From contig NZ_CP007034.1 of the NCBI RefSeq assembly GCF_000512915.1, positions 1,116,001 to 1,180,000 on the forward strand: a stretch of 64,000 nucleotides of DNA. Reading direction: 5' to 3'. Numbering within the stretch: the stretch's first letter is position 1; every line of letters begins with the position of its first letter. Positions 1 to 64,000 of the stretch are shown in pieces. The position numbers and the translations under genes are program-made. The stretch is from Barnesiella viscericola DSM 18177. Its GTDB lineage: Bacteria > Bacteroidota > Bacteroidia > Bacteroidales > Barnesiellaceae. The notes below the pieces were generated by a model. That model made no database searches. It was not told the origin of the DNA and saw only the letters and a program-made list of their open reading frames with translations.

Positions 1-326
1 GGGTATTGCGCAAGTACCGGCTGGACGAACTGCCTCAGTTCTGGAACGTGTTGAAGGGCGACATGTCGCTCGTGGGGCCACGCCCCGAGCGCGAATACTT
101 TATCCGCCAGATTGTGGAGCGGGTTCCCTACTATGTGCTGCTGCACCAGATTCGCCCGGGTATTACCTCGTGGGGCATGGTAAAATATGGCTATGCCCGC
201 AACATCGACGAGATGATATCCCGGCTGAAATACGATATTCTCTATTTGGAGAACATGTCCCTGCTGGTCGATCTTAAAATTATCATCTACACCATACGAA
301 CCGTGGTGACAGGAAAAGGAGTGTAA
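1..326 (+). CDS. Bacterial sugar transferase (C-terminal part, cut by window edge)
   Basis: This is the C-terminal ~108 residues of a membrane phosphoglycosyl transferase of the bacterial sugar transferase family, which moves a sugar-1-phosphate onto undecaprenyl phosphate to start capsule, O-antigen or exopolysaccharide synthesis. The frame is open to the left edge, so the gene begins outside the window. Visible family landmarks are KYRLDELPQFWNVLKGDMS, then VGPRPER, then the RPGITSWG segment and a C-terminal hydrophobic stretch (LLVDLKIIIYTIRTVV). It is followed 3 nt later by the ClC gene on the same strand, so the two are probably co-transcribed. The substrate sugar cannot be told from this fragment. 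A second, complete member of the family lies at 4270-5652. Confidence 0.9.
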   Translation, partial: VLRKYRLDELPQFWNVLKGDMSLVGPRPEREYFIRQIVERVPYYVLLHQIRPGITSWGMVKYGYARNIDEMISRLKYDILYLENMSLLVDLKIIIYTIRTVVTGKGV

Positions 327-329
327 TAT

Positions 330-2156
330 ATGACAGAAGACGAAGATATTGAAATAGAAGATACTCCAAAGACGGAGAGCCGAAACGACTTGATGATGCG
401 CCTGCTGCTGTGGCGGGAGAAGCACATCAACGAGCATAATTTCGTATTGTTCCTGAGTTTCGTCATCGGAATCTGCACGGCTGCGGCCGCCCTGATTCTG
501 AAATACCTCATTCATCTGATTCAGAACCTGCTCACCTCGCACTTCGATGCCGACGGGGCCAACTACCTCTACCTCATCTACCCCATTATCGGTATCCTGT
601 TGGCGGGGCTCTATGTACGCTACATTGTCAAGGACGACATCAGCCACGGTGTCACACGCATACTTTATGCCATCTCGCAGAAGAAGAGCCGGCTGAAACC
701 GCACAACATGTACACGTCGGTCATCGCCAGCTCCATCACCATCGGGTTCGGTGGTTCGGTAGGAGCCGAGGCTCCTATCGTGTACACGGGCGCGGCCATC
801 GGGTCGAACATCGGGCGGCTCTTCCGCCTCGACCAACGGCTGCTCATGCTGCTGGTGGGCTGCGGTGCCGCGGCGGCTATCGCAGGCATATTCAAGGCGC
901 CCATCGCCGGTATCCTGTTCACCCTCGAAGTGCTGATGATCGACATGACCACCACGTCGGTGCTACCGCTGCTCATCTCGTCGATTACCGCCGTAACGGT
1001 TTCGTATATCTTCACGGGCTACAATGCCGAGTTCAGTTTCGTACAGACCGAGACTTTCGAAGCCGCCCGCATTCCCTACGTGATATTTCTGGGAATCTTC
1101 TGCGGATTCGTGTCGCTCTACTTTACCCGGGTGATGACCCACATGGAGGACCTCTTTCGCAAGATAGGTAAACCGTGGAAGAAATTCATTTTCGGCTCGC
1201 TGGTACTGAGTCTCTCCATCTTCCTGTTGCCGCCGCTCTACGGCGAGGGTTACGGAGCCATCACCAGTCTGCTCAACGACGACTTGAAACAGCTGGCCGA
1301 GGGGAGCTTTTTCTATACCGAGAACGGCAACATGTGGGTGATGATGCTCTTCCTCGCCCTCATCATCTTGGTCAAGGTGCTGGCCACCAGTGCTACCAAC
1401 GGTGGTGGAGGTGTGGGTGGTACGTTCGCCCCCAGCCTGTATGTGGGTTGCTTCGCGGGCTTCTTCTTTGCCTACGTAATCAATCACAGCGGGATATTCC
1501 CCATGGAGTTGTCGGACAAGAATTTTGCCCTGATGGGCATGGCCGGTGTCATGTCGGCCGTCATGCACGCCCCACTGATGGCCATCTTCCTCACCACCGA
1601 GCTGACCGGTGGATATGAGCTGTTCCTGCCGCTGATGATTACCTCGGCCGTGGCTTATGCCACGATACGGGTATTCGAGCCTCACAGTATCTACACCATG
1701 CGTCTGGCCAAGAAGGGCGAGCTGCTCACCCACCACAAGGATAAGGCCGTGCTCACCCTCTTGAAGATGGACAGCGTCATCGAAAAGGATTTTATCGAAG
1801 TGCACCCCGACATGAGCCTGGGCGACATGGTGAAGGTGATTTCGCAATCGCACCGCAACATCTTCCCGGTAACCGACAAAGAGGGCATGCTGCTGGGTAT
1901 CGTTATTCTCGACGACATTCGCAACATCATGTTCCGCCCCGAACTGTACAAACGCTTCTATGTGCGCAAGTTCATGACCATGCCCCCGGCCAAAATCGAG
2001 GTGGGTAGCAGCATGGACAACGTAATGAAGGTGTTTGACCAGACCAACGCCTGGAACCTGCCGGTGGTGGAAAACGGCAAATACATCGGGTTTGTCTCGA
2101 AATCGAAGATTTTCAACTCGTACCGCCGGGTACTGGTTCACTTTTCACAAGACTAA
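330..2156 (+). CDS. ClC-family chloride channel/transporter with C-terminal CBS pair
   Basis: This is a 608-residue ClC-type anion channel or H+/Cl- exchanger of the inner membrane. Hydrophobic segments fill residues ~35-460. The ClC signatures are visible: GGSVGAEAP near residue 141 (the family's GxEGP loop, with the gating glutamate kept but the following Gly replaced by Ala) and GGGGVGGTFAPSLY near residue 358. Residues ~480-600 form two CBS motifs, which in this family bind adenine nucleotides and modulate gating. Retention of the glutamate suggests an exchanger rather than a pure channel, but this is inference. It sits 3 nt after the sugar transferase and 6 nt before fmt, so the three may share a transcript. 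Confidence 0.95.
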   Translation: MTEDEDIEIEDTPKTESRNDLMMRLLLWREKHINEHNFVLFLSFVIGICTAAAALILKYLIHLIQNLLTSHFDADGANYLYLIYPIIGILLAGLYVRYIVKDDISHGVTRILYAISQKKSRLKPHNMYTSVIASSITIGFGGSVGAEAPIVYTGAAIGSNIGRLFRLDQRLLMLLVGCGAAAAIAGIFKAPIAGILFTLEVLMIDMTTTSVLPLLISSITAVTVSYIFTGYNAEFSFVQTETFEAARIPYVIFLGIFCGFVSLYFTRVMTHMEDLFRKIGKPWKKFIFGSLVLSLSIFLLPPLYGEGYGAITSLLNDDLKQLAEGSFFYTENGNMWVMMLFLALIILVKVLATSATNGGGGVGGTFAPSLYVGCFAGFFFAYVINHSGIFPMELSDKNFALMGMAGVMSAVMHAPLMAIFLTTELTGGYELFLPLMITSAVAYATIRVFEPHSIYTMRLAKKGELLTHHKDKAVLTLLKMDSVIEKDFIEVHPDMSLGDMVKVISQSHRNIFPVTDKEGMLLGIVILDDIRNIMFRPELYKRFYVRKFMTMPPAKIEVGSSMDNVMKVFDQTNAWNLPVVENGKYIGFVSKSKIFNSYRRVLVHFSQD

Positions 2157-2162
2157 CAAGCA

Positions 2163-3131
2163 ATGAAAAAACAGAATTTACGCATCGTCTATATGGGCAC
2201 TCCCGACTTTGCCGTGGAGAGCCTGCGCCGCCTCGTCGAGGGCGGATACAACGTAGTGGCCGTCATCACCATGCCCGACAAACCGGCCGGGCGCGGTCAC
2301 AAGATTCAGTTCTCGCCGGTCAAGGAATATGCCCTCTCGCAGGAATTGCCCGTGCTGCAACCCGAGAGGTTGAAGGACGAGGCTTTTGTCGAACAGCTGC
2401 GAGCCTTGCGGGCCGACCTGCAAATCGTCGTGGCCTTCCGCATGCTGCCCGAGGTGGTGTGGAACATGCCCCCGATGGGGACCTTCAACCTGCACGCCTC
2501 GCTGCTGCCCCAATACCGCGGCGCCGCCCCGCTCAACTGGGCGATTATCAACGGCGATACCGAGACGGGAATCACCACCTTCTTCCTGAAACACGAAATC
2601 GATACGGGCGAGATTATCCAACAGAAGCGCATTCCCATTCTGCCCGAAGATAATGTGGGCACGATTCACGACAAACTCATGGTTCTGGGGGCCGACATGG
2701 TGGTCGAAACGGTCGACGCCATCATCGCCGGGACGGTACACCCCATCGACCAGGCCTCCATCAAGACCGACGAGCCGCTGCGCCCCGCCCCCAAGATATT
2801 CAAGGAGACCTGCCACATCGACTGGGCGAAACCGGCCGTCCAGATTCACAACCTCGTCAGAGGCCTGTCGCCCTACCCCGCCGCCTGGTGCGAATGGGTA
2901 TCGCCCGAGGGTCAACGCACGGGGGTAAAGATATTCCGCACAACGGCGATACCCGCCTCCCACTCATTCATGCCCGGCACAATACACACCGATGGCAAGA
3001 GCCACATCGACGTGGCCTGCGCCGACGGCTATGTGCGCATCGAGGAGCTGCAACTCGCCGGGAAAAAACGAATGGCTACGGCCGACCTGCTGCGGGGATT
3101 CCGCCTCGACGACCGCTTCACGTGCGAATAA
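2163..3131 (+). CDS. fmt: Methionyl-tRNA formyltransferase
   Basis: This 322-residue cytosolic enzyme formylates Met-tRNAfMet using 10-formyl-tetrahydrofolate, for translation initiation. The N-terminal Rossmann-type formyltransferase domain begins RIVYMGTPDFAV. The catalytic segment NLHASLLPQYRGAAP lies at residues ~109-123, with the Asn and His of the active site present, and is followed by the TGITTF strand. The C-terminal OB-like tRNA-binding domain starts about residue 205. The length matches the family. It is the last gene of the rightward group at the left end and meets the EamA gene tail-to-tail with only 9 nt between, without an obvious hairpin. Confidence 0.98.
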   Translation: MKKQNLRIVYMGTPDFAVESLRRLVEGGYNVVAVITMPDKPAGRGHKIQFSPVKEYALSQELPVLQPERLKDEAFVEQLRALRADLQIVVAFRMLPEVVWNMPPMGTFNLHASLLPQYRGAAPLNWAIINGDTETGITTFFLKHEIDTGEIIQQKRIPILPEDNVGTIHDKLMVLGADMVVETVDAIIAGTVHPIDQASIKTDEPLRPAPKIFKETCHIDWAKPAVQIHNLVRGLSPYPAAWCEWVSPEGQRTGVKIFRTTAIPASHSFMPGTIHTDGKSHIDVACADGYVRIEELQLAGKKRMATADLLRGFRLDDRFTCE

Positions 3132-3140
3132 AAAACGGCA

Positions 3141-4079
3141 TTAATGCTTGTGCAGCGGGACTTCCCGCAGGACATGGCCTATCTTGGTCATGACCCGATG
3201 CACCGGTATGGCCTTGGAGACAATGATAAGAAGCACGGCCACGAGAATCATCAAGATACCTACCCCTAACCGCAGGGTGAAAGCCTCGCCAAAGAGAGTT
3301 ACCCCCACGACAACGGCCGTAAGCGGTTCGAGTGCCCCCATGATAGCCGTGGGAGTGGAACCTATGGCATGAACGGCGCGGGTCATCGTGACCAACGAAA
3401 TGACCGTCGGTATCAGCGCCAGCATGAGGGCGAAAATCCACATGCGCGGTGTCGTGAGCGGCTGCAACGAAGTACCGCTGATCAGCGTTGCCTGCAATGC
3501 TATGGCTGCCATGCAGATGAGCAGCACGTAGAAGGTGAGTTTTATCGATGACATGGCTATGGACGACTGGTTGACCACCACGATATAAAGAGCATAGGTG
3601 AGCGACGAAACCAATACCAGCAAAACACCGGCGGTACTCAACCCGGCACCGCTCCCACCCTGATAGAGCAAGGCTATGCCCGAGAGGGCCAACAGAATGG
3701 AGAAGAGGGTGACTCCCGACAGACGCTCCTTGAAGAAGAGGGCCATAATCACCGCCACCATGATGGGATAGACAAAAAGAATCGTGGCGGCAATACCGGC
3801 ATCCATATAATGGAAACTCGTGTAAAAGGTAAGGGAGGAGACGGCAAAAAGAATCCCCAGTGTACCGAGTGTCTTTAACTCCTTACGCGACAAGGCGAAC
3901 GATTGCCGTTGTACCAGCATGATGCCGGCCAAAATCAATACGGCAAACAGGAACCGATAGAAAAGCACGGAACTCGACGAGAGTCCCTCTTGATACAAAT
4001 ACAATGCACCCAGCGGATTGGTGCCGTAGCTTACTGCCGAAACGATACCGAATATCGTGCCTTTGACTTTCGTATTCAT
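3141..4079 (-). CDS. EamA/DMT-family transporter
   Basis: This is a 312-residue inner-membrane protein with about ten predicted membrane segments and the internal duplication typical of the drug/metabolite transporter superfamily. The two EamA repeats cover residues ~5-140 and ~155-290. The second contains IGSTPTAIMGALEPLTAVVVG, close to the usual A/G-rich EPxxA signature of these exporters. The family exports amino acids, nucleotides or other small metabolites; the substrate is unknown here. The gene stands alone between convergent fmt and the same-strand WcaJ-type gene, and has its own near-perfect promoter at 4102-4133. Confidence 0.9.
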   Translation of the reverse strand: MNTKVKGTIFGIVSAVSYGTNPLGALYLYQEGLSSSSVLFYRFLFAVLILAGIMLVQRQSFALSRKELKTLGTLGILFAVSSLTFYTSFHYMDAGIAATILFVYPIMVAVIMALFFKERLSGVTLFSILLALSGIALLYQGGSGAGLSTAGVLLVLVSSLTYALYIVVVNQSSIAMSSIKLTFYVLLICMAAIALQATLISGTSLQPLTTPRMWIFALMLALIPTVISLVTMTRAVHAIGSTPTAIMGALEPLTAVVVGVTLFGEAFTLRLGVGILMILVAVLLIIVSKAIPVHRVMTKIGHVLREVPLHKH

Positions 4080-4101
4080 CTCTTTTCCCTTTTTCGGGGT
4101 G

Positions 4102-4133
4102 CAAAGATACGAAAAGGCAAAGGCAGAGACAAA
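4102..4133 (-). promoter_or_regulatory. Bacteroidetes-type promoter of the EamA gene
   Basis: Read on the minus strand, the site has TTTG (4130-4133), a 20-bp spacer and TATCTTTG (4102-4109). This matches the Bacteroidetes sigma-ABfr consensus TTTG and TAnnTTTG exactly. It lies 23 nt upstream of the start codon at 4079. Confidence 0.75.
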
Positions 4134-4269
4134 TGAAAAAATGCTGTTTTTTTTCTATTTAACTATGATGTCCAAGCAATTACTACCTTGTGCCTACAAA
4201 TTATGAGAAAGAGACCAGGCAGTACCCTGTGTTTTTTTGATTCCCTACTGATGAAGTCGGGGTTAGAGG

Positions 4270-5652
4270 TCAGAATGCATTCTTCTCGCCCTTGAAGGCG
4301 TTGAATACGGTAAGGAAGATAATCTTGATGTCGAGCCAGAAGTTCCAGTGCTCGATATACCACACATCGTATTCGACCCGACGCTCCATCTGCCACAACT
4401 CCCGGGTCTCACCCCGGTAACCGTTCACCTGGGCCCAACCGGTAATACCCGGCTTGATGAGGTGTCGCAACATGTATTTATCGATAATCTTGGAGTAGTC
4501 GAGGGTGTGCTTTACCATGTGCGGACGAGGGCCCACAACCGACATGTCGCCCAAAAAGACGTTAATAAACTGGGGCAGCTCGTCGAGACTGGTCTTGCGC
4601 AGAAACTCACCCACCCGGGTTTTGCGCGGGTCGTTGCGGGTGGCCTGCACTTCGTCGCTATCGGCATTGACCCGCATGGTGCGGAACTTGTAGCAATTGA
4701 ACTCCTTGCCTTTGAAGCCTGTACGCTTCTGCTTGAAAAAGACAGGACCCGGCGACGAAAGTTTAACGGCTATGGCAATAGGTATAAAGATAACCGGTGA
4801 GCAGATGAGTACAACCGTAGAGAAAACCAGATCGAATGCCCGTTTTAACAATCGGGAATATACGTTCCTTAACGGCTCGGGGTGCAACGAAAGAACCGGC
4901 ACATTCCCTACCAGCCTAAATTCGAGTTGTCGATGGATATAACGCCCTACATCGGGAACCATATAGAAAGAAATGGTATGGGCCTCGGCAAACTTCAACA
5001 ACCGGGTAATTTTCTCTTCCTGCCACATGGGCAAAGCGCAATAGATTTCGTCGACATTATTTTGAAGGGCAAAATCCTCGACTGCCAGACAATTTCCCTG
5101 AAAACTGGGGAGCGATTTTTTCAGCGCCAGGTTATCGTCGAAAAATCCCATGAACTTGTATCCATATCCGGCATCGGAACGTAGCTCATCGAGCAGTTTT
5201 ACACCCATTGTACCGGCCCCGACAATAACCACCCGTTTGAAATTATATCCTTTACGACGAAAGATTTTGAGGAGTTTGCGCGACCCTACCCACCAGACAG
5301 CCAACAACACGGATAAAAGGATATAGAATTTTATCAAGACTACCTCACTGAGGTATTCTATCTGAAGAAAAAATACCAGCAGCAGAAATGCCGCCAAGTG
5401 GCTCACTATGGCTTGCGATACTTTTACCAATACCCGGTCGACATGCAGGATACGCAACTCGTGGATATTGGAAAAGAACAGGTAGACGGGGAAATAGGAG
5501 AGATTAAGCAATAGCCAAATGATTTTCTCGGCAAATCCGTCTTCAACCCCACCTCCACACAGACAGACTACGGCATAGGCTATGTTCAAGCAAAAGAAAT
5601 CGCCGATTACAATCAGCGACTTAATCATATGTCCATACCGACCTCGTGCCAT
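4270..5652 (-). CDS. Undecaprenyl-phosphate glycosyl-1-phosphate transferase, WcaJ type
   Basis: This complete 460-residue polyprenyl glycosylphosphotransferase loads the first sugar phosphate onto undecaprenyl phosphate for exopolysaccharide or capsule synthesis at the inner membrane. Four or five hydrophobic segments occupy residues ~10-120. A CoA-binding-like Rossmann segment follows ([17 protein letters not shown]). The catalytic bacterial sugar transferase domain covers ~266-460, with [20 protein letters not shown] and KPGITGWAQ. The glucose-type assignment (WcaJ/CpsE) rests on overall architecture, and galactose cannot be excluded. It stands alone on the minus strand, 136 nt upstream of the DUF349 gene's end. 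Together with the fragment at the left edge, this gives two initiating transferases within 6 kb. Confidence 0.93.
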
Positions 5653-5788
5653 ACCTCTTTCTTATTTTGATATCTATTTTAGGGAGAGAGACTCTGTTCC
5701 CTCAAAAATTCCCCACAAACGGAGGAAATGACAGGGCAACTCAGTACCCCTCGAAGCTGCCCTGCCCTAAACTATACTTTCGCGTTCT

Positions 5789-7591
5789 TTATAAGTTCTT
5801 ATCTATAAGTTGCACTTTCTGCTCGATTAGCTGCATCTCTTCTCGAATTTTTTGCATTTTCCGCTCCATTTCCTTCAAGAGACCGCTCGACTTCTTCGAC
5901 GAAATATTCAAGAATCCCACATTATTCTCATAGGTTTGCAACTCAGCCTTCTTCTGATCATACATGCGCAGAAGCCTTTCACGCTCACGATAAAGTTTAT
6001 CGTGATTGCCGTCGGCCATTTGCTGAACCGTAGCCGAGAAATTGCTCAACCGATTGCGGGTTTCGTTCATATTCAGGCGAGCGAAGAGTATATCGAGTTG
6101 TGCCTGGTATTCTTTATAGATTTTATCTTTCTCCTTGAAGGGCACATAGCCTATCGTGTTCCACTGAGCCATCAGTTCGCGCACGGTCTTGATAGCCTCA
6201 TCGGGCTCGACCGACTCGTCGATGGCTTTCAACCGGGCGATAATCTCGCGTTTCTTTTCGAGATTCTCCTGCTCGGCCTGACGGGTAGAAGCCAACTGGC
6301 TGTTCTTTTGAGCAAAGAAATAGTCGCAAGCCGACACGAAGCGTTTCCAGATGGCATCGGAGTGTTTCTTGGCCACCGGCCCTATCGTCTTCCACTCTTT
6401 CTGCAAGGCAACGTAAATATCGGTCGTGGCTTTCCAGTCGGTGCTGTCTTTGAGGGCCTCGGCTTTCTCGCAAAGGGCTTTCTTCTTTTCGAGATTGGCG
6501 GCCATACGCTCCTTCACAGCCTTGAAATACTCGGCCTTGCGGGCGAAGAACTCATCGCAGGTTTTGCGGAAACGTTCAAACAGCACGTTGTTCATCTTGC
6601 GTGAAGCGAATCCCAGGGTTTTCCAGCGGCTTTGCAGATCGAGTACATGCTTGGTAGCTTCGTCCCACTGAGCAAACGAGGTGAGTGCATTCATGTCGAT
6701 GGCTTCGATCTCTTCGCACAAGGCGGTCTTGGCCTCCTCGTTCTTACGCTCCACCTCCTTGCGGGCTTCAAAGAAACTTTGATAGCGCTTGTTTACCTCG
6801 GTCGAGGCGTCCTTAAAACGGTTCCACAACTCTTCGCGCAACTCCTTGGCCACCGGGCCTATAACGCGCCACTCATCGTGCAACAGTTGCAACTGCTTGA
6901 AGGCCGATACCACGTCGTCATTGGTCAACAGGGCTTCGGCTGCTTCGCACAGAGCGGTTTTCTGTTCAAGGTTCTTCTTGAAATCATAATCCCGCAACTC
7001 CTTGTTGATTTTCAACAGGTCATAGAAATTCTCGACACAGGCTTGAAAACTCTTCCACAGCCCCGATACGGCCGACGAAGGCAGCTCGCAGGGCTCTTTG
7101 AAGGCTTGTTGCAGCTCCTGGAAACGGGTATATTGCTTGTTGATGTTGTCCGAATCGGCCGTAATGGCTTTCATCTCGTCCAGAATCTGTTGCTTGCGGG
7201 CAAGATTCTCCTCTTTCTGCTTTTCGAGCGAAGCGGTGTATTCGGCCTTCTTCTCACGAAATACGGACAACAGGGATTTAAGGGTCTCTTCCAGTTCGTC
7301 GGGAGCGGGAACAAAATCCGACTCGGGATTACCGGCGGCGACAAAAGCGCTTTTCGCCTCTTCTATTTCGAGTTTTTTCTGTTTATAATAGGCTTGTTTC
7401 AATTCATCGACTTCTTCCTTGACTTCTTCAACCGGGCCTTCGACCAATTTTTTCAAGGTCTCCACAATCTCTTCTCGCGAGAGTTTGGGTGCCGGTTGTG
7501 CCGAATCTTGTTCCTCTTCGGCGGGAGTCATAGTTTGACCTGCATGGAGTTCTTCTGCATTCATATCAGGTTTTTCAAGCTCTGTTGTCAT
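5789..7591 (-). CDS. DUF349 repeat protein
   Basis: This is a 600-residue, highly charged, mostly helical cytosolic protein. Four clear DUF349 repeats carry the hallmark W-x-x-(I/L)-G followed by a W/Y-x-(R/K)-(F/Y) helix, for example EWRVIGPVAKELREELWNRF and EWKTIGPVAKKHSDAIWKRF. A fifth, degenerate unit precedes them. The first ~90 residues are acidic and low-complexity, and the last ~70 are predicted coiled coil. The family is very common in Bacteroidetes and its biochemical role is not established. It lies 84 nt downstream of cas6 on the same strand. That gap is AT-rich and has a 7/8 match to the -7 box (TTAATTTG, 7637-7644, minus strand), so it may be transcribed separately. Confidence 0.9.
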   Translation of the reverse strand: MTTELEKPDMNAEELHAGQTMTPAEEEQDSAQPAPKLSREEIVETLKKLVEGPVEEVKEEVDELKQAYYKQKKLEIEEAKSAFVAAGNPESDFVPAPDELEETLKSLLSVFREKKAEYTASLEKQKEENLARKQQILDEMKAITADSDNINKQYTRFQELQQAFKEPCELPSSAVSGLWKSFQACVENFYDLLKINKELRDYDFKKNLEQKTALCEAAEALLTNDDVVSAFKQLQLLHDEWRVIGPVAKELREELWNRFKDASTEVNKRYQSFFEARKEVERKNEEAKTALCEEIEAIDMNALTSFAQWDEATKHVLDLQSRWKTLGFASRKMNNVLFERFRKTCDEFFARKAEYFKAVKERMAANLEKKKALCEKAEALKDSTDWKATTDIYVALQKEWKTIGPVAKKHSDAIWKRFVSACDYFFAQKNSQLASTRQAEQENLEKKREIIARLKAIDESVEPDEAIKTVRELMAQWNTIGYVPFKEKDKIYKEYQAQLDILFARLNMNETRNRLSNFSATVQQMADGNHDKLYRERERLLRMYDQKKAELQTYENNVGFLNISSKKSSGLLKEMERKMQKIREEMQLIEQKVQLIDKNL

Positions 7592-7675
7592 AGTATATCT
7601 TATTTTTTATGAAAGGGAATCCATTATTCTCTCATACAAATTAAAAAAATTTTTTTGTCATTTCATACAAAAAAA

Positions 7676-8518
7676 TCAGATTATTTTCATGGGAGGCACC
7701 TCTTTTTCGGGCAAAGGTGTCTCTTTTTTACTGTCGGGGGCATCTCGGCGCAAGATTTCCACACACCCGAATCCCAGGTTTACCTTCTCACCCACCCCGG
7801 TCTCATACATGATTTGATGCAACAGGGGGTTCATTACGATTCTGAACTTGTACATATAGCCTATCACCTTCGATTCGTCGGGGGTAAACCGCATCATAAA
7901 AATGCCTTTGCGCTTGGGCTCGGAGAGGAGATTCCACGAGAATTGAGTATCGTCTTCAAAGGGACGCCCAAAGATGCGCTCATATTTGGCGAGTATGGAG
8001 CGATAGAAACAGTCGGCATAAGTGGGGTAATCGGGGCCTACGTACTCCATGCTGCGGTTGGAACGAGGCACCATGAAGACGATAGGCGACAAGGCCAGAT
8101 ACTCGGCTTCCACATCAAACTCGGGTACAGGACAATCGAGAATCTCTTCGACCTCCAACTCGACCCGGCTGCGGCGATCGCCCAGCACAAAGGAGATGCC
8201 CGAAAATAACCGTTCGACAAACTCACGGGTTCCCCGCACGGGCAGGAACGAAATCCACATCTGCACTTTCTTGACCAAGATGTGGAGCCGATCGCCTTCG
8301 ACTCGAATGCGCGGAATGTAGAGATTGGAAAAGGAGAACAACCGATTGCGAAAATCGTCGACCGGAGCAAAGCCATTGCTGGAAAGCCAATGCAGATAGG
8401 CTTCGTAATTTTCACGAATGCGCCGATACACGGCTGCCGACAATTCGTACTGATAGCTCACCGGCAAGATGTTGCCAAAACTTTCGGACTTAACCGCCAA
8501 GACTAATTTAAATCGCAT
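7676..8518 (-). CDS. cas6: Stand-alone CRISPR-associated endoribonuclease Cas6
   Basis: This 280-residue protein has the Cas6 layout of two ferredoxin-like (RAMP) halves. The start MRFKLVLAV is the first beta strand. The helix following it contains His43 (YLHWLSSNGF, residues 41-50), where Cas6 enzymes usually carry the catalytic histidine. The C-terminal glycine-rich loop GVGEKVNLGFGCVE (241-254) is the family's most diagnostic motif. Cas6 enzymes cut CRISPR precursor RNA within the repeat. No CRISPR array and no other cas gene is visible in this window. The gene instead follows an M16 protease by 15 nt, after a cyclophilin, in what looks like one operon. It appears intact. The cellular RNA target, if there is no array, is unknown. 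Confidence 0.88.
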   Translation of the reverse strand: MRFKLVLAVKSESFGNILPVSYQYELSAAVYRRIRENYEAYLHWLSSNGFAPVDDFRNRLFSFSNLYIPRIRVEGDRLHILVKKVQMWISFLPVRGTREFVERLFSGISFVLGDRRSRVELEVEEILDCPVPEFDVEAEYLALSPIVFMVPRSNRSMEYVGPDYPTYADCFYRSILAKYERIFGRPFEDDTQFSWNLLSEPKRKGIFMMRFTPDESKVIGYMYKFRIVMNPLLHQIMYETGVGEKVNLGFGCVEILRRDAPDSKKETPLPEKEVPPMKII

Positions 8519-8533
8519 AACAACTACTCCATA

Positions 8534-9793
8534 TCATTTATTGTCCGACGCGTCGGGAGTTGCCGCCTTGTACCACAAGGTCGAGCAGTTTTCCGGCGCA
8601 AACAGATCGCTCGCAATACGTTGCAAGTCAAGCGGAGCGAGTTTCTTATACCGCTCGACTTCATAATCGATATTCTCGGCACCTCCCAACAACTCATAAT
8701 AGGCCAGATTGGTGGCTTTGTTCAGATAGTGTAAGTTGGAGAAAAGGTCGTTCGACTCGAAGCGGTTGACCACTTTATCGAGCTCCCGCCGGTCGACGGG
8801 TTTTTCGACGATTTGGCGCAACTCGGCTTCGATGGCCTCCTCGCCTTGTTCCAACGTGATGCCCGGCGAGAGTTTTCCCCGCAGGAGGAAGAGTCCCGGT
8901 TCGATGTCGCCAGTGACCGACGCATCAATCTCGGCAAAGAGTTTCTGCTCCATGACCAAATGCCGGTAGAGCCGGGAGGAGCGCCCCGAGGCCAAAATGT
9001 CGGAAAGGGCATCGCAAGCCTGATAGTCGGGGTGACGACGGTCGACCATGTGATAGGCCTTGAAGATGGCGTCGAGGGGGACGTTTCGCTCGACTGTCTG
9101 TCGGCGAGGCTGGGTCTGTGCCGGTTCTTGTGGCAAGTGCCGGAGAGCTATCTCGCGCCGGGGTATGGGGGCGAACCATTTTTCACACAAGGCCAGAGCA
9201 TCGTCAAAGGGCAGACTGCCCGAGATGCTCAGTATGGCATTGTTGGGGGCATAGTGAGCGAAGAAGAACTGCTCGACCTCGTCGAGCGTGGCATCGGCAA
9301 TGTGCGACACCTCTTTCCCGATGACCGGCCACCGATAGGGGTGCACCCGATAGGCCATGGGCCTGAGCAACAGGAAGGAGTCGCCGTAGGGCTGGTTGAG
9401 GTTGCGCTGCTTGAACTCCTCGATAACGACCTGCTTCTGCACGGCCAGCGACTCGGGCGAGAAGGCCAGACTGAGCATGCGGTCGGACTCCAACCAGAAG
9501 GCTGTCTCGATGTTGTGCGTGGGTGCGACCGTATAGTAGTTGGTCACGTCGTTGCTGGTCCAGGCATTGTTCTCGCCCCCGGCTTTTTGGAGCGGCGTGT
9601 CGAAGTCGGGGATATGGACCGAACCGCCGAACATGAGATGCTCGAAGAGATGGGCAAAGCCAGTGCGACGGGGCGACTCGTCTTTCGACCCTACATCGTA
9701 CAGCAGGTTCAACGCCGTCATGCGAGTAGAGGCGTCGTAGTGGTGTATGATGCGCAGACCATTGGGCAGTATGTGACGGCGGAAGGGTATCAC
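8534..9793 (-). CDS. M16 family zinc metallopeptidase (pitrilysin/insulinase type)
   Basis: This is a 419-residue single-unit M16 peptidase. The inverted zinc motif HLFEH is at residues 48-52, and the downstream glutamate pattern is in the helix ESLAVQKQVVIEEF. The C-terminal half (~170-410) is the second, non-catalytic M16 lobe. No signal peptide is apparent. The start codon is GTG at 9793, abutting the stop codon of the cyclophilin gene with no spacer, which indicates translational coupling. M16B enzymes of about 420 residues normally dimerise and degrade peptides. Cas6 follows 15 nt later. The substrate is unknown. Confidence 0.93.
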   Translation of the reverse strand: MIPFRRHILPNGLRIIHHYDASTRMTALNLLYDVGSKDESPRRTGFAHLFEHLMFGGSVHIPDFDTPLQKAGGENNAWTSNDVTNYYTVAPTHNIETAFWLESDRMLSLAFSPESLAVQKQVVIEEFKQRNLNQPYGDSFLLLRPMAYRVHPYRWPVIGKEVSHIADATLDEVEQFFFAHYAPNNAILSISGSLPFDDALALCEKWFAPIPRREIALRHLPQEPAQTQPRRQTVERNVPLDAIFKAYHMVDRRHPDYQACDALSDILASGRSSRLYRHLVMEQKLFAEIDASVTGDIEPGLFLLRGKLSPGITLEQGEEAIEAELRQIVEKPVDRRELDKVVNRFESNDLFSNLHYLNKATNLAYYELLGGAENIDYEVERYKKLAPLDLQRIASDLFAPENCSTLWYKAATPDASDNK

Positions 9794-10612
9794 TTATTTC
9801 TCGATTTTCATTTTAATGACTTTGACATCGGCCACCGGTCGGTCGGCGGCACCGGTCTCGACCTGCTGTATCTTGTTGACCACGTCCATGCCCTCGATTA
9901 CTTCGCCGAAAACGGTGTATTCGCCATCGAGATGGGGAGTTCCACCCACGGTCGTATAGGCCTCGCGCTGGGCCTGGGTAAAGGTGCGTTTACCCTCTTT
10001 CTTGATTTGTTCTTTCATCTGGGCGATAAGGGTATCCTGCAAAGTTTGCAGTCCCTGCATGTCGCGGGCCTTGCGCATGTTCAAAATCTCTTCACGATGA
10101 GCGGCGGCCAGCGACTGGAATACCGACTGTTCCTGCTGCATTTGCATCTGTCGCTCCATCTGGTCGAGCTGTTGCGGGTTGAACACCTTGCCGGTGACAA
10201 TGTAGAACTGCGACCCCGAAGAGGCCTTCTCGGGGTTGACCTGATCGCCCTGCCGGGCAGCGGCCAAGGCTCCACGTTTATGAAAATAACGAGGATAGAC
10301 AATTTCTGCGGGAACGGTATACCCCGGATCGCCCAGGCCCAGCATCTTGCCGGCGGGGGCATTCTTGGAGGTACCGTCGCCACCTTGTATCATGAACTCA
10401 TTGATTACCCGATGGAACAGGGTTCCGTCATAATATCCCTCGTTGACCAGTTTCACGAAATTGTCACGATGTGCAGGAGTCTCGTCGTAAAGTTTTACTT
10501 TGATATTTCCCAAAGAAGTTTCCATAAGGACAACCGTCTCCTTATGTCTTGTCGAGGCACAACTCATACTAATTACTATTAATAAAACGATAAAATAAAT
10601 TCTGTTATTCAT
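9794..10612 (-). CDS. Cyclophilin-type peptidyl-prolyl isomerase lipoprotein
   Basis: This is a 272-residue cyclophilin with a lipoprotein signal peptide (lipobox ISMSC, acylated Cys at residue 18), so it is probably anchored in the periplasmic face of an envelope membrane. The cyclophilin core is clear: FHRVINEFMIQGGD near residues 63-76 and GEYTVFGEVIEGMDVV near the C-terminus. A ~90-residue charged helical insertion (about 150-225, rich in Gln, Met and Glu) interrupts the core, as seen in many Bacteroidetes homologues. It would assist folding of exported proteins. It is the first gene of the cyclophilin-M16-cas6 operon. Confidence 0.93.
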   Translation of the reverse strand: MNNRIYFIVLLIVISMSCASTRHKETVVLMETSLGNIKVKLYDETPAHRDNFVKLVNEGYYDGTLFHRVINEFMIQGGDGTSKNAPAGKMLGLGDPGYTVPAEIVYPRYFHKRGALAAARQGDQVNPEKASSGSQFYIVTGKVFNPQQLDQMERQMQMQQEQSVFQSLAAAHREEILNMRKARDMQGLQTLQDTLIAQMKEQIKKEGKRTFTQAQREAYTTVGGTPHLDGEYTVFGEVIEGMDVVNKIQQVETGAADRPVADVKVIKMKIEK

Positions 10613-10968
10613 ATACCCGCCATTTTTACTACTTTATTCCAGTAGACGCGATAGATAAAGGGGAGGGATTTCTCCATTCGCCTTTATCAGAGCCGCATTT
10701 TATACTTTTCAAAACTTAACAGGGATTGTATACAAAAGCCTTCTGTTCTTCGGCATTTATTGAGATGCATCTTATTCTACAAATATAACGACAAAAAATA
10801 ATCCAATAATCATTCACCTGTACCGTCGAATCCGTATTGTTTTTATTTTGGTTCTCCTATTATTCACAAAGGTACAAAATTAAACGACTTCTTAACATAG
10901 AAAAATAGAATTTTGTATTTATGAGAATCTTTTCCTTACCGGGACTGAGATTTTTGCGGACTTGACCC
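10613..10968 (-). promoter_or_regulatory. 356-bp AT-rich intergenic region with candidate -7 boxes for the cyclophilin operon
   Basis: No gene is visible here. On the minus strand there are two exact TAnnTTTG boxes: TATATTTG at 10780-10787 and TACCTTTG at 10866-10873. The first has only a TTG 16 bp upstream and the second no good -33 box, so neither is assigned firmly. They lie 168 and 254 nt upstream of the cyclophilin start, which would leave a long leader. I see no strong hairpin terminator after the T9SS cargo gene that ends at 10969. Confidence 0.4.
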
Positions 10969-13557
10969 TTAATATTTCACCACTCGCACGGTAACCACGG
11001 CGTGATCCCGGGCAACGGTTACGAGATAAACTCCTGCCGGGAGATGGTGCAGTGAAACGGACGTCACACCGGCTCGTGACATCACACAGTTCCCTACCAG
11101 GTCATACACTGTCACCCGGGCTATTCCACCGGACCATCTTAGATAGCCGGTCGTGGGATTGGGATACACGGTAAGGTGAAACATCTTCTCATGACCGACA
11201 GAGAGTGCGGGCATCTCCTCGATGTCGCCAATATAGATTTCGTCCAAAGAGGCTCCGCCCGGCACCCGGGTATTCTCGGAGGCGATAAAGCGCCAACGCA
11301 TATTCACCCGCTTGCCGGCATAATTATCTAACAGAACATATTTATGACGCCAGCAGAGGCTATCCTGCGTGTAGGCCAGGGGAATCCAGTCGTCGGTATC
11401 GACCGGTTTGATTTCAAAATAAAGGGTGCCTGCGTCATCGTCGACTTCGTCAATAGGGAGTTCGGTCACAAATTCGTCCTCATAACCGGTATACAACTGA
11501 GTACACAAGGCTCTGCCCCAAGCGAAAGAGGCAACCATGCCGTCCGTTGCGGGGAGGGCTATCTCCGGGGTGGTCAAGGTCGAAAGAGCACTGCCAAAAC
11601 TGTGATATACCGATGCGGAATATTCACCGGCAAATGCTCCGATACTGTCAGGGTCCCACGATTGAATGCCTTTGCCTTCATATTCGCTTTTCCAACCCTT
11701 CGGAGGCACGGCCCCGGCATCAAAATTCATCGTATAGGGGAAACGGCTTATCGATTGGTCGGCCATGGTTGTAAACGACCAGGTATCGCCCTGCTCGTTC
11801 TTCCCGCTCGAATTGTAAGGGACTACCCGCCAATAGTATGTGGTATTGGGAGCCAATTCGGGAATAACACGGGAGACCGCTGTATTCCCTTCGAGACGAA
11901 CATGATTCAAGACCGAGATGGGATTATCACGGTTCGTCCCTACCGAAAGCTCATAGCCGTCGGCAAACTGGGCAGGAGCCCACGAAAGAGCCAGACGAAT
12001 GTAATCGACATCAACAACTCCATCGGAGGGGATTGGAGAGGAAACGCCCATGGGGATACCGTCTATGCCATATAATTGGGGTAACACCACGTTGTCAAAA
12101 TAGAGCCTGGTTTTTGAGTTGTCGTCAGGGACTCCATTTCCCGACTCAGACTCACACGTCCAACGCAAATAGACTTCGTCATCAACCACGGGATTGCCCT
12201 GCGCGTCTCTGATCTCAATCTCCTCCCGCATCCATTCGTTATACCTGCGGTCGTCGGGCGAGCGCCACAATTCGGTCCAACCGGGGTCAGACCCAGTCTT
12301 ATAATAGCAAATAAAGGAGGTGGAAGGGAGGAATGAACCGTCGGCATACGATTCGTCGGCAAATTCGATGTAATCGAATTTCACCTTCCCGGCTCCGTCC
12401 GAAAGATTCAGGCGAGGAGACACGATTTCGCAGAAAGCCTCATCGCCTGCCGTAACCGATTTTATACCCGAAGCCGCCATCTCGCCGGTCGTATGCCAAC
12501 CGGTATTGAGAGTCCAGCCGGCCGGGGGAAAAACATCGCTCTCAAAGCTCTCCAAGGTAAAGCCCTCTTCAAGCATCACCTTCGTTCCCTTCAAATTGAC
12601 GTAGAGGGGGCCTCCATTGGTATTGATCTTCATCACAGCACTACTTGCTCCATCGAGTGTGGGCGTGTAGTAAACGCGATACGTAAGTTTTTCTCCCTGC
12701 TCCAAAGCCACCGTTGCAGGGTCGAGCGACGTAGAAAAATCGGTACCGTCGAGCCCTTCGATATGGGAAACGGTCAGAGTTCCATAGCCCGAATTGCGGA
12801 TTGTCAAAAGTTCGGACTGAGCCGGATAACCTATATAGGAATTGAAAAACTCATAGGAGGTAGTACCTTCCGCCTCGGGGTAGAGCCCGGTGCCTTGATC
12901 TCCTACCCGCACATCGTCGACAGCCAGCCGGGCCCGCGTGTAATGGTTTATAACGAATGACTGGAAATAGAAAGCTATTTTTATCGTTTGCCCCACATAT
13001 GCTTGCAGGTTAATCTTCGGAGCTGCTTCTGACAAACCATTTGAATTTTCCATGCCGCCCTCGTTCCAGGGCCAGGAGAGCCCCGAGTTTTCTACATCTT
13101 CCTGTGATGCGGCATTCCACAAGTCGTGCCATGTAGCACCATTGTCGGTGGAGACTTTAACCAAAAACCGGCCATAGATTCTATCGGATTGTATGAACGA
13201 AGAAGCATTGCAACAAAAGGTAAACGAGAGCGAGGATCCCTGGGTAATCTTTACAGCCGGAGAGATGAGCCATTCTTCTTTCGAGATATTGGCAACCCCC
13301 TCATTGTAATAGCTCTCAACTACGGCAGATCCGGCTCCGTTCACGATCAGACTCCCGTCTTTATTCCAATTCAGCCCCCAGTGAGCGAATGGATTTGCCT
13401 CTAATTGAGCCGGCAGTTCAGTTCCCTTTACAGTCCATTCGACAGGCGGAAATACCTGACCTTCAAAAGTCTCGTTCAATACAAGATTATCAGCCGAATG
13501 GACTTTCGCACAGCCTAACAACAGTACAAAAGCAAGCACGATTATTCTTTCTGCCAT
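10969..13557 (-). CDS. Secreted multidomain protein with T9SS type A sorting domain
   Basis: This is an 862-residue exported protein with an N-terminal signal peptide (IIVLAFVLLLGCAKVHS). Three cleaved-adhesin or choice-of-anchor-J type domains begin near LNETFEGQVFPPVEW, LESFESDVFPPAGW and FPYTMNFDAGAVPPKGW, each a jelly-roll opening with FE/FD then PP.GW. An ASPM/choice-of-anchor-D-like segment lies between the first two and a fibronectin III-like segment between the last two. The C-terminal ~75 residues (VYPNPTTGYL, then VTVYDLVGNCV, then LPAGVYLVTV) are a T9SS type A sorting signal, so the protein should be secreted through the SprA pore encoded at 18927. Ligand or substrate is unknown. 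A -7 box (TATATTTG) is at 13641-13648. Confidence 0.9.
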   Translation of the reverse strand: MAERIIVLAFVLLLGCAKVHSADNLVLNETFEGQVFPPVEWTVKGTELPAQLEANPFAHWGLNWNKDGSLIVNGAGSAVVESYYNEGVANISKEEWLISPAVKITQGSSLSFTFCCNASSFIQSDRIYGRFLVKVSTDNGATWHDLWNAASQEDVENSGLSWPWNEGGMENSNGLSEAAPKINLQAYVGQTIKIAFYFQSFVINHYTRARLAVDDVRVGDQGTGLYPEAEGTTSYEFFNSYIGYPAQSELLTIRNSGYGTLTVSHIEGLDGTDFSTSLDPATVALEQGEKLTYRVYYTPTLDGASSAVMKINTNGGPLYVNLKGTKVMLEEGFTLESFESDVFPPAGWTLNTGWHTTGEMAASGIKSVTAGDEAFCEIVSPRLNLSDGAGKVKFDYIEFADESYADGSFLPSTSFICYYKTGSDPGWTELWRSPDDRRYNEWMREEIEIRDAQGNPVVDDEVYLRWTCESESGNGVPDDNSKTRLYFDNVVLPQLYGIDGIPMGVSSPIPSDGVVDVDYIRLALSWAPAQFADGYELSVGTNRDNPISVLNHVRLEGNTAVSRVIPELAPNTTYYWRVVPYNSSGKNEQGDTWSFTTMADQSISRFPYTMNFDAGAVPPKGWKSEYEGKGIQSWDPDSIGAFAGEYSASVYHSFGSALSTLTTPEIALPATDGMVASFAWGRALCTQLYTGYEDEFVTELPIDEVDDDAGTLYFEIKPVDTDDWIPLAYTQDSLCWRHKYVLLDNYAGKRVNMRWRFIASENTRVPGGASLDEIYIGDIEEMPALSVGHEKMFHLTVYPNPTTGYLRWSGGIARVTVYDLVGNCVMSRAGVTSVSLHHLPAGVYLVTVARDHAVVTVRVVKY

Positions 13558-13640
13558 GAGTTATTTTATTAGATTAAATGATAAAAAAAGCCATTCTCCA
13601 TGTGTGACCGGGCGGCGGCAACCTGCTAATTCGTTCGTCA

Positions 13641-13648
13641 CAAATATA
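13641..13648 (-). promoter_or_regulatory. Candidate -7 box for the T9SS cargo gene
   Basis: TATATTTG on the minus strand is an exact TAnnTTTG match 84 nt upstream of the start at 13557. No convincing -33 TTTG is seen at the usual distance. The rest of 13558-13812 is AT-rich and holds no gene that I can support. Confidence 0.45.
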
Positions 13649-13813
13649 CTAAATTGTTATTAACATCTTTATTTTTTATTCAACATATAACAACCAAAAT
13701 TCCCGCTGCACATAAAATGACGATTATCCATATACAATATCTTCCCATGGAAGAGGGCCCGATATACAACCTTTTTCATGAAGACTGTCGGGAAAGGTCA
13801 CGCTTGATTCCAT

Positions 13814-13849
13814 AAAAAAACCGCCTTCCCCGATTAGGGAGAGACGGCC
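13814..13849 (-). terminator. Rho-independent terminator after the 125-residue gene
   Basis: On the minus strand an 11-bp imperfect stem (CCGTCTCTCCC with GGGGAAGGCGG, one mismatch and two G-U pairs) closes a 5-nt loop and is followed directly by seven T residues. It lies 39 nt beyond the stop codon at 13888. Confidence 0.8.
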
Positions 13850-13887
13850 TGTTATCTCGTTGATACCAACTCTTTTTACTACCGGAA

Positions 13888-14265
13888 TCAGATGATGTCG
13901 TTGGAGTAGATGCGCTTGTAGATGCGTCGGAAATTATCGCTCGCCCGGTTCAATTCCTCCACATGCGATTTGTAGTCTTCGCCCCAAATGCCCGGGAGCA
14001 GATCGACAATGTACTTGTGCTCACGGTCTTTTTGCAGAGAAGCGGCAATGAGTTTGTCGATAATATCCTTGTACTTGTCGGGACCGGTCGCATGGAGATA
14101 GAGAGCAGCACTCACGGTAATCTGCCCGGTGAGGTCAACCCGGATAATATTATCGGCCAAGGCTGGCATATCGTCGTCGCAGGTACCCATGTGGTTGGCT
14201 ATATATTCGTAGGTAAGCAACCCGTCGGTATCGCTGCTTAATATTTTTTTCAACTCGTTATTCAT
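13888..14265 (-). CDS. Conserved-looking small protein of unknown function
   Basis: This is a 125-residue soluble, mixed-charge, mainly helical protein with no signal peptide or membrane segment. I do not recognise a named domain. Features are an acidic stretch CDDDMPALADNIIRVDLTGQ near residues 29-48 and a basic C-terminal helix (RASDNFRRIYKRIYS). It is a single-gene unit: its own terminator follows, and the neighbouring cytidylate-kinase-like gene diverges from it. Coding potential is supported by host-like codon use and a clean intergenic boundary on each side. Confidence 0.75.
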   Translation of the reverse strand: MNNELKKILSSDTDGLLTYEYIANHMGTCDDDMPALADNIIRVDLTGQITVSAALYLHATGPDKYKDIIDKLIAASLQKDREHKYIVDLLPGIWGEDYKSHVEELNRASDNFRRIYKRIYSNDII

Positions 14266-14413
14266 AGTTTACCTCTTTTGAATGTCACAAATTAAATAAA
14301 AACTTTTGTCGTCACAAAATATTTCTCAGAAACAGTTTAGGAGGAGGAGACAAAAAGCCAAATCTCCACTCAAAAAATCGGTCGGGATTATAGGAAATCC
14401 TATTTTTTTACTG

Positions 14414-14421
14414 TATGTTTG
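14414..14421 (+). promoter_or_regulatory. Candidate -7 box for the cytidylate-kinase-like gene
   Basis: TATGTTTG is an exact TAnnTTTG match 25 nt upstream of the start at 14447. No TTTG is present at the expected -33 position, so confidence is moderate. Confidence 0.5.
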
Positions 14422-14446
14422 TTGAATAATCTCGAAATATACAATC

Positions 14447-15085
14447 ATGAACAACAATCTCATTATCACCATAGGCCGACAGTTTGGCAGCGGGGGCCGG
14501 GAAATAGGCAAACGGCTGTCCGACTTGTTTGGCATTGCATACTACGACAAGGAGTTGATTAACGAAGCCTCAAAATCGAGCGGATTGAGCACCGAATATT
14601 TCGAGAAGGCCGACGAGCGTGCCCCAAGCGCCCTGCTCAATTCATTCTCCATCAACTGGCTTACCGGAGCGGGAGGCTTATGGGGTGACGGGGGATTGTC
14701 GAACGAGTATATCTTCAAGTTTCAGTCCGACGTAATCAGGCATTTGGCCGAGACCCAATCGTGTGTCATCGTGGGGCGGTGTGCCGACTATATCCTGCGG
14801 CAGTATCCCCGATGCTACAACGTGTTTATCCATGCACCTCTCGAAGACCGTATTGCGCGAATCCTGAGCCGCTCTACCAATATCACTCGCAAAGAGGCTA
14901 TTGAAATGGCTGAAAAGAAGAACAAGTTGCGGGCTGCTTACTACAATTTCTATACCGACAAGGGTTGGGGTGTGGCCTCATCGTATGACCTGTCGATCGA
15001 CTCGTCGATACTGGGCAGCGAAGAGACAGCTCTCTTTATCAGAGACTTTATCATGAAGAAAGACCAACGGCCCAAATGGGAATAG
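14447..15085 (+). CDS. Cytidylate kinase-like family protein
   Basis: This is a 212-residue P-loop kinase of the cytidylate kinase-like (Cytidylate_kin2) family. The Walker A region GRQFGSGGREIGKRL spans residues ~8-22, followed by YYDKELI, which in this family contacts the nucleotide. VIVGRCADYIL and a LID-like RITRKEAIEMAEKKNKLRA-type region (residues ~135-160) are also visible. The family is related to nucleoside monophosphate kinases, but substrates for this subgroup are not well defined. The protein is cytosolic. It converges with the Ppx/GppA gene across a 19-nt gap. It is distinct from the canonical Cmk, which is expected elsewhere in the genome. Confidence 0.88.
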   Translation: MNNNLIITIGRQFGSGGREIGKRLSDLFGIAYYDKELINEASKSSGLSTEYFEKADERAPSALLNSFSINWLTGAGGLWGDGGLSNEYIFKFQSDVIRHLAETQSCVIVGRCADYILRQYPRCYNVFIHAPLEDRIARILSRSTNITRKEAIEMAEKKNKLRAAYYNFYTDKGWGVASSYDLSIDSSILGSEETALFIRDFIMKKDQRPKWE

Positions 15086-15104
15086 GACGCGGTAACCGCC
15101 ACCG

Positions 15105-16004
15105 TCAAGATTTGTGCGATTTCAAATAATCGGCGCAAAGGGAGTAGATGATGCCGTCGACAATGCCAATGGTGGGGACCCATATCTCCTGGGCTCCGAT
15201 GTGGGTGGCTATCTGCAAATAGATGTCGGCAGCGGGTACAATGACATCGGCTCGGTCGGGTTTCAGACCGAAGCGTTCGATACGGTCGACAATGGGATAG
15301 CTGTTCAATTCGTTTCGCAATGCCAGCAACTGCTCAACGGTGAGGGGATCGTGAGCCGGGATTCGGGCCAGATGGTGCAGTTTGTTGATGTTCCCCCCCG
15401 ACCCGATGATGGAAATTTGGGGATACTCTTCCTTGACGCGTTTCAAATCGCGATACATGCGGTAAAGTTCACTGCGGCTCAGCTTCTTGTTGAGAATGCG
15501 CACGGTACCAATGTTGTAGGATTGTGACTGCAACAGCTCCCGATTGCTGATGATGCTGACCTCGGTACTGCCCCCGCCTACATCGACATAGACAAAATTA
15601 CCGTCCTGCTCAAACTCGTCGACGATGTGACTGTCATAGACGATGCGAGCCTCTTCGAGGCCGTTGATAATCTCGATGTGAATACCGCTTTTCTCAGAGA
15701 TATAACGCACGATTTCGGCACCGTTCGACGAGTCGCGCATGGCCGAGGTGGCACACGCCCGATAGGCGACGACGTTATAGACCTGCATCAGTTGCGAAAA
15801 GGCGTGCATGAGGCGCAACAGTTTCTCGGTCTTTTCGGTCGAAATGCGCCCGCGAGTGAAGGTGTCCTGCCCCAGTCGCAACGGAACCCGCACAATGAAA
15901 ACCTTGGCCAAATCGGAAACTTTCTCTCCCGCAGTGATACCCTTGATAAGTAACCGCACCGCATTGGAGCCTATATCTATCGCAGCGAAATTGAGTTTAT
16001 CCAT
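15105..16004 (-). CDS. Ppx/GppA-type exopolyphosphatase or pppGpp phosphatase
   Basis: This is a ~299-residue member of the ASKHA fold family that removes terminal phosphates from polyphosphate or converts pppGpp to ppGpp. Phosphate-binding loops are visible: AIDIGSNAVRLLI at the N-terminus, VDVGGGSTEVSI in the middle and IGSGGNINKL in the C-terminal half. A start 36 nt further upstream (16040) is possible, but its extra residues are not family-like, so the MDKLNFAAIDIG start at 16004 is preferred. It is shorter than E. coli Ppx (about 500 residues), lacking the C-terminal HD-like domains, as is common for single-module homologues. Confidence 0.9.
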   Translation of the reverse strand: MDKLNFAAIDIGSNAVRLLIKGITAGEKVSDLAKVFIVRVPLRLGQDTFTRGRISTEKTEKLLRLMHAFSQLMQVYNVVAYRACATSAMRDSSNGAEIVRYISEKSGIHIEIINGLEEARIVYDSHIVDEFEQDGNFVYVDVGGGSTEVSIISNRELLQSQSYNIGTVRILNKKLSRSELYRMYRDLKRVKEEYPQISIIGSGGNINKLHHLARIPAHDPLTVEQLLALRNELNSYPIVDRIERFGLKPDRADVIVPAADIYLQIATHIGAQEIWVPTIGIVDGIIYSLCADYLKSHKS

Positions 16005-16344
16005 AGCGCACCTTCTTTTCTTCCAAGCGAAGATACACAATTATCCCATATAACAGGCCCTATCTGTTCAAGAATCTCACAGCAAAAATACAAATGCCGC
16101 CACACAGGTCGAACCAACGTACCGCCCCATGTGTTTTTACAACAGGGCGCAACTTAGTGATTGGTTATGCTTGGGCAAATGCGCCTTCCCCGCACCGAGG
16201 GGACGGAGGCTTCTTCCCGCTTTTTGTTTTTCAGGGATTTAATCAATAATATCGGGGGGAAGCTTCTTTTTTTCACCCAAAGTATCATCATGCCACAAGG
16301 ACCGAAACGAGGGGTATTACCTTTACCCCAAAATTTTCAGTCCT
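16005..16344. other. Intergenic region between ppx/gppA and the nozzle-like gene
   Basis: This 340-bp region separates divergently transcribed genes and should hold both promoters. I see no exact Bacteroidetes promoter; a 7/8 -7 match (TATGCTTG) lies near 16166 on the plus strand. An imperfect G/C hairpin around 16183-16213 is followed by a T-rich run but has a 3-nt bulge. A 68-codon TTG-initiated frame at 16161-16367 is not convincing as a gene. Confidence 0.35.
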
Positions 16345-18918
16345 ATGAAATCAAGATTTACTTTTAACGGAATAAGACGTGCAACCTCACCGGCTTCGGC
16401 CCAACCCGGCGACTGCTTGTCAATCGTCAATTTGAAACAAAAATCGGGGAGTCTCGTGCCCGCAGGTTCGCCCGAAGTATACTACAAGATGAATGACCCC
16501 GACTGCCGACTACTCTATATACACAACTGTTACGATGGGGAGCACTACATCTCGGCCGACCAGAATCTTCTATACCATGAGGCCTTTGCCGACAAGGAGA
16601 CCCAAGAGTTGACCAAGATATCCGAGAAGATACTTGTACTGGAATCACCGGTTACCTCGATTCAGTCAATAGGCAACACGCTCATTGTTGTCTGCTCGGA
16701 GAAGGTATATTACCTGCTCTATAAGAATAACGCCTATTCAAACCTGGGGGAGAGACCCGAGATTCCCGAAATTTCGTTTTATCCCTACACCAAATACACC
16801 GATGCCTATAACGTGAGCGAATATACCTTTATGAAAGGCTATAACACGCCTACACGCCTCGATACCGAAGACATCAACTATTTCAACACGGCCTACTACA
16901 ACGCCTTTTTCCAGCTGCAAGAAAAGGCCTGGGACCGATATTATTTCGTGCAGCCTATTCTCATACGCTATGCGCTGAAACTGTATGACGGCAGCTACCT
17001 GTATGCCTCGTCGCCCGTCATGCTGGCTCAGCCCGACCCCATACAGCCTTGCAGAATGAGCATTCGGTTGAAAAATTCGAATGAACTCTGTACGGGCTCT
17101 TCCCAAGGACAAATCATCGCCGGCAATTACAGCATCAGCTATTTTGTACATAGTATAAACCTCAATGACTGGTCCGACATCGTGAAGAGCATCGACATCT
17201 ATGCGACTCCCGAAGCTACGATTTTTGAACCCGACCAGAAACAGCAGGGGTTGACCTATAAAATCAACCGCACCGAATCGAACGGAATTGTTTCCTTCGT
17301 CCTTAACGGTGACATTTCATTTCTGGATCAAGAGACTATTCAGAAGCGATACTTGCAGAGCCCGCTCTTCTACAAGATTGCCTCCATCGAAAATTATACC
17401 GAGTTGGAAATCGGACATTCCTACGACATTGACAACAAGATTCGGCCCGATATGCTGGTGCACGAAGAGGTTCTCTCGCCCGACAATACCACCTTGCTCT
17501 CCACCGGGGCTCAGGTGAGCTATGTATACAACAAGCGGCTCCACCTGGCTAACCTGACCCGGAAACTGTTCCCGGGATTTCCATTGAGCCTGTTCAGGGC
17601 CGACCAAAGATATACCGGTGTGGCTACCGCCTACATCGTCACCTATCTCAAAACCGAACGCGGTGAGAGCCGTGTTGTCTGGAGCGGACAACTGAATTTC
17701 TACGGCGTCAACTTCTCCCCACTCCTCTCCTATCCCGACAGCAATGCCTACCAGATGGATATTGTCGTGAAATATGGAACGATGATTTACCGGGGTTCTT
17801 TCCCGCTTACCCCTTCGGAGTATGAGAATCGGGCCGACTATCTCGAACCCTCATTAACTCCCATTGTCTTAAAATCCGACCCCTCGGGAGGCTCCTCGCT
17901 GGTCGTTCCACAGCCCGAGAACGATACCTATCTGCAAAACAACATCTTACGGGTATCGAAGCCAGAGAATCCTTTCAGCTTCCCGGCCGAACTGACCTAT
18001 GCCATCTCCAACAAGGATATTATCGGCATTGCAACCGTCACCTCGGCGCTGTCGGAGGGACAATTCGGCGAATTTCCCCTCTATCTGTTTACCGAAGAGG
18101 GTATCTGGGCCTTACAAAACGGATCGGGTGAGACTTGCTATGGGTTGCAGCACCAACTGAGTCGAGAACCCCTCTCGAAAGATTATCCCATCATACCTCT
18201 CGAAGAGGCTGTCGTGTTTACCTCAAACAAAGGACTTTCCTTTCTTCAAGGCGCCACGGTGCAATCACTCTTGTCTTTCGATGAAATCATTTACGAGGAC
18301 AATAATCTCGTGAAGTTTCAGGACATCAGTGAAACCCTTCTGTTGTCGACTTACGACAGTACACCGCTTAGCCAATATATAAAAAAGAGTATCATGGCTT
18401 ATAATTCGCTCGATAAAGAGTTGATTTTCTGCCAACCCGGGCAGCAATACTCTATCGTCTTGTATCTACCCACCCTCTATATGTACCGCACGACTCAAAC
18501 TTATACCTCTTTCCTCTCCGATGCCAGCCATCTGTTGGGACAAAATCAGTCGGGGGTAGTCTATAATTTGAGGGAAAAGGCAACCTCCTTTAATCAGGAA
18601 GTGTCGATTCTCTCTCGTCCCATCTCGTTTCAAAGTGATACCTTACAGCGATGGCGAGAAATTTCATTACGAGCCTACAATTCCATACAGAATGTTGTAC
18701 TCTCCCTGTGGGGGGGACATGATCCCGAAGATGCATTCACATGCGTGGGGCAAATATCATGTTCCCAGGCATTATCCGGCAGAGTGACCCTGCGGGTCAC
18801 GGGACCAGCCTACAAATATTACAGGATTCTAATGACCGGCATTGTATCGAGCGACTTTCACCTAGATGCCGTCGATGTGATTTTCAACCTCATCGACCAC
18901 CCCTACCGATTGCGATGA
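16345..18918 (+). CDS. Phage tail nozzle/stabilisation-like protein (short-tailed phage type)
   Basis: This is an 857-residue, beta-rich protein with no signal peptide or membrane segment. The segment ALSEGQFGEFPLYLFTEEG (residues ~568-586), followed by GIWALQNGSG, then an AVVFTSNKGLSFL segment, resembles the conserved block of tail-hub/nozzle proteins (P22 gp10 or T7 gp12-like beta-propellers) in podovirus-like phages and prophages of Bacteroidetes. That comparison is from memory of family patterns, not from a search. The start at 16345 is an ATG with the N-terminus KSRFTFNGIRRATSPASAQPG, also nozzle-like. It lies between ppx/gppA and sprA and stops 8 nt before the convergent sprA stop codon. 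The gene is intact and host-like in composition, which argues for domestication. Confidence 0.72.
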   Translation: MKSRFTFNGIRRATSPASAQPGDCLSIVNLKQKSGSLVPAGSPEVYYKMNDPDCRLLYIHNCYDGEHYISADQNLLYHEAFADKETQELTKISEKILVLESPVTSIQSIGNTLIVVCSEKVYYLLYKNNAYSNLGERPEIPEISFYPYTKYTDAYNVSEYTFMKGYNTPTRLDTEDINYFNTAYYNAFFQLQEKAWDRYYFVQPILIRYALKLYDGSYLYASSPVMLAQPDPIQPCRMSIRLKNSNELCTGSSQGQIIAGNYSISYFVHSINLNDWSDIVKSIDIYATPEATIFEPDQKQQGLTYKINRTESNGIVSFVLNGDISFLDQETIQKRYLQSPLFYKIASIENYTELEIGHSYDIDNKIRPDMLVHEEVLSPDNTTLLSTGAQVSYVYNKRLHLANLTRKLFPGFPLSLFRADQRYTGVATAYIVTYLKTERGESRVVWSGQLNFYGVNFSPLLSYPDSNAYQMDIVVKYGTMIYRGSFPLTPSEYENRADYLEPSLTPIVLKSDPSGGSSLVVPQPENDTYLQNNILRVSKPENPFSFPAELTYAISNKDIIGIATVTSALSEGQFGEFPLYLFTEEGIWALQNGSGETCYGLQHQLSREPLSKDYPIIPLEEAVVFTSNKGLSFLQGATVQSLLSFDEIIYEDNNLVKFQDISETLLLSTYDSTPLSQYIKKSIMAYNSLDKELIFCQPGQQYSIVLYLPTLYMYRTTQTYTSFLSDASHLLGQNQSGVVYNLREKATSFNQEVSILSRPISFQSDTLQRWREISLRAYNSIQNVVLSLWGGHDPEDAFTCVGQISCSQALSGRVTLRVTGPAYKYYRILMTGIVSSDFHLDAVDVIFNLIDHPYRLR

Positions 18919-18926
18919 GACCATCA

Positions 18927-21900
18927 TTATTTCACCAGCGACAACCGTATGGAGATACCGTAGTTGCTGTTGGTGATAGGATAGGACGACGAGGATACCA
19001 ACGGCGTGTTTATCTGGTGGTCGAAGTAAGCCCCCACGGTGATGCGCTTGCTCAACACATAGTTAGCCGTGAGCTCAATCATCGTGCTGCGGGTGCCGCT
19101 GGTGGCCTGGGTAAAGTTCTGCTCGATACGGCGGATAAGAGCCTGGTTCTTCCGGAAGGAGAAATCGGCATTGATAGTCAGGTCGTTGCTGACACCCGTT
19201 TGCGAGCCCCGTAGTTTAAGTATCGTATTGAAATTGGCGATCTTGTATCCGGCCCCGATGGTAAAGTCGGTCGTGGTTGCCTCGACTATCTGCCCGGCTG
19301 CCGAGTTGAGCGTGAGGGTGCGCGAATCGTTGTAGCGAATGTTTCCGGTGATGTTGTTCTTCAACGTGACCGAAAGCCCGATAAGGGGGGCAAACTTCTC
19401 GGTAATCATCACCGACGAGATGTCGTAGGGCGACGAGGGTATGGGGTTACCCGACAACTCGTCGCGAATGAATCCGAAATCGCCGTCGGAGCTCACCCAG
19501 TTCAGATAGGACGAGAAGGAGCCCACCGAGTAGGTACACTGGTAGGTATGCGACAGGGTGAATGCCTTGAAATGTTTCTTGATCAACGGTATCTGCATGA
19601 GTCCGTCGTAGGTGATGCGCCAGTTGGGCAGGATTGCCGCCAGCGAGGGGAAGGGCGACAGCCCCACCTTGTTGGCATCGATACCCGAATAGGCTGCCAG
19701 GAAGGCGGGTATCATCACATCGGCCGAGCTGCGGTTTACCCCGCCGTTGGCCGAGTTGTAGGGCGTACCGGCCAAACTGGTCGACGAGATGAAGCCTTTG
19801 TTGGGATAGTTGCCCAACGAGGCATACTGCGCTTCGAGGCGGGCGGCTATGATTTCGCGGTTTTTGAGGAACTCGTTAAAGGCCTTTGAAGCATAACCGT
19901 CTTTCGACGAACTGCTGCGGAAGGCGGTCTTCAAGGCGATGTGCGTCTTGGTGTAGCTACCGCCCCGGGTCGTGGGCATATCGGCATACATGAACTGCAT
20001 CTGCGAGCTGCGCGTGTCGGTGCGGTTACCGGTGAGGTTGATCTTCAACCCGCGTATGGGTTCGAGAGCAACTTCGATATTGAACTCCTCGGTGCGCCCG
20101 ATTACGGCCGGACTGATCTGGGTCGAGTCGCACAACAGCCAGCCGCGCTCCTTGGCCCGATAAACATAGCTCTCATCGGTAAACCCGAAGGCAAAGTCGA
20201 GACCGGGCGACATGGGTCCGTAGGAGGTGGACTGCCCGAAGATGTCGCCGATGTTGGGCGAGAAGAGAGGCAACGAGGTGGTGTTGGTTTTGCGGTAACG
20301 CACACTGGCATTGCGCACCATCATCAACCCGCGCAACGAATACTCGGCAGCCTCTTTCCAGAAGTTGGGCTTCTCCTTGCCGGGCGTAATCACGATGTTG
20401 AGACGCTGGGTACCCCGGTCGAGAATCATCACGCTGTTGGCATCGATGACTTTGGTGCGCACGACTACCCGCTTGCCGGCATCATTACGGGCTACTACCT
20501 TCACCTTCTTGTTGTTGAGGTTGTGCCGCAAGGTCACCGTGGTGTCCTCGCGCAACATGATGGTGCGCTCGAACTTGCGCTCCTTCTTCTTGGTAGTCAT
20601 TGACCGGTTGCTCGACGAGAAACGGCGGTTTATCTTTTGCAGGTATTTTGACTTGTTGTAAAGTTGCTCGAAGTTGAAGCGGCCGTCGAGGCTCATCTGC
20701 CCTTGATTGTTGACGGTGTTGCCCAACTCGATGTCGCTCGAAATCTGAGCACCGCGATCCCACGTATAGGTGGCGTTGTACTTGGCCGTAAACGTGAGGT
20801 AGTCGAGCGCGGGTATCTTACTGAACGGAGCGGTGTACGAAGCGTTGAAGGTCTGGTTGTAATTCCAGGGGGTACCCAGATTCTTGATGCTGGACATCAC
20901 GGTATCCTTCCACGCCCGATACTCGTCGGGGAAGAGCTCTTTATTGACAGCCCCCACGGGCTCCTCGATATGGGCATTGGTCATCGTTTGGAGCGAGAAG
21001 TTCAACGACTTGGTGAGGTTCCACGAGAGCGAGAACTGACGGTCCCACAGGAAACTCTTGCTCACACTCACGGGCAGCGCCATACCACCCGACCCGCTCA
21101 CGTCGCGTATCTGCTGCTCGTAGTAGTAACGCGACATGTTGGTATTGAAGGCGATGTTGCTGGGCAGATAGTTGAACTCCCACTCTTTCAAGAATTTGAG
21201 ATGCTTCGACTTGCTCTTTATCCCCTTGAAGGGAATGAAGGGTTTGACAAAGGGAGTATAGGAGTAGGTGAAGCTGCCCCGATAGTCGTAGGTGTTTTCA
21301 TATTCGGTCGTGGGGTCCTGGTTGGACTGCCGGTTGTAGGAGTAGCTCAGCGAGAAGTTGGCCGGGTCGTAGGGCATGGGATTCTTGCTGCGTACATCGA
21401 ACATCACCCCCGAGAGACTGAGGCTCTCGACGGTAGACCGCTCAACCGAGGACTGGTTTATCGAGTCGCGCTCGGCTTTGCTGCCCGCATTCTCCAAGGC
21501 ATCTTTGAGCAGAATATCCTGGTCGAGCGGGTTGTACTTGGGCGAGGTGCGCTGCTCGGTGAGCGAGTAGAACAACGGGGCTTTGAGTTTGATCTTCTCG
21601 GGCAGGAAACGACCCAATTCGACCATCGTGGCGATATTGTACTGGTAGTAGTCGTCGAGCCGGCGCTCGGTCAGACTCTGGTCGATACCACCGAAACCCA
21701 CGGTCTCGACATGGCCGGCCACATTGAGCGTGGCAATGTCGGAGAGGCCCAGATTCAGATTGGCCTTGGCGGCCCAACCACCCGACTGGTCAAAGTCGGT
21801 GAGCCGCATCTCGTTCACCCAAATCGTGATGGACTTGGTGGCATTGGAGTTGTTGCGCACCCCAATCATCATCGTGCGTACATCGCTCAACGAGGGATTA

Positions 21901-24900
21901 CCCACAATGGTTACCTTGTTCTGGGTCTTCTCGGGGTCATAGATGGAGTAGCGGGTCTGATAGGTCACACCCGAATTGTCCTGCCGCTTCTTGGCATTGC
22001 GCTCCAACTTCAAGTCGGTGAAGACCGACAGCGGGAAATCGAACATGTTGGACGAAGGCCACACAGCCTCCTGGTCCTGTGTATTGTAGGTGTTGTAATT
22101 GCCCGGCTCGGTCAGCGAAAGGGGTATCTCGTACTCATAGTAATTGGATTTGCTGTCGGAGCCCAACCGCAGGAATACCGACACGTCGCCATCGCGCAGG
22201 TTGGTGACATCGTCGATGAGCTTCTCGGCATGGACAAACATCTGCAACCGCTTGTAGGTGCGCATGTCCATACCGCTGTTTTTATAGACGGCACGTCCCT
22301 CACCGGTGGGTAGGTCGGTCACCTTCAACGACATGGCCTGCTCATTGAGCTGGGTAATCTGCGATTGTCCCGGGTCGATGATACGGGTTACTCCCGGCGG
22401 CAATACATAGTTCACAGGTTCCTGACCGGCATTCTCCTCGATATTGACTACCGAGACGTCTAGATTGCCCTGCGCCGGTGTATTGGTGGACTTATCTACC
22501 GCATAGTCGTAGGTGCGCCACTCACCCCGCACCAGTTCGAGGGTGGCAAATCGCAGATGGGTCTCGACCTCGAAGCCGGTCATGAACATGCGGATAAAGC
22601 GGATTGTCTTGAAATCCTGAATCGAACCAACCTTTTTTTGCGGTTGTGCCAGAGGCACCTTGAACTGGTACCACACGGCACGCCCCTCCTGCCCGTTGCG
22701 CAGGGGGACGGTGGTCTCGCGCTTGTCGGTGATGTAGTTCTTGCCCACTACCAGACTGTCGGGGCAGAGCGATATGCGGTATTGGTAATAGCGTTCATAC
22801 TCGTTGAGGGTGTTGTCCTGGTTGATGTCCTCAACATCGGGTACACTCTTGGCCGACTGGTAGTAGGAGTCGTCGACCTCCTCGGTCGAACGCGAGTTGC
22901 CCTCGGTGCCGTTGTAGTGTTTGTACCGGTCGAGAATCGAGGTCTCAGCATCGTCATAGTCGTGCCCGCGATAGAAATGATAGTTGTCGCTCGCCGGGTC
23001 GTTGAAGGGCGAGAACTGGTCTTGCCGCATGGCCTCGACCACGGCCGGCGACAGTTTCGTCTCCAACTTGGCCAGGAAATCCTTGTACGACGAGAATCCA
23101 TACTCCTCGTCGTTGGTCAATCCGTCAAGGCCCACATCTTGCAGTCCCCGCGCACCACTGGTGTTGTCGAAGGCATAGGTGAGCGACTGCCGCTTGGAGA
23201 CCTTGCCCCACGCCGTAGTAGCTATCTGTGTCGTATCGCCGTCGATGGGCAGACCGTTCTCGAACGATTTCATACCGTCTTTGAGAATATCTTCCGACAC
23301 CTCGCCCAGGTTGAAGTAGAGGTCACCTCCCTTGTGGTTGGTCTGGTTTTCGTCGAGGAAGGGGTCCATGAGCCAGAACTGGATATACTCGATGTTGGAC
23401 GACTCGAAGTCGGTGTAGTCCATCTTGCGCATGATACCACCCCACCGTTTCTCGGGATTGAGCAACCGCCCCTCCTCGTCGATATTGTCGGCATCGAGGT
23501 TATAGGGGCCACGCTCCTGCGGATAGAACGAAAGATTGAGCGTCTGCTGCGTGGTCGACTCACCGTAGTTAATCTCCTTGTTGGGGAAGATTTCGCGCAC
23601 GCTCACCTCGCGCACATAGGGGTTGGAAAGTTGGTCCAGATCGTTTTTCAGGTGGGCGGGTATGAGGTTGGAGTTCTTCTGCGTGAACATGCGGTCGATG
23701 TAGTACCACGACATCAGAGCCCGGTTCTGCCCATAGCGCACGTCGTTGGAGTAGCGGGCCTCGGGGAAGAGGGCGTCGGAAGAGGGGTCGTAGGGTGTGG
23801 AAGCCAGCGTCCACGAGTAGGGCGATTTGAGGTCGAGGCCCGTTTGGGTCGACTCAAAGTCGTCGATATAGGAGGTTCCCTGCGAACTGCCGGTCTTGGA
23901 CTGGTGCGGCACCAGTTGGGCAAACTCGGCCGTCAGGGCCAGCGTCGAGGGGGCCGTGGCGTTGACGGTGGGAATCTTGTTGAGCCAGTTGGTGAGCCAC
24001 AAGAAACTGGTGTTGTACGACAGGTTCACCCCCCACAGGGTGTTGTTGAGCACCTCGTCGCCCATGCTCACCTTCTCGGTAAGCGGTTTTTCAGAGAGGT
24101 GCATGATGGTGGCTCCTATATTGAAATCCTTGGTGAAGGCGTAGTTGAGGTCGAGACCCAACATGGTCTTGCGCTGCATGTTGAACATCGACTGGTTCTC
24201 GAGCGACACGCTGATGGGGGTTCCCGACTCGATAATGCTCTGGTTCAAGATGGTGACGACACCCATGGCGTAGTCGACAATGTAGTCGGAGTTCTCGACC
24301 AGTGTCATACCGCCGGCCGTGACCACCACCGAACCGCGGGGCACGTTCATGGCGTTCAGGCTGATTTCGGCGCCCGACGAGGCCTTGTACTCACCGGTCA
24401 TGATAAACTTGTTCTTCTCGGAGACCTGCTGGGCGATGGTGAGTGTCGAATCGTAAAGCTCCTGGTAGACATATTTCTCGGCGATGGCGGCATTGCCTAT
24501 CTGATCGGCCAGGTGACTGCCGAAGGGCTCGATGACGGGGAAGATGATGCGGCCGTTCGACGACTGAATGGTGTACCCCTCGATGTAGTCGAAAATACCG
24601 TCGGAATACTCGGTCTGGTTGGCGTCCAGTCGGTCGAGGTTCATCACCTGCAAGAGGGTCTTGTTGGCGATATTCCCCTCGGGAATGTTGTTGACGGCCA
24701 CGCCGGTGGAGTCGCTCTGATACTTGATGTAGAGGCGGAACTTGTCTTGCTGCACCTGATAGGCCCCGAGCGAATAGACGTTTTTCATCATCAGGTCCCA
24801 GATGGGGAGCGAAGTGGTTACGGTCGAGCCCTTCAACATTTTCAGAAAGAGGCACTGGTCGGTATCGGTCACATCGCCCGAGAACTCGCCCACCTGATAG

Positions 24901-26369
24901 ACCTGCCCGTTGTAGGTATATTCATAAGCCACGGCCAGCATCTCGTCGGCATTCAGCTTGCTCTTCAACGAGATGTAGCCCAGCTGTTCGTTCAGGGTGT
25001 ACTCCGACGAGGAGAGCTTGCGGGCACTCTCAATCTTCACATAGTCCTGACCGCCGTCGATGCCAAAGGCCGAGAGGGGTTCCAGCGCCTGAGTCACCAG
25101 GTTGATGTTGCGGGCATCGGGATAACCGTCCTTAATCTCGGCATAGAGAGTATTGGCGTTATTCATGGGGTTGGGCTGTGTCGTGGTCGAAATCCAGTGC
25201 GAATTGCCGATGTGGGTATTTTCGGCCAAATCCATGAATCCCACGATGTTACGAGCCTCTTCGTAATTACCCTGCTTGTTGGTAATCCACACCTCGATGC
25301 GGTTGATGCTCACCCCCGACGATACATAGGGTAGTTTGGAGGCAAACTTGTCGTAGTTGTCCCGGAAGAAATGAGCCAGGAAAAAGTGGCGGTTCTCGTC
25401 GTAGGCATCGGCCCGAATCTCGAAAGGTGTGGTTTGGGCTCCACCGCTGGCATTGACGGTCTTCGACTCGGACTGCTGTTGCGAGATGAGGGCCGTAGCG
25501 GTGAGCTTGCCGAACTGCATGGTGGTCTTGATACCAAACAGGGCCGTGCTGCCTCGTATGAGCGACGACCCGGTAGTCATGCTCACGTTACCGGCCTCGA
25601 TGTTCTTGATGATTTCGTCCTCCTTGCCCTCGTATTGCAGTTTGAGGTTCTTGGAGTCGAAGTCGAAAGTGGCATCGGTATTGTAGTTCATGTTGAACGA
25701 CATCTTGTCGCCCACCTTGGCCGTGACCGAGGCCTGTATCTTTTCGTCAAAGTCGAAATAGGTTTTCTTGCGGGAGCTCATCGGCAGGGCCGGGTTGTCG
25801 AGCTTGTTGTATTTCAACCCCATGTTCAGCTCGATGGAGCCCTGGGTAGTGAGTTGCACACCACCGGGACCAAAGACCTTTTCGAGGGGCCCGAGCGAGA
25901 AGTTCATATCGAGGAAGTTGAACTCCGACTTGTTTTTCTCGGCAAAATCCTTGGCATTGCGCTCCCGGTAATACTGCTGCATCGTCTTGCGCAGCGTATA
26001 GTCGTTGTACTCTTCGGCCGAGAGCATGAAGGGCGTAGCCACATCGACACCGGCCACCCGGGTATGAATCACGTAACAGTTGGTCTCGGGGTCATACTCC
26101 ACCTCGGTTTTGAGGTTCGAGGGGTTCTTCAAGTCGACCGGAGCCTTCTGCTCGATTTCGTCATACGACTCGGGCACCGTTTTGGCTACCGGGAAACGCA
26201 TGGGAATGGAGTCGGTCGCCGGCTGGGCAGGCTCACCGGCTTGCGGGGCCGGACGATTGGACGGAGCGTTCTGCGGATCGGGTGCCTGCATAGCAGCAAA
26301 AGCGGAATAGAAACCTAATCCGCTCACTACCAATGCCACTATCGTTCCAATCCTTATCCGTCTTCTCAT
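18927..26369 (-). CDS. sprA: SprA (Sov), outer-membrane translocon of the type IX secretion system
   Basis: This is a ~2480-residue outer-membrane protein matching SprA/Sov, the very large beta-barrel pore through which T9SS cargo crosses the outer membrane. After a signal peptide (IRIGTIVALVVSGLGFYSAFA) come a Pro/Ala-rich segment and long, Tyr/Asn-rich amphipathic repeats typical of barrel strands, ending in YGISIRLSLVK with an aromatic/hydrophobic terminus. An in-frame ATG exists at 26417, but the ATG at 26369 is preferred because CAGGAG lies just upstream and the signal peptide then starts directly with MRRRIRIG. It follows ruvA by 58 nt on the same strand, so the two are probably co-transcribed. 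It is one of the largest genes in such genomes and appears intact. Confidence 0.95.
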   Translation of the reverse strand: MRRRIRIGTIVALVVSGLGFYSAFAAMQAPDPQNAPSNRPAPQAGEPAQPATDSIPMRFPVAKTVPESYDEIEQKAPVDLKNPSNLKTEVEYDPETNCYVIHTRVAGVDVATPFMLSAEEYNDYTLRKTMQQYYRERNAKDFAEKNKSEFNFLDMNFSLGPLEKVFGPGGVQLTTQGSIELNMGLKYNKLDNPALPMSSRKKTYFDFDEKIQASVTAKVGDKMSFNMNYNTDATFDFDSKNLKLQYEGKEDEIIKNIEAGNVSMTTGSSLIRGSTALFGIKTTMQFGKLTATALISQQQSESKTVNASGGAQTTPFEIRADAYDENRHFFLAHFFRDNYDKFASKLPYVSSGVSINRIEVWITNKQGNYEEARNIVGFMDLAENTHIGNSHWISTTTQPNPMNNANTLYAEIKDGYPDARNINLVTQALEPLSAFGIDGGQDYVKIESARKLSSSEYTLNEQLGYISLKSKLNADEMLAVAYEYTYNGQVYQVGEFSGDVTDTDQCLFLKMLKGSTVTTSLPIWDLMMKNVYSLGAYQVQQDKFRLYIKYQSDSTGVAVNNIPEGNIANKTLLQVMNLDRLDANQTEYSDGIFDYIEGYTIQSSNGRIIFPVIEPFGSHLADQIGNAAIAEKYVYQELYDSTLTIAQQVSEKNKFIMTGEYKASSGAEISLNAMNVPRGSVVVTAGGMTLVENSDYIVDYAMGVVTILNQSIIESGTPISVSLENQSMFNMQRKTMLGLDLNYAFTKDFNIGATIMHLSEKPLTEKVSMGDEVLNNTLWGVNLSYNTSFLWLTNWLNKIPTVNATAPSTLALTAEFAQLVPHQSKTGSSQGTSYIDDFESTQTGLDLKSPYSWTLASTPYDPSSDALFPEARYSNDVRYGQNRALMSWYYIDRMFTQKNSNLIPAHLKNDLDQLSNPYVREVSVREIFPNKEINYGESTTQQTLNLSFYPQERGPYNLDADNIDEEGRLLNPEKRWGGIMRKMDYTDFESSNIEYIQFWLMDPFLDENQTNHKGGDLYFNLGEVSEDILKDGMKSFENGLPIDGDTTQIATTAWGKVSKRQSLTYAFDNTSGARGLQDVGLDGLTNDEEYGFSSYKDFLAKLETKLSPAVVEAMRQDQFSPFNDPASDNYHFYRGHDYDDAETSILDRYKHYNGTEGNSRSTEEVDDSYYQSAKSVPDVEDINQDNTLNEYERYYQYRISLCPDSLVVGKNYITDKRETTVPLRNGQEGRAVWYQFKVPLAQPQKKVGSIQDFKTIRFIRMFMTGFEVETHLRFATLELVRGEWRTYDYAVDKSTNTPAQGNLDVSVVNIEENAGQEPVNYVLPPGVTRIIDPGQSQITQLNEQAMSLKVTDLPTGEGRAVYKNSGMDMRTYKRLQMFVHAEKLIDDVTNLRDGDVSVFLRLGSDSKSNYYEYEIPLSLTEPGNYNTYNTQDQEAVWPSSNMFDFPLSVFTDLKLERNAKKRQDNSGVTYQTRYSIYDPEKTQNKVTIVGNPSLSDVRTMMIGVRNNSNATKSITIWVNEMRLTDFDQSGGWAAKANLNLGLSDIATLNVAGHVETVGFGGIDQSLTERRLDDYYQYNIATMVELGRFLPEKIKLKAPLFYSLTEQRTSPKYNPLDQDILLKDALENAGSKAERDSINQSSVERSTVESLSLSGVMFDVRSKNPMPYDPANFSLSYSYNRQSNQDPTTEYENTYDYRGSFTYSYTPFVKPFIPFKGIKSKSKHLKFLKEWEFNYLPSNIAFNTNMSRYYYEQQIRDVSGSGGMALPVSVSKSFLWDRQFSLSWNLTKSLNFSLQTMTNAHIEEPVGAVNKELFPDEYRAWKDTVMSSIKNLGTPWNYNQTFNASYTAPFSKIPALDYLTFTAKYNATYTWDRGAQISSDIELGNTVNNQGQMSLDGRFNFEQLYNKSKYLQKINRRFSSSNRSMTTKKKERKFERTIMLREDTTVTLRHNLNNKKVKVVARNDAGKRVVVRTKVIDANSVMILDRGTQRLNIVITPGKEKPNFWKEAAEYSLRGLMMVRNASVRYRKTNTTSLPLFSPNIGDIFGQSTSYGPMSPGLDFAFGFTDESYVYRAKERGWLLCDSTQISPAVIGRTEEFNIEVALEPIRGLKINLTGNRTDTRSSQMQFMYADMPTTRGGSYTKTHIALKTAFRSSSSKDGYASKAFNEFLKNREIIAARLEAQYASLGNYPNKGFISSTSLAGTPYNSANGGVNRSSADVMIPAFLAAYSGIDANKVGLSPFPSLAAILPNWRITYDGLMQIPLIKKHFKAFTLSHTYQCTYSVGSFSSYLNWVSSDGDFGFIRDELSGNPIPSSPYDISSVMITEKFAPLIGLSVTLKNNITGNIRYNDSRTLTLNSAAGQIVEATTTDFTIGAGYKIANFNTILKLRGSQTGVSNDLTINADFSFRKNQALIRRIEQNFTQATSGTRSTMIELTANYVLSKRITVGAYFDHQINTPLVSSSSYPITNSNYGISIRLSLVK

Positions 26370-26427
26370 TCGATACTCCTGTACATGATTCCGCACACCT
26401 TTCGGGCGAAAGGGCAACGCGTCGGTA

Positions 26428-27009
26428 TCAGAGCATTTTCAGAGCCTGTTTGATCACCTCCTCGACCCGCATCGACGGGGTCTCGCGCAACAGCTTTTGA
26501 ACCGCCTTTTGCGACTGGGGCTGCGAAAATCCAAGCATCACCAACGCGGCCACGGCTTCCTCGTAAACCTCGGAGGCTGCGGGCGTACTTATTACTAACG
26601 GATTGTCGGTAGGTTTTATTTTATCTTTCAAGTCAACAATTACACGTTGTGCCGTTTTCGCCCCGATTCCCTTGACCGATTTCAACAGGTTCAGATTTTC
26701 GGAGGCGATGGCCTGCTCCAATTCGGCGGGATTGAGCGACGACAGAATCATGCGCGCCGTGTTGGGCCCCACCCCCGAAACCGAGATGAGCGCCACAAAC
26801 AGCTCCCGCTCGTGACGGTCGCCAAAACCGTAAAGCTGATAGGCATCTTCGCGAATGGCTTCGTAGACATAGAGCCGGGTCGATTTCCCCTTGGCCAGAC
26901 TCGAATAGGTGTTGAGCGAAATGTTGAGCAGGTAGCCTATACCCATGCACTCGACCACTGCCGTGGCGGGAGTGAGCTCGGTCACCTCGCCGGTAATATA
27001 TTCTATCAT
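26428..27009 (-). CDS. ruvA: Holliday junction branch migration protein RuvA
   Basis: This 193-residue subunit binds Holliday junctions and loads the RuvB motor for branch migration in recombinational repair. The OB-fold N-terminal domain begins MIEYITGEV. Two helix-hairpin-helix motifs follow ([16 protein letters not shown] and [20 protein letters not shown]). The C-terminal UBA-like domain III has [16 protein letters not shown]. Length is normal. A -7 box, TAAGTTTG, is at 27117-27124 on the minus strand, about 110 nt upstream. Transcription probably continues into sprA; ruvA next to sprA is an arrangement I recall from other Bacteroidetes. Confidence 0.98.
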
Positions 27010-27379
27010 AGAGATTTATCTTTATCACAATTTTCAGGGCTGGGCCGGATAGCGCCCCGGAACTTCCTCTCGCCTCGGTCCCGGACACTGCTCTCTGCCC
27101 TCCCGCTATGCGATTGCAAACTTAACAATTTATCGGGAATCGGGGAAATATAGCTCTTTTGTTTTTGCCGGTCTTTCACTCAAAAAAAATGAAATACCGG
27201 TAAAACGCCCGAACAAATCACGGGGAAAGTTGTTAATCTTTATATATATCTTTTTCTTTATTGTATTTTTTCTACTTTTGTGATAAGAAAAAGGTCGGCA
27301 ACCCTCAGACACCGTGTTTGGAACCCGTTTGGTTTCATGGAGCCGATCGATGGAGTTATGAATTTATCACTATTTTGCA
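27010..27379. promoter_or_regulatory. Divergent intergenic region of ruvA and the dipeptidyl peptidase gene
   Basis: This 370-bp region holds no supportable gene. On the plus strand TACTTTTG (27273-27280) is an exact TAnnTTTG box. It would give a ~95-nt leader before the peptidase start at 27380; no TTTG is found at the ideal upstream distance. On the minus strand TAAGTTTG (27117-27124) is an exact box for ruvA. The centre is strongly AT-rich. Confidence 0.5.
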
Positions 27380-29557
27380 ATGAAAAAAATAACCTTTACC
27401 ATTCTGTGCGCCATTGCGCTGTTCGTATTCCCGGCCCGGGCCTTTACCCTGGAAGATATTACATCGGGAAAGTTTCTGCCTCAGGACGTGGCCGAGACTT
27501 ATCCTTCGACCGACGGAGTTCACTACTATGCAGCGACCAACGGAAATACCCGTATCGTGAAATGTGAATACCGCACGGGCTACGAGGTCGACACGCTCTT
27601 CGACGTGAAGACGGCCCGCGAATGCGACTTGAAAAGTTTCGACGGATTTTCGCTCAGTCCCGACGAAAAGCACCTGCTTATCTATGCCGACTCGGAACCG
27701 ATATACCGCCGCTCGTTCAAAGCCAACTACTATACCTTTGAAATTCGACGCAACCTGCTGAAACCGCTCTCCGAGGGAGGCAAGCAGCAAGTGGCGGTCT
27801 ACTCGCCCAACGGCCGCATGGTGGCCTTCGTGCGCGACAACAACATCTACATCAAGAAACTCGACTACGGCACCGAGGTGGCCGTGACCCGCGACGGCGA
27901 GCAAAACAAGATTATCAACGGGGCTCCCGACTGGGTTTACGAGGAGGAGTTTGCCATGACCTCGACCCTGCAATGGTCGCCCGACGATGCTACGCTGGCC
28001 TTTGTCAAATTCGACGAAAGCCAGGTGCCGCTATACTCCTTCCAACTCTACGAGGGTTATTGTCCCGCCCTCCCCGAATACCGGTTCTACCCGGGCAGCT
28101 TTGCCTACAAATACCCCGTAGCGGGCGAGACCAACTCGCAGGTATCGGTATTCTCCTACACGGTCGACACGCGGGCACTGAAAAAGATGAACCTGCCACT
28201 CACGGCCGACAGCTATATCCCGCGCATCCAGTTCACCCCCGACCCCAACCGTCTGGCGGTTGTCTCGCTCAACCGCACGCAAAACCAGATGGACATCTAC
28301 ACGGTCAACCCCAAATCGGGGGTATCGAAACTGCTGCTGCGCGAGACCGACAAGGCCTGGATTGATGAACCAATACTGGACAACATCGCCTTCTACCCCG
28401 ATTTCTTCATCATCGCCAGCTGCCGTAGCGGCTACCAGCACCTATACCGCTACAACTACAACGGTACGCTGGCCCGGCAAATCACCCGGGGCGAATGGAA
28501 CGTATCGAACTTCCTGGGCTACGACGCCCAAAGCGGCTCCTACTTCTACGAGTCGAATCAGGAGGGGGCTCTCTACAAAGCCATCTACAAGATGAATGCC
28601 AAGGGGGTAGAGACCAAGCTGTCGACCTTGAAGGGGACCAACACCGCCGAGTTCAACCCCTCGTGCACCTATTTCATCAACCGATACAGCAGTGTTGACG
28701 AACCGCTCGTAGTGACCGTGTGCGATGCCCGGGGCAAGACCTTGCGCACGCTCGAAGACAATGCCTCGCTGAAAGCACTGGCTGCTCAAAGCGGCCTGCC
28801 CCAAAAAGAATTTTTCACCTGTGCCAACGCGGCGGGCGACCTGATGAACGGCTATATCTTGAAACCGGCAAACTTCGACCCCTCGAAGCGCTACCCGGTG
28901 GTAATGTCGCAATACAGCGGTCCCGGTTCGCAGTCGGTTCTCGACAACTGGAAAGTTGACTGGGAGTATTACCTGGCCAACCAGGGTTTCATCGTGGCCT
29001 GTGTCGACGGCCGGGGAACCGGCGGACGCAGTAGGGCCTACGAGACAGCCGTCTATATGCAACTGGGAAAATATGAGACCGAAGACCAGGTAGCCGGTGC
29101 CGAATACATGAGCACCCTACCCTACGTCGACGGGAATCGCATAGGCATCTACGGGTGGAGTTACGGAGGTTACGAAACCCTCATGGCCATGTCGACCGGC
29201 AACGGCATCTACCGGGCCGGAGTAGCCATAGCCCCAGTGACCGACTGGCGCTACTACGACACGATTTACAGCGAACGATTCATGCGCACGCCACAGGAAA
29301 ACGGCGACGGCTATCGTCAGTCGGCCCCCATCACCCATGCGGCCAACCTGAAAGGGAGCCTGCTCATCGTATCGGGGACGGCCGACGACAATGTACACTA
29401 TCTCAACACGTTGCAATATTCAGCGGCTCTGGTTGAGGCCGGTATCCAGTTCGATTCACAAATCTATACCAACAAGGATCATCACATACGCGGCTGCAAC
29501 ACTCGCCATCACCTCTACACCCGGGTGTGCAATTTCTTTTCCGACAAGCTGAAATAA
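27380..29557 (+). CDS. Dipeptidyl peptidase IV (S9 family)
   Basis: This is a 725-residue secreted or periplasmic serine exopeptidase that removes X-Pro or X-Ala dipeptides from peptide N-termini. The signal peptide is ITFTILCAIALFVFPARAF. Residues ~40-470 form the beta-propeller, with the substrate N-terminus-binding acidic pair in YEEEFAMTS. Residues ~480-725 are the alpha/beta hydrolase domain. The catalytic triad is visible as Ser594 in GWSYGGYE, Asp669 in GTADDNVHY and His701 in KDHHIRG. In asaccharolytic Bacteroidales such enzymes feed peptides to the cell. It precedes the NUDIX-like membrane protein by 19 nt, so a transcript covering both and miaA is likely. Confidence 0.96.
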   Translation: MKKITFTILCAIALFVFPARAFTLEDITSGKFLPQDVAETYPSTDGVHYYAATNGNTRIVKCEYRTGYEVDTLFDVKTARECDLKSFDGFSLSPDEKHLLIYADSEPIYRRSFKANYYTFEIRRNLLKPLSEGGKQQVAVYSPNGRMVAFVRDNNIYIKKLDYGTEVAVTRDGEQNKIINGAPDWVYEEEFAMTSTLQWSPDDATLAFVKFDESQVPLYSFQLYEGYCPALPEYRFYPGSFAYKYPVAGETNSQVSVFSYTVDTRALKKMNLPLTADSYIPRIQFTPDPNRLAVVSLNRTQNQMDIYTVNPKSGVSKLLLRETDKAWIDEPILDNIAFYPDFFIIASCRSGYQHLYRYNYNGTLARQITRGEWNVSNFLGYDAQSGSYFYESNQEGALYKAIYKMNAKGVETKLSTLKGTNTAEFNPSCTYFINRYSSVDEPLVVTVCDARGKTLRTLEDNASLKALAAQSGLPQKEFFTCANAAGDLMNGYILKPANFDPSKRYPVVMSQYSGPGSQSVLDNWKVDWEYYLANQGFIVACVDGRGTGGRSRAYETAVYMQLGKYETEDQVAGAEYMSTLPYVDGNRIGIYGWSYGGYETLMAMSTGNGIYRAGVAIAPVTDWRYYDTIYSERFMRTPQENGDGYRQSAPITHAANLKGSLLIVSGTADDNVHYLNTLQYSAALVEAGIQFDSQIYTNKDHHIRGCNTRHHLYTRVCNFFSDKLK

Positions 29558-29576
29558 AACGAACAAAAGCCCCTTC

Positions 29577-30893
29577 ATGGCACAGAAAAGAAAATACAAC
29601 ATGCGCTGGAGCGACATCTACTCGTTGGGGTTGTTGCCGGCTATCCTCATGTGGGGGCTATCCCCTTTCCTCGATGAAAAGGCAATTTTAATTGCCTCCA
29701 TTATCTTGGGGGGCGGGTGGATTGTTTTTTCATATTTCTACATCTACCTATTCAAGCGGTGTGGCATCATCGGGTGGATTACCGGCTGGGCCATGCTGCT
29801 GAGTGGGCTGATACGGAGCATTTTATATCAAACAGGCATGATGCAGAGCCCTCTCATTCTTTTCGAGGCTCCCTGCATAGCCCTACTCTCCTATCTGTTT
29901 GAAAAACACGATATCAGACCCCATTCCTGCTACGAGTACAAGATGCGACGAGGCATCATGCAAGAGCAATATATCCTGGGCGATTTCAGCCAATACGAGG
30001 CCCATTATATCGTGCGGCTCGTCTTAACGGGAGCCCTGCTCTCCGCAGGATTGTCGTGGGGACTATTCCTCTACGGCATCGACATAGAGAGCCGGGCCGG
30101 GACCTACTTCTACTTCTATTTCCCGGCGGGACTGGGTTTAGCCATTATCCTATTCGAGTCTATTCGCCGCCTGCTCATTCAGCATCTCATCGAAAAGTAT
30201 GAGAAGAAAAGTAAATACCACAGCACTCAATCAGACAAAGAGCTGGATTTCATGGAGTTTTTCTTCACCGAGATTCGCATTATGGTCATCGGCGACGAGA
30301 AAATCTTTCTTACCGAAAACAATGGGGACAGGAATAAATTCAACTACTACGCCGGGTTAGACCTGCCCATACACCATCGCACCACCTATTGTACCACCTT
30401 GGGAGAGGAATCTCAAAAAGCCCGGCAAATCGTAAGGGACGAATTGGGAATCGAGAATCCCGACCTGCGGCATGTCTGCACCACGATAGCCCAAAAGCCC
30501 TGGCAACAAATCGGGCACTATATCCTGTTCCTGCCTCACGACAGTCTGTCAAAACTCAACCGTTACCCGGGACGCTGGTACACGGTCAACGAAATTGCCC
30601 ATCTGTTCCACAGCGACAAGCTACACCCCCTCTTCAAAGAACTTTATGCCCGCCTCTACACCATTGTCGATACGGCCCGGACCTACCACAGCAACGGGAA
30701 AAGGCGATATGCGATACGGGGCTACAAACCGGCTTTTTCGCTGCATCGTATCGATCAAATGAATATTGTCTTTGACGACCCGATATGGCTTTACGTGAGC
30801 CGCCACAACGAAGACCATCTGCTCTATCGGATAGACACCTGGATACGAAAACTCTTCTCCCAAAAAGATTCTTCAAACAACCGTGATGCTTGA
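29577..30893 (+). CDS. Membrane protein with C-terminal degenerate NUDIX-like domain
   Basis: This is a 438-residue protein. The N-terminal ~195 residues hold about six hydrophobic segments (for example LGLLPAILMWGLSPFL, WIVFSYFYIYLFK and LGLAIILFESI). A short charged linker leads to a soluble C-terminal domain (~210-400) with a NUDIX-like arrangement: a strand-rich start (IRIMVIGDEKIFLTEN), then GEESQKARQIVRDELGI. The last motif keeps the D-E-x-G-hydrophobic end of a NUDIX box but lacks its R-E pair, so metal-dependent hydrolysis may be lost. The assignment is tentative. The stop codon overlaps the start of miaA, indicating coupling. It could be a sensor of a nucleotide-type ligand, but no function is demonstrated. 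Confidence 0.6.
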   Translation: MAQKRKYNMRWSDIYSLGLLPAILMWGLSPFLDEKAILIASIILGGGWIVFSYFYIYLFKRCGIIGWITGWAMLLSGLIRSILYQTGMMQSPLILFEAPCIALLSYLFEKHDIRPHSCYEYKMRRGIMQEQYILGDFSQYEAHYIVRLVLTGALLSAGLSWGLFLYGIDIESRAGTYFYFYFPAGLGLAIILFESIRRLLIQHLIEKYEKKSKYHSTQSDKELDFMEFFFTEIRIMVIGDEKIFLTENNGDRNKFNYYAGLDLPIHHRTTYCTTLGEESQKARQIVRDELGIENPDLRHVCTTIAQKPWQQIGHYILFLPHDSLSKLNRYPGRWYTVNEIAHLFHSDKLHPLFKELYARLYTIVDTARTYHSNGKRRYAIRGYKPAFSLHRIDQMNIVFDDPIWLYVSRHNEDHLLYRIDTWIRKLFSQKDSSNNRDA

Positions 30894-31818
30894 CCTGATT
30901 ACCATACTGGGCCCCACAGCCTCGGGGAAAACGACTCTGGCCGTGGCCTTGGCCGCCCACCTCGACACCGAAATCATCAGTGCCGACTCCCGGCAGATAT
31001 ACCGCTCGATGGATATAGGCACGGGGAAGGACCTGGCCGAATACACCTATGAAGGGAAACAAATTCCCTATCACCTCATCGACATCTGTCCCCCGGGATA
31101 CAAATACAATCTCTTCGAGTATATCCGGGACTACCACCAAGCCTACGACGATATTGTGGCTCGCGGCAAGACTCCTATCCTGTGCGGCGGTACGGGACTC
31201 TATATCGAGGCGGTGCTCAAAGGCTATGCCCTGCCCCCCGTACCGGAGAACCCGGAGTTACGCCAAAGCCTGGCCGACAAAACGTTGCCCGAACTCGAAG
31301 CGATACTCCAATCGTACAAAACGCTGCACAACCAAACCGATACCGATACTTGTAAACGGGCTATCCGGGCTATCGAAATTGCCGAGTACTACTCCCGGCA
31401 GAAACCCGAGATGCTGGAACCGCACCCCGTGAAGAATGCCCTCGTCGTGGGGGTGAACATCGACCGGGAAAGCCGTCGGGCCCGCATCACCCAGCGGCTG
31501 CACGACCGGCTCGACCAAGGCATGGTGGCCGAGGTACAAGGGCTGCTCGACCAGGGTATCGACCCCGAATCGCTCATCTACTACGGGCTGGAATACAAAT
31601 ACATTACCGAATACCTCATCGGACGCACCACCTACGACCAGATGGTATCGCTCCTCGAAATCGCCATACACCAGTTTGCCAAGCGGCAGATGACCTGGTT
31701 CAGAGGCATGGAACGCCGGGGATTCTCCATATTCTGGCTCGATGCCTTCCTGCCACTCGACGAAAAACTGGCCCGTATCGACGAGGAAATAGCTCGGCGG
31801 GAATCCACACAGGCATAG
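30886..31818 (+). CDS. miaA: tRNA dimethylallyltransferase
   Basis: This 310-residue enzyme transfers a dimethylallyl group to N6 of A37 in tRNAs reading UNN codons. The P-loop ILGPTASGKTTLA is at residues ~5-17. ISADSRQIYRSMDIGTGK follows, as do the CGGTGLYIEAVL substrate segment and the C-terminal YKYITEYL and RQMTWFR regions. The ATG at 30886 is chosen over the GTG three bases upstream; either start overlaps the preceding gene, so translation is probably coupled. It ends in a convergent arrangement with the outer-membrane protein gene, sharing the hairpin at 31862-31884. Confidence 0.97.
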   Translation: MLDLITILGPTASGKTTLAVALAAHLDTEIISADSRQIYRSMDIGTGKDLAEYTYEGKQIPYHLIDICPPGYKYNLFEYIRDYHQAYDDIVARGKTPILCGGTGLYIEAVLKGYALPPVPENPELRQSLADKTLPELEAILQSYKTLHNQTDTDTCKRAIRAIEIAEYYSRQKPEMLEPHPVKNALVVGVNIDRESRRARITQRLHDRLDQGMVAEVQGLLDQGIDPESLIYYGLEYKYITEYLIGRTTYDQMVSLLEIAIHQFAKRQMTWFRGMERRGFSIFWLDAFLPLDEKLARIDEEIARRESTQA

Positions 31819-31861
31819 CAAGGGAAACGACGACTTATCACCCCGATTCATAAAAAGAAGA

Positions 31862-31884
31862 GGAGCGCATGTGTGATGCGCTCC
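31862..31884. terminator. Bidirectional terminator between miaA and the outer-membrane protein gene
   Basis: A perfect 9-bp stem (GGAGCGCAT and ATGCGCTCC) closes the 5-nt loop GTGTG. A T-rich run follows on the plus strand (CCTTTATATTTT) and an A-rich run precedes it, so it can act for both convergent genes. Confidence 0.8.
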
Positions 31885-31912
31885 CCTTTATATTTTGACT
31901 ATGCCGGGATAA

Positions 31913-32515
31913 TCAGAAGTCGAACTTATACCCAAGCGACAGCATGAACATGGTGTTTTTCCCATCGCCCTCTTCATAAATGTTGGTCAAGCCAAAATTG
32001 TAACGGGCATCGATGGTCATGCCGAAATCAAATTCATATCCCAATCCCAGGGCAATGGCAAAATCGAACGTACGAGCCTTGGTGTCATAGCCATACTGTT
32101 CAAGATCCTTGGACGAAATCTCCTCGTCATTCACTTTCAACTTATACTCGTCATCGACACAGAACCCAAATTGCGGACCTACCTGCACATTCAGGCCCTT
32201 CCACGGATAGACTTTCAACAGCACCGGGATATCGATATAGTGCGATGTGTAGTTCGATTTCAACGTCTGCGAAAGAATAGTCACATCATCAAAAGCAGCT
32301 CCCTGCATCGAATAAAGGAACTCGGGTTGAATGGCAAACAAGCGGTTGATGCGATAGTTCCCGAAGATACCCACATTTACACCGGCTCGGTATTTGGTAC
32401 CGTCGCCCGTCACAGAACTCACGTTAAGTCCCACTTTGGGACCCATCGACAACTGAGCAAAAGCTCCGCTCACACACACGACAGCAGCAACCATCGTCAG
32501 CAAAATCTTTTTCAT
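31913..32515 (-). CDS. PorT-like outer-membrane beta-barrel protein
   Basis: This is a 200-residue small outer-membrane barrel of the porin-family/OMP_b-brl type. The signal peptide is KKILLTMVAAVVCVSGAFAQ, and the first barrel strand begins LSMGPKVGLNVSS. Alternating amphipathic strands end in MLSLGYKFDF with the terminal Phe typical of BAM substrates. A longer frame reaches 32560, but the start at 32515 places the signal peptide at the N-terminus. A -7 box TACATTTG lies at 32633-32640 on the minus strand. Its physiological role is unknown; PorT proper is a T9SS component, and this is only a structural relative. Confidence 0.85.
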   Translation of the reverse strand: MKKILLTMVAAVVCVSGAFAQLSMGPKVGLNVSSVTGDGTKYRAGVNVGIFGNYRINRLFAIQPEFLYSMQGAAFDDVTILSQTLKSNYTSHYIDIPVLLKVYPWKGLNVQVGPQFGFCVDDEYKLKVNDEEISSKDLEQYGYDTKARTFDFAIALGLGYEFDFGMTIDARYNFGLTNIYEEGDGKNTMFMLSLGYKFDF

Positions 32516-32632
32516 AATCTCCAACTTTTTATACCCGGTTCTCCAAAGGGTGTTTTTCATTTTTCCAGTCTGCGCGGAGAACCACGAACTGTTCTTTCAA
32601 TAAAGCACAGCCGCTCGCATACAGATTAAAAA

Positions 32633-32640
32633 CAAATGTA
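32633..32640 (-). promoter_or_regulatory. Candidate -7 box for the outer-membrane barrel gene
   Basis: TACATTTG on the minus strand is an exact TAnnTTTG match about 118 nt upstream of the start at 32515. The -33 region is AT-rich with no clear TTTG. Confidence 0.45.
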
Positions 32641-32791
32641 GGCATTAAAAAATCGAATTCCTACTATAAACAGATTTATTTTTTTACTTTCTTTTACACA
32701 AGCCACCCTGTCCCATCGATTGTATAAAGCTGCCATAAAAAAGCAGCCGCCCCCTCCTTTCTTTGCACCAAACTTAAAAACCAGAGAGACT

Positions 32792-34687
32792 ATGGCAAAT
32801 GATTCGTACAAGGCCCGGTCAACGGGACCGAAAGGCTTGTCTAAAAAGGGGAAGGAAATCGAGCGGTCGCACTACCCCGTACTTTTACAGGCTCAAAAGG
32901 CGTGGGAGGAGATTGACCCCTTCCGCCACAAGCGGAAACGGAACCGCAACTACACCTATGGCAAACAGTGGAACGACCTGATAAAACTACCCGACGGCCG
33001 GGTCATGAGCGAGGAGGAGTATATTCGGCAACAGGGAAAGGTGCCATTGAAAAACAACCTCATCAGGCAAATGGTCAAGTCCGTACTGGGACAATTCCGC
33101 AACAACCAGACCCAACCCGTGTGCGTGGCCCGCGACCGCGAGGAGCAGAACTTGGGCGAACTGATGAGCGCCGCCGTGCAGTATGCCTACCAGCACAACC
33201 GTCTGCAAGAGCTCGACAGCCGCACGATGGAGGAGTTTCTCATCTCGGGCATCTGCTTCCAGAAGATAGGCTACGGATTCCGCCGGGGCAAGAGCGACGT
33301 ATGGGTCGACGAGGTAAATCCCAACCGCATCTTCTTCAATGCCATGGAGGATAGCCGGCACTGGGATTGCACCCTCATCGGCGAGCTGCACGACATGCCC
33401 ATTGCCGAGGTCATATCGCGATTCTCGTTCGGTTCTCGCGAGCGTGCCGTACAGTTGCGTCAAATCTATACCGAGGCCGACAACGATACCGTGCGCCACA
33501 ACTTCGAGAACCTCACCACCCGGGCCATCGACCGACTCGACTTCTACATGCCCTCTTCACCCGACCTGTGCCGGGTCATCGAGGTGTGGAAACTCGAAAG
33601 TCAGGAGATACTGAACTGCCACGATTTCCGGTCGGGCGAATACTACAACCTGCCGGTATCGGAGGCCGAAGCAGTGGAGAAGGAGAATAAGGCCCGACGA
33701 CAAGCGGCCCGGCAAGCGGGCATACCCGACGAGGCCGTCGCCCTCATCGAAACCGAATGGGGCGTCACACAAACCTGGCGCTATCGATTCTTCTCGCCGC
33801 TGGGCGACCTGCTGGACGAGGGCGATACCCCCTATTGGCACGGCGAACACCCCTATGTGTTCAAACTCTACCCGCTCATCGACGGCGAGGTTCACGCCTT
33901 TGTCGAGGACGTCATCGACCAGCAGCGATACATCAACCGGCTCATCACCATGATCGACTTTATCATGGGGTCGAGTGCCAAAGGGGTGCTGCTCTTCCCC
34001 GAGGACCAGATTCCCGACGGCATGACCATCGACGATATTGCCGACGAGTGGACCAAGTACAACGGCATCATTCTGTTCCGTCCCCGACCCGGGTCGCCCA
34101 TGCCCCAGCAGATTGCCGTCAACGCCACCCAGGTGGGAGCCTACGAAATGCTCTCCCTGCAAATGCGACTGTTCGAGGACATCTCGGGGGTACACGGGGC
34201 CATGCAGGGGAAGGCTGCTCCGGCGGGGACTCCCTCCTCGCTCTACTCGCAGCAGATACAATACTCGTCGACCAACCTGCTCGACCTCTTCGAGTCGTTC
34301 AAGACCTTCCGCGAGGACCGCGACATCAAGATCATGAAGACAATCCAGCAGTTCTATACCGACTCGCGCTACCGCACCATCGCCGGGAACAGCTGCGGCA
34401 AAGATGCCTCGACCTACACGCCCGAAGAGGTGCGCAACACCGAGTTCGACCTCTCCATTGCCGAGACGCTGTCGACACCGGCCCTGCGTATGGCCTCGAA
34501 CGAATTTCTCATGGAGCTGTTCCGCGGCGGGAAGATTTCGCTCGAAATGTTGCTGCAAAACGGGGCCTTCCCCTTTGCCGACAAATTGCTGCAATCGCTC
34601 AAACAGAGCCAGACGGAACAAATGCAGGCACAGGCACAGGCGGCTCAACCTCAAAGCAGGCCGGCGACAAACGCCCCGCAAGGATAA
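32792..34687 (+). CDS. P22-type phage portal-like protein
   Basis: This is a 631-residue soluble protein matching the portal of short-tailed phages (P22 gp1 type, also used by crAss-like phages). The N-terminal ~60 residues are basic. The core has PLKNNLIRQMVKSVLGQFRN, the wing/stem segments with YINRLITMIDFIMGSSAKG, then a long helix ending FEDISGVHGAMQGKAAPAGT. This last is the glycine-rich turn before the crown found in P22-like portals. A Gln/Ala-rich tail (QAQAQAAQPQ) ends the protein. A portal forms the 12-mer through which DNA enters and leaves a capsid. The ATG at 32792 is chosen because the upstream frame is unlike the family. No phage gene adjoins it: its neighbours are an outer-membrane barrel and a ferritin-like gene, and it has its own terminator. 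Confidence 0.83.
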   Translation: MANDSYKARSTGPKGLSKKGKEIERSHYPVLLQAQKAWEEIDPFRHKRKRNRNYTYGKQWNDLIKLPDGRVMSEEEYIRQQGKVPLKNNLIRQMVKSVLGQFRNNQTQPVCVARDREEQNLGELMSAAVQYAYQHNRLQELDSRTMEEFLISGICFQKIGYGFRRGKSDVWVDEVNPNRIFFNAMEDSRHWDCTLIGELHDMPIAEVISRFSFGSRERAVQLRQIYTEADNDTVRHNFENLTTRAIDRLDFYMPSSPDLCRVIEVWKLESQEILNCHDFRSGEYYNLPVSEAEAVEKENKARRQAARQAGIPDEAVALIETEWGVTQTWRYRFFSPLGDLLDEGDTPYWHGEHPYVFKLYPLIDGEVHAFVEDVIDQQRYINRLITMIDFIMGSSAKGVLLFPEDQIPDGMTIDDIADEWTKYNGIILFRPRPGSPMPQQIAVNATQVGAYEMLSLQMRLFEDISGVHGAMQGKAAPAGTPSSLYSQQIQYSSTNLLDLFESFKTFREDRDIKIMKTIQQFYTDSRYRTIAGNSCGKDASTYTPEEVRNTEFDLSIAETLSTPALRMASNEFLMELFRGGKISLEMLLQNGAFPFADKLLQSLKQSQTEQMQAQAQAAQPQSRPATNAPQG

Positions 34688-34726
34688 CAGCCCGGAAACG
34701 AACCGGCTAAATAACACAATAACACA

Positions 34727-34767
34727 GCGGCAGAGCCCCGATACCCGGGGCCCTGCCGCCTTTTTTT
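34727..34767 (+). terminator. Rho-independent terminator of the portal-like gene
   Basis: The long stem GCGGCAGAGCCCCG pairs with CGGGGCCCTGCCGC (one mismatch) around the loop ATACC and is followed by seven T residues. It lies 40 nt beyond the portal stop codon, so the portal gene is a monocistronic unit. Confidence 0.9.
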
Positions 34768-34787
34768 ACCAACTCAACCGTGAAGCG

Positions 34788-35300
34788 CTACTTTTGCGAC
34801 ACATAGCTCTTCATGTGGGCAATGTCGTCCAGATAGTCCTGCAAATCCTGCTCGTGGTCCTCCTCCTCGGCCAGGATATGTTTAGCCATATCGCTGGTGG
34901 TGAAATCCTTGCCATCGGTCAAGGCAGCAATCTTCTGGTAACGGAGAATCGCACAACGTTCGGAGGCCACATTCTGACGCAGCAACGTCACCACATCGGT
35001 ATCGGTAGGGGCCGTATAGGGGCACTGGGCCTGTTCGAACCACTGCTTGGGGTCGAGTACCGGCATACCTTCAAGCTCGACAATGCGGTCGGCCAACAGT
35101 TTGGCATGCTCGAACTCTTCCAGGGCATGCTCCTCAAACTCGCGCTGCACATCGCTGCGCATTGCACCTTTTACCACCAGGGCACCTACCCAATATTGAT
35201 AAAATGCCAACCACTCTTCCGACAAGGCGGCATTCAACTCGGCGAGCACCTCGACCACATCGATTTTTCCTTTCAAAATAGCGACACTTTCTTTTGCCAT
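34788..35300 (-). CDS. Ferritin-like/bacterioferritin family protein
   Basis: This is a 170-residue four-helix-bundle ferritin-like protein. Metal-ligand motifs are in place: EEWLAFYQYW in helix A, EEFEHAKLLADRI in helix B, SERCAILRYQ in helix C and ILAEEEDHEQDL in helix D. The spacing is that of ferritin-like diiron proteins of the bacterioferritin/Dps-like branch. It would store iron or consume peroxide. The frame extends upstream to 35417, but the start MAKESVAILKG at 35300 fits the family. It sits alone on the minus strand, downstream of the hppA terminator, and converges with the portal-like gene. Confidence 0.85.
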   Translation of the reverse strand: MAKESVAILKGKIDVVEVLAELNAALSEEWLAFYQYWVGALVVKGAMRSDVQREFEEHALEEFEHAKLLADRIVELEGMPVLDPKQWFEQAQCPYTAPTDTDVVTLLRQNVASERCAILRYQKIAALTDGKDFTTSDMAKHILAEEEDHEQDLQDYLDDIAHMKSYVSQK

Positions 35301-35406
35301 AGTTCTCTTTTTTAGAATTAAAACTGCCCCTATAACAACCGGCTGCTCCCGTTGGTTCATACCCGAATGCACCATATTGCACGAACCCGGCCGACATCTT
35401 AACCTG

Positions 35407-35444
35407 CAAAAAAACAAAAGCCGCCTCGCATCAGCGAAGCGGCC
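35407..35444 (-). terminator. Rho-independent terminator of hppA
   Basis: On the minus strand the stem GCCGCTTCGC pairs with GCGAGGCGGC around the loop TGAT and is followed by TTTTGTTTTTTT. It lies about 32 nt past the hppA stop codon. Confidence 0.88.
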
Positions 35445-35475
35445 TTATTCTTATGCTTTACCTTATATCGATCGG

Positions 35476-37680
35476 TTACAGCAGGCTCCAAGCCACGGTC
35501 AATCCGGCCATAACGATGGCAACCATGCTCATCAGCTTAATCAGGATATTCAGGCTCGGGCCCGACGTATCCTTGAAGGGGTCGCCCACGGTATCGCCCA
35601 CAACGGTGGCCTTGTGCACCTCGCTGTGCTTGCCGCCGAAGTTACCCTCCTCGACATATTTCTTGGCGTTGTCCCAAGCACCGCCGGCATTGGCCATGAA
35701 GATAGCCAGCACGAATCCGGCGCTCAGTCCGCCGATAAGCAGACCAACCACACCCGACACACCGAATATCAGGCCTGTCACGATGGGAGCAACGATGGCC
35801 AGCAGCGACGGAACGACCATTTCGCGCTGGGCTCCCTGGGTCGAGATAGCCACGCAACGTTCGTAGTCGGGCTCAGCCTCGCCGGTGAGGATACCTTTGA
35901 TTTCGCGGAACTGGCGACGCACCTCCTCGACCATGTGAGCGGCGGCACGTCCCACGGCATTCATCGTCAAACCGCAGAAGAGGAAGGCCATCATCGAGCC
36001 GATGAACATACCCGAGAGTACCTTGGGATTCATAAGCGTAATATCGTAGTAGCGCATGAAATCGGTAAACGAAGCCTCACTGATCATCACGGTAGTACCG
36101 TCGGCAAATTCGAGTACCGTCTCGCCGATACGAGTCAGACCGATACGAATCTCTTCCATATACGAGGCCAGCAGGGCCAGACCGGTAAGAGCGGCCGAAC
36201 CGATAGCAAAACCTTTACCCGTAGCAGCTGTCGTGTTACCCAGCGAATCGAGGGCATCGGTTCTCTTGCGCACCTCCTCGCCCAAGCCGCTCATCTCGGC
36301 ATTACCACCGGCATTGTCGGCAATAGGTCCGTAGGCATCGGTGGCCAGCGTGATGCCCAGGGTCGAGAGCATACCCACGGCAGCGATACCGATACCGTAG
36401 AGCCCGAGAGTGACGTTGCCCAAATCGAATCCCGATGCGAACAGGTAGGAGAGAATGATACCGGCTACTACCGCAATCACGGGGACTGCCGTCGAAATCA
36501 TACCCAGACCGATACCCGAGATGATAACCGTAGCCGGACCCGTCTTACCACTCTCCGACAGCCGTTGGGTGGGACGATAGGATTGCGAGGTATAATACTC
36601 GGTACTGCGACCGATAATGATACCGACCAACAGACCTACCACCACCGAGCCGCCTATGAGGGCCCAATTCTGAATCTGCAAGGCCCACAGAATCACGAAG
36701 GTGGCTATGACAATCAGTACCGAACTGAGGTTGGTACCGAACGAAAGCGATTTCAACAGGTCTTTCATCTTGGCATCTTCGCGCGTACGCACCGAGAAGA
36801 TACCGATAATCGAGAGCAGAATACCCACGGCGGCAATCAACATGGGGGCAATCACCGCCTTCATCTGCATCTCGGTCTCGCCGATACCCATAAAGGCTGC
36901 GGCACCCAGCGCCGAAGTAGCCAGAATCGAACCGCAATACGACTCGTACAAGTCGGCACCCATACCGGCCACATCGCCCACGTTGTCGCCCACGTTATCG
37001 GCAATCGTTGCCGGGTTGCGGGGATCGTCCTCGGGAATACCGGCCTCAACCTTACCCACGAGGTCGGCACCCACGTCGGCAGCCTTGGTGTAGATACCAC
37101 CGCCCACACGGGCAAAGAGCGCCTGCGTCGAAGCACCCATGCCGAAGGTAAGCATCGTGGTCGTAATCACACAGAGTTTATGGGCCGGATTCAGCGCCTC
37201 GTCCGGAATCACGGCATTGAGCAGCAGATACCAGAACGAGATGTCGAGCAGACCCAGACCTACCACCACGAGTCCCATCACCGCACCGCTCCGGAAGGCG
37301 ATGCGCAAACCGCTATTCAACGAGGTGCGGGCGGCATTGGCCGTACGGGCCGACGCATAGGTGGCCGTCTTCATACCCAGATAGCCCGACAGACCCGAGA
37401 AGAAACCTCCCGTAAGGAACGCAATGGGGACCCACTTGTTTTGAACCCCGAAACCAAACGCCATAATCGAGAACAAAGCCACGAGAACCAGAAAAACGAT
37501 TCCCACAATCTTGTACTGTTGACGCAGATAAGACATCGCCCCCTTGCGCACATGGAGTGCGATTTTCTTCATCTGAGGGGTTCCCTCATCGGTTTTCATC
37601 ATCTGCTTATAAAAATACCAAGCAAAGAGAAGTGCCAGTACCGAGGAGATCGGCACAAGCCAGAATAATGCATTTGTCAT
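35476..37680 (-). CDS. hppA: Membrane-bound ion-pumping pyrophosphatase
   Basis: This is a 734-residue integral membrane enzyme that couples PPi hydrolysis to H+ and/or Na+ export across the inner membrane. It has about 16 hydrophobic segments. The PPi/Mg-binding motifs are clear: [20 protein letters not shown] followed by [15 protein letters not shown], and [16 protein letters not shown]. The segment [16 protein letters not shown] carries Ala where K+-independent enzymes carry Lys, so this should be the K+-dependent class. Some Bacteroidetes members are reported to pump both Na+ and H+; ion choice here is not settled. It is monocistronic, with its own terminator. Confidence 0.96.
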
Positions 37681-37911
37681 AGCAAAAAATTCAAATTAAG
37701 TTAACATTCAAAGATGAGGTTAAAGGTAAGGCGGATTGTATAAACAGCCAAATCTTTTTTTCTAATTTTTATTTTTTTTATCGGTTCAAACATTCTGCCG
37801 AAAGCGCAAGCGGCATGCACCTCTGAGGCAAATATTTTCGGGATATTTCTTGGATATTACGATTTTAAAAAATATATTTGTTGAGGTTTCCTTTTTATCC
37901 TTGCCTCATAT
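37681..37911 (+). promoter_or_regulatory. AT-rich divergent promoter region of hppA and the WG-repeat gene
   Basis: This gap contains no gene. TTTG at 37877-37880 and TATCCTTG at 37896-37903 form an imperfect plus-strand promoter with a short 15-bp spacer, only 8 nt from the ATG at 37912, so the leader would be nearly absent. On the minus strand CATCTTTG is a 7/8 -7 match for hppA near 37710-37717. Confidence 0.35.
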
Positions 37912-38652
37912 ATGGAAAATTGTTCTAAGTTCAACTCATTGGGAGGGTTCCCCGATTTGGAATCTTTCAAAGACGAATCGGGAAAATATGGCTACCGCGA
38001 GAAACTCTCGGGAAAGGTATTCATAGCTCCCCAGTTCGATGCCGCCCACCCGTTTCGCGAGGGGGTAGCGGTGGTGATGATCGACCACAAGTACGGCTTC
38101 ATCGACCGGCATGGGCTGGCCGTGGTCAAGCTCGACTATGACTGGGCCAACTCATTTCACAACGGACTGGCAATGGTAGAACGGAACGGACGTTATGGCT
38201 ACATCAATCAGGAAGGCAAGGAGATTGTACCCATCATCTACGAACACATCGCCGAATTTCATGAAGGCCTCGCACCGGTAAAGCTGCACGAAAAGTGGGG
38301 ATTTATCACCCGCTCGGGCAATGCGGTAATCCAACCGCGGTATGACGACACGTGGGGATTCCGCGAATCGCTGGCGGCCGTGCGGGTAGACGAGAAATGG
38401 GGTTTTATCGACAAAACCGGGCACCTGCTTATCCCCCTGATATACGACTATGCCTGGAACTTTAAAGAAGATCTCGCCGCTGTCAAACAAGACGGGAAGT
38501 GGGGTTTTATCGACAAAGCGGGACAAGTGGCCCTGCCCTTCCTGTACGACGAAGCCGACTCGTTCGACAAAGGCCTGGCCGATGTTAAACTCGATACCCT
38601 GTGGGGCGTCATCGACAAAACCGGCACATGGCAGAAAAACGAAGAGATCTGA
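37912..38652 (+). CDS. WG-repeat protein
   Basis: This is a 246-residue protein made almost wholly of about seven WG repeats of ~32 residues, with recurring W/Y-G-F-I-D-K-T-G units (YGFIDRHG, YGYINQEG, WGFITRSG, WGFIDKTG, WGFIDKAG, WGVIDKTG). No signal peptide or membrane segment is present, so the protein is probably cytosolic. WG repeats are beta-rich and likely bind proteins or ligands, but no activity is established. It forms a single-gene unit closed by the terminator at 38690-38733. Its position just upstream of the phage-like operon seems coincidental, since that terminator separates them. Confidence 0.92.
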   Translation: MENCSKFNSLGGFPDLESFKDESGKYGYREKLSGKVFIAPQFDAAHPFREGVAVVMIDHKYGFIDRHGLAVVKLDYDWANSFHNGLAMVERNGRYGYINQEGKEIVPIIYEHIAEFHEGLAPVKLHEKWGFITRSGNAVIQPRYDDTWGFRESLAAVRVDEKWGFIDKTGHLLIPLIYDYAWNFKEDLAAVKQDGKWGFIDKAGQVALPFLYDEADSFDKGLADVKLDTLWGVIDKTGTWQKNEEI

Positions 38653-38689
38653 CCAAGAGACACACTTCTACCATTCTTAAATAAGCCAA

Positions 38690-38733
38690 GGACCTATCAC
38701 CTTCCTCCTCCTTCATTTCGATAGGTCCTTTTT
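38690..38733 (+). terminator. Terminator after the WG-repeat gene
   Basis: A 9-bp stem, GGACCTATC and GATAGGTCC, encloses a ~21-nt loop and is followed by TTTTT. It separates the WG-repeat gene from the phage-like operon that starts at 38913. Confidence 0.75.
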
Positions 38734-38867
38734 CTATATCCCGTCCCGATGGGTAAAACCGGGCCCGAGAACCGCCCGTTCTCCCTGACCCCCTCGCCTG
38801 CATGCACACCGGCTGCATCCCCCCCTACATTTTTCAATCCTGCCACAATAATCGGCCCTGGCCGACA

Positions 38868-38886
38868 GATATTTGCGACAAATATC
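38868..38886. promoter_or_regulatory. Perfect inverted repeat upstream of the phage-like operon
   Basis: GATATTTGCGACAAATATC is a perfect 8-bp inverted repeat around a 3-nt centre, 26 nt before the ATG at 38913. Each arm also resembles a -7 box (xATATTTG), so the site could be an operator overlapping a promoter. I did not find a matching dyad upstream of the portal-like or nozzle-like genes. A regulatory role is inference. Confidence 0.45.
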
Positions 38887-38912
38887 AGCAACCTCTAAAA
38901 ACGCAGGATTAT

Positions 38913-39422
38913 ATGCTAAATCTACTTTCAACCGCAATCCCTTTGCTGGGGAGCTACCTATCTTCTCAAAAGCAGAAGCAACAGGCACAAGAAGCCTGGC
39001 AGGAACAGCAACAGCAATATGAACAGGAGTTATCGCAGCTCGACAGCCTCTTCAACCGCACCTATTACAGCAACATGCTCGACCGATCCGATGTGAGAAG
39101 TCTGCTCGGCAATCTGCGCGACCAAATGACCGAAACGACCCAAAACCTCAAAAACCAGGCCAGCATCACCGGAGCCACCCCCGAGGCGGTCACCGCTGCA
39201 CAGAAAGCACAGAATCAGGCTTATGGTCGAGCGGTAAGCCAGGTGGCCGGCTATGCAACCACCTGGAAAGAGAATGCCCTGCAAAACTACCTCACGGCCC
39301 GCAAGGCGCTCGAAGCCTATTACCAGCCCGTCAAGTCGAACTACATGAGCAATATCCTCGGGAAGTCGGGCTTCAATGCGAGCGGCTCGCCCCTCACCCT
39401 CTTGAAAAATATGTTCAACTAA
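38913..39422 (+). CDS. Phage internal virion/ejection-like small protein
   Basis: This is a 169-residue protein with a short hydrophobic N-terminus (LNLLSTAIPLLGSYL), then a Gln-rich coiled coil (QKQKQQAQEAWQEQQQQYEQ). The core FNRTYYSNMLDRSDVRSLLG followed by ATPEAVTAAQKAQNQAYGRA resembles small internal virion or DNA-ejection proteins of podovirus-like prophages in Bacteroidetes (N/FxxxYYxDxLxR, then GATPEAxxAAxxxx). This is pattern memory, not a search. The start at 38913 is supported by AGGA 8 nt upstream; a longer upstream frame (to 38802) is not family-like. It is the first gene of a three-gene operon (17- and 18-nt spacers) with two further candidate virion genes. Confidence 0.68.
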   Translation: MLNLLSTAIPLLGSYLSSQKQKQQAQEAWQEQQQQYEQELSQLDSLFNRTYYSNMLDRSDVRSLLGNLRDQMTETTQNLKNQASITGATPEAVTAAQKAQNQAYGRAVSQVAGYATTWKENALQNYLTARKALEAYYQPVKSNYMSNILGKSGFNASGSPLTLLKNMFN

Positions 39423-39439
39423 AAAACAATCACTTTACA

Positions 39440-39940
39440 ATGGCACATCACACCGCAGCAACCGGGGATTCGTCCCCCACCTCGTCGCAGCAACTGACAG
39501 ACTATCTGAACGAGGGATACAGCTTCTTGAAAGCCTGTCAACTATATCGCAACAAACTCAGAAGGGACCGGGGAGAGGATTCCGATACGGTTCAGGCACA
39601 CCAGCACATCGAAGCCTTGAAAGAGCTGCTGCACCTGTTGCAGCAACCCGACGACGGCATCGATGCCAGCCTCGTCGAAGTGTGGCTCCCCAAATCCTAC
39701 ACCGAGAAGGAGCGACGGTATCGCAACTACCTCCTGTGGCATGCCTTCTCCACCGAGCGCGACCGTCGGGAACATGCCTGCCCGGCTCTCAGCGAGAGAG
39801 CTCTGTTGAGAGCCCTCCACGCCGGGCGCAATGAGTTTGAATGCAAACATCATCTGTTCAACCTCTTGGTATCGGCAGGATTTCCCAAAAAGCAGGCATG
39901 CCTGCTGGCCAAATACTTAGGTAATCGAATTTCAAACTAA
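39440..39940 (+). CDS. Unknown protein in the phage-like operon
   Basis: This is a 166-residue soluble, helical, Arg/Leu-rich protein. I recognise no named domain. It has a predicted helix with basic face (ACQLYRNKLRRDRGED), a middle segment LKELLHLLQQPDDG and a C-terminal helical region with Cys and Lys (AGFPKKQACLLAKYLGNR). It sits between the two ejection-like proteins, with 17-nt and 18-nt spacers, so it is almost certainly co-expressed with them. By position it may be another internal or adaptor protein of the same particle; this is inference only. Confidence 0.7.
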   Translation: MAHHTAATGDSSPTSSQQLTDYLNEGYSFLKACQLYRNKLRRDRGEDSDTVQAHQHIEALKELLHLLQQPDDGIDASLVEVWLPKSYTEKERRYRNYLLWHAFSTERDRREHACPALSERALLRALHAGRNEFECKHHLFNLLVSAGFPKKQACLLAKYLGNRISN

Positions 39941-39958
39941 TCTCTATCCATCGACATC

Positions 39959-42283
39959 ATGAACAATTTGAAAACATACGCCTCAAACGGAGGGAACGGT
40001 ATATATGGCTGGGACCTCGTCAACCCCTACCTGCAAGAGCTATACCGGCAACAAGAGAACGACGATGACGCACCGGAGACTCCGCCCTACATCGCCCCCC
40101 TGCCGGGTGAGAAAACACCGCCAATGCCTTTCGAAGGAACACCCGAAAGGGAGACTCCTATCCCGCTGAAACCCGATTATCCGGTCAATCCCGGACCGGA
40201 ACAGCCGGCCGAAGATCCCCGCAAGCTGCATTCCTTGACCGAGGGGTTGAACCTGGCCGGCAAACGAATCTGGAACGACTTGAAATATGCCCGGGGATAC
40301 ATACAGGACAAATTCTCCGACGACGAGATGGACGAAGCGGCTCAAAGCGCACTGGAAAATCTGCCCTCGTATGAAAGCAGTTCCGAGACTCAGCTGCAAC
40401 AAAAGGCCGACTCTCTCGAAAACGAGATCGAACGCCAACCGGGCCAGCAACCGCGTATTGAATTGAAAGGGCTCGAAGAATACCGCCGTCTGAGAGACGA
40501 GGATATTCCCCGCAACGAGATTGCCCGGCAACTCGCCGAGACGGCCCGTTGGGGCAACGACGGCCGACGCATCATGGAAGAGGCCCGGGCTACCGACAAA
40601 GCCTTCCCCGAAACCGAGGGGTGGGCCTCCGTAGGCGAGTTTGCCGCCGATATTGCCCGCATGGGAATACCCGTTGCCATAGGAGCCATGTCGGCCCCGG
40701 CCGGTATAGCGGCCGGAGGCCTCAGCGTGGGGTCGGCCGCCACCGAGAGTTTCTCACAAGCCCAGATGGAGCTCGACAATTTTGAAGAGGAAACCGGGCA
40801 AAAGTTGTCCACCGGCCAGCGGGCGGCCTATACCGCCCTGAGCGTGGGCGCCGACTTCCTTTTCGATGCCCTATTACAGAGCCGGTTCTTCAAAAACCTG
40901 GGAGCCGGAGCCAAGGCCCGGGCCTCGAACTACTTCAAAAAAACGATTCTCAACAACAAATCGACCCGAGCCGAAATGGACAAACTGATGAAGAATCTGA
41001 AAAAGACCGACCGCAAAGGGGTCTTGACCGGTGCCTTCAACGACGCGGCGGTAAGCGGAGCCGCCGGGGGTCTCAGCTCGGCAACCCACGACATAGCCCA
41101 GGCCATATATGTCAACCCCGACGAGTATCCTACCCTCAGTTCGGTCCTGCTCAACGCCTCGGTCGACATGGTCACCGGCGGAATCGCCGGCGGATTGGCC
41201 GGCGGCATAAGCCGATCGGCCAATCTGAGGAAGAAGAATATCCGGCGAAAGAATCAGGACAAGATAGCAGTCATCAACTTCGATGGAGAAATCTTGGAGG
41301 TAATCGACTACGACCCCAGGAACCAGACCGCTACCGTGATACTGCCTTTCCAGAGGGAACCCATCGAGATCCCCGACATCGAGCCCGACATGATTCATTC
41401 GGTGTCGGTAAACGATTACAATCAGAATCGGCAACTGACCAAAGAGTTGAACGAGCCCGACCTGTTTGCTCCGGTTGTTCCCGACGCCGACAAGGACCAG
41501 GCGTGGGCTCAAATGTCATCGCGAGGAAAATACCTCATGGCCAAAGACCTGGCCGAACGAATGGGTATCGACAATGTGCTGATTTACGAACGCGAGTCGG
41601 ACCTCCCGCCCAGACTCCTGGCTCAAAAAAAGGGCGAGGGAACAATCCGGGGATTCCAAACGTCATACGGCCCGATAGGTATCGTACTCGAAAACGAGCC
41701 CTCCTACGAAAGCCTGCAACACACCTTGCTGCACGAAGCCGTAGGCCACCGGGGATTCGATGCACTCTTCCGGATACCCGAGCTCAAAAACGAGTTCTTC
41801 CTGAATGTCTACAAATCCATGCCGAAAGAGTTCAAGACTCCGAGGGCATCATGGTTTGAACAGCAACTCGAAGCCCAGGAGTATTTGGCCTACATGGCCG
41901 GACAGGGAGTACGCTCCTCGGCCTGGGACATGATTGCAGGAGAACTGCGAGGCATGCTCCGAATGTTCTACCCGGGGTTGCGCTTCTCCAATGCCGAACT
42001 GCGCCAACTCATCGTGCGCTCGCGCAACGCATTGAAGCGCGACGACTCTTTACTCGAAATGAGACAGAAACTGATGAACCGGGAAAGTCTGTCGCCTGAG
42101 AGATCCGGTACCCCCATGACCGAAGCCGAAGAAGAGACCTACCGCCTTTTGTGGGAAAACGACCCGCAATGGCGTCGATACAAACGGTTCTACGACGAGG
42201 TGTACGGCCCCGACGAGGGTTCCCTCCCCCCCGACTCGCCTACCCCTCCCGCGAACGGTTCCGGCAACGACAACCCTGAATAG
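39959..42283 (+). CDS. Large phage ejection-like protein with HEAVGH metallopeptidase-like motif
   Basis: This is a 774-residue multi-region protein. Residues ~30-130 are Pro/Glu-rich and probably disordered, and ~130-230 are charged helix. Three Gly/Ala-rich hydrophobic stretches follow, near 236-262, 362-375 and 400-412, of the kind found in large internal (ejection) proteins of short-tailed phages. A C-terminal domain (~500-700) contains LLHEAVGHRGFDALF, with HEAVGH at residues 592-597. Similar HE..GH.G segments occur in large polyvalent and internal proteins of Bacteroidetes phages and mobile elements and look like a zinc-metallopeptidase motif, though only the two His and the Glu are visible as ligand candidates. 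It is last in the operon and is closed by the strong terminator at 42287-42324. Confidence 0.68.
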   Translation: MNNLKTYASNGGNGIYGWDLVNPYLQELYRQQENDDDAPETPPYIAPLPGEKTPPMPFEGTPERETPIPLKPDYPVNPGPEQPAEDPRKLHSLTEGLNLAGKRIWNDLKYARGYIQDKFSDDEMDEAAQSALENLPSYESSSETQLQQKADSLENEIERQPGQQPRIELKGLEEYRRLRDEDIPRNEIARQLAETARWGNDGRRIMEEARATDKAFPETEGWASVGEFAADIARMGIPVAIGAMSAPAGIAAGGLSVGSAATESFSQAQMELDNFEEETGQKLSTGQRAAYTALSVGADFLFDALLQSRFFKNLGAGAKARASNYFKKTILNNKSTRAEMDKLMKNLKKTDRKGVLTGAFNDAAVSGAAGGLSSATHDIAQAIYVNPDEYPTLSSVLLNASVDMVTGGIAGGLAGGISRSANLRKKNIRRKNQDKIAVINFDGEILEVIDYDPRNQTATVILPFQREPIEIPDIEPDMIHSVSVNDYNQNRQLTKELNEPDLFAPVVPDADKDQAWAQMSSRGKYLMAKDLAERMGIDNVLIYERESDLPPRLLAQKKGEGTIRGFQTSYGPIGIVLENEPSYESLQHTLLHEAVGHRGFDALFRIPELKNEFFLNVYKSMPKEFKTPRASWFEQQLEAQEYLAYMAGQGVRSSAWDMIAGELRGMLRMFYPGLRFSNAELRQLIVRSRNALKRDDSLLEMRQKLMNRESLSPERSGTPMTEAEEETYRLLWENDPQWRRYKRFYDEVYGPDEGSLPPDSPTPPANGSGNDNPE

Positions 42284-42286
42284 AAA

Positions 42287-42324
42287 ATTGGCCCCGCCAG
42301 ACCTTGATGTCTGACGGGGCCAAT
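42287..42324. terminator. Strong bidirectional terminator between the phage-like operon and fabI
   Basis: The stem ATTGGCCCCGCCAGAC pairs with GTCTGACGGGGCCAAT (one mismatch) around CTTGAT. It lies directly after the stop codon of the 774-residue gene and 28 nt from the convergent fabI stop. T-runs are short, so function rests on stem strength. Confidence 0.78.
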
Positions 42325-42351
42325 CGTTATCTAAACCAAATTTACCATACT

Positions 42352-43209
42352 TTATCCATAACAAATCTCGCCCTTCTCGTTGCGATACTCGTCGAAGCTC
42401 TTGTTATACTGGGTCATGGCCCGCAGGCTCATGCCCATACTCGAGAACCCACCATCGTGATACAGGTTCTGCATGGTCACCTTGCGAGTCAGGTCCGAGA
42501 ACATCACGATGCAGTAATCGGCACACTCGTCGGCATTGGCATTACCCAGGGGCGACATGCGGTTGGCAAAGTCCATGAGCGACTCCATGCCCTTGACACC
42601 GCTACCGGCAGTCGTCATCGTGGGCGATTGCGAAATCGTGTTGATGCGCACATTCTTCTCGCGGCCGTAGATATAACCGAAGCTACGGGCTATCGACTCC
42701 AACAAAGCCTTGGCATCGGCCATATCGTTATAGCCGAAGAGCGTGCGCTGAGCAGCCACATACGACAGGGCCAGAATCGAACCATACTCGTTAATGGCGT
42801 CCATCTTCTTGGCCACCTGAATCATCTTGTGAAACGAAATGGCCGAGATGTCCAGGGTCTTGGAAAGCATATCGTAGTCCAAGTCGTCGTAGGGACGTTT
42901 CTTCCGCACGTTGGGCGACATGCCTATCGAGTGCAGTACAAAATCGATTTTACCTCCCAATACCTCCATCGAGCGGGCAAAAACCTTTTCAAGATCCTCC
43001 ACGCTGGTTGCGTCGGCCGGAATGATTTCGGCGTTCAACTTTTCACCCAAAGCCGTGATTTCGCCCATACGCACAGCCATAGGCGTGTTCGAGAGCGTAA
43101 TCACAGCCCCCTCTTCCACAGCTCTTTCGGCCACTTTCCAGGCGATGGACATTTCGTTCAAGGCTCCGAAGATAACGCCTCTTTTTCCTTTCAATAAATT
43201 ATAACTCAT
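42352..43209 (-). CDS. fabI: Enoyl-[acyl-carrier-protein] reductase (NADH)
   Basis: This 285-residue short-chain-dehydrogenase-type enzyme catalyses the last reduction of each fatty-acid elongation cycle. The glycine-poor FabI nucleotide loop is GVIFGALNEMSIAWKVA at residues ~10-26. The catalytic Tyr-x6-Lys pair is in GYNDMADAKALLESIAR, and SPTMTTAGSGVKGM is the substrate loop. An upstream in-frame start at 43368 would add 53 unlike residues, and it lies upstream of the excellent promoter at 43271-43300, so the start at 43209 (MSYNLLKGKRG) is preferred. Confidence 0.97.
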   Translation of the reverse strand: MSYNLLKGKRGVIFGALNEMSIAWKVAERAVEEGAVITLSNTPMAVRMGEITALGEKLNAEIIPADATSVEDLEKVFARSMEVLGGKIDFVLHSIGMSPNVRKKRPYDDLDYDMLSKTLDISAISFHKMIQVAKKMDAINEYGSILALSYVAAQRTLFGYNDMADAKALLESIARSFGYIYGREKNVRINTISQSPTMTTAGSGVKGMESLMDFANRMSPLGNANADECADYCIVMFSDLTRKVTMQNLYHDGGFSSMGMSLRAMTQYNKSFDEYRNEKGEICYG

Positions 43210-43270
43210 ATACTTTATTTTTAGGCTCATTCTTGCACAAACCGTGCAAATATGTGCCGTTTTGCGGCTG

Positions 43271-43300
43271 CAAAGATAGAGACTTTTTTCCAACCACAAA
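43271..43300 (-). promoter_or_regulatory. Bacteroidetes-type promoter of fabI
   Basis: On the minus strand TTTG (43297-43300), an 18-bp spacer and TATCTTTG (43271-43278) match the consensus, about 60 nt upstream of the fabI start at 43209. Confidence 0.75.
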
Positions 43301-43479
43301 ATAAAACCACCCAATTTTGTTAAATGGAGTTTGCAATTTGCCCCTGTTCCCGCATCGCCCTGCTCCATATTTCAATCGAAAAGATTCATCGACCGGCAAT
43401 CCCGGCCTATCCCCGAATACATTTTATTTCCTATGTATTTTTCGCCTAAAAAAAACCGTCCGTATCAGAAATTTATCAT

Positions 43480-43487
43480 TATATTTG
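43480..43487 (+). promoter_or_regulatory. Candidate -7 box of the ROK kinase gene
   Basis: TATATTTG is an exact TAnnTTTG match 44 nt before the ATG at 43532. The upstream sequence lacks a clear TTTG at the right distance. Confidence 0.5.
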
Positions 43488-43531
43488 TGTCGTGAAATCA
43501 ACCAATTAATAATTTTTATATACACAAAACC

Positions 43532-44491
43532 ATGAGTAAACCATATGTTGTAGGTATCGATATAGGCGGTACCAATACAGTATTCGGAATTGTCGATGCC
43601 CGCGGTTCTATCCTGGCCACAGGCTCTATCAAAACTCAAAAATATACCGAAATCAACGACTATGTCAATGCCCTCTACGAAGAGCTGACGCGTCTTTTGA
43701 CTCAGGAGAACGTGCTCGACCAGATTGCCGGCATCGGTATTGGTGCCCCCAACGGCAACTATTTCACCGGCAACATCGAGTTTGCACCCAACCTGCCCTG
43801 GAAGGGGGTAATTCCTCTGGCTCAGATGATTCGGGAAAAATTCAATATCCCCGTAACCATCACCAACGACGCCAACGCCGCCGCCATCGGCGAGATGACC
43901 TACGGCGCCGCCCGCGGTGTGAAGGACTTTATCATGATTACCCTGGGAACCGGCGTAGGTAGCGGTATCGTCATCAACGGTCAGATGGTCTACGGCCACG
44001 ACGGATTTGCCGGCGAGCTGGGCCACGTGATCGTGCGCCGCGGCAACGGACGTCTGTGCGGTTGCGGCCGCACCGGCTGCCTCGAAGCCTATGCTTCGGC
44101 TACGGGTGTTGCCCGCACGGCCCGCGAATTTCTCGAAATCCGCAACGACGAATCTTCGTTGAGACAGCTGCCCATTCAGGACATCACCTCGAAAGATGTG
44201 TACGACGCCGCCGTATCGGGCGACAAACTCTCGCAAGAGATTTTCGACTACACCGGTACGATTCTGGGCGAAGCCTTCGCCGACTTCGTAGCCTTCTCGA
44301 GCCCCCGCATGATTGTCCTCTTCGGCGGTCTGGCCAAATCGGGCGAACTCATCATGCGTCCTATCCGCGAAGCCATGGAGCGCAACCTGCTCCCCATCTA
44401 CAAGGGCAAGGTGAAAATCGTGCTTTCGGAACTAAAAGAGAGCGACGCTGCCGTATTGGGCGCCAGCGCTCTGGGTTGGGAAGCCAACTAA
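43532..44491 (+). CDS. ROK-family sugar kinase (glucokinase-like)
   Basis: This 319-residue cytosolic kinase of the ROK family phosphorylates glucose or a related hexose. The N-terminal phosphate loop is GIDIGGTNTVFGIVD. The catalytic region is FAPNLPWKG followed by TNDANAAAIGEM. The zinc-binding ROK signature is GELGHVIV, followed by CGCGRTGCLEAYAS with three Cys. A second ATP loop, LFGGLAKSGELIM, is near the C-terminus. The sequence fits the Bacteroidetes glucokinase branch, but other ROK sugars cannot be excluded. It is monocistronic, ended by the terminator at 44521-44554. Confidence 0.93.
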   Translation: MSKPYVVGIDIGGTNTVFGIVDARGSILATGSIKTQKYTEINDYVNALYEELTRLLTQENVLDQIAGIGIGAPNGNYFTGNIEFAPNLPWKGVIPLAQMIREKFNIPVTITNDANAAAIGEMTYGAARGVKDFIMITLGTGVGSGIVINGQMVYGHDGFAGELGHVIVRRGNGRLCGCGRTGCLEAYASATGVARTAREFLEIRNDESSLRQLPIQDITSKDVYDAAVSGDKLSQEIFDYTGTILGEAFADFVAFSSPRMIVLFGGLAKSGELIMRPIREAMERNLLPIYKGKVKIVLSELKESDAAVLGASALGWEAN

Positions 44492-44520
44492 AACCGAGAC
44501 ATTCCCGAACAGATAAAGCA

Positions 44521-44554
44521 AACGGGGAGGCTTTCTTTTGAAAGCCTCCCCGTT
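44521..44554. terminator. Terminator between the ROK kinase and the gltD-like gene
   Basis: The perfect 15-bp stem AACGGGGAGGCTTTC and GAAAGCCTCCCCGTT closes a TTTT loop and is followed by TCTTATTAT on the plus strand. The convergent gltD-like gene ends 27 nt away, so it may serve both. Confidence 0.9.
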
Positions 44555-44580
44555 TCTTATTATACCATAAGGTCGCACAC

Positions 44581-46062
44581 TCATGCGCTCCGTTGTTGTT
44601 TCTGCAAAGCCTCGTGCATGGCCGCGGCAGCACGCCGGCCGTCGCCCATGGCCAGAATCACGGTGGCACCGCCCCGCACAATATCGCCCCCGGCATAAAT
44701 ATCGGGCAGCGCCGACTGCAACGTATCGGCATTCACCACGATTGTCCCCTTCGGCGTCACTTCAAGCCCTTCGATAGCATTCGGTACCAACGGGTTGGGG
44801 GAAACACCCACACTCACGATTACCTCGTCGACATCGATTGTCTCGATAGCACCGGGAATGGGCACGGGCGAACGGCGTCCCGACGCATCGGGCTCGCCCA
44901 GCTCCATCTTCTGGAGCTTCATCTGACGCACCCTCCCCCGCTCGTCGCCGATATACTCGATGGGATTATGCAGCGTAAGGAACTCCACCCCCTCCTGCTT
45001 GGCATGATGCACCTCCTCCTGACGGGCCGGCATCTCGGCCTCGGAGCGACGATAGACAATCATCGCCCGGTCGGCACCCAGCCGTCGGGCCGTGCGCACC
45101 GAATCCATCGCCGTGTTGCCACCACCGATCACAGCCACCCGGTGACCCTTGTACACCGGCGTGTCGCTCTCGGGATTGGCGGCATCCATCAGGTTCACCC
45201 GCGTGAGGTATTCGTTGCTCGACATCACCCCGTTGAGGTTCTCGCCGGGGATATTCATGAAGCGAGGTAGTCCGGCACCACTGGCCACCATGATGCCCTT
45301 GAAACCCATCTCGTGCAGGTCGTCATACGAGAGCGTCTTGCCCACGATGCAGTCGGTCATGAACTCTACCCCCATGCGGCGGAGGCTGTCAATCTCGACA
45401 TCGACAATGCGGTTGGGCAGACGGAACTCGGGGATACCGTATTTCAACACCCCGCCAATCTCGTGCAGCGCCTCGAACACCGTGACCCGATAGCCCAGCT
45501 TGGCCATATCGCCGGCAAACGAGAGTCCACACGGACCCGAACCCACCACGGCAATCTTGATACCGTTGTCGGGCTTCATGTCGGGCAGAGCCACCTCGCC
45601 CGACGCCTGCTCGTAATCGGCGGCAAAGCGTTCGAGGTAACCGATGGCGATAGGCTCCTTCTTCAACTTTTGCAGGTAGAAGCATTTCGATTCGCACTGG
45701 CGCTCCTGCGGGCACACACGGCCGCACACGGCCGGCAGGGCACTCGTCTCTTTGAGCGTGCGGGCGGCCTCCCGAAAGTCGCCCCGCTCGATATTCTTGA
45801 TAAATTTCGGGATATTGATACCCACCGGACAACCCGTCATACACAACGGCTCCACACAGTCGAGGCAACGGGTAGCCTCCAAAACCGCCTGTTCGGGGGT
45901 GAGACCGCAGTTCACCTCCTCGCGGTTGGTCACCCGGTAGGCCGGGTCGAGTTCCTTCATCTTCACCCGAGGGATATCGGTACGTTCCTTGGCTTTCTTG
46001 CTTTTGCGGAGCTCCTCCCTCCACTGTTCGGCACGTTGTGCCGCTAACTCTTCCTTATTCAT
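44581..46062 (-). CDS. NfnB/GltD-type flavoprotein oxidoreductase
   Basis: This is a 493-residue FAD- and NAD(P)-binding iron-sulfur protein of the glutamate synthase small-subunit family. The N-terminal region binds two [4Fe-4S] clusters (CLDCVEPLCMTGCPVG and CGRVCPQERQCESKC). The first dinucleotide loop is VVGSGPCGLSFAGDMA and the second is VIGGGNTAMDSVRTA. Because the next gene upstream is an NfnA-type FAD/[2Fe-2S] subunit with a 24-nt gap, the pair is best read as the electron-bifurcating NADH-dependent ferredoxin:NADP+ oxidoreductase. No GltB large subunit lies nearby. A pure GltD role is the alternative. Confidence 0.88.
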   Translation of the reverse strand: MNKEELAAQRAEQWREELRKSKKAKERTDIPRVKMKELDPAYRVTNREEVNCGLTPEQAVLEATRCLDCVEPLCMTGCPVGINIPKFIKNIERGDFREAARTLKETSALPAVCGRVCPQERQCESKCFYLQKLKKEPIAIGYLERFAADYEQASGEVALPDMKPDNGIKIAVVGSGPCGLSFAGDMAKLGYRVTVFEALHEIGGVLKYGIPEFRLPNRIVDVEIDSLRRMGVEFMTDCIVGKTLSYDDLHEMGFKGIMVASGAGLPRFMNIPGENLNGVMSSNEYLTRVNLMDAANPESDTPVYKGHRVAVIGGGNTAMDSVRTARRLGADRAMIVYRRSEAEMPARQEEVHHAKQEGVEFLTLHNPIEYIGDERGRVRQMKLQKMELGEPDASGRRSPVPIPGAIETIDVDEVIVSVGVSPNPLVPNAIEGLEVTPKGTIVVNADTLQSALPDIYAGGDIVRGGATVILAMGDGRRAAAAMHEALQKQQRSA

Positions 46063-46086
46063 AGTCTTAACAACACTCCTCTCCTT

Positions 46087-46878
46087 TTATTCCACATCTT
46101 TATACGACGACAACCGCATGAGCATCTCGTCGAAATCGACCTGATGGGCATCGAACTCCGGCCCGTCGATACAGACGAAACGGGTCTTCCCCCCCACCGT
46201 AATCCGGCAGGCACCGCACATGCCGGTACCGTCGACCATAATCGTGTTGAGTGAGGCCACCGTGGGGATATGGTATTTCTCGGTCAGCAGCGCAACAAAT
46301 TTCATCATCACGGCCGGCCCGATGGTCACACACAGGTCCACCTTCTCGCGCTTGATCACCTCCTCGACACCCTGAGTCACCAGCCCCTTGTGGCCATACG
46401 ACCCGTCATCGGTCATCACAATCACCTCGTCGGAGTATTTGCGCATCTGCTCTTCGAGGATAATCAGCTCCTTCGTACGTGCCGCCAGCACCGTAATCAC
46501 CCGGTTGCCGGCCGCCTTCATCGCCTCGACGATAGGCAACAGCGGGGCGCACCCCACACCGCCGCCACAGCACACCACGGTGCCGAAGTGCTCGATATGG
46601 GTAGCCTTACCCAACGGCCCCACCACATCGGTAATGTAATCGCCGGGATTGAGGGCACACAACTTGGCCGACGACTTGCCCACCGCCTGCACCACCAGTG
46701 TGATGGTACCGGCCTGGGTATCGGCCTCGGCTATCGTAAGGGGTATGCGCTCGCCCTTCTCGCCCACCCGCACAATCACAAAGTGACCTGCCTTACGGGC
46801 CCGGGCAATGAGAGGAGCCTCTACCACCAGTTTCACCACTTTTTCCGAAAAGTGTTCTTTCGCTACAATCTTATTCAT
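46087..46878 (-). CDS. NfnA/sulfide dehydrogenase-type FAD and [2Fe-2S] subunit
   Basis: This is a 263-residue protein of the dihydroorotate dehydrogenase electron-transfer subunit family. The N-terminal FAD domain has RIPLTIAEAD, the NAD-binding part has VVCCGGGVGCAPLLPIVEA, and the C-terminal [2Fe-2S] motif has MCGACRITVGGKTRFVC. Together with the downstream GltD-like gene it makes an NfnAB pair, which balances NADH, NADPH and ferredoxin in anaerobes. The alternative name, sulfide dehydrogenase SudB, describes the same fold. It has the promoter at 46904-46934. Confidence 0.9.
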   Translation of the reverse strand: MNKIVAKEHFSEKVVKLVVEAPLIARARKAGHFVIVRVGEKGERIPLTIAEADTQAGTITLVVQAVGKSSAKLCALNPGDYITDVVGPLGKATHIEHFGTVVCCGGGVGCAPLLPIVEAMKAAGNRVITVLAARTKELIILEEQMRKYSDEVIVMTDDGSYGHKGLVTQGVEEVIKREKVDLCVTIGPAVMMKFVALLTEKYHIPTVASLNTIMVDGTGMCGACRITVGGKTRFVCIDGPEFDAHQVDFDEMLMRLSSYKDVE

Positions 46879-46903
46879 GATATATTTATACTCTTTTCCT
46901 ATT

Positions 46904-46934
46904 CAAAGATAGCACAAACCTCCGGGCAAAACAA
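46904..46934 (-). promoter_or_regulatory. Bacteroidetes-type promoter of the nfnAB pair
   Basis: On the minus strand TTG (46932-46934), a 20-bp spacer and TATCTTTG (46904-46911) match the consensus, 25 nt upstream of the start at 46878. Confidence 0.7.
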
Positions 46935-47194
46935 GCACCCCGGCCGTCACAGTCAAACAAATTTTATCTTTCCTCGCTAAAAGATAACAATTTTTAATCC
47001 AATACACCGTTTTTACGTAATTTTTATCTATCCCCTCTACCCGGTCGTCGGGGAGACCGGGCCGTCACCCCTCCGCAAACAGTATCCGGCAAGACCGGCA
47101 GGAAACACCCTAAAAGGGAATATTCTCTACCAGCAACCCTACCCTCCCGGCCCCCGCATCGAGTATAGGTGGAAGACACGCCAGCTCTGGGATA
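46935..47194. other. Intergenic region without a recognisable gene
   Basis: This ~260-bp stretch upstream of the nfnAB promoter and downstream of the DUF6359-type gene shows an AT-rich half and a GC-rich half. A small hairpin (CCGGTC and GACCGG) lies near 47041-47060 without a T-run. I see no tRNA-like fold, repeat array or convincing reading frame. Confidence 0.4.
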
Positions 47195-47232
47195 AAACAA
47201 AAAAAGAGAGCCGCAAATCTGCGGCTCTCTCT
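47195..47232 (-). terminator. Terminator of the TonB/lipoprotein operon
   Basis: On the minus strand AGAGAGCCGCA pairs with TGCGGCTCTCT around the loop GATT and is followed by TTTTTGTTTT. It lies 23 nt after the stop codon at 47255. Confidence 0.9.
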
Positions 47233-47254
47233 TTACAGTATGTTTTGCGAAAGA

Positions 47255-48436
47255 TTATTCTCCTACCTTGTAAGCTGAAAGTTTAGTCACAGCAGGAAGA
47301 GAATAGTGTTTCCATCTCGATCCTTGTGCATAAATCACCATTCCAATTCTATCGGGATTTCCTGCTAATTGAGCTTGATTTCTCAAATCCCTAGCAACAT
47401 CGTTATCGTTCAATCTTATCAAGATGCATTTCGTACCATCAGTTTCATTGGGATCATCGGCGATAAACACTTGGCTAGTACCAGTAAATTCAGCAGCTCC
47501 GGCCCATTCGATATCACCGGCAGCTTGAGCCTCGGCAAACGATGCGAAGGAAGTATCTGAAGGCTTGTTCTTAATGCAACCTACAATATAGCCCTTTACC
47601 GAAATAATTTCATTTTCAGCAGCTGCCAGAGCATCAGCTACACTCATTGCTTTCGACCAATCTACATCGGGCGTAGGCTCGGGCGTATCGCCACCGCTCT
47701 CGCCCAAATAGTGTTCCACTTGTGCGCGACCGAAAGCGAAGTCGTCGATGCAATAGGTAGTAGCAGAAGTTCCGCCTTCTCCCTGATAACGGAAACCGAT
47801 GTAAACAACGTCGCCTTTGCCTTCGAGGCTGATGTCACCCGAAGCCACCCAACCTTTGTATTTCTCTTTGGCATTATCCACCAAAGGGCTATTCTCTGGA
47901 TTGGCAATCTTAACATCCAATTTTTCTTTGCTCGACGCCGTCGATTTAGGTTCGTTCAGTACATATACCTCGAGCGAAGCCGTCTCGGCCCAAAAAGCAT
48001 ATTCACTGTAGAACGAGAATACCTTGTTGGCAGCATCTTTCACATTCAAGGCAGGCGAAATCATCCACAAGTCATAGCTCTTGCCGGCGTTCTCGTTACT
48101 ACTGTCATAAGATGTAACTTTAATGTATTTCTCGGTAATACCCGTCTGGTCACTTGTAAATTTAGCACTTTGCCAAGAGCGGTCGTCGCCAATAGGCGAA
48201 ACAATCTCGTGCGTCCAACCCGGGCAGAGGTCATTAATTGGAATATAGTTGTCATTGATGTTGTTGAACTGATAGATGGTATCAGTAATCACAACCGACG
48301 GAGTGGTCGTACCTCCACCACCATTTCCGCCATCCATACCAGGGAGAACATCATCGTCACTGTTCGAGCAAGCGGAGAATCCGGCAACCGTCATGGCTGC
48401 CATAAAAATCCATGCAAATTTTCTCATTTTTTTCAT
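47255..48436 (-). CDS. Surface lipoprotein with anchor-J and DUF6359-like OB domain
   Basis: This is a 393-residue lipoprotein. The signal peptide FAWIFMAAMTVAGFSAC ends in a lipobox Cys followed by SNSDDD and a Gly/Thr-rich linker, typical of surface-exposed Bacteroidetes lipoproteins. Residues ~55-235 form a choice-of-anchor-J-like jelly roll. Residues ~260-390 (MSVADALAAAENEIISVKGY, then TSQVFIADDP) resemble the DUF6359 OB-fold domain found in Bacteroidetes nucleic-acid-related lipoproteins. It is the last gene of a TonB receptor operon, 36 nt after the DUF5689 gene. Ligand binding at the cell surface is inferred. Confidence 0.8.
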   Translation of the reverse strand: MKKMRKFAWIFMAAMTVAGFSACSNSDDDVLPGMDGGNGGGGTTTPSVVITDTIYQFNNINDNYIPINDLCPGWTHEIVSPIGDDRSWQSAKFTSDQTGITEKYIKVTSYDSSNENAGKSYDLWMISPALNVKDAANKVFSFYSEYAFWAETASLEVYVLNEPKSTASSKEKLDVKIANPENSPLVDNAKEKYKGWVASGDISLEGKGDVVYIGFRYQGEGGTSATTYCIDDFAFGRAQVEHYLGESGGDTPEPTPDVDWSKAMSVADALAAAENEIISVKGYIVGCIKNKPSDTSFASFAEAQAAGDIEWAGAAEFTGTSQVFIADDPNETDGTKCILIRLNDNDVARDLRNQAQLAGNPDRIGMVIYAQGSRWKHYSLPAVTKLSAYKVGE

Positions 48437-48472
48437 ATTTAAATTATTTGAGGTTAATATGTTTTTAGGCTG

Positions 48473-49495
48473 TTATTCGGGAAACTCAAAACCTTCGAGG
48501 TCGGCAAAGGGATTGTCGAGCGAGCGAATGGTCAACTGCCACGAACCGGGGTATGCAGCGTTGTCCCTGAACCAACCCACGATAGCGGTAATGTCGCCGC
48601 GATTGTCCGACCCGAACACGGGGAGACGGTGGTCGGCAAAGCGAGCATATTCACTGGTCGAGATGCTCACGCTGGTCGTGTTGCCGCTATCATCGGCAAT
48701 CTCGCGCGAACGGGGGAAGCCGATGTTATACTTCTTGTTGTTGTCGTAGGTAGCCGGAGCAAAGGTGGGGTTCTGCCCATATTTGGCCAAAGCGGTTGCT
48801 ACCCCCTGCCCGTCGGTGGGGAAGGGTACTACCACGTCGTTCAGTTTTTCACCGTCGGAGTCGTAGCCGGTAAAATAGGCATTCTTAATCTTGACAATCT
48901 TGAAATAGCCATACTTGTCCAACTCGGTAATCTGTTTCAAGGTCATCTCCTCGACCACGATTTTCGAGGGGTCGGGGTTACCGATTTTCTGGATATGCTT
49001 CATGGCCAGCGTGTAGGGAATACGACCCGGCTCTTCACGTATCTTATTGTCGTTGCGGTATCCGCGCACACCCAGTTGGGGAGCCTCGGCGTAGCGACCC
49101 AACACCAGGCCGTTGCAACGAATGGCAACTACCTGACCGATGGGGAGCATACCCGACAGACTGCCGGCGTCGACCGACACTTTCAGGCAGGTGTGGTCGT
49201 CTTCGAGACTTTGAATGACAAAGTACTTGTACACGTTACCGGCCCGGTCGTCGGTGATGATGCGGCCCCGCACCACAATGTCTTCTTCGGCATCGATGGT
49301 GTCGATGGTGAAGAGCCCCTCTTTCGTATCGAAATTCTCGATAAGTTCTTTGATGGTCACCGTCTGAGCCCAAGCCTCGGCGCTACCCTCGGGAACGGTG
49401 GCAATCTCCTCGGGAACGGCATCGAACTCTTTTTCACACGCCGTAAACATCGTCAAGGCGAGCAATACGGCTCCGATATATTTCAGTTGTTTCAT
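48473..49495 (-). CDS. DUF5689-domain lipoprotein
   Basis: This is a 340-residue lipoprotein (signal peptide YIGAVLLALTMFTAC, Cys followed by EKEFDAVPEE). Most of the chain fits DUF5689, an OB-fold-like domain seen in Bacteroidetes surface lipoproteins beside TonB receptors: TIKELIENFDTKEGLF, DIVVRGRIITDDRAGN, LPIGQVVAIRCNGLVLG and the GRIPYTL region. It lies 24 nt downstream of the TonB receptor. By position it acts as the receptor's binding partner. The link to nucleic acid or phosphate capture is inferred from the divergent nuclease-like gene at 53045. Confidence 0.82.
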   Translation of the reverse strand: MKQLKYIGAVLLALTMFTACEKEFDAVPEEIATVPEGSAEAWAQTVTIKELIENFDTKEGLFTIDTIDAEEDIVVRGRIITDDRAGNVYKYFVIQSLEDDHTCLKVSVDAGSLSGMLPIGQVVAIRCNGLVLGRYAEAPQLGVRGYRNDNKIREEPGRIPYTLAMKHIQKIGNPDPSKIVVEEMTLKQITELDKYGYFKIVKIKNAYFTGYDSDGEKLNDVVVPFPTDGQGVATALAKYGQNPTFAPATYDNNKKYNIGFPRSREIADDSGNTTSVSISTSEYARFADHRLPVFGSDNRGDITAIVGWFRDNAAYPGSWQLTIRSLDNPFADLEGFEFPE

Positions 49496-49519
49496 ATCTG
49501 TATCTCTTGAATTGTTTGA

Positions 49520-52500
49520 TTAAAATTTGAAACCAATGTTGAGGAACATGTTGAAGCCCCAGGCATAATAGTATTTGTTGGGGAACTTGTCGACCGACTG
49601 AATATCCTTGGTCACGCTCTTGTTGTCGCGGCTTACACGACCCTGTTGGTAACCGCCGGTAATCATGCCGGTGTTGTTGAGGATATTGTTCAGACTCAGG
49701 TTGATGTTGAGCTGTTGCTTGCGGTTGTTGAGGTAGATGAGTTTACCCACCGAAGCGTCGAGCATGAACCCGCCTTTGAGTTTCTCTTGCGAACCGATCA
49801 TCTCCTTCTGGTTGTAGAGTTTCACGATGTCCGAACCGTTACCCCCCGATACGTTTTGCAGCAGTACCGGTTTGCCCGTGTTCTCATCGAATCCCCATAC
49901 CATCGAGGTCTGGCCGTTCTTGTCGACACCGATAATGCGGTAGCCGTTGTAGTATTGTTCAAGACCCACCTCGTTGGGATAGCGACCGCCATACATGTTC
50001 ATGTGGGTGAAACGCGAGGGAGAGAAATCGAGGTAGTTGTTGTCGAAATAGGAAAGAGTCACATCGGCAAACCACATCTTGGGGTGGAAATAGTCGATGG
50101 TGATGCTGGCAGCCAGTTGCGGGCCGTTGCTCACATGCAGACCCTCGGTGTATACCCGCTCGGTATAGTCGGTCGAGGGGGCACGGCCGTCGACAATCAC
50201 AGGCAACTGCTCGGTGAAGAGGTTCATGCCGTTCTCGGCACTCATCGTACCCCAGCAGTTGTTAATGTACTTGTAGCTGGCGTAGGTACCGGCAGCCGAC
50301 ACGGTGAAGCTGTTGTTGAGTTTCACGCTCACACCGGCCTCGACACCCATGTGACGCTTGTTCACGCCCGAGAGGGTGTGGTTTACATAGGTACGGAACT
50401 CGTCGTGGTAGTAACCCGAACTCTCCACACCGTCGCGGAACTCGGTATAGAAGGCCGTTACCCGACCTTTTACCACCGAGGTGTTCAGTTGGTAGGTAAG
50501 GTCACCCGAGAAGACCTTCTCCGATTTCAGACCTCTAATCTGAGTATCCTTCACACGGGGAGCTACATAGGAGTAACCGGCCAACGGGGCACGAGACTCG
50601 GCCAGAGCATTGAACGACAAGCGGTTGTGACCGTCAATCTTGTACACGATACCGGCCTTGATACTGGGATCGACAAAGTAGAGCTGTTTGCCGAAGCCTT
50701 TCGACTGAGCACCGATAACCTCGGCACGACCGTTGCGCATCAAACCTTCGCGTTGGAACGAGGTGTAGGACAACCGGGCGGCATAGTAGATGTCGAACAG
50801 CGGCAGTTTCCAGTCGTTCTGGGCAAAGGCCGAAGCCTTGATCACATGCATGTTGTAGTTGTAACCGAATACATCGCCCTTGCGCACGGCCCGGTTGGGG
50901 TTGTCGACATCGTTTTGTATGATGGTGAGGTTGTCGGTAAAATCGCGCTCGGCAAACTGGTCGATGTCGATCCACTGGTTACCGCCCAGCAGGTCGTCGA
51001 CCGTCTTGTAGTGCATGCCCTTGGCATACTTGGCCTCGATACCGGCCGTCAATTTCAGTTGGCTGTTCAGCTGGTTGGTATAGAGGAAGTTCAAGGGAAT
51101 CTCCATCAGGTCGTTGTGACGACGCTCCAAAATATATTTGGCGCTACCGTTGGGGTTCACCACGTTGTTCGTATAGTTGGCGCTGTACATGGCGTCCCAG
51201 TTGATCTGGGTAATATCGGGGTCACCGGCCCGCCACAAGTCGGCCAACTGGTTGGCCAGGTCCTTGTTCACCTGACCGTAGTAGGCGTTATAGACATCGT
51301 CGGGACCGTTTACACCCAACTGATAGTATTGCCAGCTGGGCAGGTTGCGGTAGTAGTCGGGACGAGGGTCGGGCGCATTGTAGAACGAGATGGCCGAGTT
51401 GCTGTACATGCTGTAATGGAAGCCTACGCCGGCAGCCAGGTTGCTGCGGTCGTCGATTTTCCAGTCCCAGTTGAAGATGGCGGTGGGGTCGTAGCTGTGT
51501 ACGATACGCGAGTTGCGTTTCTCGCCGTTCTGATAGCCCCAGTAGGGGTTGTAGTAGATACCGCGGTAGTCATACACCTCTTGCGATACGGCAGCCGACT
51601 GTGCCCGTTTGGTGGGAGCACCGAAGGTGGTGAATGCAAAGCGGTGGTTGTCGAGCACCTTCTCGGCAGCGAGGAAGTAACCGAACGAGTTGTAGAAGGT
51701 TCCTTCGGTGCGACCCTCGTCGGCCCAGCGGTAAACAACCGACCCGGTGAAGGCCCAGCCGTTGTCCATGATACCGGTCGAGTGAATGGCCTGACCGCGC
51801 AACTTGTAGGCCCGGTTGGTATAAGCGGCATTCACATTGGTACCGGCGGCATAGCTGGTAGCGCGGGTATTGATGTTGGTGGTTCCACCCAGCGAACCAA
51901 AGGCGTAACCCGGCATTTCCAGTCCGTTCACGGCATCTTTGTTGCGCATGGCGTTGTTCAAGCCACCGAGGCTCGAATAGTTGAACCGGCCACGTTCCGA
52001 ATCGTTGAAATTAAGCCCGTTGATATAGGTCGACGACTCCCGTTGCTCATAACCACGCACGTTGAAGCGCATGGGGCTGTACGAGTAACTGGCGGCTTGC
52101 AGATAGATGTCATCGGCAGCCCCCGACAGATACGAGGCCGATTGCGATGAAGAGCTGCCCTCCTCGTCGAACATCGCCTCGTCGAGTTCAAAGATATTGT
52201 CTTCGAGAGCCTGCTCGTTGAGCGACTCGTCGACCCGTTTCTCGTTAAGCGACAGATTCAGGGTATTCGTTCCCTTCAACACATCATAGTCGAGTGTATG
52301 AACCTTGTAATCGGCAGCCGTATAGACAACCGACACGGCCCCCTCACGCACGTTTTTCAATTCAAATTTACCATCGAGATCTGTAACGGCCGACGCTTTT
52401 CCTATCGTCACCTTTACATTCGCAACAGGTCTGTTTGTTTCATAGTCAACAACAACGCCTCTCACTATCGCCGCCTGAACCAGAGCCGGTATCCAGAGAA

Positions 52501-52534
52501 GCAGTGCCATCAATAACCATAGTTTACGATTCAT
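49520..52534 (-). CDS. TonB-dependent outer-membrane receptor with carboxypeptidase-like N-terminal domain
   Basis: This is a 1004-residue outer-membrane transporter. The signal peptide (LWLLMALLLWIPALVQA) is followed by a carboxypeptidase regulatory-like domain (VRGVVVDYETNRPVANVKV, residues ~20-105), then the plug (~150-260, RFNVRGYEQRESSTYINGL) and the 22-strand barrel, ending in GFNMFLNIGFKF with the terminal Phe. The start at 52534 is preferred to 52621 because it places the signal peptide first. No SusD partner is present. Instead two OB-type lipoproteins follow on the same transcript, so this is not a typical glycan PUL. The substrate is unknown; a nucleic-acid or phosphate role is suggested by the divergent nuclease-like gene. 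Confidence 0.92.
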   Translation of the reverse strand: MNRKLWLLMALLLWIPALVQAAIVRGVVVDYETNRPVANVKVTIGKASAVTDLDGKFELKNVREGAVSVVYTAADYKVHTLDYDVLKGTNTLNLSLNEKRVDESLNEQALEDNIFELDEAMFDEEGSSSSQSASYLSGAADDIYLQAASYSYSPMRFNVRGYEQRESSTYINGLNFNDSERGRFNYSSLGGLNNAMRNKDAVNGLEMPGYAFGSLGGTTNINTRATSYAAGTNVNAAYTNRAYKLRGQAIHSTGIMDNGWAFTGSVVYRWADEGRTEGTFYNSFGYFLAAEKVLDNHRFAFTTFGAPTKRAQSAAVSQEVYDYRGIYYNPYWGYQNGEKRNSRIVHSYDPTAIFNWDWKIDDRSNLAAGVGFHYSMYSNSAISFYNAPDPRPDYYRNLPSWQYYQLGVNGPDDVYNAYYGQVNKDLANQLADLWRAGDPDITQINWDAMYSANYTNNVVNPNGSAKYILERRHNDLMEIPLNFLYTNQLNSQLKLTAGIEAKYAKGMHYKTVDDLLGGNQWIDIDQFAERDFTDNLTIIQNDVDNPNRAVRKGDVFGYNYNMHVIKASAFAQNDWKLPLFDIYYAARLSYTSFQREGLMRNGRAEVIGAQSKGFGKQLYFVDPSIKAGIVYKIDGHNRLSFNALAESRAPLAGYSYVAPRVKDTQIRGLKSEKVFSGDLTYQLNTSVVKGRVTAFYTEFRDGVESSGYYHDEFRTYVNHTLSGVNKRHMGVEAGVSVKLNNSFTVSAAGTYASYKYINNCWGTMSAENGMNLFTEQLPVIVDGRAPSTDYTERVYTEGLHVSNGPQLAASITIDYFHPKMWFADVTLSYFDNNYLDFSPSRFTHMNMYGGRYPNEVGLEQYYNGYRIIGVDKNGQTSMVWGFDENTGKPVLLQNVSGGNGSDIVKLYNQKEMIGSQEKLKGGFMLDASVGKLIYLNNRKQQLNINLSLNNILNNTGMITGGYQQGRVSRDNKSVTKDIQSVDKFPNKYYYAWGFNMFLNIGFKF

Positions 52535-53044
52535 TACATCAAAAGGTTTAATTATATACTGTGTTTCACTTTCAAGCCCTGTTTCCACCCATAAAATTGA
52601 AAGAGGGAAAGGAATTTGCAAATTAAAAGATTATTTTTCATTCAGCAAATATCTACGGGAGGAATATTGTGTTACAAACATGTTAAATTGTAATCCCTTT
52701 TCGCCCCTCGGATAGAACAAATTGCAAGCAAAAAGTCCAATATCCTAAATTTCAACCGCTTAAATCTGACACTCTGTCAAATACGCCAGTCTCCTCTATT
52801 CCATCTATTCAACTATAATCGAGACACCCGACTTCTGATTTCATTTTTAAATCGAAATATCGTAATCAGCTCACTATCAACACTACAAAAGGATATTCAC
52901 CGAGAATCACGCCTTCACCACCGCTCCTTCATGCACATTTGTAGCAGAGATTTATTCCCAAAAATTTCGTCGATTTCCCAAATTAAACTATCTTGCAGCC
53001 CATTAATCGAATTGAATATTCAAAAACAAAATTCCACACAAGCT
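52535..53044. other. 510-bp divergent intergenic region (TonB receptor and EEP nuclease genes)
   Basis: The region is AT-rich and holds no supportable gene. Exact TAnnTTTG boxes are absent on both strands. The best matches are CACATTTG at 52934-52941 on the plus strand (7/8, about 104 nt before the nuclease start) and GATATTTG on the minus strand near 52645-52652. The unusual length for this gene-dense window suggests regulatory sites for both operons, but I cannot identify a specific operator or riboswitch. Confidence 0.4.
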
Positions 53045-54106
53045 ATGAAAAAAATAGGACTGTTGCTACTGGCCGTATTCCTGCTCGGCTCTACCGTTTC
53101 GCAGGCGCAAACCCAAAAGAAACACTATGCCATATACGCCGTAGCCTTCTACAACCTCGAAAACCTGTTCGACACCATCAACGACCCGAGTACCAACGAC
53201 GAGGAGTTTACCCCCTCGGGCTCCTATCGTTGGGGCGGGCTCAAATACCGCAACAAGCTCAACAACCTGGCCTATGCCATCAGCAACTTTGCCACCGACA
53301 ATACCAGCCCTTTCAAACTGAAAAACGGCCCGGCCGTGATCGGCGTGTCGGAGGTGGAGAACCGTCAGGTGCTGGAAGACCTCATCAAAACGGGGAAACT
53401 GGCCCAACGCAACTACGGCATCGTGCACTACAACTCGCCCGACGCCCGGGGTATCGACGTGGGTCTCATCTATGACAAGGACCAGTTCACGGTCGAGTCG
53501 AGCAGCAGTGCCCGGCTCCACAGCGAAGAGTTTCCCACGCTGCGCACCCGCGACCAGCTGGTCGTATCGGGTCGTCTGGCCGGCGAGCGCGTACACTTCA
53601 TCGTAAACCACTGGCCTTCGCGACTGGGTGGGGAGAAGCAATCGAGCCCCAAACGCGAAGCTGCCGCCGCCTTGACCAAACACCTGGCCGACTCGCTGCT
53701 GGCTGCCGACCCCGACTCGAAGGTCATCATCATGGGCGACCTCAACGACGACCCCAACAACAACAGTTGCAAAGTGGTGCTGGGGGCCAAGAAGAAACAA
53801 CAGGAAGTTCAACCCGGCGGATTCTTCAACACCATGTGGGAGATGTACGACCGGGGTATCGGCACCCTGGCCTACAACGGTGCCTGGAACCTCTTCGACC
53901 AGATTATCATTTCGGCCAACCTCGTGGGCAAAGACCGCTCGACCTTGAAATATGTGCGCTCCGAGGTATTCAATCGCGACTTCCTCAAACAGAAAGAGGG
54001 CAAATACAAAGGCTACCCGCTGCGCACCCACGCCGCCGGTGCCTATCTGAACGGTTACAGCGACCACTTCCCCACCCTCATCTACCTGGCCAAGGAGGTA
54101 CAATAA
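53045..54106 (+). CDS. Secreted endonuclease/exonuclease/phosphatase family protein
   Basis: This is a 353-residue exported metal-dependent phosphodiesterase of the EEP superfamily. The signal peptide is IGLLLLAVFLLGSTVSQAQ. Catalytic motifs are in order: FYNLENLFD, the metal-binding Glu in GVSEVENRQVL, FIVNHWPSR, IIMGDLNDDP and GYSDHFPTL. EEP enzymes cut DNA, RNA, inositol phosphates or sphingomyelin; this subgroup is often annotated as an endonuclease. It faces the TonB/OB-lipoprotein operon across a shared 510-bp region. The start at 53045 fits the signal peptide; a longer upstream frame does not. It ends in a strong hairpin at 54146-54176. Confidence 0.92.
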   Translation: MKKIGLLLLAVFLLGSTVSQAQTQKKHYAIYAVAFYNLENLFDTINDPSTNDEEFTPSGSYRWGGLKYRNKLNNLAYAISNFATDNTSPFKLKNGPAVIGVSEVENRQVLEDLIKTGKLAQRNYGIVHYNSPDARGIDVGLIYDKDQFTVESSSSARLHSEEFPTLRTRDQLVVSGRLAGERVHFIVNHWPSRLGGEKQSSPKREAAAALTKHLADSLLAADPDSKVIIMGDLNDDPNNNSCKVVLGAKKKQQEVQPGGFFNTMWEMYDRGIGTLAYNGAWNLFDQIIISANLVGKDRSTLKYVRSEVFNRDFLKQKEGKYKGYPLRTHAAGAYLNGYSDHFPTLIYLAKEVQ

Positions 54107-54145
54107 ACCAAACCAACAGAATCAACCATTCGCCCCATAAACACA

Positions 54146-54176
54146 AAGAGCCGCAGCGTCGCTGCGGCTCTTCTTG
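54146..54176 (+). terminator. Terminator of the EEP nuclease gene
   Basis: The perfect 12-bp stem AAGAGCCGCAGC and GCTGCGGCTCTT closes the 3-nt loop GTC and is followed by CTTGT. It lies 40 nt after the stop codon. Confidence 0.85.
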
Positions 54177-54217
54177 TATGCATACCTCGCCCATTAAACT
54201 CTTTTCAAACAAAAACA

Positions 54218-54248
54218 TTGCGTTTGTCGTTCATTTGGCATTACTTTG
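54218..54248 (+). promoter_or_regulatory. Promoter of the BASS transporter gene
   Basis: TTG at 54218-54220, a 20-bp spacer and TTACTTTG at 54241-54248 match the Bacteroidetes promoter except for one base in the -7 box. It sits 27 nt before the ATG at 54275 and argues against the TTG at 54218 being a start codon. Confidence 0.6.
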
Positions 54249-54274
54249 CAACGATTTTCAAACAGGTATTGCAC

Positions 54275-55189
54275 ATGACACAAAAAGCAAAAACCTACAT
54301 GCTGCCCACAGCCATGATTGCCGGGAGTGTGGCAGGCTATTTCTTTCCCCAACCTACAGCTCACTGGGCTACGGTGCTGGCACCCATTCTCATCTTTGCC
54401 ATGCTGCTGGTTACCTACTGCAAAATCTCCATCAAGGAACTCAATATCCGACCGCTGCATATCGGGCTACTTGCCATTCAGATTGTGGGTGGACTCGTGG
54501 TATTCGGTGCCCTCTACTTTTGGGACCCCATCATTGCCGAGGGGACCTTCATCTGCCTCTTCTGCCCCACGGCAACCGCCGCACCCGTCATCACGGGCAT
54601 GCTGGGTGGCAGTGTCTCCACGCTGGTATCGTACAGCCTCATGAGCAACATGGCCGTGGCCCTGCTCTCGCCCGTCATCTTCTCGTTCATGGGAATACAC
54701 GCCGAAATCTCGTTTATCGACTCGTTCCTGATTATTTGCAGCAAAGTGCTGCCGCTGCTTATCCTGCCGCTGGTGGTCGCCCTCCTCTTACAAAAGTTCT
54801 TCCCCCGCATACACCACACGTTGAAAAACCGGCAAGCCCTCTCGTTCTACATGTGGGCCGTGTCGCTCTTCCTCGTGGTAGGCAAGGCGGTCACCTTTAT
54901 TATCGAACAGGGGTGGGAATCGGTGCCCTTCGAGATTGCCATCGCACTGCTTTCGCTTGTAGCTTGCGTCGGTCAGTTCTACCTGGGCCGTAAAATCGGT
55001 GGAAGATATGGCGACAAGATTTCGGGTGCCCAAGGCCTGGGACAGAAAAACACCGTGCTGGCCATCTGGATGGCGCTCACCTATCTGGCTCCCATCACCT
55101 CGATAGGCCCGGCCTCGTACATCATCTGGCAAAACAGCATCAACAGCTACCAGCTCTACCTGAAAGAGAAGCGCGACCGGCATCTGTAA
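54275..55189 (+). CDS. Bile acid:sodium symporter family (BASS/ACR3-like) transporter
   Basis: This is a 304-residue inner-membrane protein with about ten hydrophobic segments and the BASS-family layout. Visible landmarks are the TATAAPVITGMLGG-type region (CPTATAAPVITGML, near residues 108-121), LPLLILPLVVALLL, and a final segment GQKNTVLAIWMALTYL with the family's N-T motif. Members move Na+ with organic acids such as bile acids or pantothenate; the substrate here is not deducible. The ATG at 54275 is chosen because the promoter occupies the upstream TTG frame. It converges with rmuC across a 31-nt gap. Confidence 0.88.
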   Translation: MTQKAKTYMLPTAMIAGSVAGYFFPQPTAHWATVLAPILIFAMLLVTYCKISIKELNIRPLHIGLLAIQIVGGLVVFGALYFWDPIIAEGTFICLFCPTATAAPVITGMLGGSVSTLVSYSLMSNMAVALLSPVIFSFMGIHAEISFIDSFLIICSKVLPLLILPLVVALLLQKFFPRIHHTLKNRQALSFYMWAVSLFLVVGKAVTFIIEQGWESVPFEIAIALLSLVACVGQFYLGRKIGGRYGDKISGAQGLGQKNTVLAIWMALTYLAPITSIGPASYIIWQNSINSYQLYLKEKRDRHL

Positions 55190-55220
55190 CGGTGCGTACC
55201 GTCCCAACCGAGCAACCGGT

Positions 55221-56594
55221 TCAACCGGCCGACTCGTTGTCGGCCGTCGTCGTCGGCAGATTCTTCTTGGCTTTCACCCCCATGCCTTTGAGTTTCTCGA
55301 CCCGGCCTATCAGGTTGCCCGTACCGGTTTTCAGCTTCTTCATCGCTTCGCCATAGGTGGTATTGGCCGTTCCCAAGGCCTTCCCGATCTTCTCCATATC
55401 GTCCACGAAGCCGGCAAACTTGTCGTAGAGTTTGCCTCCCTCCTCGGCAATATCGATGGCATTCCGGGTCTGCTTGTCGCGCTGCCACAAGTCGGCCACC
55501 AGTTTCAGGGCCGCAATCAGGTTGGTCGGGCTCAACAGCAGTACCTTCCGGTCATAGGCATACTGCCACAAGGCGTGGTCGGCCTGCATGGCGGCCAGAT
55601 AGGCCGCCTCGTTGGGCACGAACATCATCACATGGTCGCCCTTGCCCACATAGTCCTGGTAGCTCTTGCCCGCCAGTTCGTCAATATGCTTCTTGACCGA
55701 AGCCAAATGCTGCTTCAAGGCTGCGGCCGCCTCCTCGGGCGTCTCGGCATTCACATAGTTGACATAAGCCGTAAGCGACACCTTCGAGTCGATGACCATC
55801 TGGTGGTTCTCGCCTCCGGGATAACGGATAATCACATCGGGACGCATCTTATGCCCGTCGGCACTCTGTATCGTGCGCCCCTCCTCGTCGCGCAAGGTCT
55901 CCTGAATGAAGTACTCGCGATCCTTTTCCAGCCCCGACTTTTCGAGGATACTCTCCAATATCATCTCGCCCCAGTCGCCCTGAATCTTCGAGTCGCCCCG
56001 CAAGGCCTGGGTCAACTGCTTGGCCTCCACGCCTATCGTCTCGCTCCGCTCGACCAGCTCCTTGATCTGCTCTTTCAGCGAGAACCGCTCACGGGCCTCG
56101 CTGTTGTAGGTCTCCTCCACAGTCTTCTTGAATCCTTCAAGACGCTCTTTCAGCGGATTCAGCACCTCGGCCAGCCGCTCCCGGTTCATCTCCGAGAAGC
56201 TCTTCGACTTCTCCTGCAAAATCTCGTTGGCCAGTACCTTGAACTCGTTGTTCATCTCCTGGCGCACCCGCTGCACCTCCTGCTTCTGCACCTCCATATT
56301 CTCGGCAAGCACCTGGTTGCGGGCCTGCAAGTCGCCCTTCTCGCGATTGAGCTTTTCCCGCTCACGGGTCGAGAAGTCGAGTTGCGCCTGCACCTCGGCC
56401 AGCCGCGAGGTGCAACTGTTCACCTGCGCCTCCAACACGCCGTTGCGCACCTTCAAGTCGGCCACCTCGCGCTCGCGTTCGACCAACGTCTGTTGCCACG
56501 CCTTGCGGCGCGAATCATACACGAAAAAAAATACCACGGCGGCTACACACAACGCCACCAGTATACCTATCCACATTCCTGTCATAATCGTCAC
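55221..56594 (-). CDS. rmuC: DNA recombination protein RmuC
   Basis: This 457-residue protein of the RmuC family limits inversion and other rearrangements at short repeats; its core resembles a restriction-endonuclease fold. A single N-terminal membrane anchor (WIGILVALCVAAVVFFFVY) is followed by a ~150-residue coiled coil. The conserved nuclease-like core (~205-380) has GDWGEMILESILEKSGL, RPDVIIRYP and MVIDSKVSLTAYVNY, then FVPNEAAYLAA. An alternative ATG 9 nt downstream (56585) is equally plausible. It is a single-gene unit on the minus strand. Confidence 0.93.
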   Translation of the reverse strand: MTIMTGMWIGILVALCVAAVVFFFVYDSRRKAWQQTLVEREREVADLKVRNGVLEAQVNSCTSRLAEVQAQLDFSTREREKLNREKGDLQARNQVLAENMEVQKQEVQRVRQEMNNEFKVLANEILQEKSKSFSEMNRERLAEVLNPLKERLEGFKKTVEETYNSEARERFSLKEQIKELVERSETIGVEAKQLTQALRGDSKIQGDWGEMILESILEKSGLEKDREYFIQETLRDEEGRTIQSADGHKMRPDVIIRYPGGENHQMVIDSKVSLTAYVNYVNAETPEEAAAALKQHLASVKKHIDELAGKSYQDYVGKGDHVMMFVPNEAAYLAAMQADHALWQYAYDRKVLLLSPTNLIAALKLVADLWQRDKQTRNAIDIAEEGGKLYDKFAGFVDDMEKIGKALGTANTTYGEAMKKLKTGTGNLIGRVEKLKGMGVKAKKNLPTTTADNESAG

Positions 56595-56625
56595 TATGCT
56601 ATTATGCTATATTTTCAAATCACAT

Positions 56626-57516
56626 TCACTCCCAGGTGATATTCACCATCTCAAAAAAATGCCGGGCAATCTGGGCAAACCCACTGTTCCCGGGGTGCGA
56701 TGCCACATGCCAATCGGTTGTTATCGTTTCATATCCCTGCCACGTCAGGGTCTTCGCTCCGGGATTATCGTCATAACTCGTCGCCCGCACCGCCGCGGTA
56801 TAGATCTTCCCCTCCACCGCAAAGTCTATTTGCAGCCGGCCGTCGGGTAACACGGTATAACGGGTATACTTCAACGCTTGAGAGGTCGGTGCCGTCCGGG
56901 TGACAACCGTTGCTATCGAGCTCTCGTTCTCCGTTTCATGAATATCGTTTATCGCAATCAGATTCACAGTATACTGCTTGCACGCATTTTTAATCGATTT
57001 CGTAACATTGCTCGACACATACCAGCCATAAAGCCACACAACATGAGCATTCGGTGAGGCCTCCCTGATGGTCGCAATCAACTCCTTGGCCCCCTGTTCA
57101 AAGGCCGACCGCCTCTTCGAGGTATTCACGTTATCGCCAATCTGTATCACAACCAGATCCAGGTCGGCACTCAGCTGCGGTCGCAAGGTATTTTCCAGCC
57201 AGTTCAGTTGCTGATCGTGATTCTCGCAGCCTTCAAACGCTATCCCCGACAGCTTCACATCGGTATATGCCGGATTGGCCGCCAGAAACCGCGCTTGTAT
57301 AAGGGCATGATAATCGTGCAGCGAGTCGGTGGCATTCATGCCGAAGGTCCCGTTACCCAGCAACAGGGAGTTCCCGATAAACAAAGCCTTGTCGGGGACC
57401 TCGATCACTCCGTAATCGAAAATCAGATCGGTCAGATCCTCTCCAAAAATCTTGTCGCACGAAACAGTCATCATCGACAAGACAATCAAACAGAAATAAC
57501 AGGCCAGGCGTTTCAT
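56626..57516 (-). CDS. SGNH/GDSL-hydrolase-like lipoprotein
   Basis: This is a 296-residue lipoprotein (signal LACYFCLIVLSMMTVSC, acylated Cys20) with an SGNH-hydrolase-like domain: block I ALFIGNSLLLGNGT with the nucleophile Ser in GNSL, a central LDLVVIQIGDNVNTSKR, and HVVWLYGWYV. The usual C-terminal D-x-x-H pair is not obvious; VASHPGNSGFAQIA near the C-terminus supplies a His (DWHVASHPG) that may serve. Such enzymes remove acyl or acetyl groups from glycans or lipids. It is located at the envelope. It is 31 nt upstream of rmuC on the same strand. Confidence 0.82.
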   Translation of the reverse strand: MKRLACYFCLIVLSMMTVSCDKIFGEDLTDLIFDYGVIEVPDKALFIGNSLLLGNGTFGMNATDSLHDYHALIQARFLAANPAYTDVKLSGIAFEGCENHDQQLNWLENTLRPQLSADLDLVVIQIGDNVNTSKRRSAFEQGAKELIATIREASPNAHVVWLYGWYVSSNVTKSIKNACKQYTVNLIAINDIHETENESSIATVVTRTAPTSQALKYTRYTVLPDGRLQIDFAVEGKIYTAAVRATSYDDNPGAKTLTWQGYETITTDWHVASHPGNSGFAQIARHFFEMVNITWE

Positions 57517-57677
57517 ATCAAATCCTTATCTACGTACAAAGATAAACAAAGCTATGTGAGAGTCAAACAGAAAACAACAATATTCCCGCCCCCGCCAGTC
57601 TACAAACCGACGATAAATTTCCTCGTTTTCACTTTTATCGTTACATTTGTCCAAGAAACACACAAAATTCCAGCCGC

Positions 57678-58148
57678 ATGAAATTAGGAGACGCATGGTT
57701 CTCGGCTGTCGCCGAAGCCGAAGAGAACGACCACATGATTATCGTTTCGGGACGTACCGAAATCGAACCCTTCATTCAATCGGGCAAGTTCAAGGAGCGG
57801 GTCGAAATCACCTGGAAATACGAACCCGACAGCAAAGGCATGCCCCACGAAGCGACCGCCGAACTCATGGAAGAAACCCAAACTGCTCTAAAACGGGCCA
57901 TGGAGAAGGACAAGCTGGCCATCTTCACCGGCATCTACACGGGCGACGGCGAACGCACCTGGGTATTCTACACCCGCAATGTACCGGCATTCGGCCGCAT
58001 GCTCAACGAGGCTCTTGCCCCGTTCGAGACCCTGCCTCTCTCCATCTACACCGAGAAGGACCCCGAGTGGAACGAATACCGAGAGATGTGCGAACTGCAA
58101 GGGCAAGAGGCCGACGACGAAACAGACGACGAGACGCCCGAAGAATAA
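57678..58148 (+). CDS. DUF695-family protein
   Basis: This is a 156-residue soluble protein resembling DUF695: an N-terminal WFSAVAEAEENDHMIIVSGR, then RVEITWKYEPD, a central helix (MEETQTALKRAMEKDKLAIF) and GERTWVFYTRNVPAFGRMLN near residues 93-112. The acidic tail EADDETDDETPEE is low-complexity. The function of the domain is unknown. It precedes the leucine-rich lipoprotein by 24 nt and may share its transcript. It diverges from the SGNH lipoprotein gene. Confidence 0.82.
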   Translation: MKLGDAWFSAVAEAEENDHMIIVSGRTEIEPFIQSGKFKERVEITWKYEPDSKGMPHEATAELMEETQTALKRAMEKDKLAIFTGIYTGDGERTWVFYTRNVPAFGRMLNEALAPFETLPLSIYTEKDPEWNEYREMCELQGQEADDETDDETPEE

Positions 58149-58172
58149 ACCACCCAATCCAACCCCGGCTCC

Positions 58173-59204
58173 ATGCTGCACCACCCGCTTTCCCGTTGCA
58201 TCATCGCCGTCGCAGCCTTGCTGCTTCTGGCGGTAACGGCCTGCTCGCGCCAAGAGGAGGAACCAGGCAACGACTTGCCGGTATCGGTTACCGAGCCGGG
58301 AACACTCGACGAGATCATCACCCCCGACCGCCGTCCCTTCATCACCGAACTCACCATCGCAGGGTCTCTCGATCGTACCGACATCGCCTACATCGGGCAA
58401 ATGCCCGAGTTACGCTACCTCGATTTAAGTGCCGTGTCGCTACCCGACAATTTTCTACCCGAGAATGCCTTTGCCAACCACGAGGCGCTCGAAGAGGTTC
58501 TGCTCCCCTCGACGCTCGACTCCATCGGCTCCTCGGCATTCCGGTGGTGCGAAGAGCTGCAAACAGTACAATTGCCCCGTCACCTCATTGTCATCGGCTC
58601 CTATGCTTTTGCCGGGTGCAAAAATCTGCACGACATCGACCCGCCCGCTTCGCTGCTACGCATCGACAAACAGGCCTTTTCGGGTTGCATCAGCCTGCAC
58701 GAAATAACACTCCCTTCGGGTCTCTCCCGCATAGCCGACGGCACCTTCTCGCAATGCCGCTCGCTGGCTTCAATCGCAATACCTTCGACCGTAAGGTCCA
58801 TCGGATACCAGGCGTTTGCCGGGTGTGACCGGTTGCAGGCCATACACATACCCTCGACCGTAAAAAAGGTGGGGATCAGTGCCTTTCAAGACTGCATCGA
58901 ACTGACCGAAATCGACTGGCCCACCTCCTTGACCGAAATCGACTACTACACCTTTGCAGGCTGCAAAAGCCTCACGACCATCACCCTGCACAGCCAACTG
59001 ACGGCCATCGCCGACCATGCCTTCGACGGCTGCAAAAGTCTGACCGAGATTCACAGCAAAAACAGCACACCTCCGCAAATCGAGGCCGAGACCTTCCGCA
59101 ACGTCAACCACTTGGCCTGCCGGGTGTTCGTCCCCTCGGAACGTGCGCAAAAGAGTTACAGGGCCGCCTCCTATTGGAGCGACTTTCTCATTTATGTAGA
59201 GTGA
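58173..59204 (+). CDS. BspA-type leucine-rich repeat lipoprotein
   Basis: This is a 343-residue lipoprotein (signal IIAVAALLLLAVTAC, Cys24, then SRQEEE). From residue ~55 it consists of about ten 23-residue Treponema pallidum-type LRRs with the C-x-x-L-x-x-I-x-x-P-x-x-(V/L)-x-x-I-x-x-x-A-F-x-x-C pattern, for example SLASIAIPSTVRSIGYQAFA. The family mediates adhesion or protein binding in Bacteroidetes and other mucosal bacteria. The C-terminus VFVPSERAQKSYRAASYWSD is the usual capping region of BspA-like proteins. Target unknown. It converges with the GT4 gene, with a 3-nt gap between stop codons. Confidence 0.92.
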   Translation: MLHHPLSRCIIAVAALLLLAVTACSRQEEEPGNDLPVSVTEPGTLDEIITPDRRPFITELTIAGSLDRTDIAYIGQMPELRYLDLSAVSLPDNFLPENAFANHEALEEVLLPSTLDSIGSSAFRWCEELQTVQLPRHLIVIGSYAFAGCKNLHDIDPPASLLRIDKQAFSGCISLHEITLPSGLSRIADGTFSQCRSLASIAIPSTVRSIGYQAFAGCDRLQAIHIPSTVKKVGISAFQDCIELTEIDWPTSLTEIDYYTFAGCKSLTTITLHSQLTAIADHAFDGCKSLTEIHSKNSTPPQIEAETFRNVNHLACRVFVPSERAQKSYRAASYWSDFLIYVE

Positions 59205-59207
59205 ATT

Positions 59208-60401
59208 TTACGATTGCCGTTCGAGTTGATTCAGCAAGGCAATCCACTCCTTGCCGACCACCTCGGGCGAATAGGATTTCGATTTCTCGATTACCTGCCG
59301 TTGCATCTGCTTGCGCCGCGCGTCATCGTTCATCAACGACAGGAGCTCCCGGGCATAGGCCTCCAAATCAAAAGGTTCTACCACCACGCCGTTGACGCCA
59401 CTGGGCGAGAGTATCGACTTGACGCCGTCGGAACAACCGAATGCAATGGGCACCACCCCGTTGGCCTGCGCCTCGGTCAAGACCAGTCCCCACCCCTCGA
59501 ACGAAGAGGTCATGCACAGAATCGAAGCCATATCGTAGTAGCATTTGGGGTGATTACTGAACCCGGCAAACTCGACATTATCCAGTTCCAACCGGCGGGC
59601 CTGCGCCTCCAAGTTTTTCTTTTCGACTCCTTCACCTACGATAATCAACCGCCACCCGGCGGTCTGCCCCTTCAAGAGATGCCACACATCGAGCAGCCGG
59701 TCGACCCGCTTATCGGCATATGACAGCCGCCCTACAAACAACACGACACGCTGCTTGTCGAGTACGAGGTCGCGCACCGGCTTCTCCGAGTTGCTGATGG
59801 CAAACAACTTGTGTGCATCTTTCAGATGCAACTTCTCCCGAATCAACTCCGAGTAACCCTCGCAAAGCGTGACATAGGCATCGACCTCGTCGTAGAGTTT
59901 CTTATAAGCCCGGTAAAACCGCTTGTAATAGGTCTTGAAGGTATAGACCTTGTGAATGTCTATCAGATAATATTGTAATGCCTTCGACAACGACACTTTG
60001 ACATTCCCCTTTTTCCGGGCAATCTTGTCCCGAATTTCCCAAAAAGGCATACCGTGGTTGCAGTAGACGACTTTCAGCATCTCGTTAAGAGCCCTTATCT
60101 CGGGAATCGACTCCAAGACATAGGCTTGGATAATGAGCACCTCGATATTCAGTTCCCGGGCCTTCTCGGCAATAAACCGGGCATTGGCACGGCTGTTGGA
60201 GTCGGAAGAATCAGGCAGGACAAGAGCCTCGACACGATTGTTAAACGACGAGTCGACCGGCAGTTTCTCGGCATGATACTCCCGGGTAAACAAGAAAATG
60301 GTATATCCCCTGGTCAACAGATACTCACACAGGTCCAGTGTGACACGCTCGGCGCCACCCAACGGGAAACGTTCATGAAAAAAGGCAATGCGGGTATTCA
60401 T
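59208..60401 (-). CDS. GT4-family glycosyltransferase
   Basis: This is a ~397-residue retaining GT-B glycosyltransferase. The N-terminal Rossmann half has ERFPLGGAERVTLDLCEYL, with the G-G-A-E-R loop. The C-terminal half has VLFVGRLSYADKRVDRLLD and the EX7E motif EGWGLVLTE, followed by ANGVVPIAFGCSDGVKS, the nucleotide-sugar site. The start at 60401 (MNTRIAFFHERF) is preferred to 60434 because the GT fold begins there. It diverges from another GT4 gene at 60536; both probably serve surface glycan assembly. The donor sugar is unknown. Confidence 0.9.
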   Translation of the reverse strand: MNTRIAFFHERFPLGGAERVTLDLCEYLLTRGYTIFLFTREYHAEKLPVDSSFNNRVEALVLPDSSDSNSRANARFIAEKARELNIEVLIIQAYVLESIPEIRALNEMLKVVYCNHGMPFWEIRDKIARKKGNVKVSLSKALQYYLIDIHKVYTFKTYYKRFYRAYKKLYDEVDAYVTLCEGYSELIREKLHLKDAHKLFAISNSEKPVRDLVLDKQRVVLFVGRLSYADKRVDRLLDVWHLLKGQTAGWRLIIVGEGVEKKNLEAQARRLELDNVEFAGFSNHPKCYYDMASILCMTSSFEGWGLVLTEAQANGVVPIAFGCSDGVKSILSPSGVNGVVVEPFDLEAYARELLSLMNDDARRKQMQRQVIEKSKSYSPEVVGKEWIALLNQLERQS

Positions 60402-60479
60402 ATTCGGGGGACAAAAATAGCCCAAAAAGTTCAAGTAACGGCAACTCTGTCACCAAATTTTAGTCTACACCCTCAATTA

Positions 60480-60511
60480 TTTGCCGGGGCAATTCATAAA
60501 TGCTATTTTTG
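60480..60511 (+). promoter_or_regulatory. Bacteroidetes-type promoter of the second GT4 gene
   Basis: TTTG (60480-60483), a 20-bp spacer and TATTTTTG (60504-60511) match the consensus exactly, 24 nt upstream of the ATG at 60536. Confidence 0.78.
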
Positions 60512-60535
60512 TAGCAAGCATTAATAACAACGGCC

Positions 60536-61573
60536 ATGATTATCATCGATTGCGAAAAAATGAAATACCCCAATACCGGGCTGTTCTTCTTCTGCGACAT
60601 GCTTGTCCGCTCCCTCATCAACGAGAACCACGGAGAGTTCGACTTGGGATTCTACGTACCCGGCCGATACAAAGGCCGGTGGGGGGAATCGTTCTATTAC
60701 AAGAAGAAATGTTTGCTCGACAAAATCGCAGTCGTGAGCCCTGCCAAATGCCAACTGTGGCACACCACCTTCCAGCTAGCCCACTACGTACCCTGCAACG
60801 GGAAAGTGCTCCTCACCGTTCACGACCTGAATTTCCTCTACGAGAAGAGTGACCACAAACAACAGAAATACATGGCCAAGTTGCAAAAACTGGTCGACCG
60901 GGCCGACCGAATCGTAGCCATCTCGGAGTTTACCAAAGACGACCTCATCGCCCACACCGACGTAGGCGACAAGAGAATCGACGTGATATACAACGGTTGC
61001 AACCTCTACCGGGGCGAGATATGCCCTCCCGCAATCCGTCCCGCCGGCGACTTCATCTTTTCGGTGGCCACCGTCCTGCCCAAAAAGAATTTCCACGTAC
61101 TCCCCTGCCTGCTACAAGGCAACGATTTGGAACTGATTATCGCCGGTAACCCGTCGTCCTATGTCGATGTCATACTCGACGAAGCCCGCCGGTACGGCGT
61201 CGAAGAGCGAGTCAAAATAGTAGGTCCCATCGACGAAAGCGTGAAACACTGGTATTTCAAGTACTGCAAAGCCTTTGTCTTCCCCTCGATAGCCGAAGGG
61301 TTCGGATTGCCGGTCATCGAAGCAATGGCCTATGGCAAACCCGTATTTCTGTCGCGTCACACCTGCCTGCCCGAAATCGGAGGCGAACAGGCCTACTATT
61401 TCAATACCGATTTCAACCGTCCCCTCATGCAAGAGGAGTTCCGGCAGGGCCTCGACGACTATTACCGCCATGAACAGGAGAGGGCCGAAGCCATCAAGGC
61501 CCATGCCCTCCAATTTTCCTGGGCCCACGCCGCCCGACAATACCTCGACATCTACAGGGAGATGACCGAGTAA
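60536..61573 (+). CDS. GT4-family glycosyltransferase (mannosyltransferase-like)
   Basis: This is a 345-residue GT-B fold glycosyltransferase. The nucleotide-sugar half has FVFPSIAEGFGLPVIEAMA (the EX7E motif), then GKPVFLSRHTCLPEIGG. The acceptor half contains HTTFQLAHY and VLLTVHDLNFLYE, characteristic of the mannosyltransferase-like GT4 branch. It starts soon after a strong promoter. The surface-polysaccharide role is inferred from the neighbouring GT4 gene. It converges with the sulfatase gene, and no clear terminator hairpin is visible in the 69-nt gap. Confidence 0.9.
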   Translation: MIIIDCEKMKYPNTGLFFFCDMLVRSLINENHGEFDLGFYVPGRYKGRWGESFYYKKKCLLDKIAVVSPAKCQLWHTTFQLAHYVPCNGKVLLTVHDLNFLYEKSDHKQQKYMAKLQKLVDRADRIVAISEFTKDDLIAHTDVGDKRIDVIYNGCNLYRGEICPPAIRPAGDFIFSVATVLPKKNFHVLPCLLQGNDLELIIAGNPSSYVDVILDEARRYGVEERVKIVGPIDESVKHWYFKYCKAFVFPSIAEGFGLPVIEAMAYGKPVFLSRHTCLPEIGGEQAYYFNTDFNRPLMQEEFRQGLDDYYRHEQERAEAIKAHALQFSWAHAARQYLDIYREMTE

Positions 61574-61642
61574 CAAGGTTCAACCATATGCAAGAGAATA
61601 CTGATTCACCCCTATTCCCTTATAAAGTCAGAATGATGATGA

Positions 61643-63061
61643 TTATTTTTTCTTCTTAGGCTTTTGCTCCCATCTGAAATGTATGCTTGGAGTTCTAGCC
61701 TTAGTAGTCAGTTCATTTAATTCCTCGGCTTTATCCGGATAGAGATTTATTACATTATTCGTTTCCCCGGGGTCACTATTCAGATTATACAATTCTTGAA
61801 CCATCTTTTCAGGGTTAGCCATATTCAACTTGACCAGTTTCCAACCATCTTTCAGAATGGATTGCTTTCCTCCCTGCTCATAAAACTCATAATAAATATA
61901 CTCATGTTGCCTTGCCTTACAATCCTCACCTTGCAATACAGGGAGATAAGATAGGCCATCGATATTCTCCGGTACCTCTACACCTACAATATCGGCTACA
62001 GTAGGGAGGAAATCCCAAAATGTAGAAATGTTATCGGTTACACGCCGCTCCTTAATCACAGCCGGCCAGTTCACAATAAACGGTACTCGGACTCCTCCTT
62101 CATAAAGATCTCTCTTATATCCTCTAAATGGTCCATTTGAATCAAAAAAATCAGGGTCATGACCGCCTACTCGATGCACTCCATTATCTGAAGAAAATAT
62201 AAAAATCGTATTTTCCCATACCCCCTCTTCTTTTAATAGAGTAATAATCTGCCCCACATTTTTATCGATTTCACTAACCATTGCAGCATAAGCAGCTTTG
62301 GGTTTTAGCTGTGTCTTGAACCCCCTGTTACTATTATTGATATACGGAGTCTCCGGGAAAGAATCTTCGTATTGACTAAGATCGGGATAATCCAGATCGG
62401 CATGTGGTGGAGTTATCGCGAAATAAGCAAAAAACGGAGATGTACTATTCTCCTTTATAAATTTGAGACCCTTTTCCATAATCAGGAAATGGCTGTAAAC
62501 TTCTCCGCCTAACATAACCTTCTCTTCATTCTCATACAAAAACTCCGGATAATACCGATGAGCCGCAGACTGACTCAAATAACCAAAAAAGTAATCAAAC
62601 CCCTTTCGAATAGGACTCCCCTCAGTATTCGGACCTCCCAAGCCCCATTTCCCTACACACATGGTTTTATACCCTTTACTTTTCAATAGTTCAGCTACGG
62701 TCATTTCTTCAACCGGCAACGCTAAATCAAAAACACCATCGGCAGTTTTCATACCTTTATTTCCACGCACATAAGCATGCCCTGTATGTTTTCCCGTCAT
62801 CAAGCAACACCGCGATGGTGCGCTCACAGTCGACCCACTATAATGATGAGTAAATAATATTCCGCGTTCCGCCAGTTTATCTATATTGGGAGTTTTTATC
62901 TTTGTCTGTCCATAACACCCCAAATCGCCAATTCCCATATCATCGGCTAAAACAAAAACGATATTGGGGAGGGATTCCTCCTGAGGCTGCCCGTACAGAT
63001 TTACATTTACAGCCAGACCCGAAGCGATAAACAATCCTATAAAATTTTTATTCATACCCAT
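61643..63061 (-). CDS. Secreted S-type sulfatase
   Basis: This is a 472-residue exported sulfatase of the alkaline-phosphatase superfamily, releasing sulfate from sulfated glycans or related esters. The metal site opens with NIVFVLADDMGIGDLG. The formylglycine motif is SAPSRCCLMTGKHTG with Ser80 (numbered from the first Met) as the modified residue, so an anaerobic sulfatase-maturating enzyme is required. IFIFSSDNGVHRVGGHDP and the C-terminal YNLNSDPGETNN match the S1 arylsulfatase family. The signal peptide covers ~residues 3-24. An alternative start is the ATG at 63055. The sequence is more AT-rich than most of the window. A second sulfatase lies 50 nt upstream on the same strand. Confidence 0.92.
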   Translation of the reverse strand: MGMNKNFIGLFIASGLAVNVNLYGQPQEESLPNIVFVLADDMGIGDLGCYGQTKIKTPNIDKLAERGILFTHHYSGSTVSAPSRCCLMTGKHTGHAYVRGNKGMKTADGVFDLALPVEEMTVAELLKSKGYKTMCVGKWGLGGPNTEGSPIRKGFDYFFGYLSQSAAHRYYPEFLYENEEKVMLGGEVYSHFLIMEKGLKFIKENSTSPFFAYFAITPPHADLDYPDLSQYEDSFPETPYINNSNRGFKTQLKPKAAYAAMVSEIDKNVGQIITLLKEEGVWENTIFIFSSDNGVHRVGGHDPDFFDSNGPFRGYKRDLYEGGVRVPFIVNWPAVIKERRVTDNISTFWDFLPTVADIVGVEVPENIDGLSYLPVLQGEDCKARQHEYIYYEFYEQGGKQSILKDGWKLVKLNMANPEKMVQELYNLNSDPGETNNVINLYPDKAEELNELTTKARTPSIHFRWEQKPKKKK

Positions 63062-63111
63062 GGCTACATCTATGATAACAATTATACTCTTTTACTTCAA
63101 TCAGATACAAA

Positions 63112-64000
63112 TTACTTTTTTTTGTAAATCACTTCCCACCGATCATTCCAATCGACAGCTCTAACATAACTATTCAGATATTGTAAACGCCAGGCAACAC
63201 CCGAACACTTCATTTTCAACTCTTCTCCTGAAAGTTCAAAAGGTTCAATCAGTCCACTCTCGTACAAATAAGTCAAATCATTCAAGATCAACAAGGTCTC
63301 CGATCCTGTTCTCACATTGTCAAGAATCGCCATAACATCTGATTTTGAGAACCTTTCACCTGTCAATGACAAGAAAACCAATGCCCGGGACCGTACAAAA
63401 CTTCGCTCATCGTCAAGCAAAGGCAATACTTCCGGTTTCAGATTTATTGCCCGCTGTCCCCAATAGGAACATGTGGTAAGTGCCCACCAACGTTCTACTG
63501 GATCCTCCGATCTTAATCCGCTAAGCAACTCATCTTGTACGTCTTCCGAGGGAACAGCAATCTGCATTTGGGCTAAATCAATAAAACGGCCTATTCGTTT
63601 TTTATTTTCCCGTCCCCAACCAGCCGGATTATCCATTGCCTCCTCCAAAATAACTGTTTCCGGGAAAAAGCCCAAGTCGTTCTTCTCAACCAGATACTTA
63701 CATAACTGTCTTCTTAAACTCTCCAAAATCTTCTTATACTGGGGATTATTGGCAAGATTGTTTTTCTCAAAAGGGTCCTGTTCCAAATCATACAACTCTT
63801 CAACCTCAAAGGGCTTGAAAAAAGATTGTTGAATTTCATTCAGGCCATTCTCCCGATACAGATCCTTCCATTCTCTAAATGCCAATTGCTTATATCGATA
63901 AAATGCAAAAAGGGATTGTGAATGATAGGGTTGAAAATTCCGGGCATATCTGAATTTTCCCTTCCTCAATACCCGGTTAAAAGCATACAGTTCATCAAAC
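63112..64000 (-). CDS. Sulfatase with C-terminal HEAT-like extension (cut by window edge)
   Basis: This is the C-terminal ~296 residues of a gene continuing past the right edge; the frame is open across 64000. The first part has the sulfatase C-terminal hallmark VEELYDLEQDPFEKNNLANN. After a linker, residues from LLSGLRSEDPVERWWALTTC onward look like HEAT-type repeats (SYWGQRAINLKPEVLPLLDD, then ERSFVRSRALVFLSL), as found in some Bacteroidetes sulfatases. With its same-strand neighbour it forms a sulfatase pair, probably for host or marine sulfated glycans. The local base composition is AT-rich. Confidence 0.85.
   Translation of the reverse strand, partial: FDELYAFNRVLRKGKFRYARNFQPYHSQSLFAFYRYKQLAFREWKDLYRENGLNEIQQSFFKPFEVEELYDLEQDPFEKNNLANNPQYKKILESLRRQLCKYLVEKNDLGFFPETVILEEAMDNPAGWGRENKKRIGRFIDLAQMQIAVPSEDVQDELLSGLRSEDPVERWWALTTCSYWGQRAINLKPEVLPLLDDERSFVRSRALVFLSLTGERFSKSDVMAILDNVRTGSETLLILNDLTYLYESGLIEPFELSGEELKMKCSGVAWRLQYLNSYVRAVDWNDRWEVIYKKK

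Follow-up and report, generated by a model that had tools for sequence, protein, structure and literature searches.

In RcGTA, a gene transfer agent (GTA), structural genes derived from caudoviricetes are endogenised at five loci and have co-diversified vertically with their host, as outlined in the part of PMC9662315 that we draw on. Gut Bacteroidales exchange genes at rates among the highest, and the packaging of host DNA in this order is treated as prophage-driven lateral transduction, both according to the consulted sections of PMC12946183. A sequence-only reading of the DNA studied here knew of no GTA described from Bacteroidales, and our literature search, with most subscription papers and all preprints outside its scope, likewise found none. 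The closest catalogued phages to the genes described below are the Bacteroides phages BS-TP4 (PQ571277), BKO1-TP3 (PQ571269) and BF1-TP2 (PQ571263). What we find in Barnesiella viscericola DSM 18177 is larger than was first noted, namely a near-complete set of particle genes at five loci that share one motif.

Results

Virion genes in the window

The window, by which we mean the whole stretch of 64,000 nucleotides that was analysed, had been read as holding five intact virion ORFs at three loci, and all five are indeed open. The first locus is a single gene (16345..18918, + strand) for an 857-aa virion-cluster protein, a putative tail nozzle. This protein matches phrog_32516 (E 3.7e-46), a family annotated without a function, and is homologous over nearly its full length to gp26 of BS-TP4 (23% identity, E 1e-44), which itself weakly touches an internal-virion-protein profile (E 4e-4). 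A PDB sequence search with the 857-aa protein gave no match, and its structure model (pLDDT 82) is mostly strand and compatible with a tail nozzle.

The second locus encodes a P22-type portal of 631 aa (32792..34687, + strand), counted from the ATG at 32792, where the ORF list begins at a TTG at 32720. This identification is certain, with 147 bits to PF16510 against a cut-off of 26.1 (E 9.3e-43), a match to phrog_156 (E 1.7e-75), and matches to the solved portals 8jov (E 4e-12) and 9vyf (E 1e-5).

The third locus is a three-gene module, all on the + strand. The first gene, ej1 (38913..39422), encodes a 169-aa virion-associated protein when counted from the ATG at 38913 (the ORF list begins at 38802), and its homologues adjoin phage virion genes at locus L032 (E 5e-9) and at locus L318, which lies on the same contig as locus L134. 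The second, ej2 (39440..39940, 166 aa), has no convincing family match among Pfam and PHROG profiles, and the order of the three genes is kept across the genus. We considered whether ej2 is a gp9-type protein, and this was ruled out by an hhalign probability of 2.9. The third gene, ej3 (39959..42283), encodes a 774-aa putative internal or ejected protein that has a segment in common with gp3 of BS-TP4 (E 1e-11). This segment also occurs in very large proteins (up to ~3280 aa) encoded upstream of phage portals, and the motif HEAVGH in ej3 is conserved across five aligned sequences; the structure model of ej3 is poor (pLDDT 45). The roles of tail nozzle and ejection protein given to the window proteins are guesses.

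Two of the loci had been said to end in their own terminator, and strong terminator-like hairpins do follow the portal gene (34726..34760; 16 pairs, 12 of them G-C) and the three-gene module (42286..42325; 17 pairs, 10 of them G-C). A terminator scan gave 22 terminator-like sites, where shuffled sequence gave 13.7 (sd 4.2), and of the sites scanned these two hairpins have the most base pairs. A host-like GC content holds only roughly. The window as a whole has 0.525, and its virion genes span 0.486 (the 857-aa gene) to 0.583 (the portal gene); the GC of the terminase gene, which lies elsewhere in the genome, is 0.632.

The genes between the loci include what we take, by eye, to be sprA, ruvA, DPP-IV, miaA and hppA, and the labels fabI, RelA/SpoT, infB, suf, rplU, rpmA and lysS, used for host genes in this work, are likewise presumed by eye. 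Fumarate hydratase, next to the capsid operon described below, is the one host-gene label confirmed by search. Inspection agrees with the earlier statement that no terminase or capsid gene lies between the window loci, both being located elsewhere in the genome, and the loci themselves showed neither an integrase nor a replication gene. The loci hold structural and packaging genes alone, among cellular-looking ORFs, which is not what defines an intact prophage.

Packaging and capsid genes elsewhere in the genome

The sequence-only reading had proposed searching the same genome for a terminase, a capsid and an adaptor, and all of these are present at other loci, along with a scaffold. As queries we used alignments of three terminases (from BS-TP4 and genomes G036 and G027) and of three capsids (from BS-TP4 and genomes G027 and G033). 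The genome is closed at 3.08 Mb and gave one terminase match and one capsid match, with the terminase gene and the capsid operon ~245-280 kb from the portal gene (portal C1:1148792, capsid C1:1395192, terminase C1:1427270). The particle genes thus fall at five loci over ~297 kb of the closed chromosome.

The capsid locus is a five-gene operon in the order scaffold-capsid-g12-fibre-adaptor. Four of its products resemble those of BS-TP4, the scaffold matching gp10 (E 1e-32), the capsid gp11 (E 3e-100), the g12-like protein gp12 (E 7e-4) and the adaptor gp13 (E 6e-17), and the fibre-like protein has no match in BS-TP4. The capsid is of the SU10 type, scoring 172.7 bits against a cut-off of 24.1 with PF17236 (SU10_MCP; E 1.6e-50), and it also matches the solved capsid 9in6 (E 5e-10).

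The terminase gene stands alone. Its product matches phrog_2 (E 2.5e-18) and keeps the ATPase and nuclease motifs (KARQWGGST and HDD), which are the same in the other clade rows shown. The Pfam terminase profile PF03237 has no match in the genome, and the terminase surfaced only with the three-homologue alignment; a PDB search gave no match and the NCBIfam match is weak. No small terminase or regulator gene was identified for the particle.

Lysis is the weak point of the particle model. The PF08291 (M15) endolysin was not found in nine Barnesiella genomes, and no lysis cassette was seen in the Barnesiella operons inspected. In another family, f89, a holin (PF05105) and a PF08291 endolysin are encoded downstream of the capsid genes, and in family f29 a DUF5675 gene and its neighbours are lysis candidates.

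A motif shared by the five loci

All three window loci are preceded by an exact match to TGCCAYAA-N23-TTTRC on the + strand, at 16291..16326 before the 857-aa gene, at 32731..32766 before the portal gene and at 38841..38876 before the three-gene module. There are five exact matches in the whole genome, one before each of the five loci. Because the motif was derived from these same five loci, the real test lies in the other eight Barnesiella genomes. Among 45 upstream regions in the nine genomes, 4 were unreadable and the motif is present in all 41 that could be read (31 exact, 9 with one mismatch and 1 with two), although these regions are orthologous and so not fully independent of each other. 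The distance from motif to gene is fairly constant for each gene. No exact match was found elsewhere in 693 kb of stretches from the nine genomes, and 2.19 Mb of phage and prophage loci gave two. The right half of the motif is similar to the Bacteroides -7 element.

When up to one mismatch was allowed in the genome itself, the motif had 17 sites and a backwards control pattern had 21. Eleven of the 12 one-mismatch sites lie inside mechanical ORFs of at least 70 aa and the other has no downstream ORF; given the control count and these positions, we regard such sites as background, not as further members of a regulon.

In other families (7-19 upstream regions each) the left box differs and the spacing is unchanged, and their scores are well above those of four shuffles but are inflated by shared descent. 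The left box in f89 is ATAACA in 7/7 regions. The motif is weaker in family f22, and no clear site was found at the f29 terminase gene, the f61 857-aa genes or several f69 genes. The capsid genes of family f26 have a different upstream sequence. The common motif before all loci adds evidence that they may be regulated jointly.

Distribution and gene neighbourhoods

Portal, terminase and capsid genes co-occur in the same 13 of 60 relatives, which are all nine Barnesiella, G029, G036 and two more distant genomes, G027 and G033. In G027, the homologues of the phage genes lie together within ~32 kb. The set is not specific to this strain, since portal, terminase and capsid are all found in 9/9 genomes of the family that were examined. 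The scaffold, g12, fibre and adaptor genes are in 9/9 genomes of the genus, 8 genomes have the three-gene module and 7 have the 857-aa gene, with the remainder falling outside the sequence covered (the 857-aa gene lies outside the covered stretches in G003 and G005 and is cut in G008, and the module lies outside them in G004).

In an order-wide sample, 36 of 393 genomes had a portal match. Of these, 21 come from five further Bacteroidales families with portal identities of 56-68%, the portal of G272 being a 128-residue piece only. Terminase and capsid are present in all 21, which shows co-occurrence and not prevalence because these genomes were chosen for having the portal. Among the portal loci at 56-67% identity are some from MAGs named Coprobacter and Caccoplasma. 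A more distant version is found in family f26, where 181 of 198 genomes, representing 29 of 30 genera, match the capsid, a count that rests on the capsid match and includes nine weak matches (E 1e-9 to 1e-20); at the f26 loci examined, capsid, adaptor and portal genes stand in a row in 6/6. The capsid and terminase frames are open in 30/30 genomes, with two stop flags in capsid matches resolved.

One outcome that had been named as refuting the particle reading was that homologues would occur only as a contiguous prophage, and this did not occur, as close homologues lie outside contiguous prophages. In the scan of named genomes we looked at the best 80 of 150 portal loci, 23 of which reach 55.5% identity or more (a cut-off that we chose with the list in view), and counted loci with at least 7 kb downstream (18 close, 40 of 57 distant and 45 viral). 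Among these best 80 of 150, a terminase or capsid gene is nearby at 2/18 close portal loci, with both at none, and one or both are nearby at 37/40 of the more distant loci. For viral loci (the best 80 of 292), terminase and/or capsid is nearby in 44/45. In the more distant homologues, in prophages and viral contigs, the genes mostly lie together. The lone close set coexists with a second, distant set in the genomes G142 and G238, and this second set is contiguous in G142 (L318).

The neighbours of the lone loci are also kept. The terminase gene adjoins the same two genes in 8/8 other stretches from the genus, and the capsid operon adjoins fumarate hydratase in 8/8 other stretches from the genus and 8/14 from other families, one short stretch (L376) being left out of the count. 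At several loci of other families, the portal gene and the 857-aa gene form a divergent pair between sufS-like and rplU-rpmA-like genes. In IMG/VR, two peptides from the clade capsid matched 99 stretches, none of which encodes a relative. Identity to viral proteins peaks at 50% for the terminase, among the matches listed, and at 55% for the portal.

Selection and inheritance

We computed dN/dS in four pairs of species. The portal has values of 0.045-0.079, the terminase 0.030-0.083 and the capsid 0.029-0.077, which are near those of housekeeping genes or slightly higher. Over all eleven genes dN/dS ranges from 0.029 to 0.422, the highest value being that of ej1, and several dS values above 1 mean that saturation limits these figures. 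We left out controls of insufficient length or that could not be aligned (ferritin, ppx, cytk and some OMP pairs). The expectation of dN/dS well below 1 is borne out, and we see open frames and purifying selection, not pseudogenisation. Between the sister species G000 and G008, dS is 1.0-2.2 for the 857-aa gene, fibre, adaptor and ej3 and 0.25-0.51 for portal, terminase, capsid, scaffold and g12. The raised dS of the first group suggests allele exchange or very fast change.

The tree comparison covered 25 genomes from six families, with an outgroup added. The terminase tree has 15/23 splits in common with rpoB and the capsid tree 14/23, where label shuffles reached at most 2 and 3. Patristic distances show a moderate Spearman correlation with those of rpoB (0.44 and 0.53), and the value between terminase and capsid is 0.78. 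Congruence with the species tree, which the sequence-only reading had put forward as a check, thus holds largely within families, but the order of the families differs. In the terminase tree, made by a quick method, the six families fall on one side of a branch with SH-aLRT 78, and leaving out the long row G333 raises this to 98. The capsid tree groups the six families weakly (69/41), with a long-branched prophage group beside them. From this terminase support and weak capsid-tree support, a single origin of the six-family set is likely, not proven.

Discussion

The suggestion that the window loci may encode parts of one particle made by the cell is now supported by their conservation, by selection, by the trees, by the shared motif and by the terminase and capsid genes found elsewhere. 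We consider it probable that the five loci encode one domesticated, dispersed particle that derives from a short-tailed phage, is mostly inherited vertically, is co-expressed and likely serves as a GTA. The portal, the terminase motifs, the scaffold, the capsid and the adaptor together imply DNA packaging, and the 857-aa protein, the fibre and the internal module suggest possible roles in attachment and delivery. In such a model, an active regulator of the motif would cause the cell to make all of the parts, and these would assemble into proheads. What the terminase would then load into the proheads is chromosomal DNA, since these genes are no longer linked to a phage genome. Particles would exit by lysis of the cell, and the nozzle-like protein and the fibre would bind related cells and deliver the DNA.

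A domesticated DNA-packaging particle could also be put to other uses, among them self-sacrificing killing, the release of DNA that serves nutrition or biofilm, or protein delivery (of ej3, for example). The genes, their conservation and the joint motif fit any beneficial particle, and the greater divergence of the 857-aa gene, fibre, adaptor and ej3 than of the shell between G000 and G008 is what would be expected of receptor or effector parts. However, an intact terminase, portal and scaffold under strong constraint would be needless for a DNA-free killing particle, and we judge a use other than gene transfer to be unlikely.

Two further explanations appear very improbable to us, and to about the same degree. 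Old prophage remnants that are drifting apart and decaying would account for structural genes that resemble a real phage group and for loci at which no integrase or replication gene was seen, but decay is contradicted by dN/dS far below 1, by the capsid and terminase frames that are open in 30/30 genomes and by the shared motif. A split-genome phage or satellite that still mobilises itself might be suspected from the second, distant phage-like sets in G142 and G238 (contiguous in G142), which indicate that such phages do enter these hosts. Against mobility, host-gene neighbours are kept across families and the trees largely track rpoB, and on the viral side the IMG/VR scan with capsid peptides gave no relative and the best viral terminase among the matches listed reaches 50% identity. 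Least credible is a separate co-option of individual phage genes, each for an unrelated function in the cell. The loci are indeed far apart and some are single genes, but portal, terminase and capsid are found in the same 13/60 genomes and one motif precedes all five loci.

Returning to a particle that transfers genes, the definition of GTAs in PMC9662315, in the part used here, has six features, and we find three of them, as known from genes alone. The proteins (portal, capsid and terminase) derive from caudoviricetes, and they are endogenised at multiple loci, here five over ~297 kb in lone contexts. Inheritance is mostly vertical with co-diversification with the host (15/23 and 14/23 splits), chiefly within families, and the deeper order differs. 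The remaining features of the definition describe particles: their cargo is mainly random DNA of the host, the agent's own genes exceed what one particle can hold, and the DNA reaches other cells.

The chances seem to us evenly divided on a broader proposal, in which this is an ancient GTA lineage of short-tailed-phage origin that was acquired once in the ancestor of several Bacteroidales families and was scattered into operons. The genes would have been held in one regulon by a bipartite promoter element, the left half of which changed together at many loci within a family. Besides the family of Barnesiella, the lineage would take in five others and, probably, one more large family with 30 or more genera (181/198 genomes match the capsid), and it would be the main unrecognised route of DNA exchange in much of the gut Bacteroidales. 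If a GTA is indeed encoded, it would give Barnesiella and several other families a new route for gene flow, represent an independent origin of GTAs from a different type of phage, and offer a directly testable case. A fixed motif common to virion genes that lie scattered also points to a general strategy for detecting dispersed agents overlooked by prophage finders.

The Barnesiella set is similar to RcGTA and other GTAs in having endogenised caudoviricete structural genes at several loci with vertical co-diversification, as these agents are characterised in the relevant part of PMC9662315. It differs from RcGTA in phylum and ancestor, with a P22-type portal, an SU10-type capsid and a nozzle-like protein. 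No tail-tube or tape-measure gene was recognised in the Barnesiella set, which we know here through its genes alone, and its modules are separate operons behind one shared motif. The GTA-like packaging in gut Ruminococcaceae/Oscillospiraceae (Bacillota) that is covered in part of PMC12946183 likewise concerns commensals, but of a different phylum. Identity to BS-TP4, BKO1-TP3 and BF1-TP2 is 43-48% for the portal, 42-43% for the terminase, 41-42% for the capsid and 22-26% for the 857-aa gene, and BS-TP4 additionally shares the scaffold, g12 and adaptor. Unlike the Barnesiella loci, the 64 kb genome of BS-TP4 is annotated with integrase, repressor, replication and endolysin genes, and gp3 of this phage is an internal protein of 5391 aa, whereas the Barnesiella counterpart has 774 aa.

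Divergence between sister species

Between the sister species G000 and G008, the putative nozzle gene of 857 aa, the fibre, the adaptor and ej3 (window 16345-18918 and 39959-42283; L225:7935-9659) have diverged far beyond the shell genes (portal, terminase, capsid, scaffold and g12). Their dS is raised as well, a pattern that suggests swapped alleles at these four genes.

Neighboring genes

Directly upstream of the three-gene module ej1-ej2-ej3 lies a WG-repeat protein (PF14903; window 37912-38652), which adjoins the module in most genus stretches read. A 438-aa membrane-like protein (window 29577-30893) evolves fast given its place: across the three pairs for which dN/dS was measured, it is 0.19-0.31. 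An adenine-methyltransferase-like gene and a partner (L226:4956-7110) are divergent to the terminase gene, and the same holds for 5 of the 8 other stretches from the genus; the NCBIfam matches of the methyltransferase-like gene are far below cut-off, and the two genes are perhaps a restriction system.

Capsid start and a reduced arrangement

At their start, the capsid protein (L225:10186-11619) and most clade and phage homologues carry a hydrophobic segment that resembles a membrane or signal segment, which is unusual in a capsid protein; the five capsid proteins of a further family, f26, lack it. This family, with capsid matches in 181 of its 198 genomes, has a second, more reduced arrangement of virion genes (L319:8267-11507, L034:8626-11879, L244:7409-12695) in two groupings, capsid-adaptor-portal and 857-aa-like gene-terminase, both flanked by cellular-looking genes. 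Its portal is ~460-475 aa long, and the regions upstream of three f26 capsid genes, among those printed, share a stretch (~GTGTGGGACTAA) different from TGCCAYAA-N23-TTTRC.

Comparison with phages

In Bacteroides phage BS-TP4, gp7 (PQ571277.1:20340-22436) is recorded publicly as a 'tail spike protein', as are its counterparts in PQ571263 (BF1-TP2) and PQ571269 (BKO1-TP3). By profile and motifs, however, all three are the large terminase. Genome G142 has, besides the lone set, a prophage with its genes together (G142:C32; L318:6592-17985). It belongs to the same broad type of phage and is a natural comparator.
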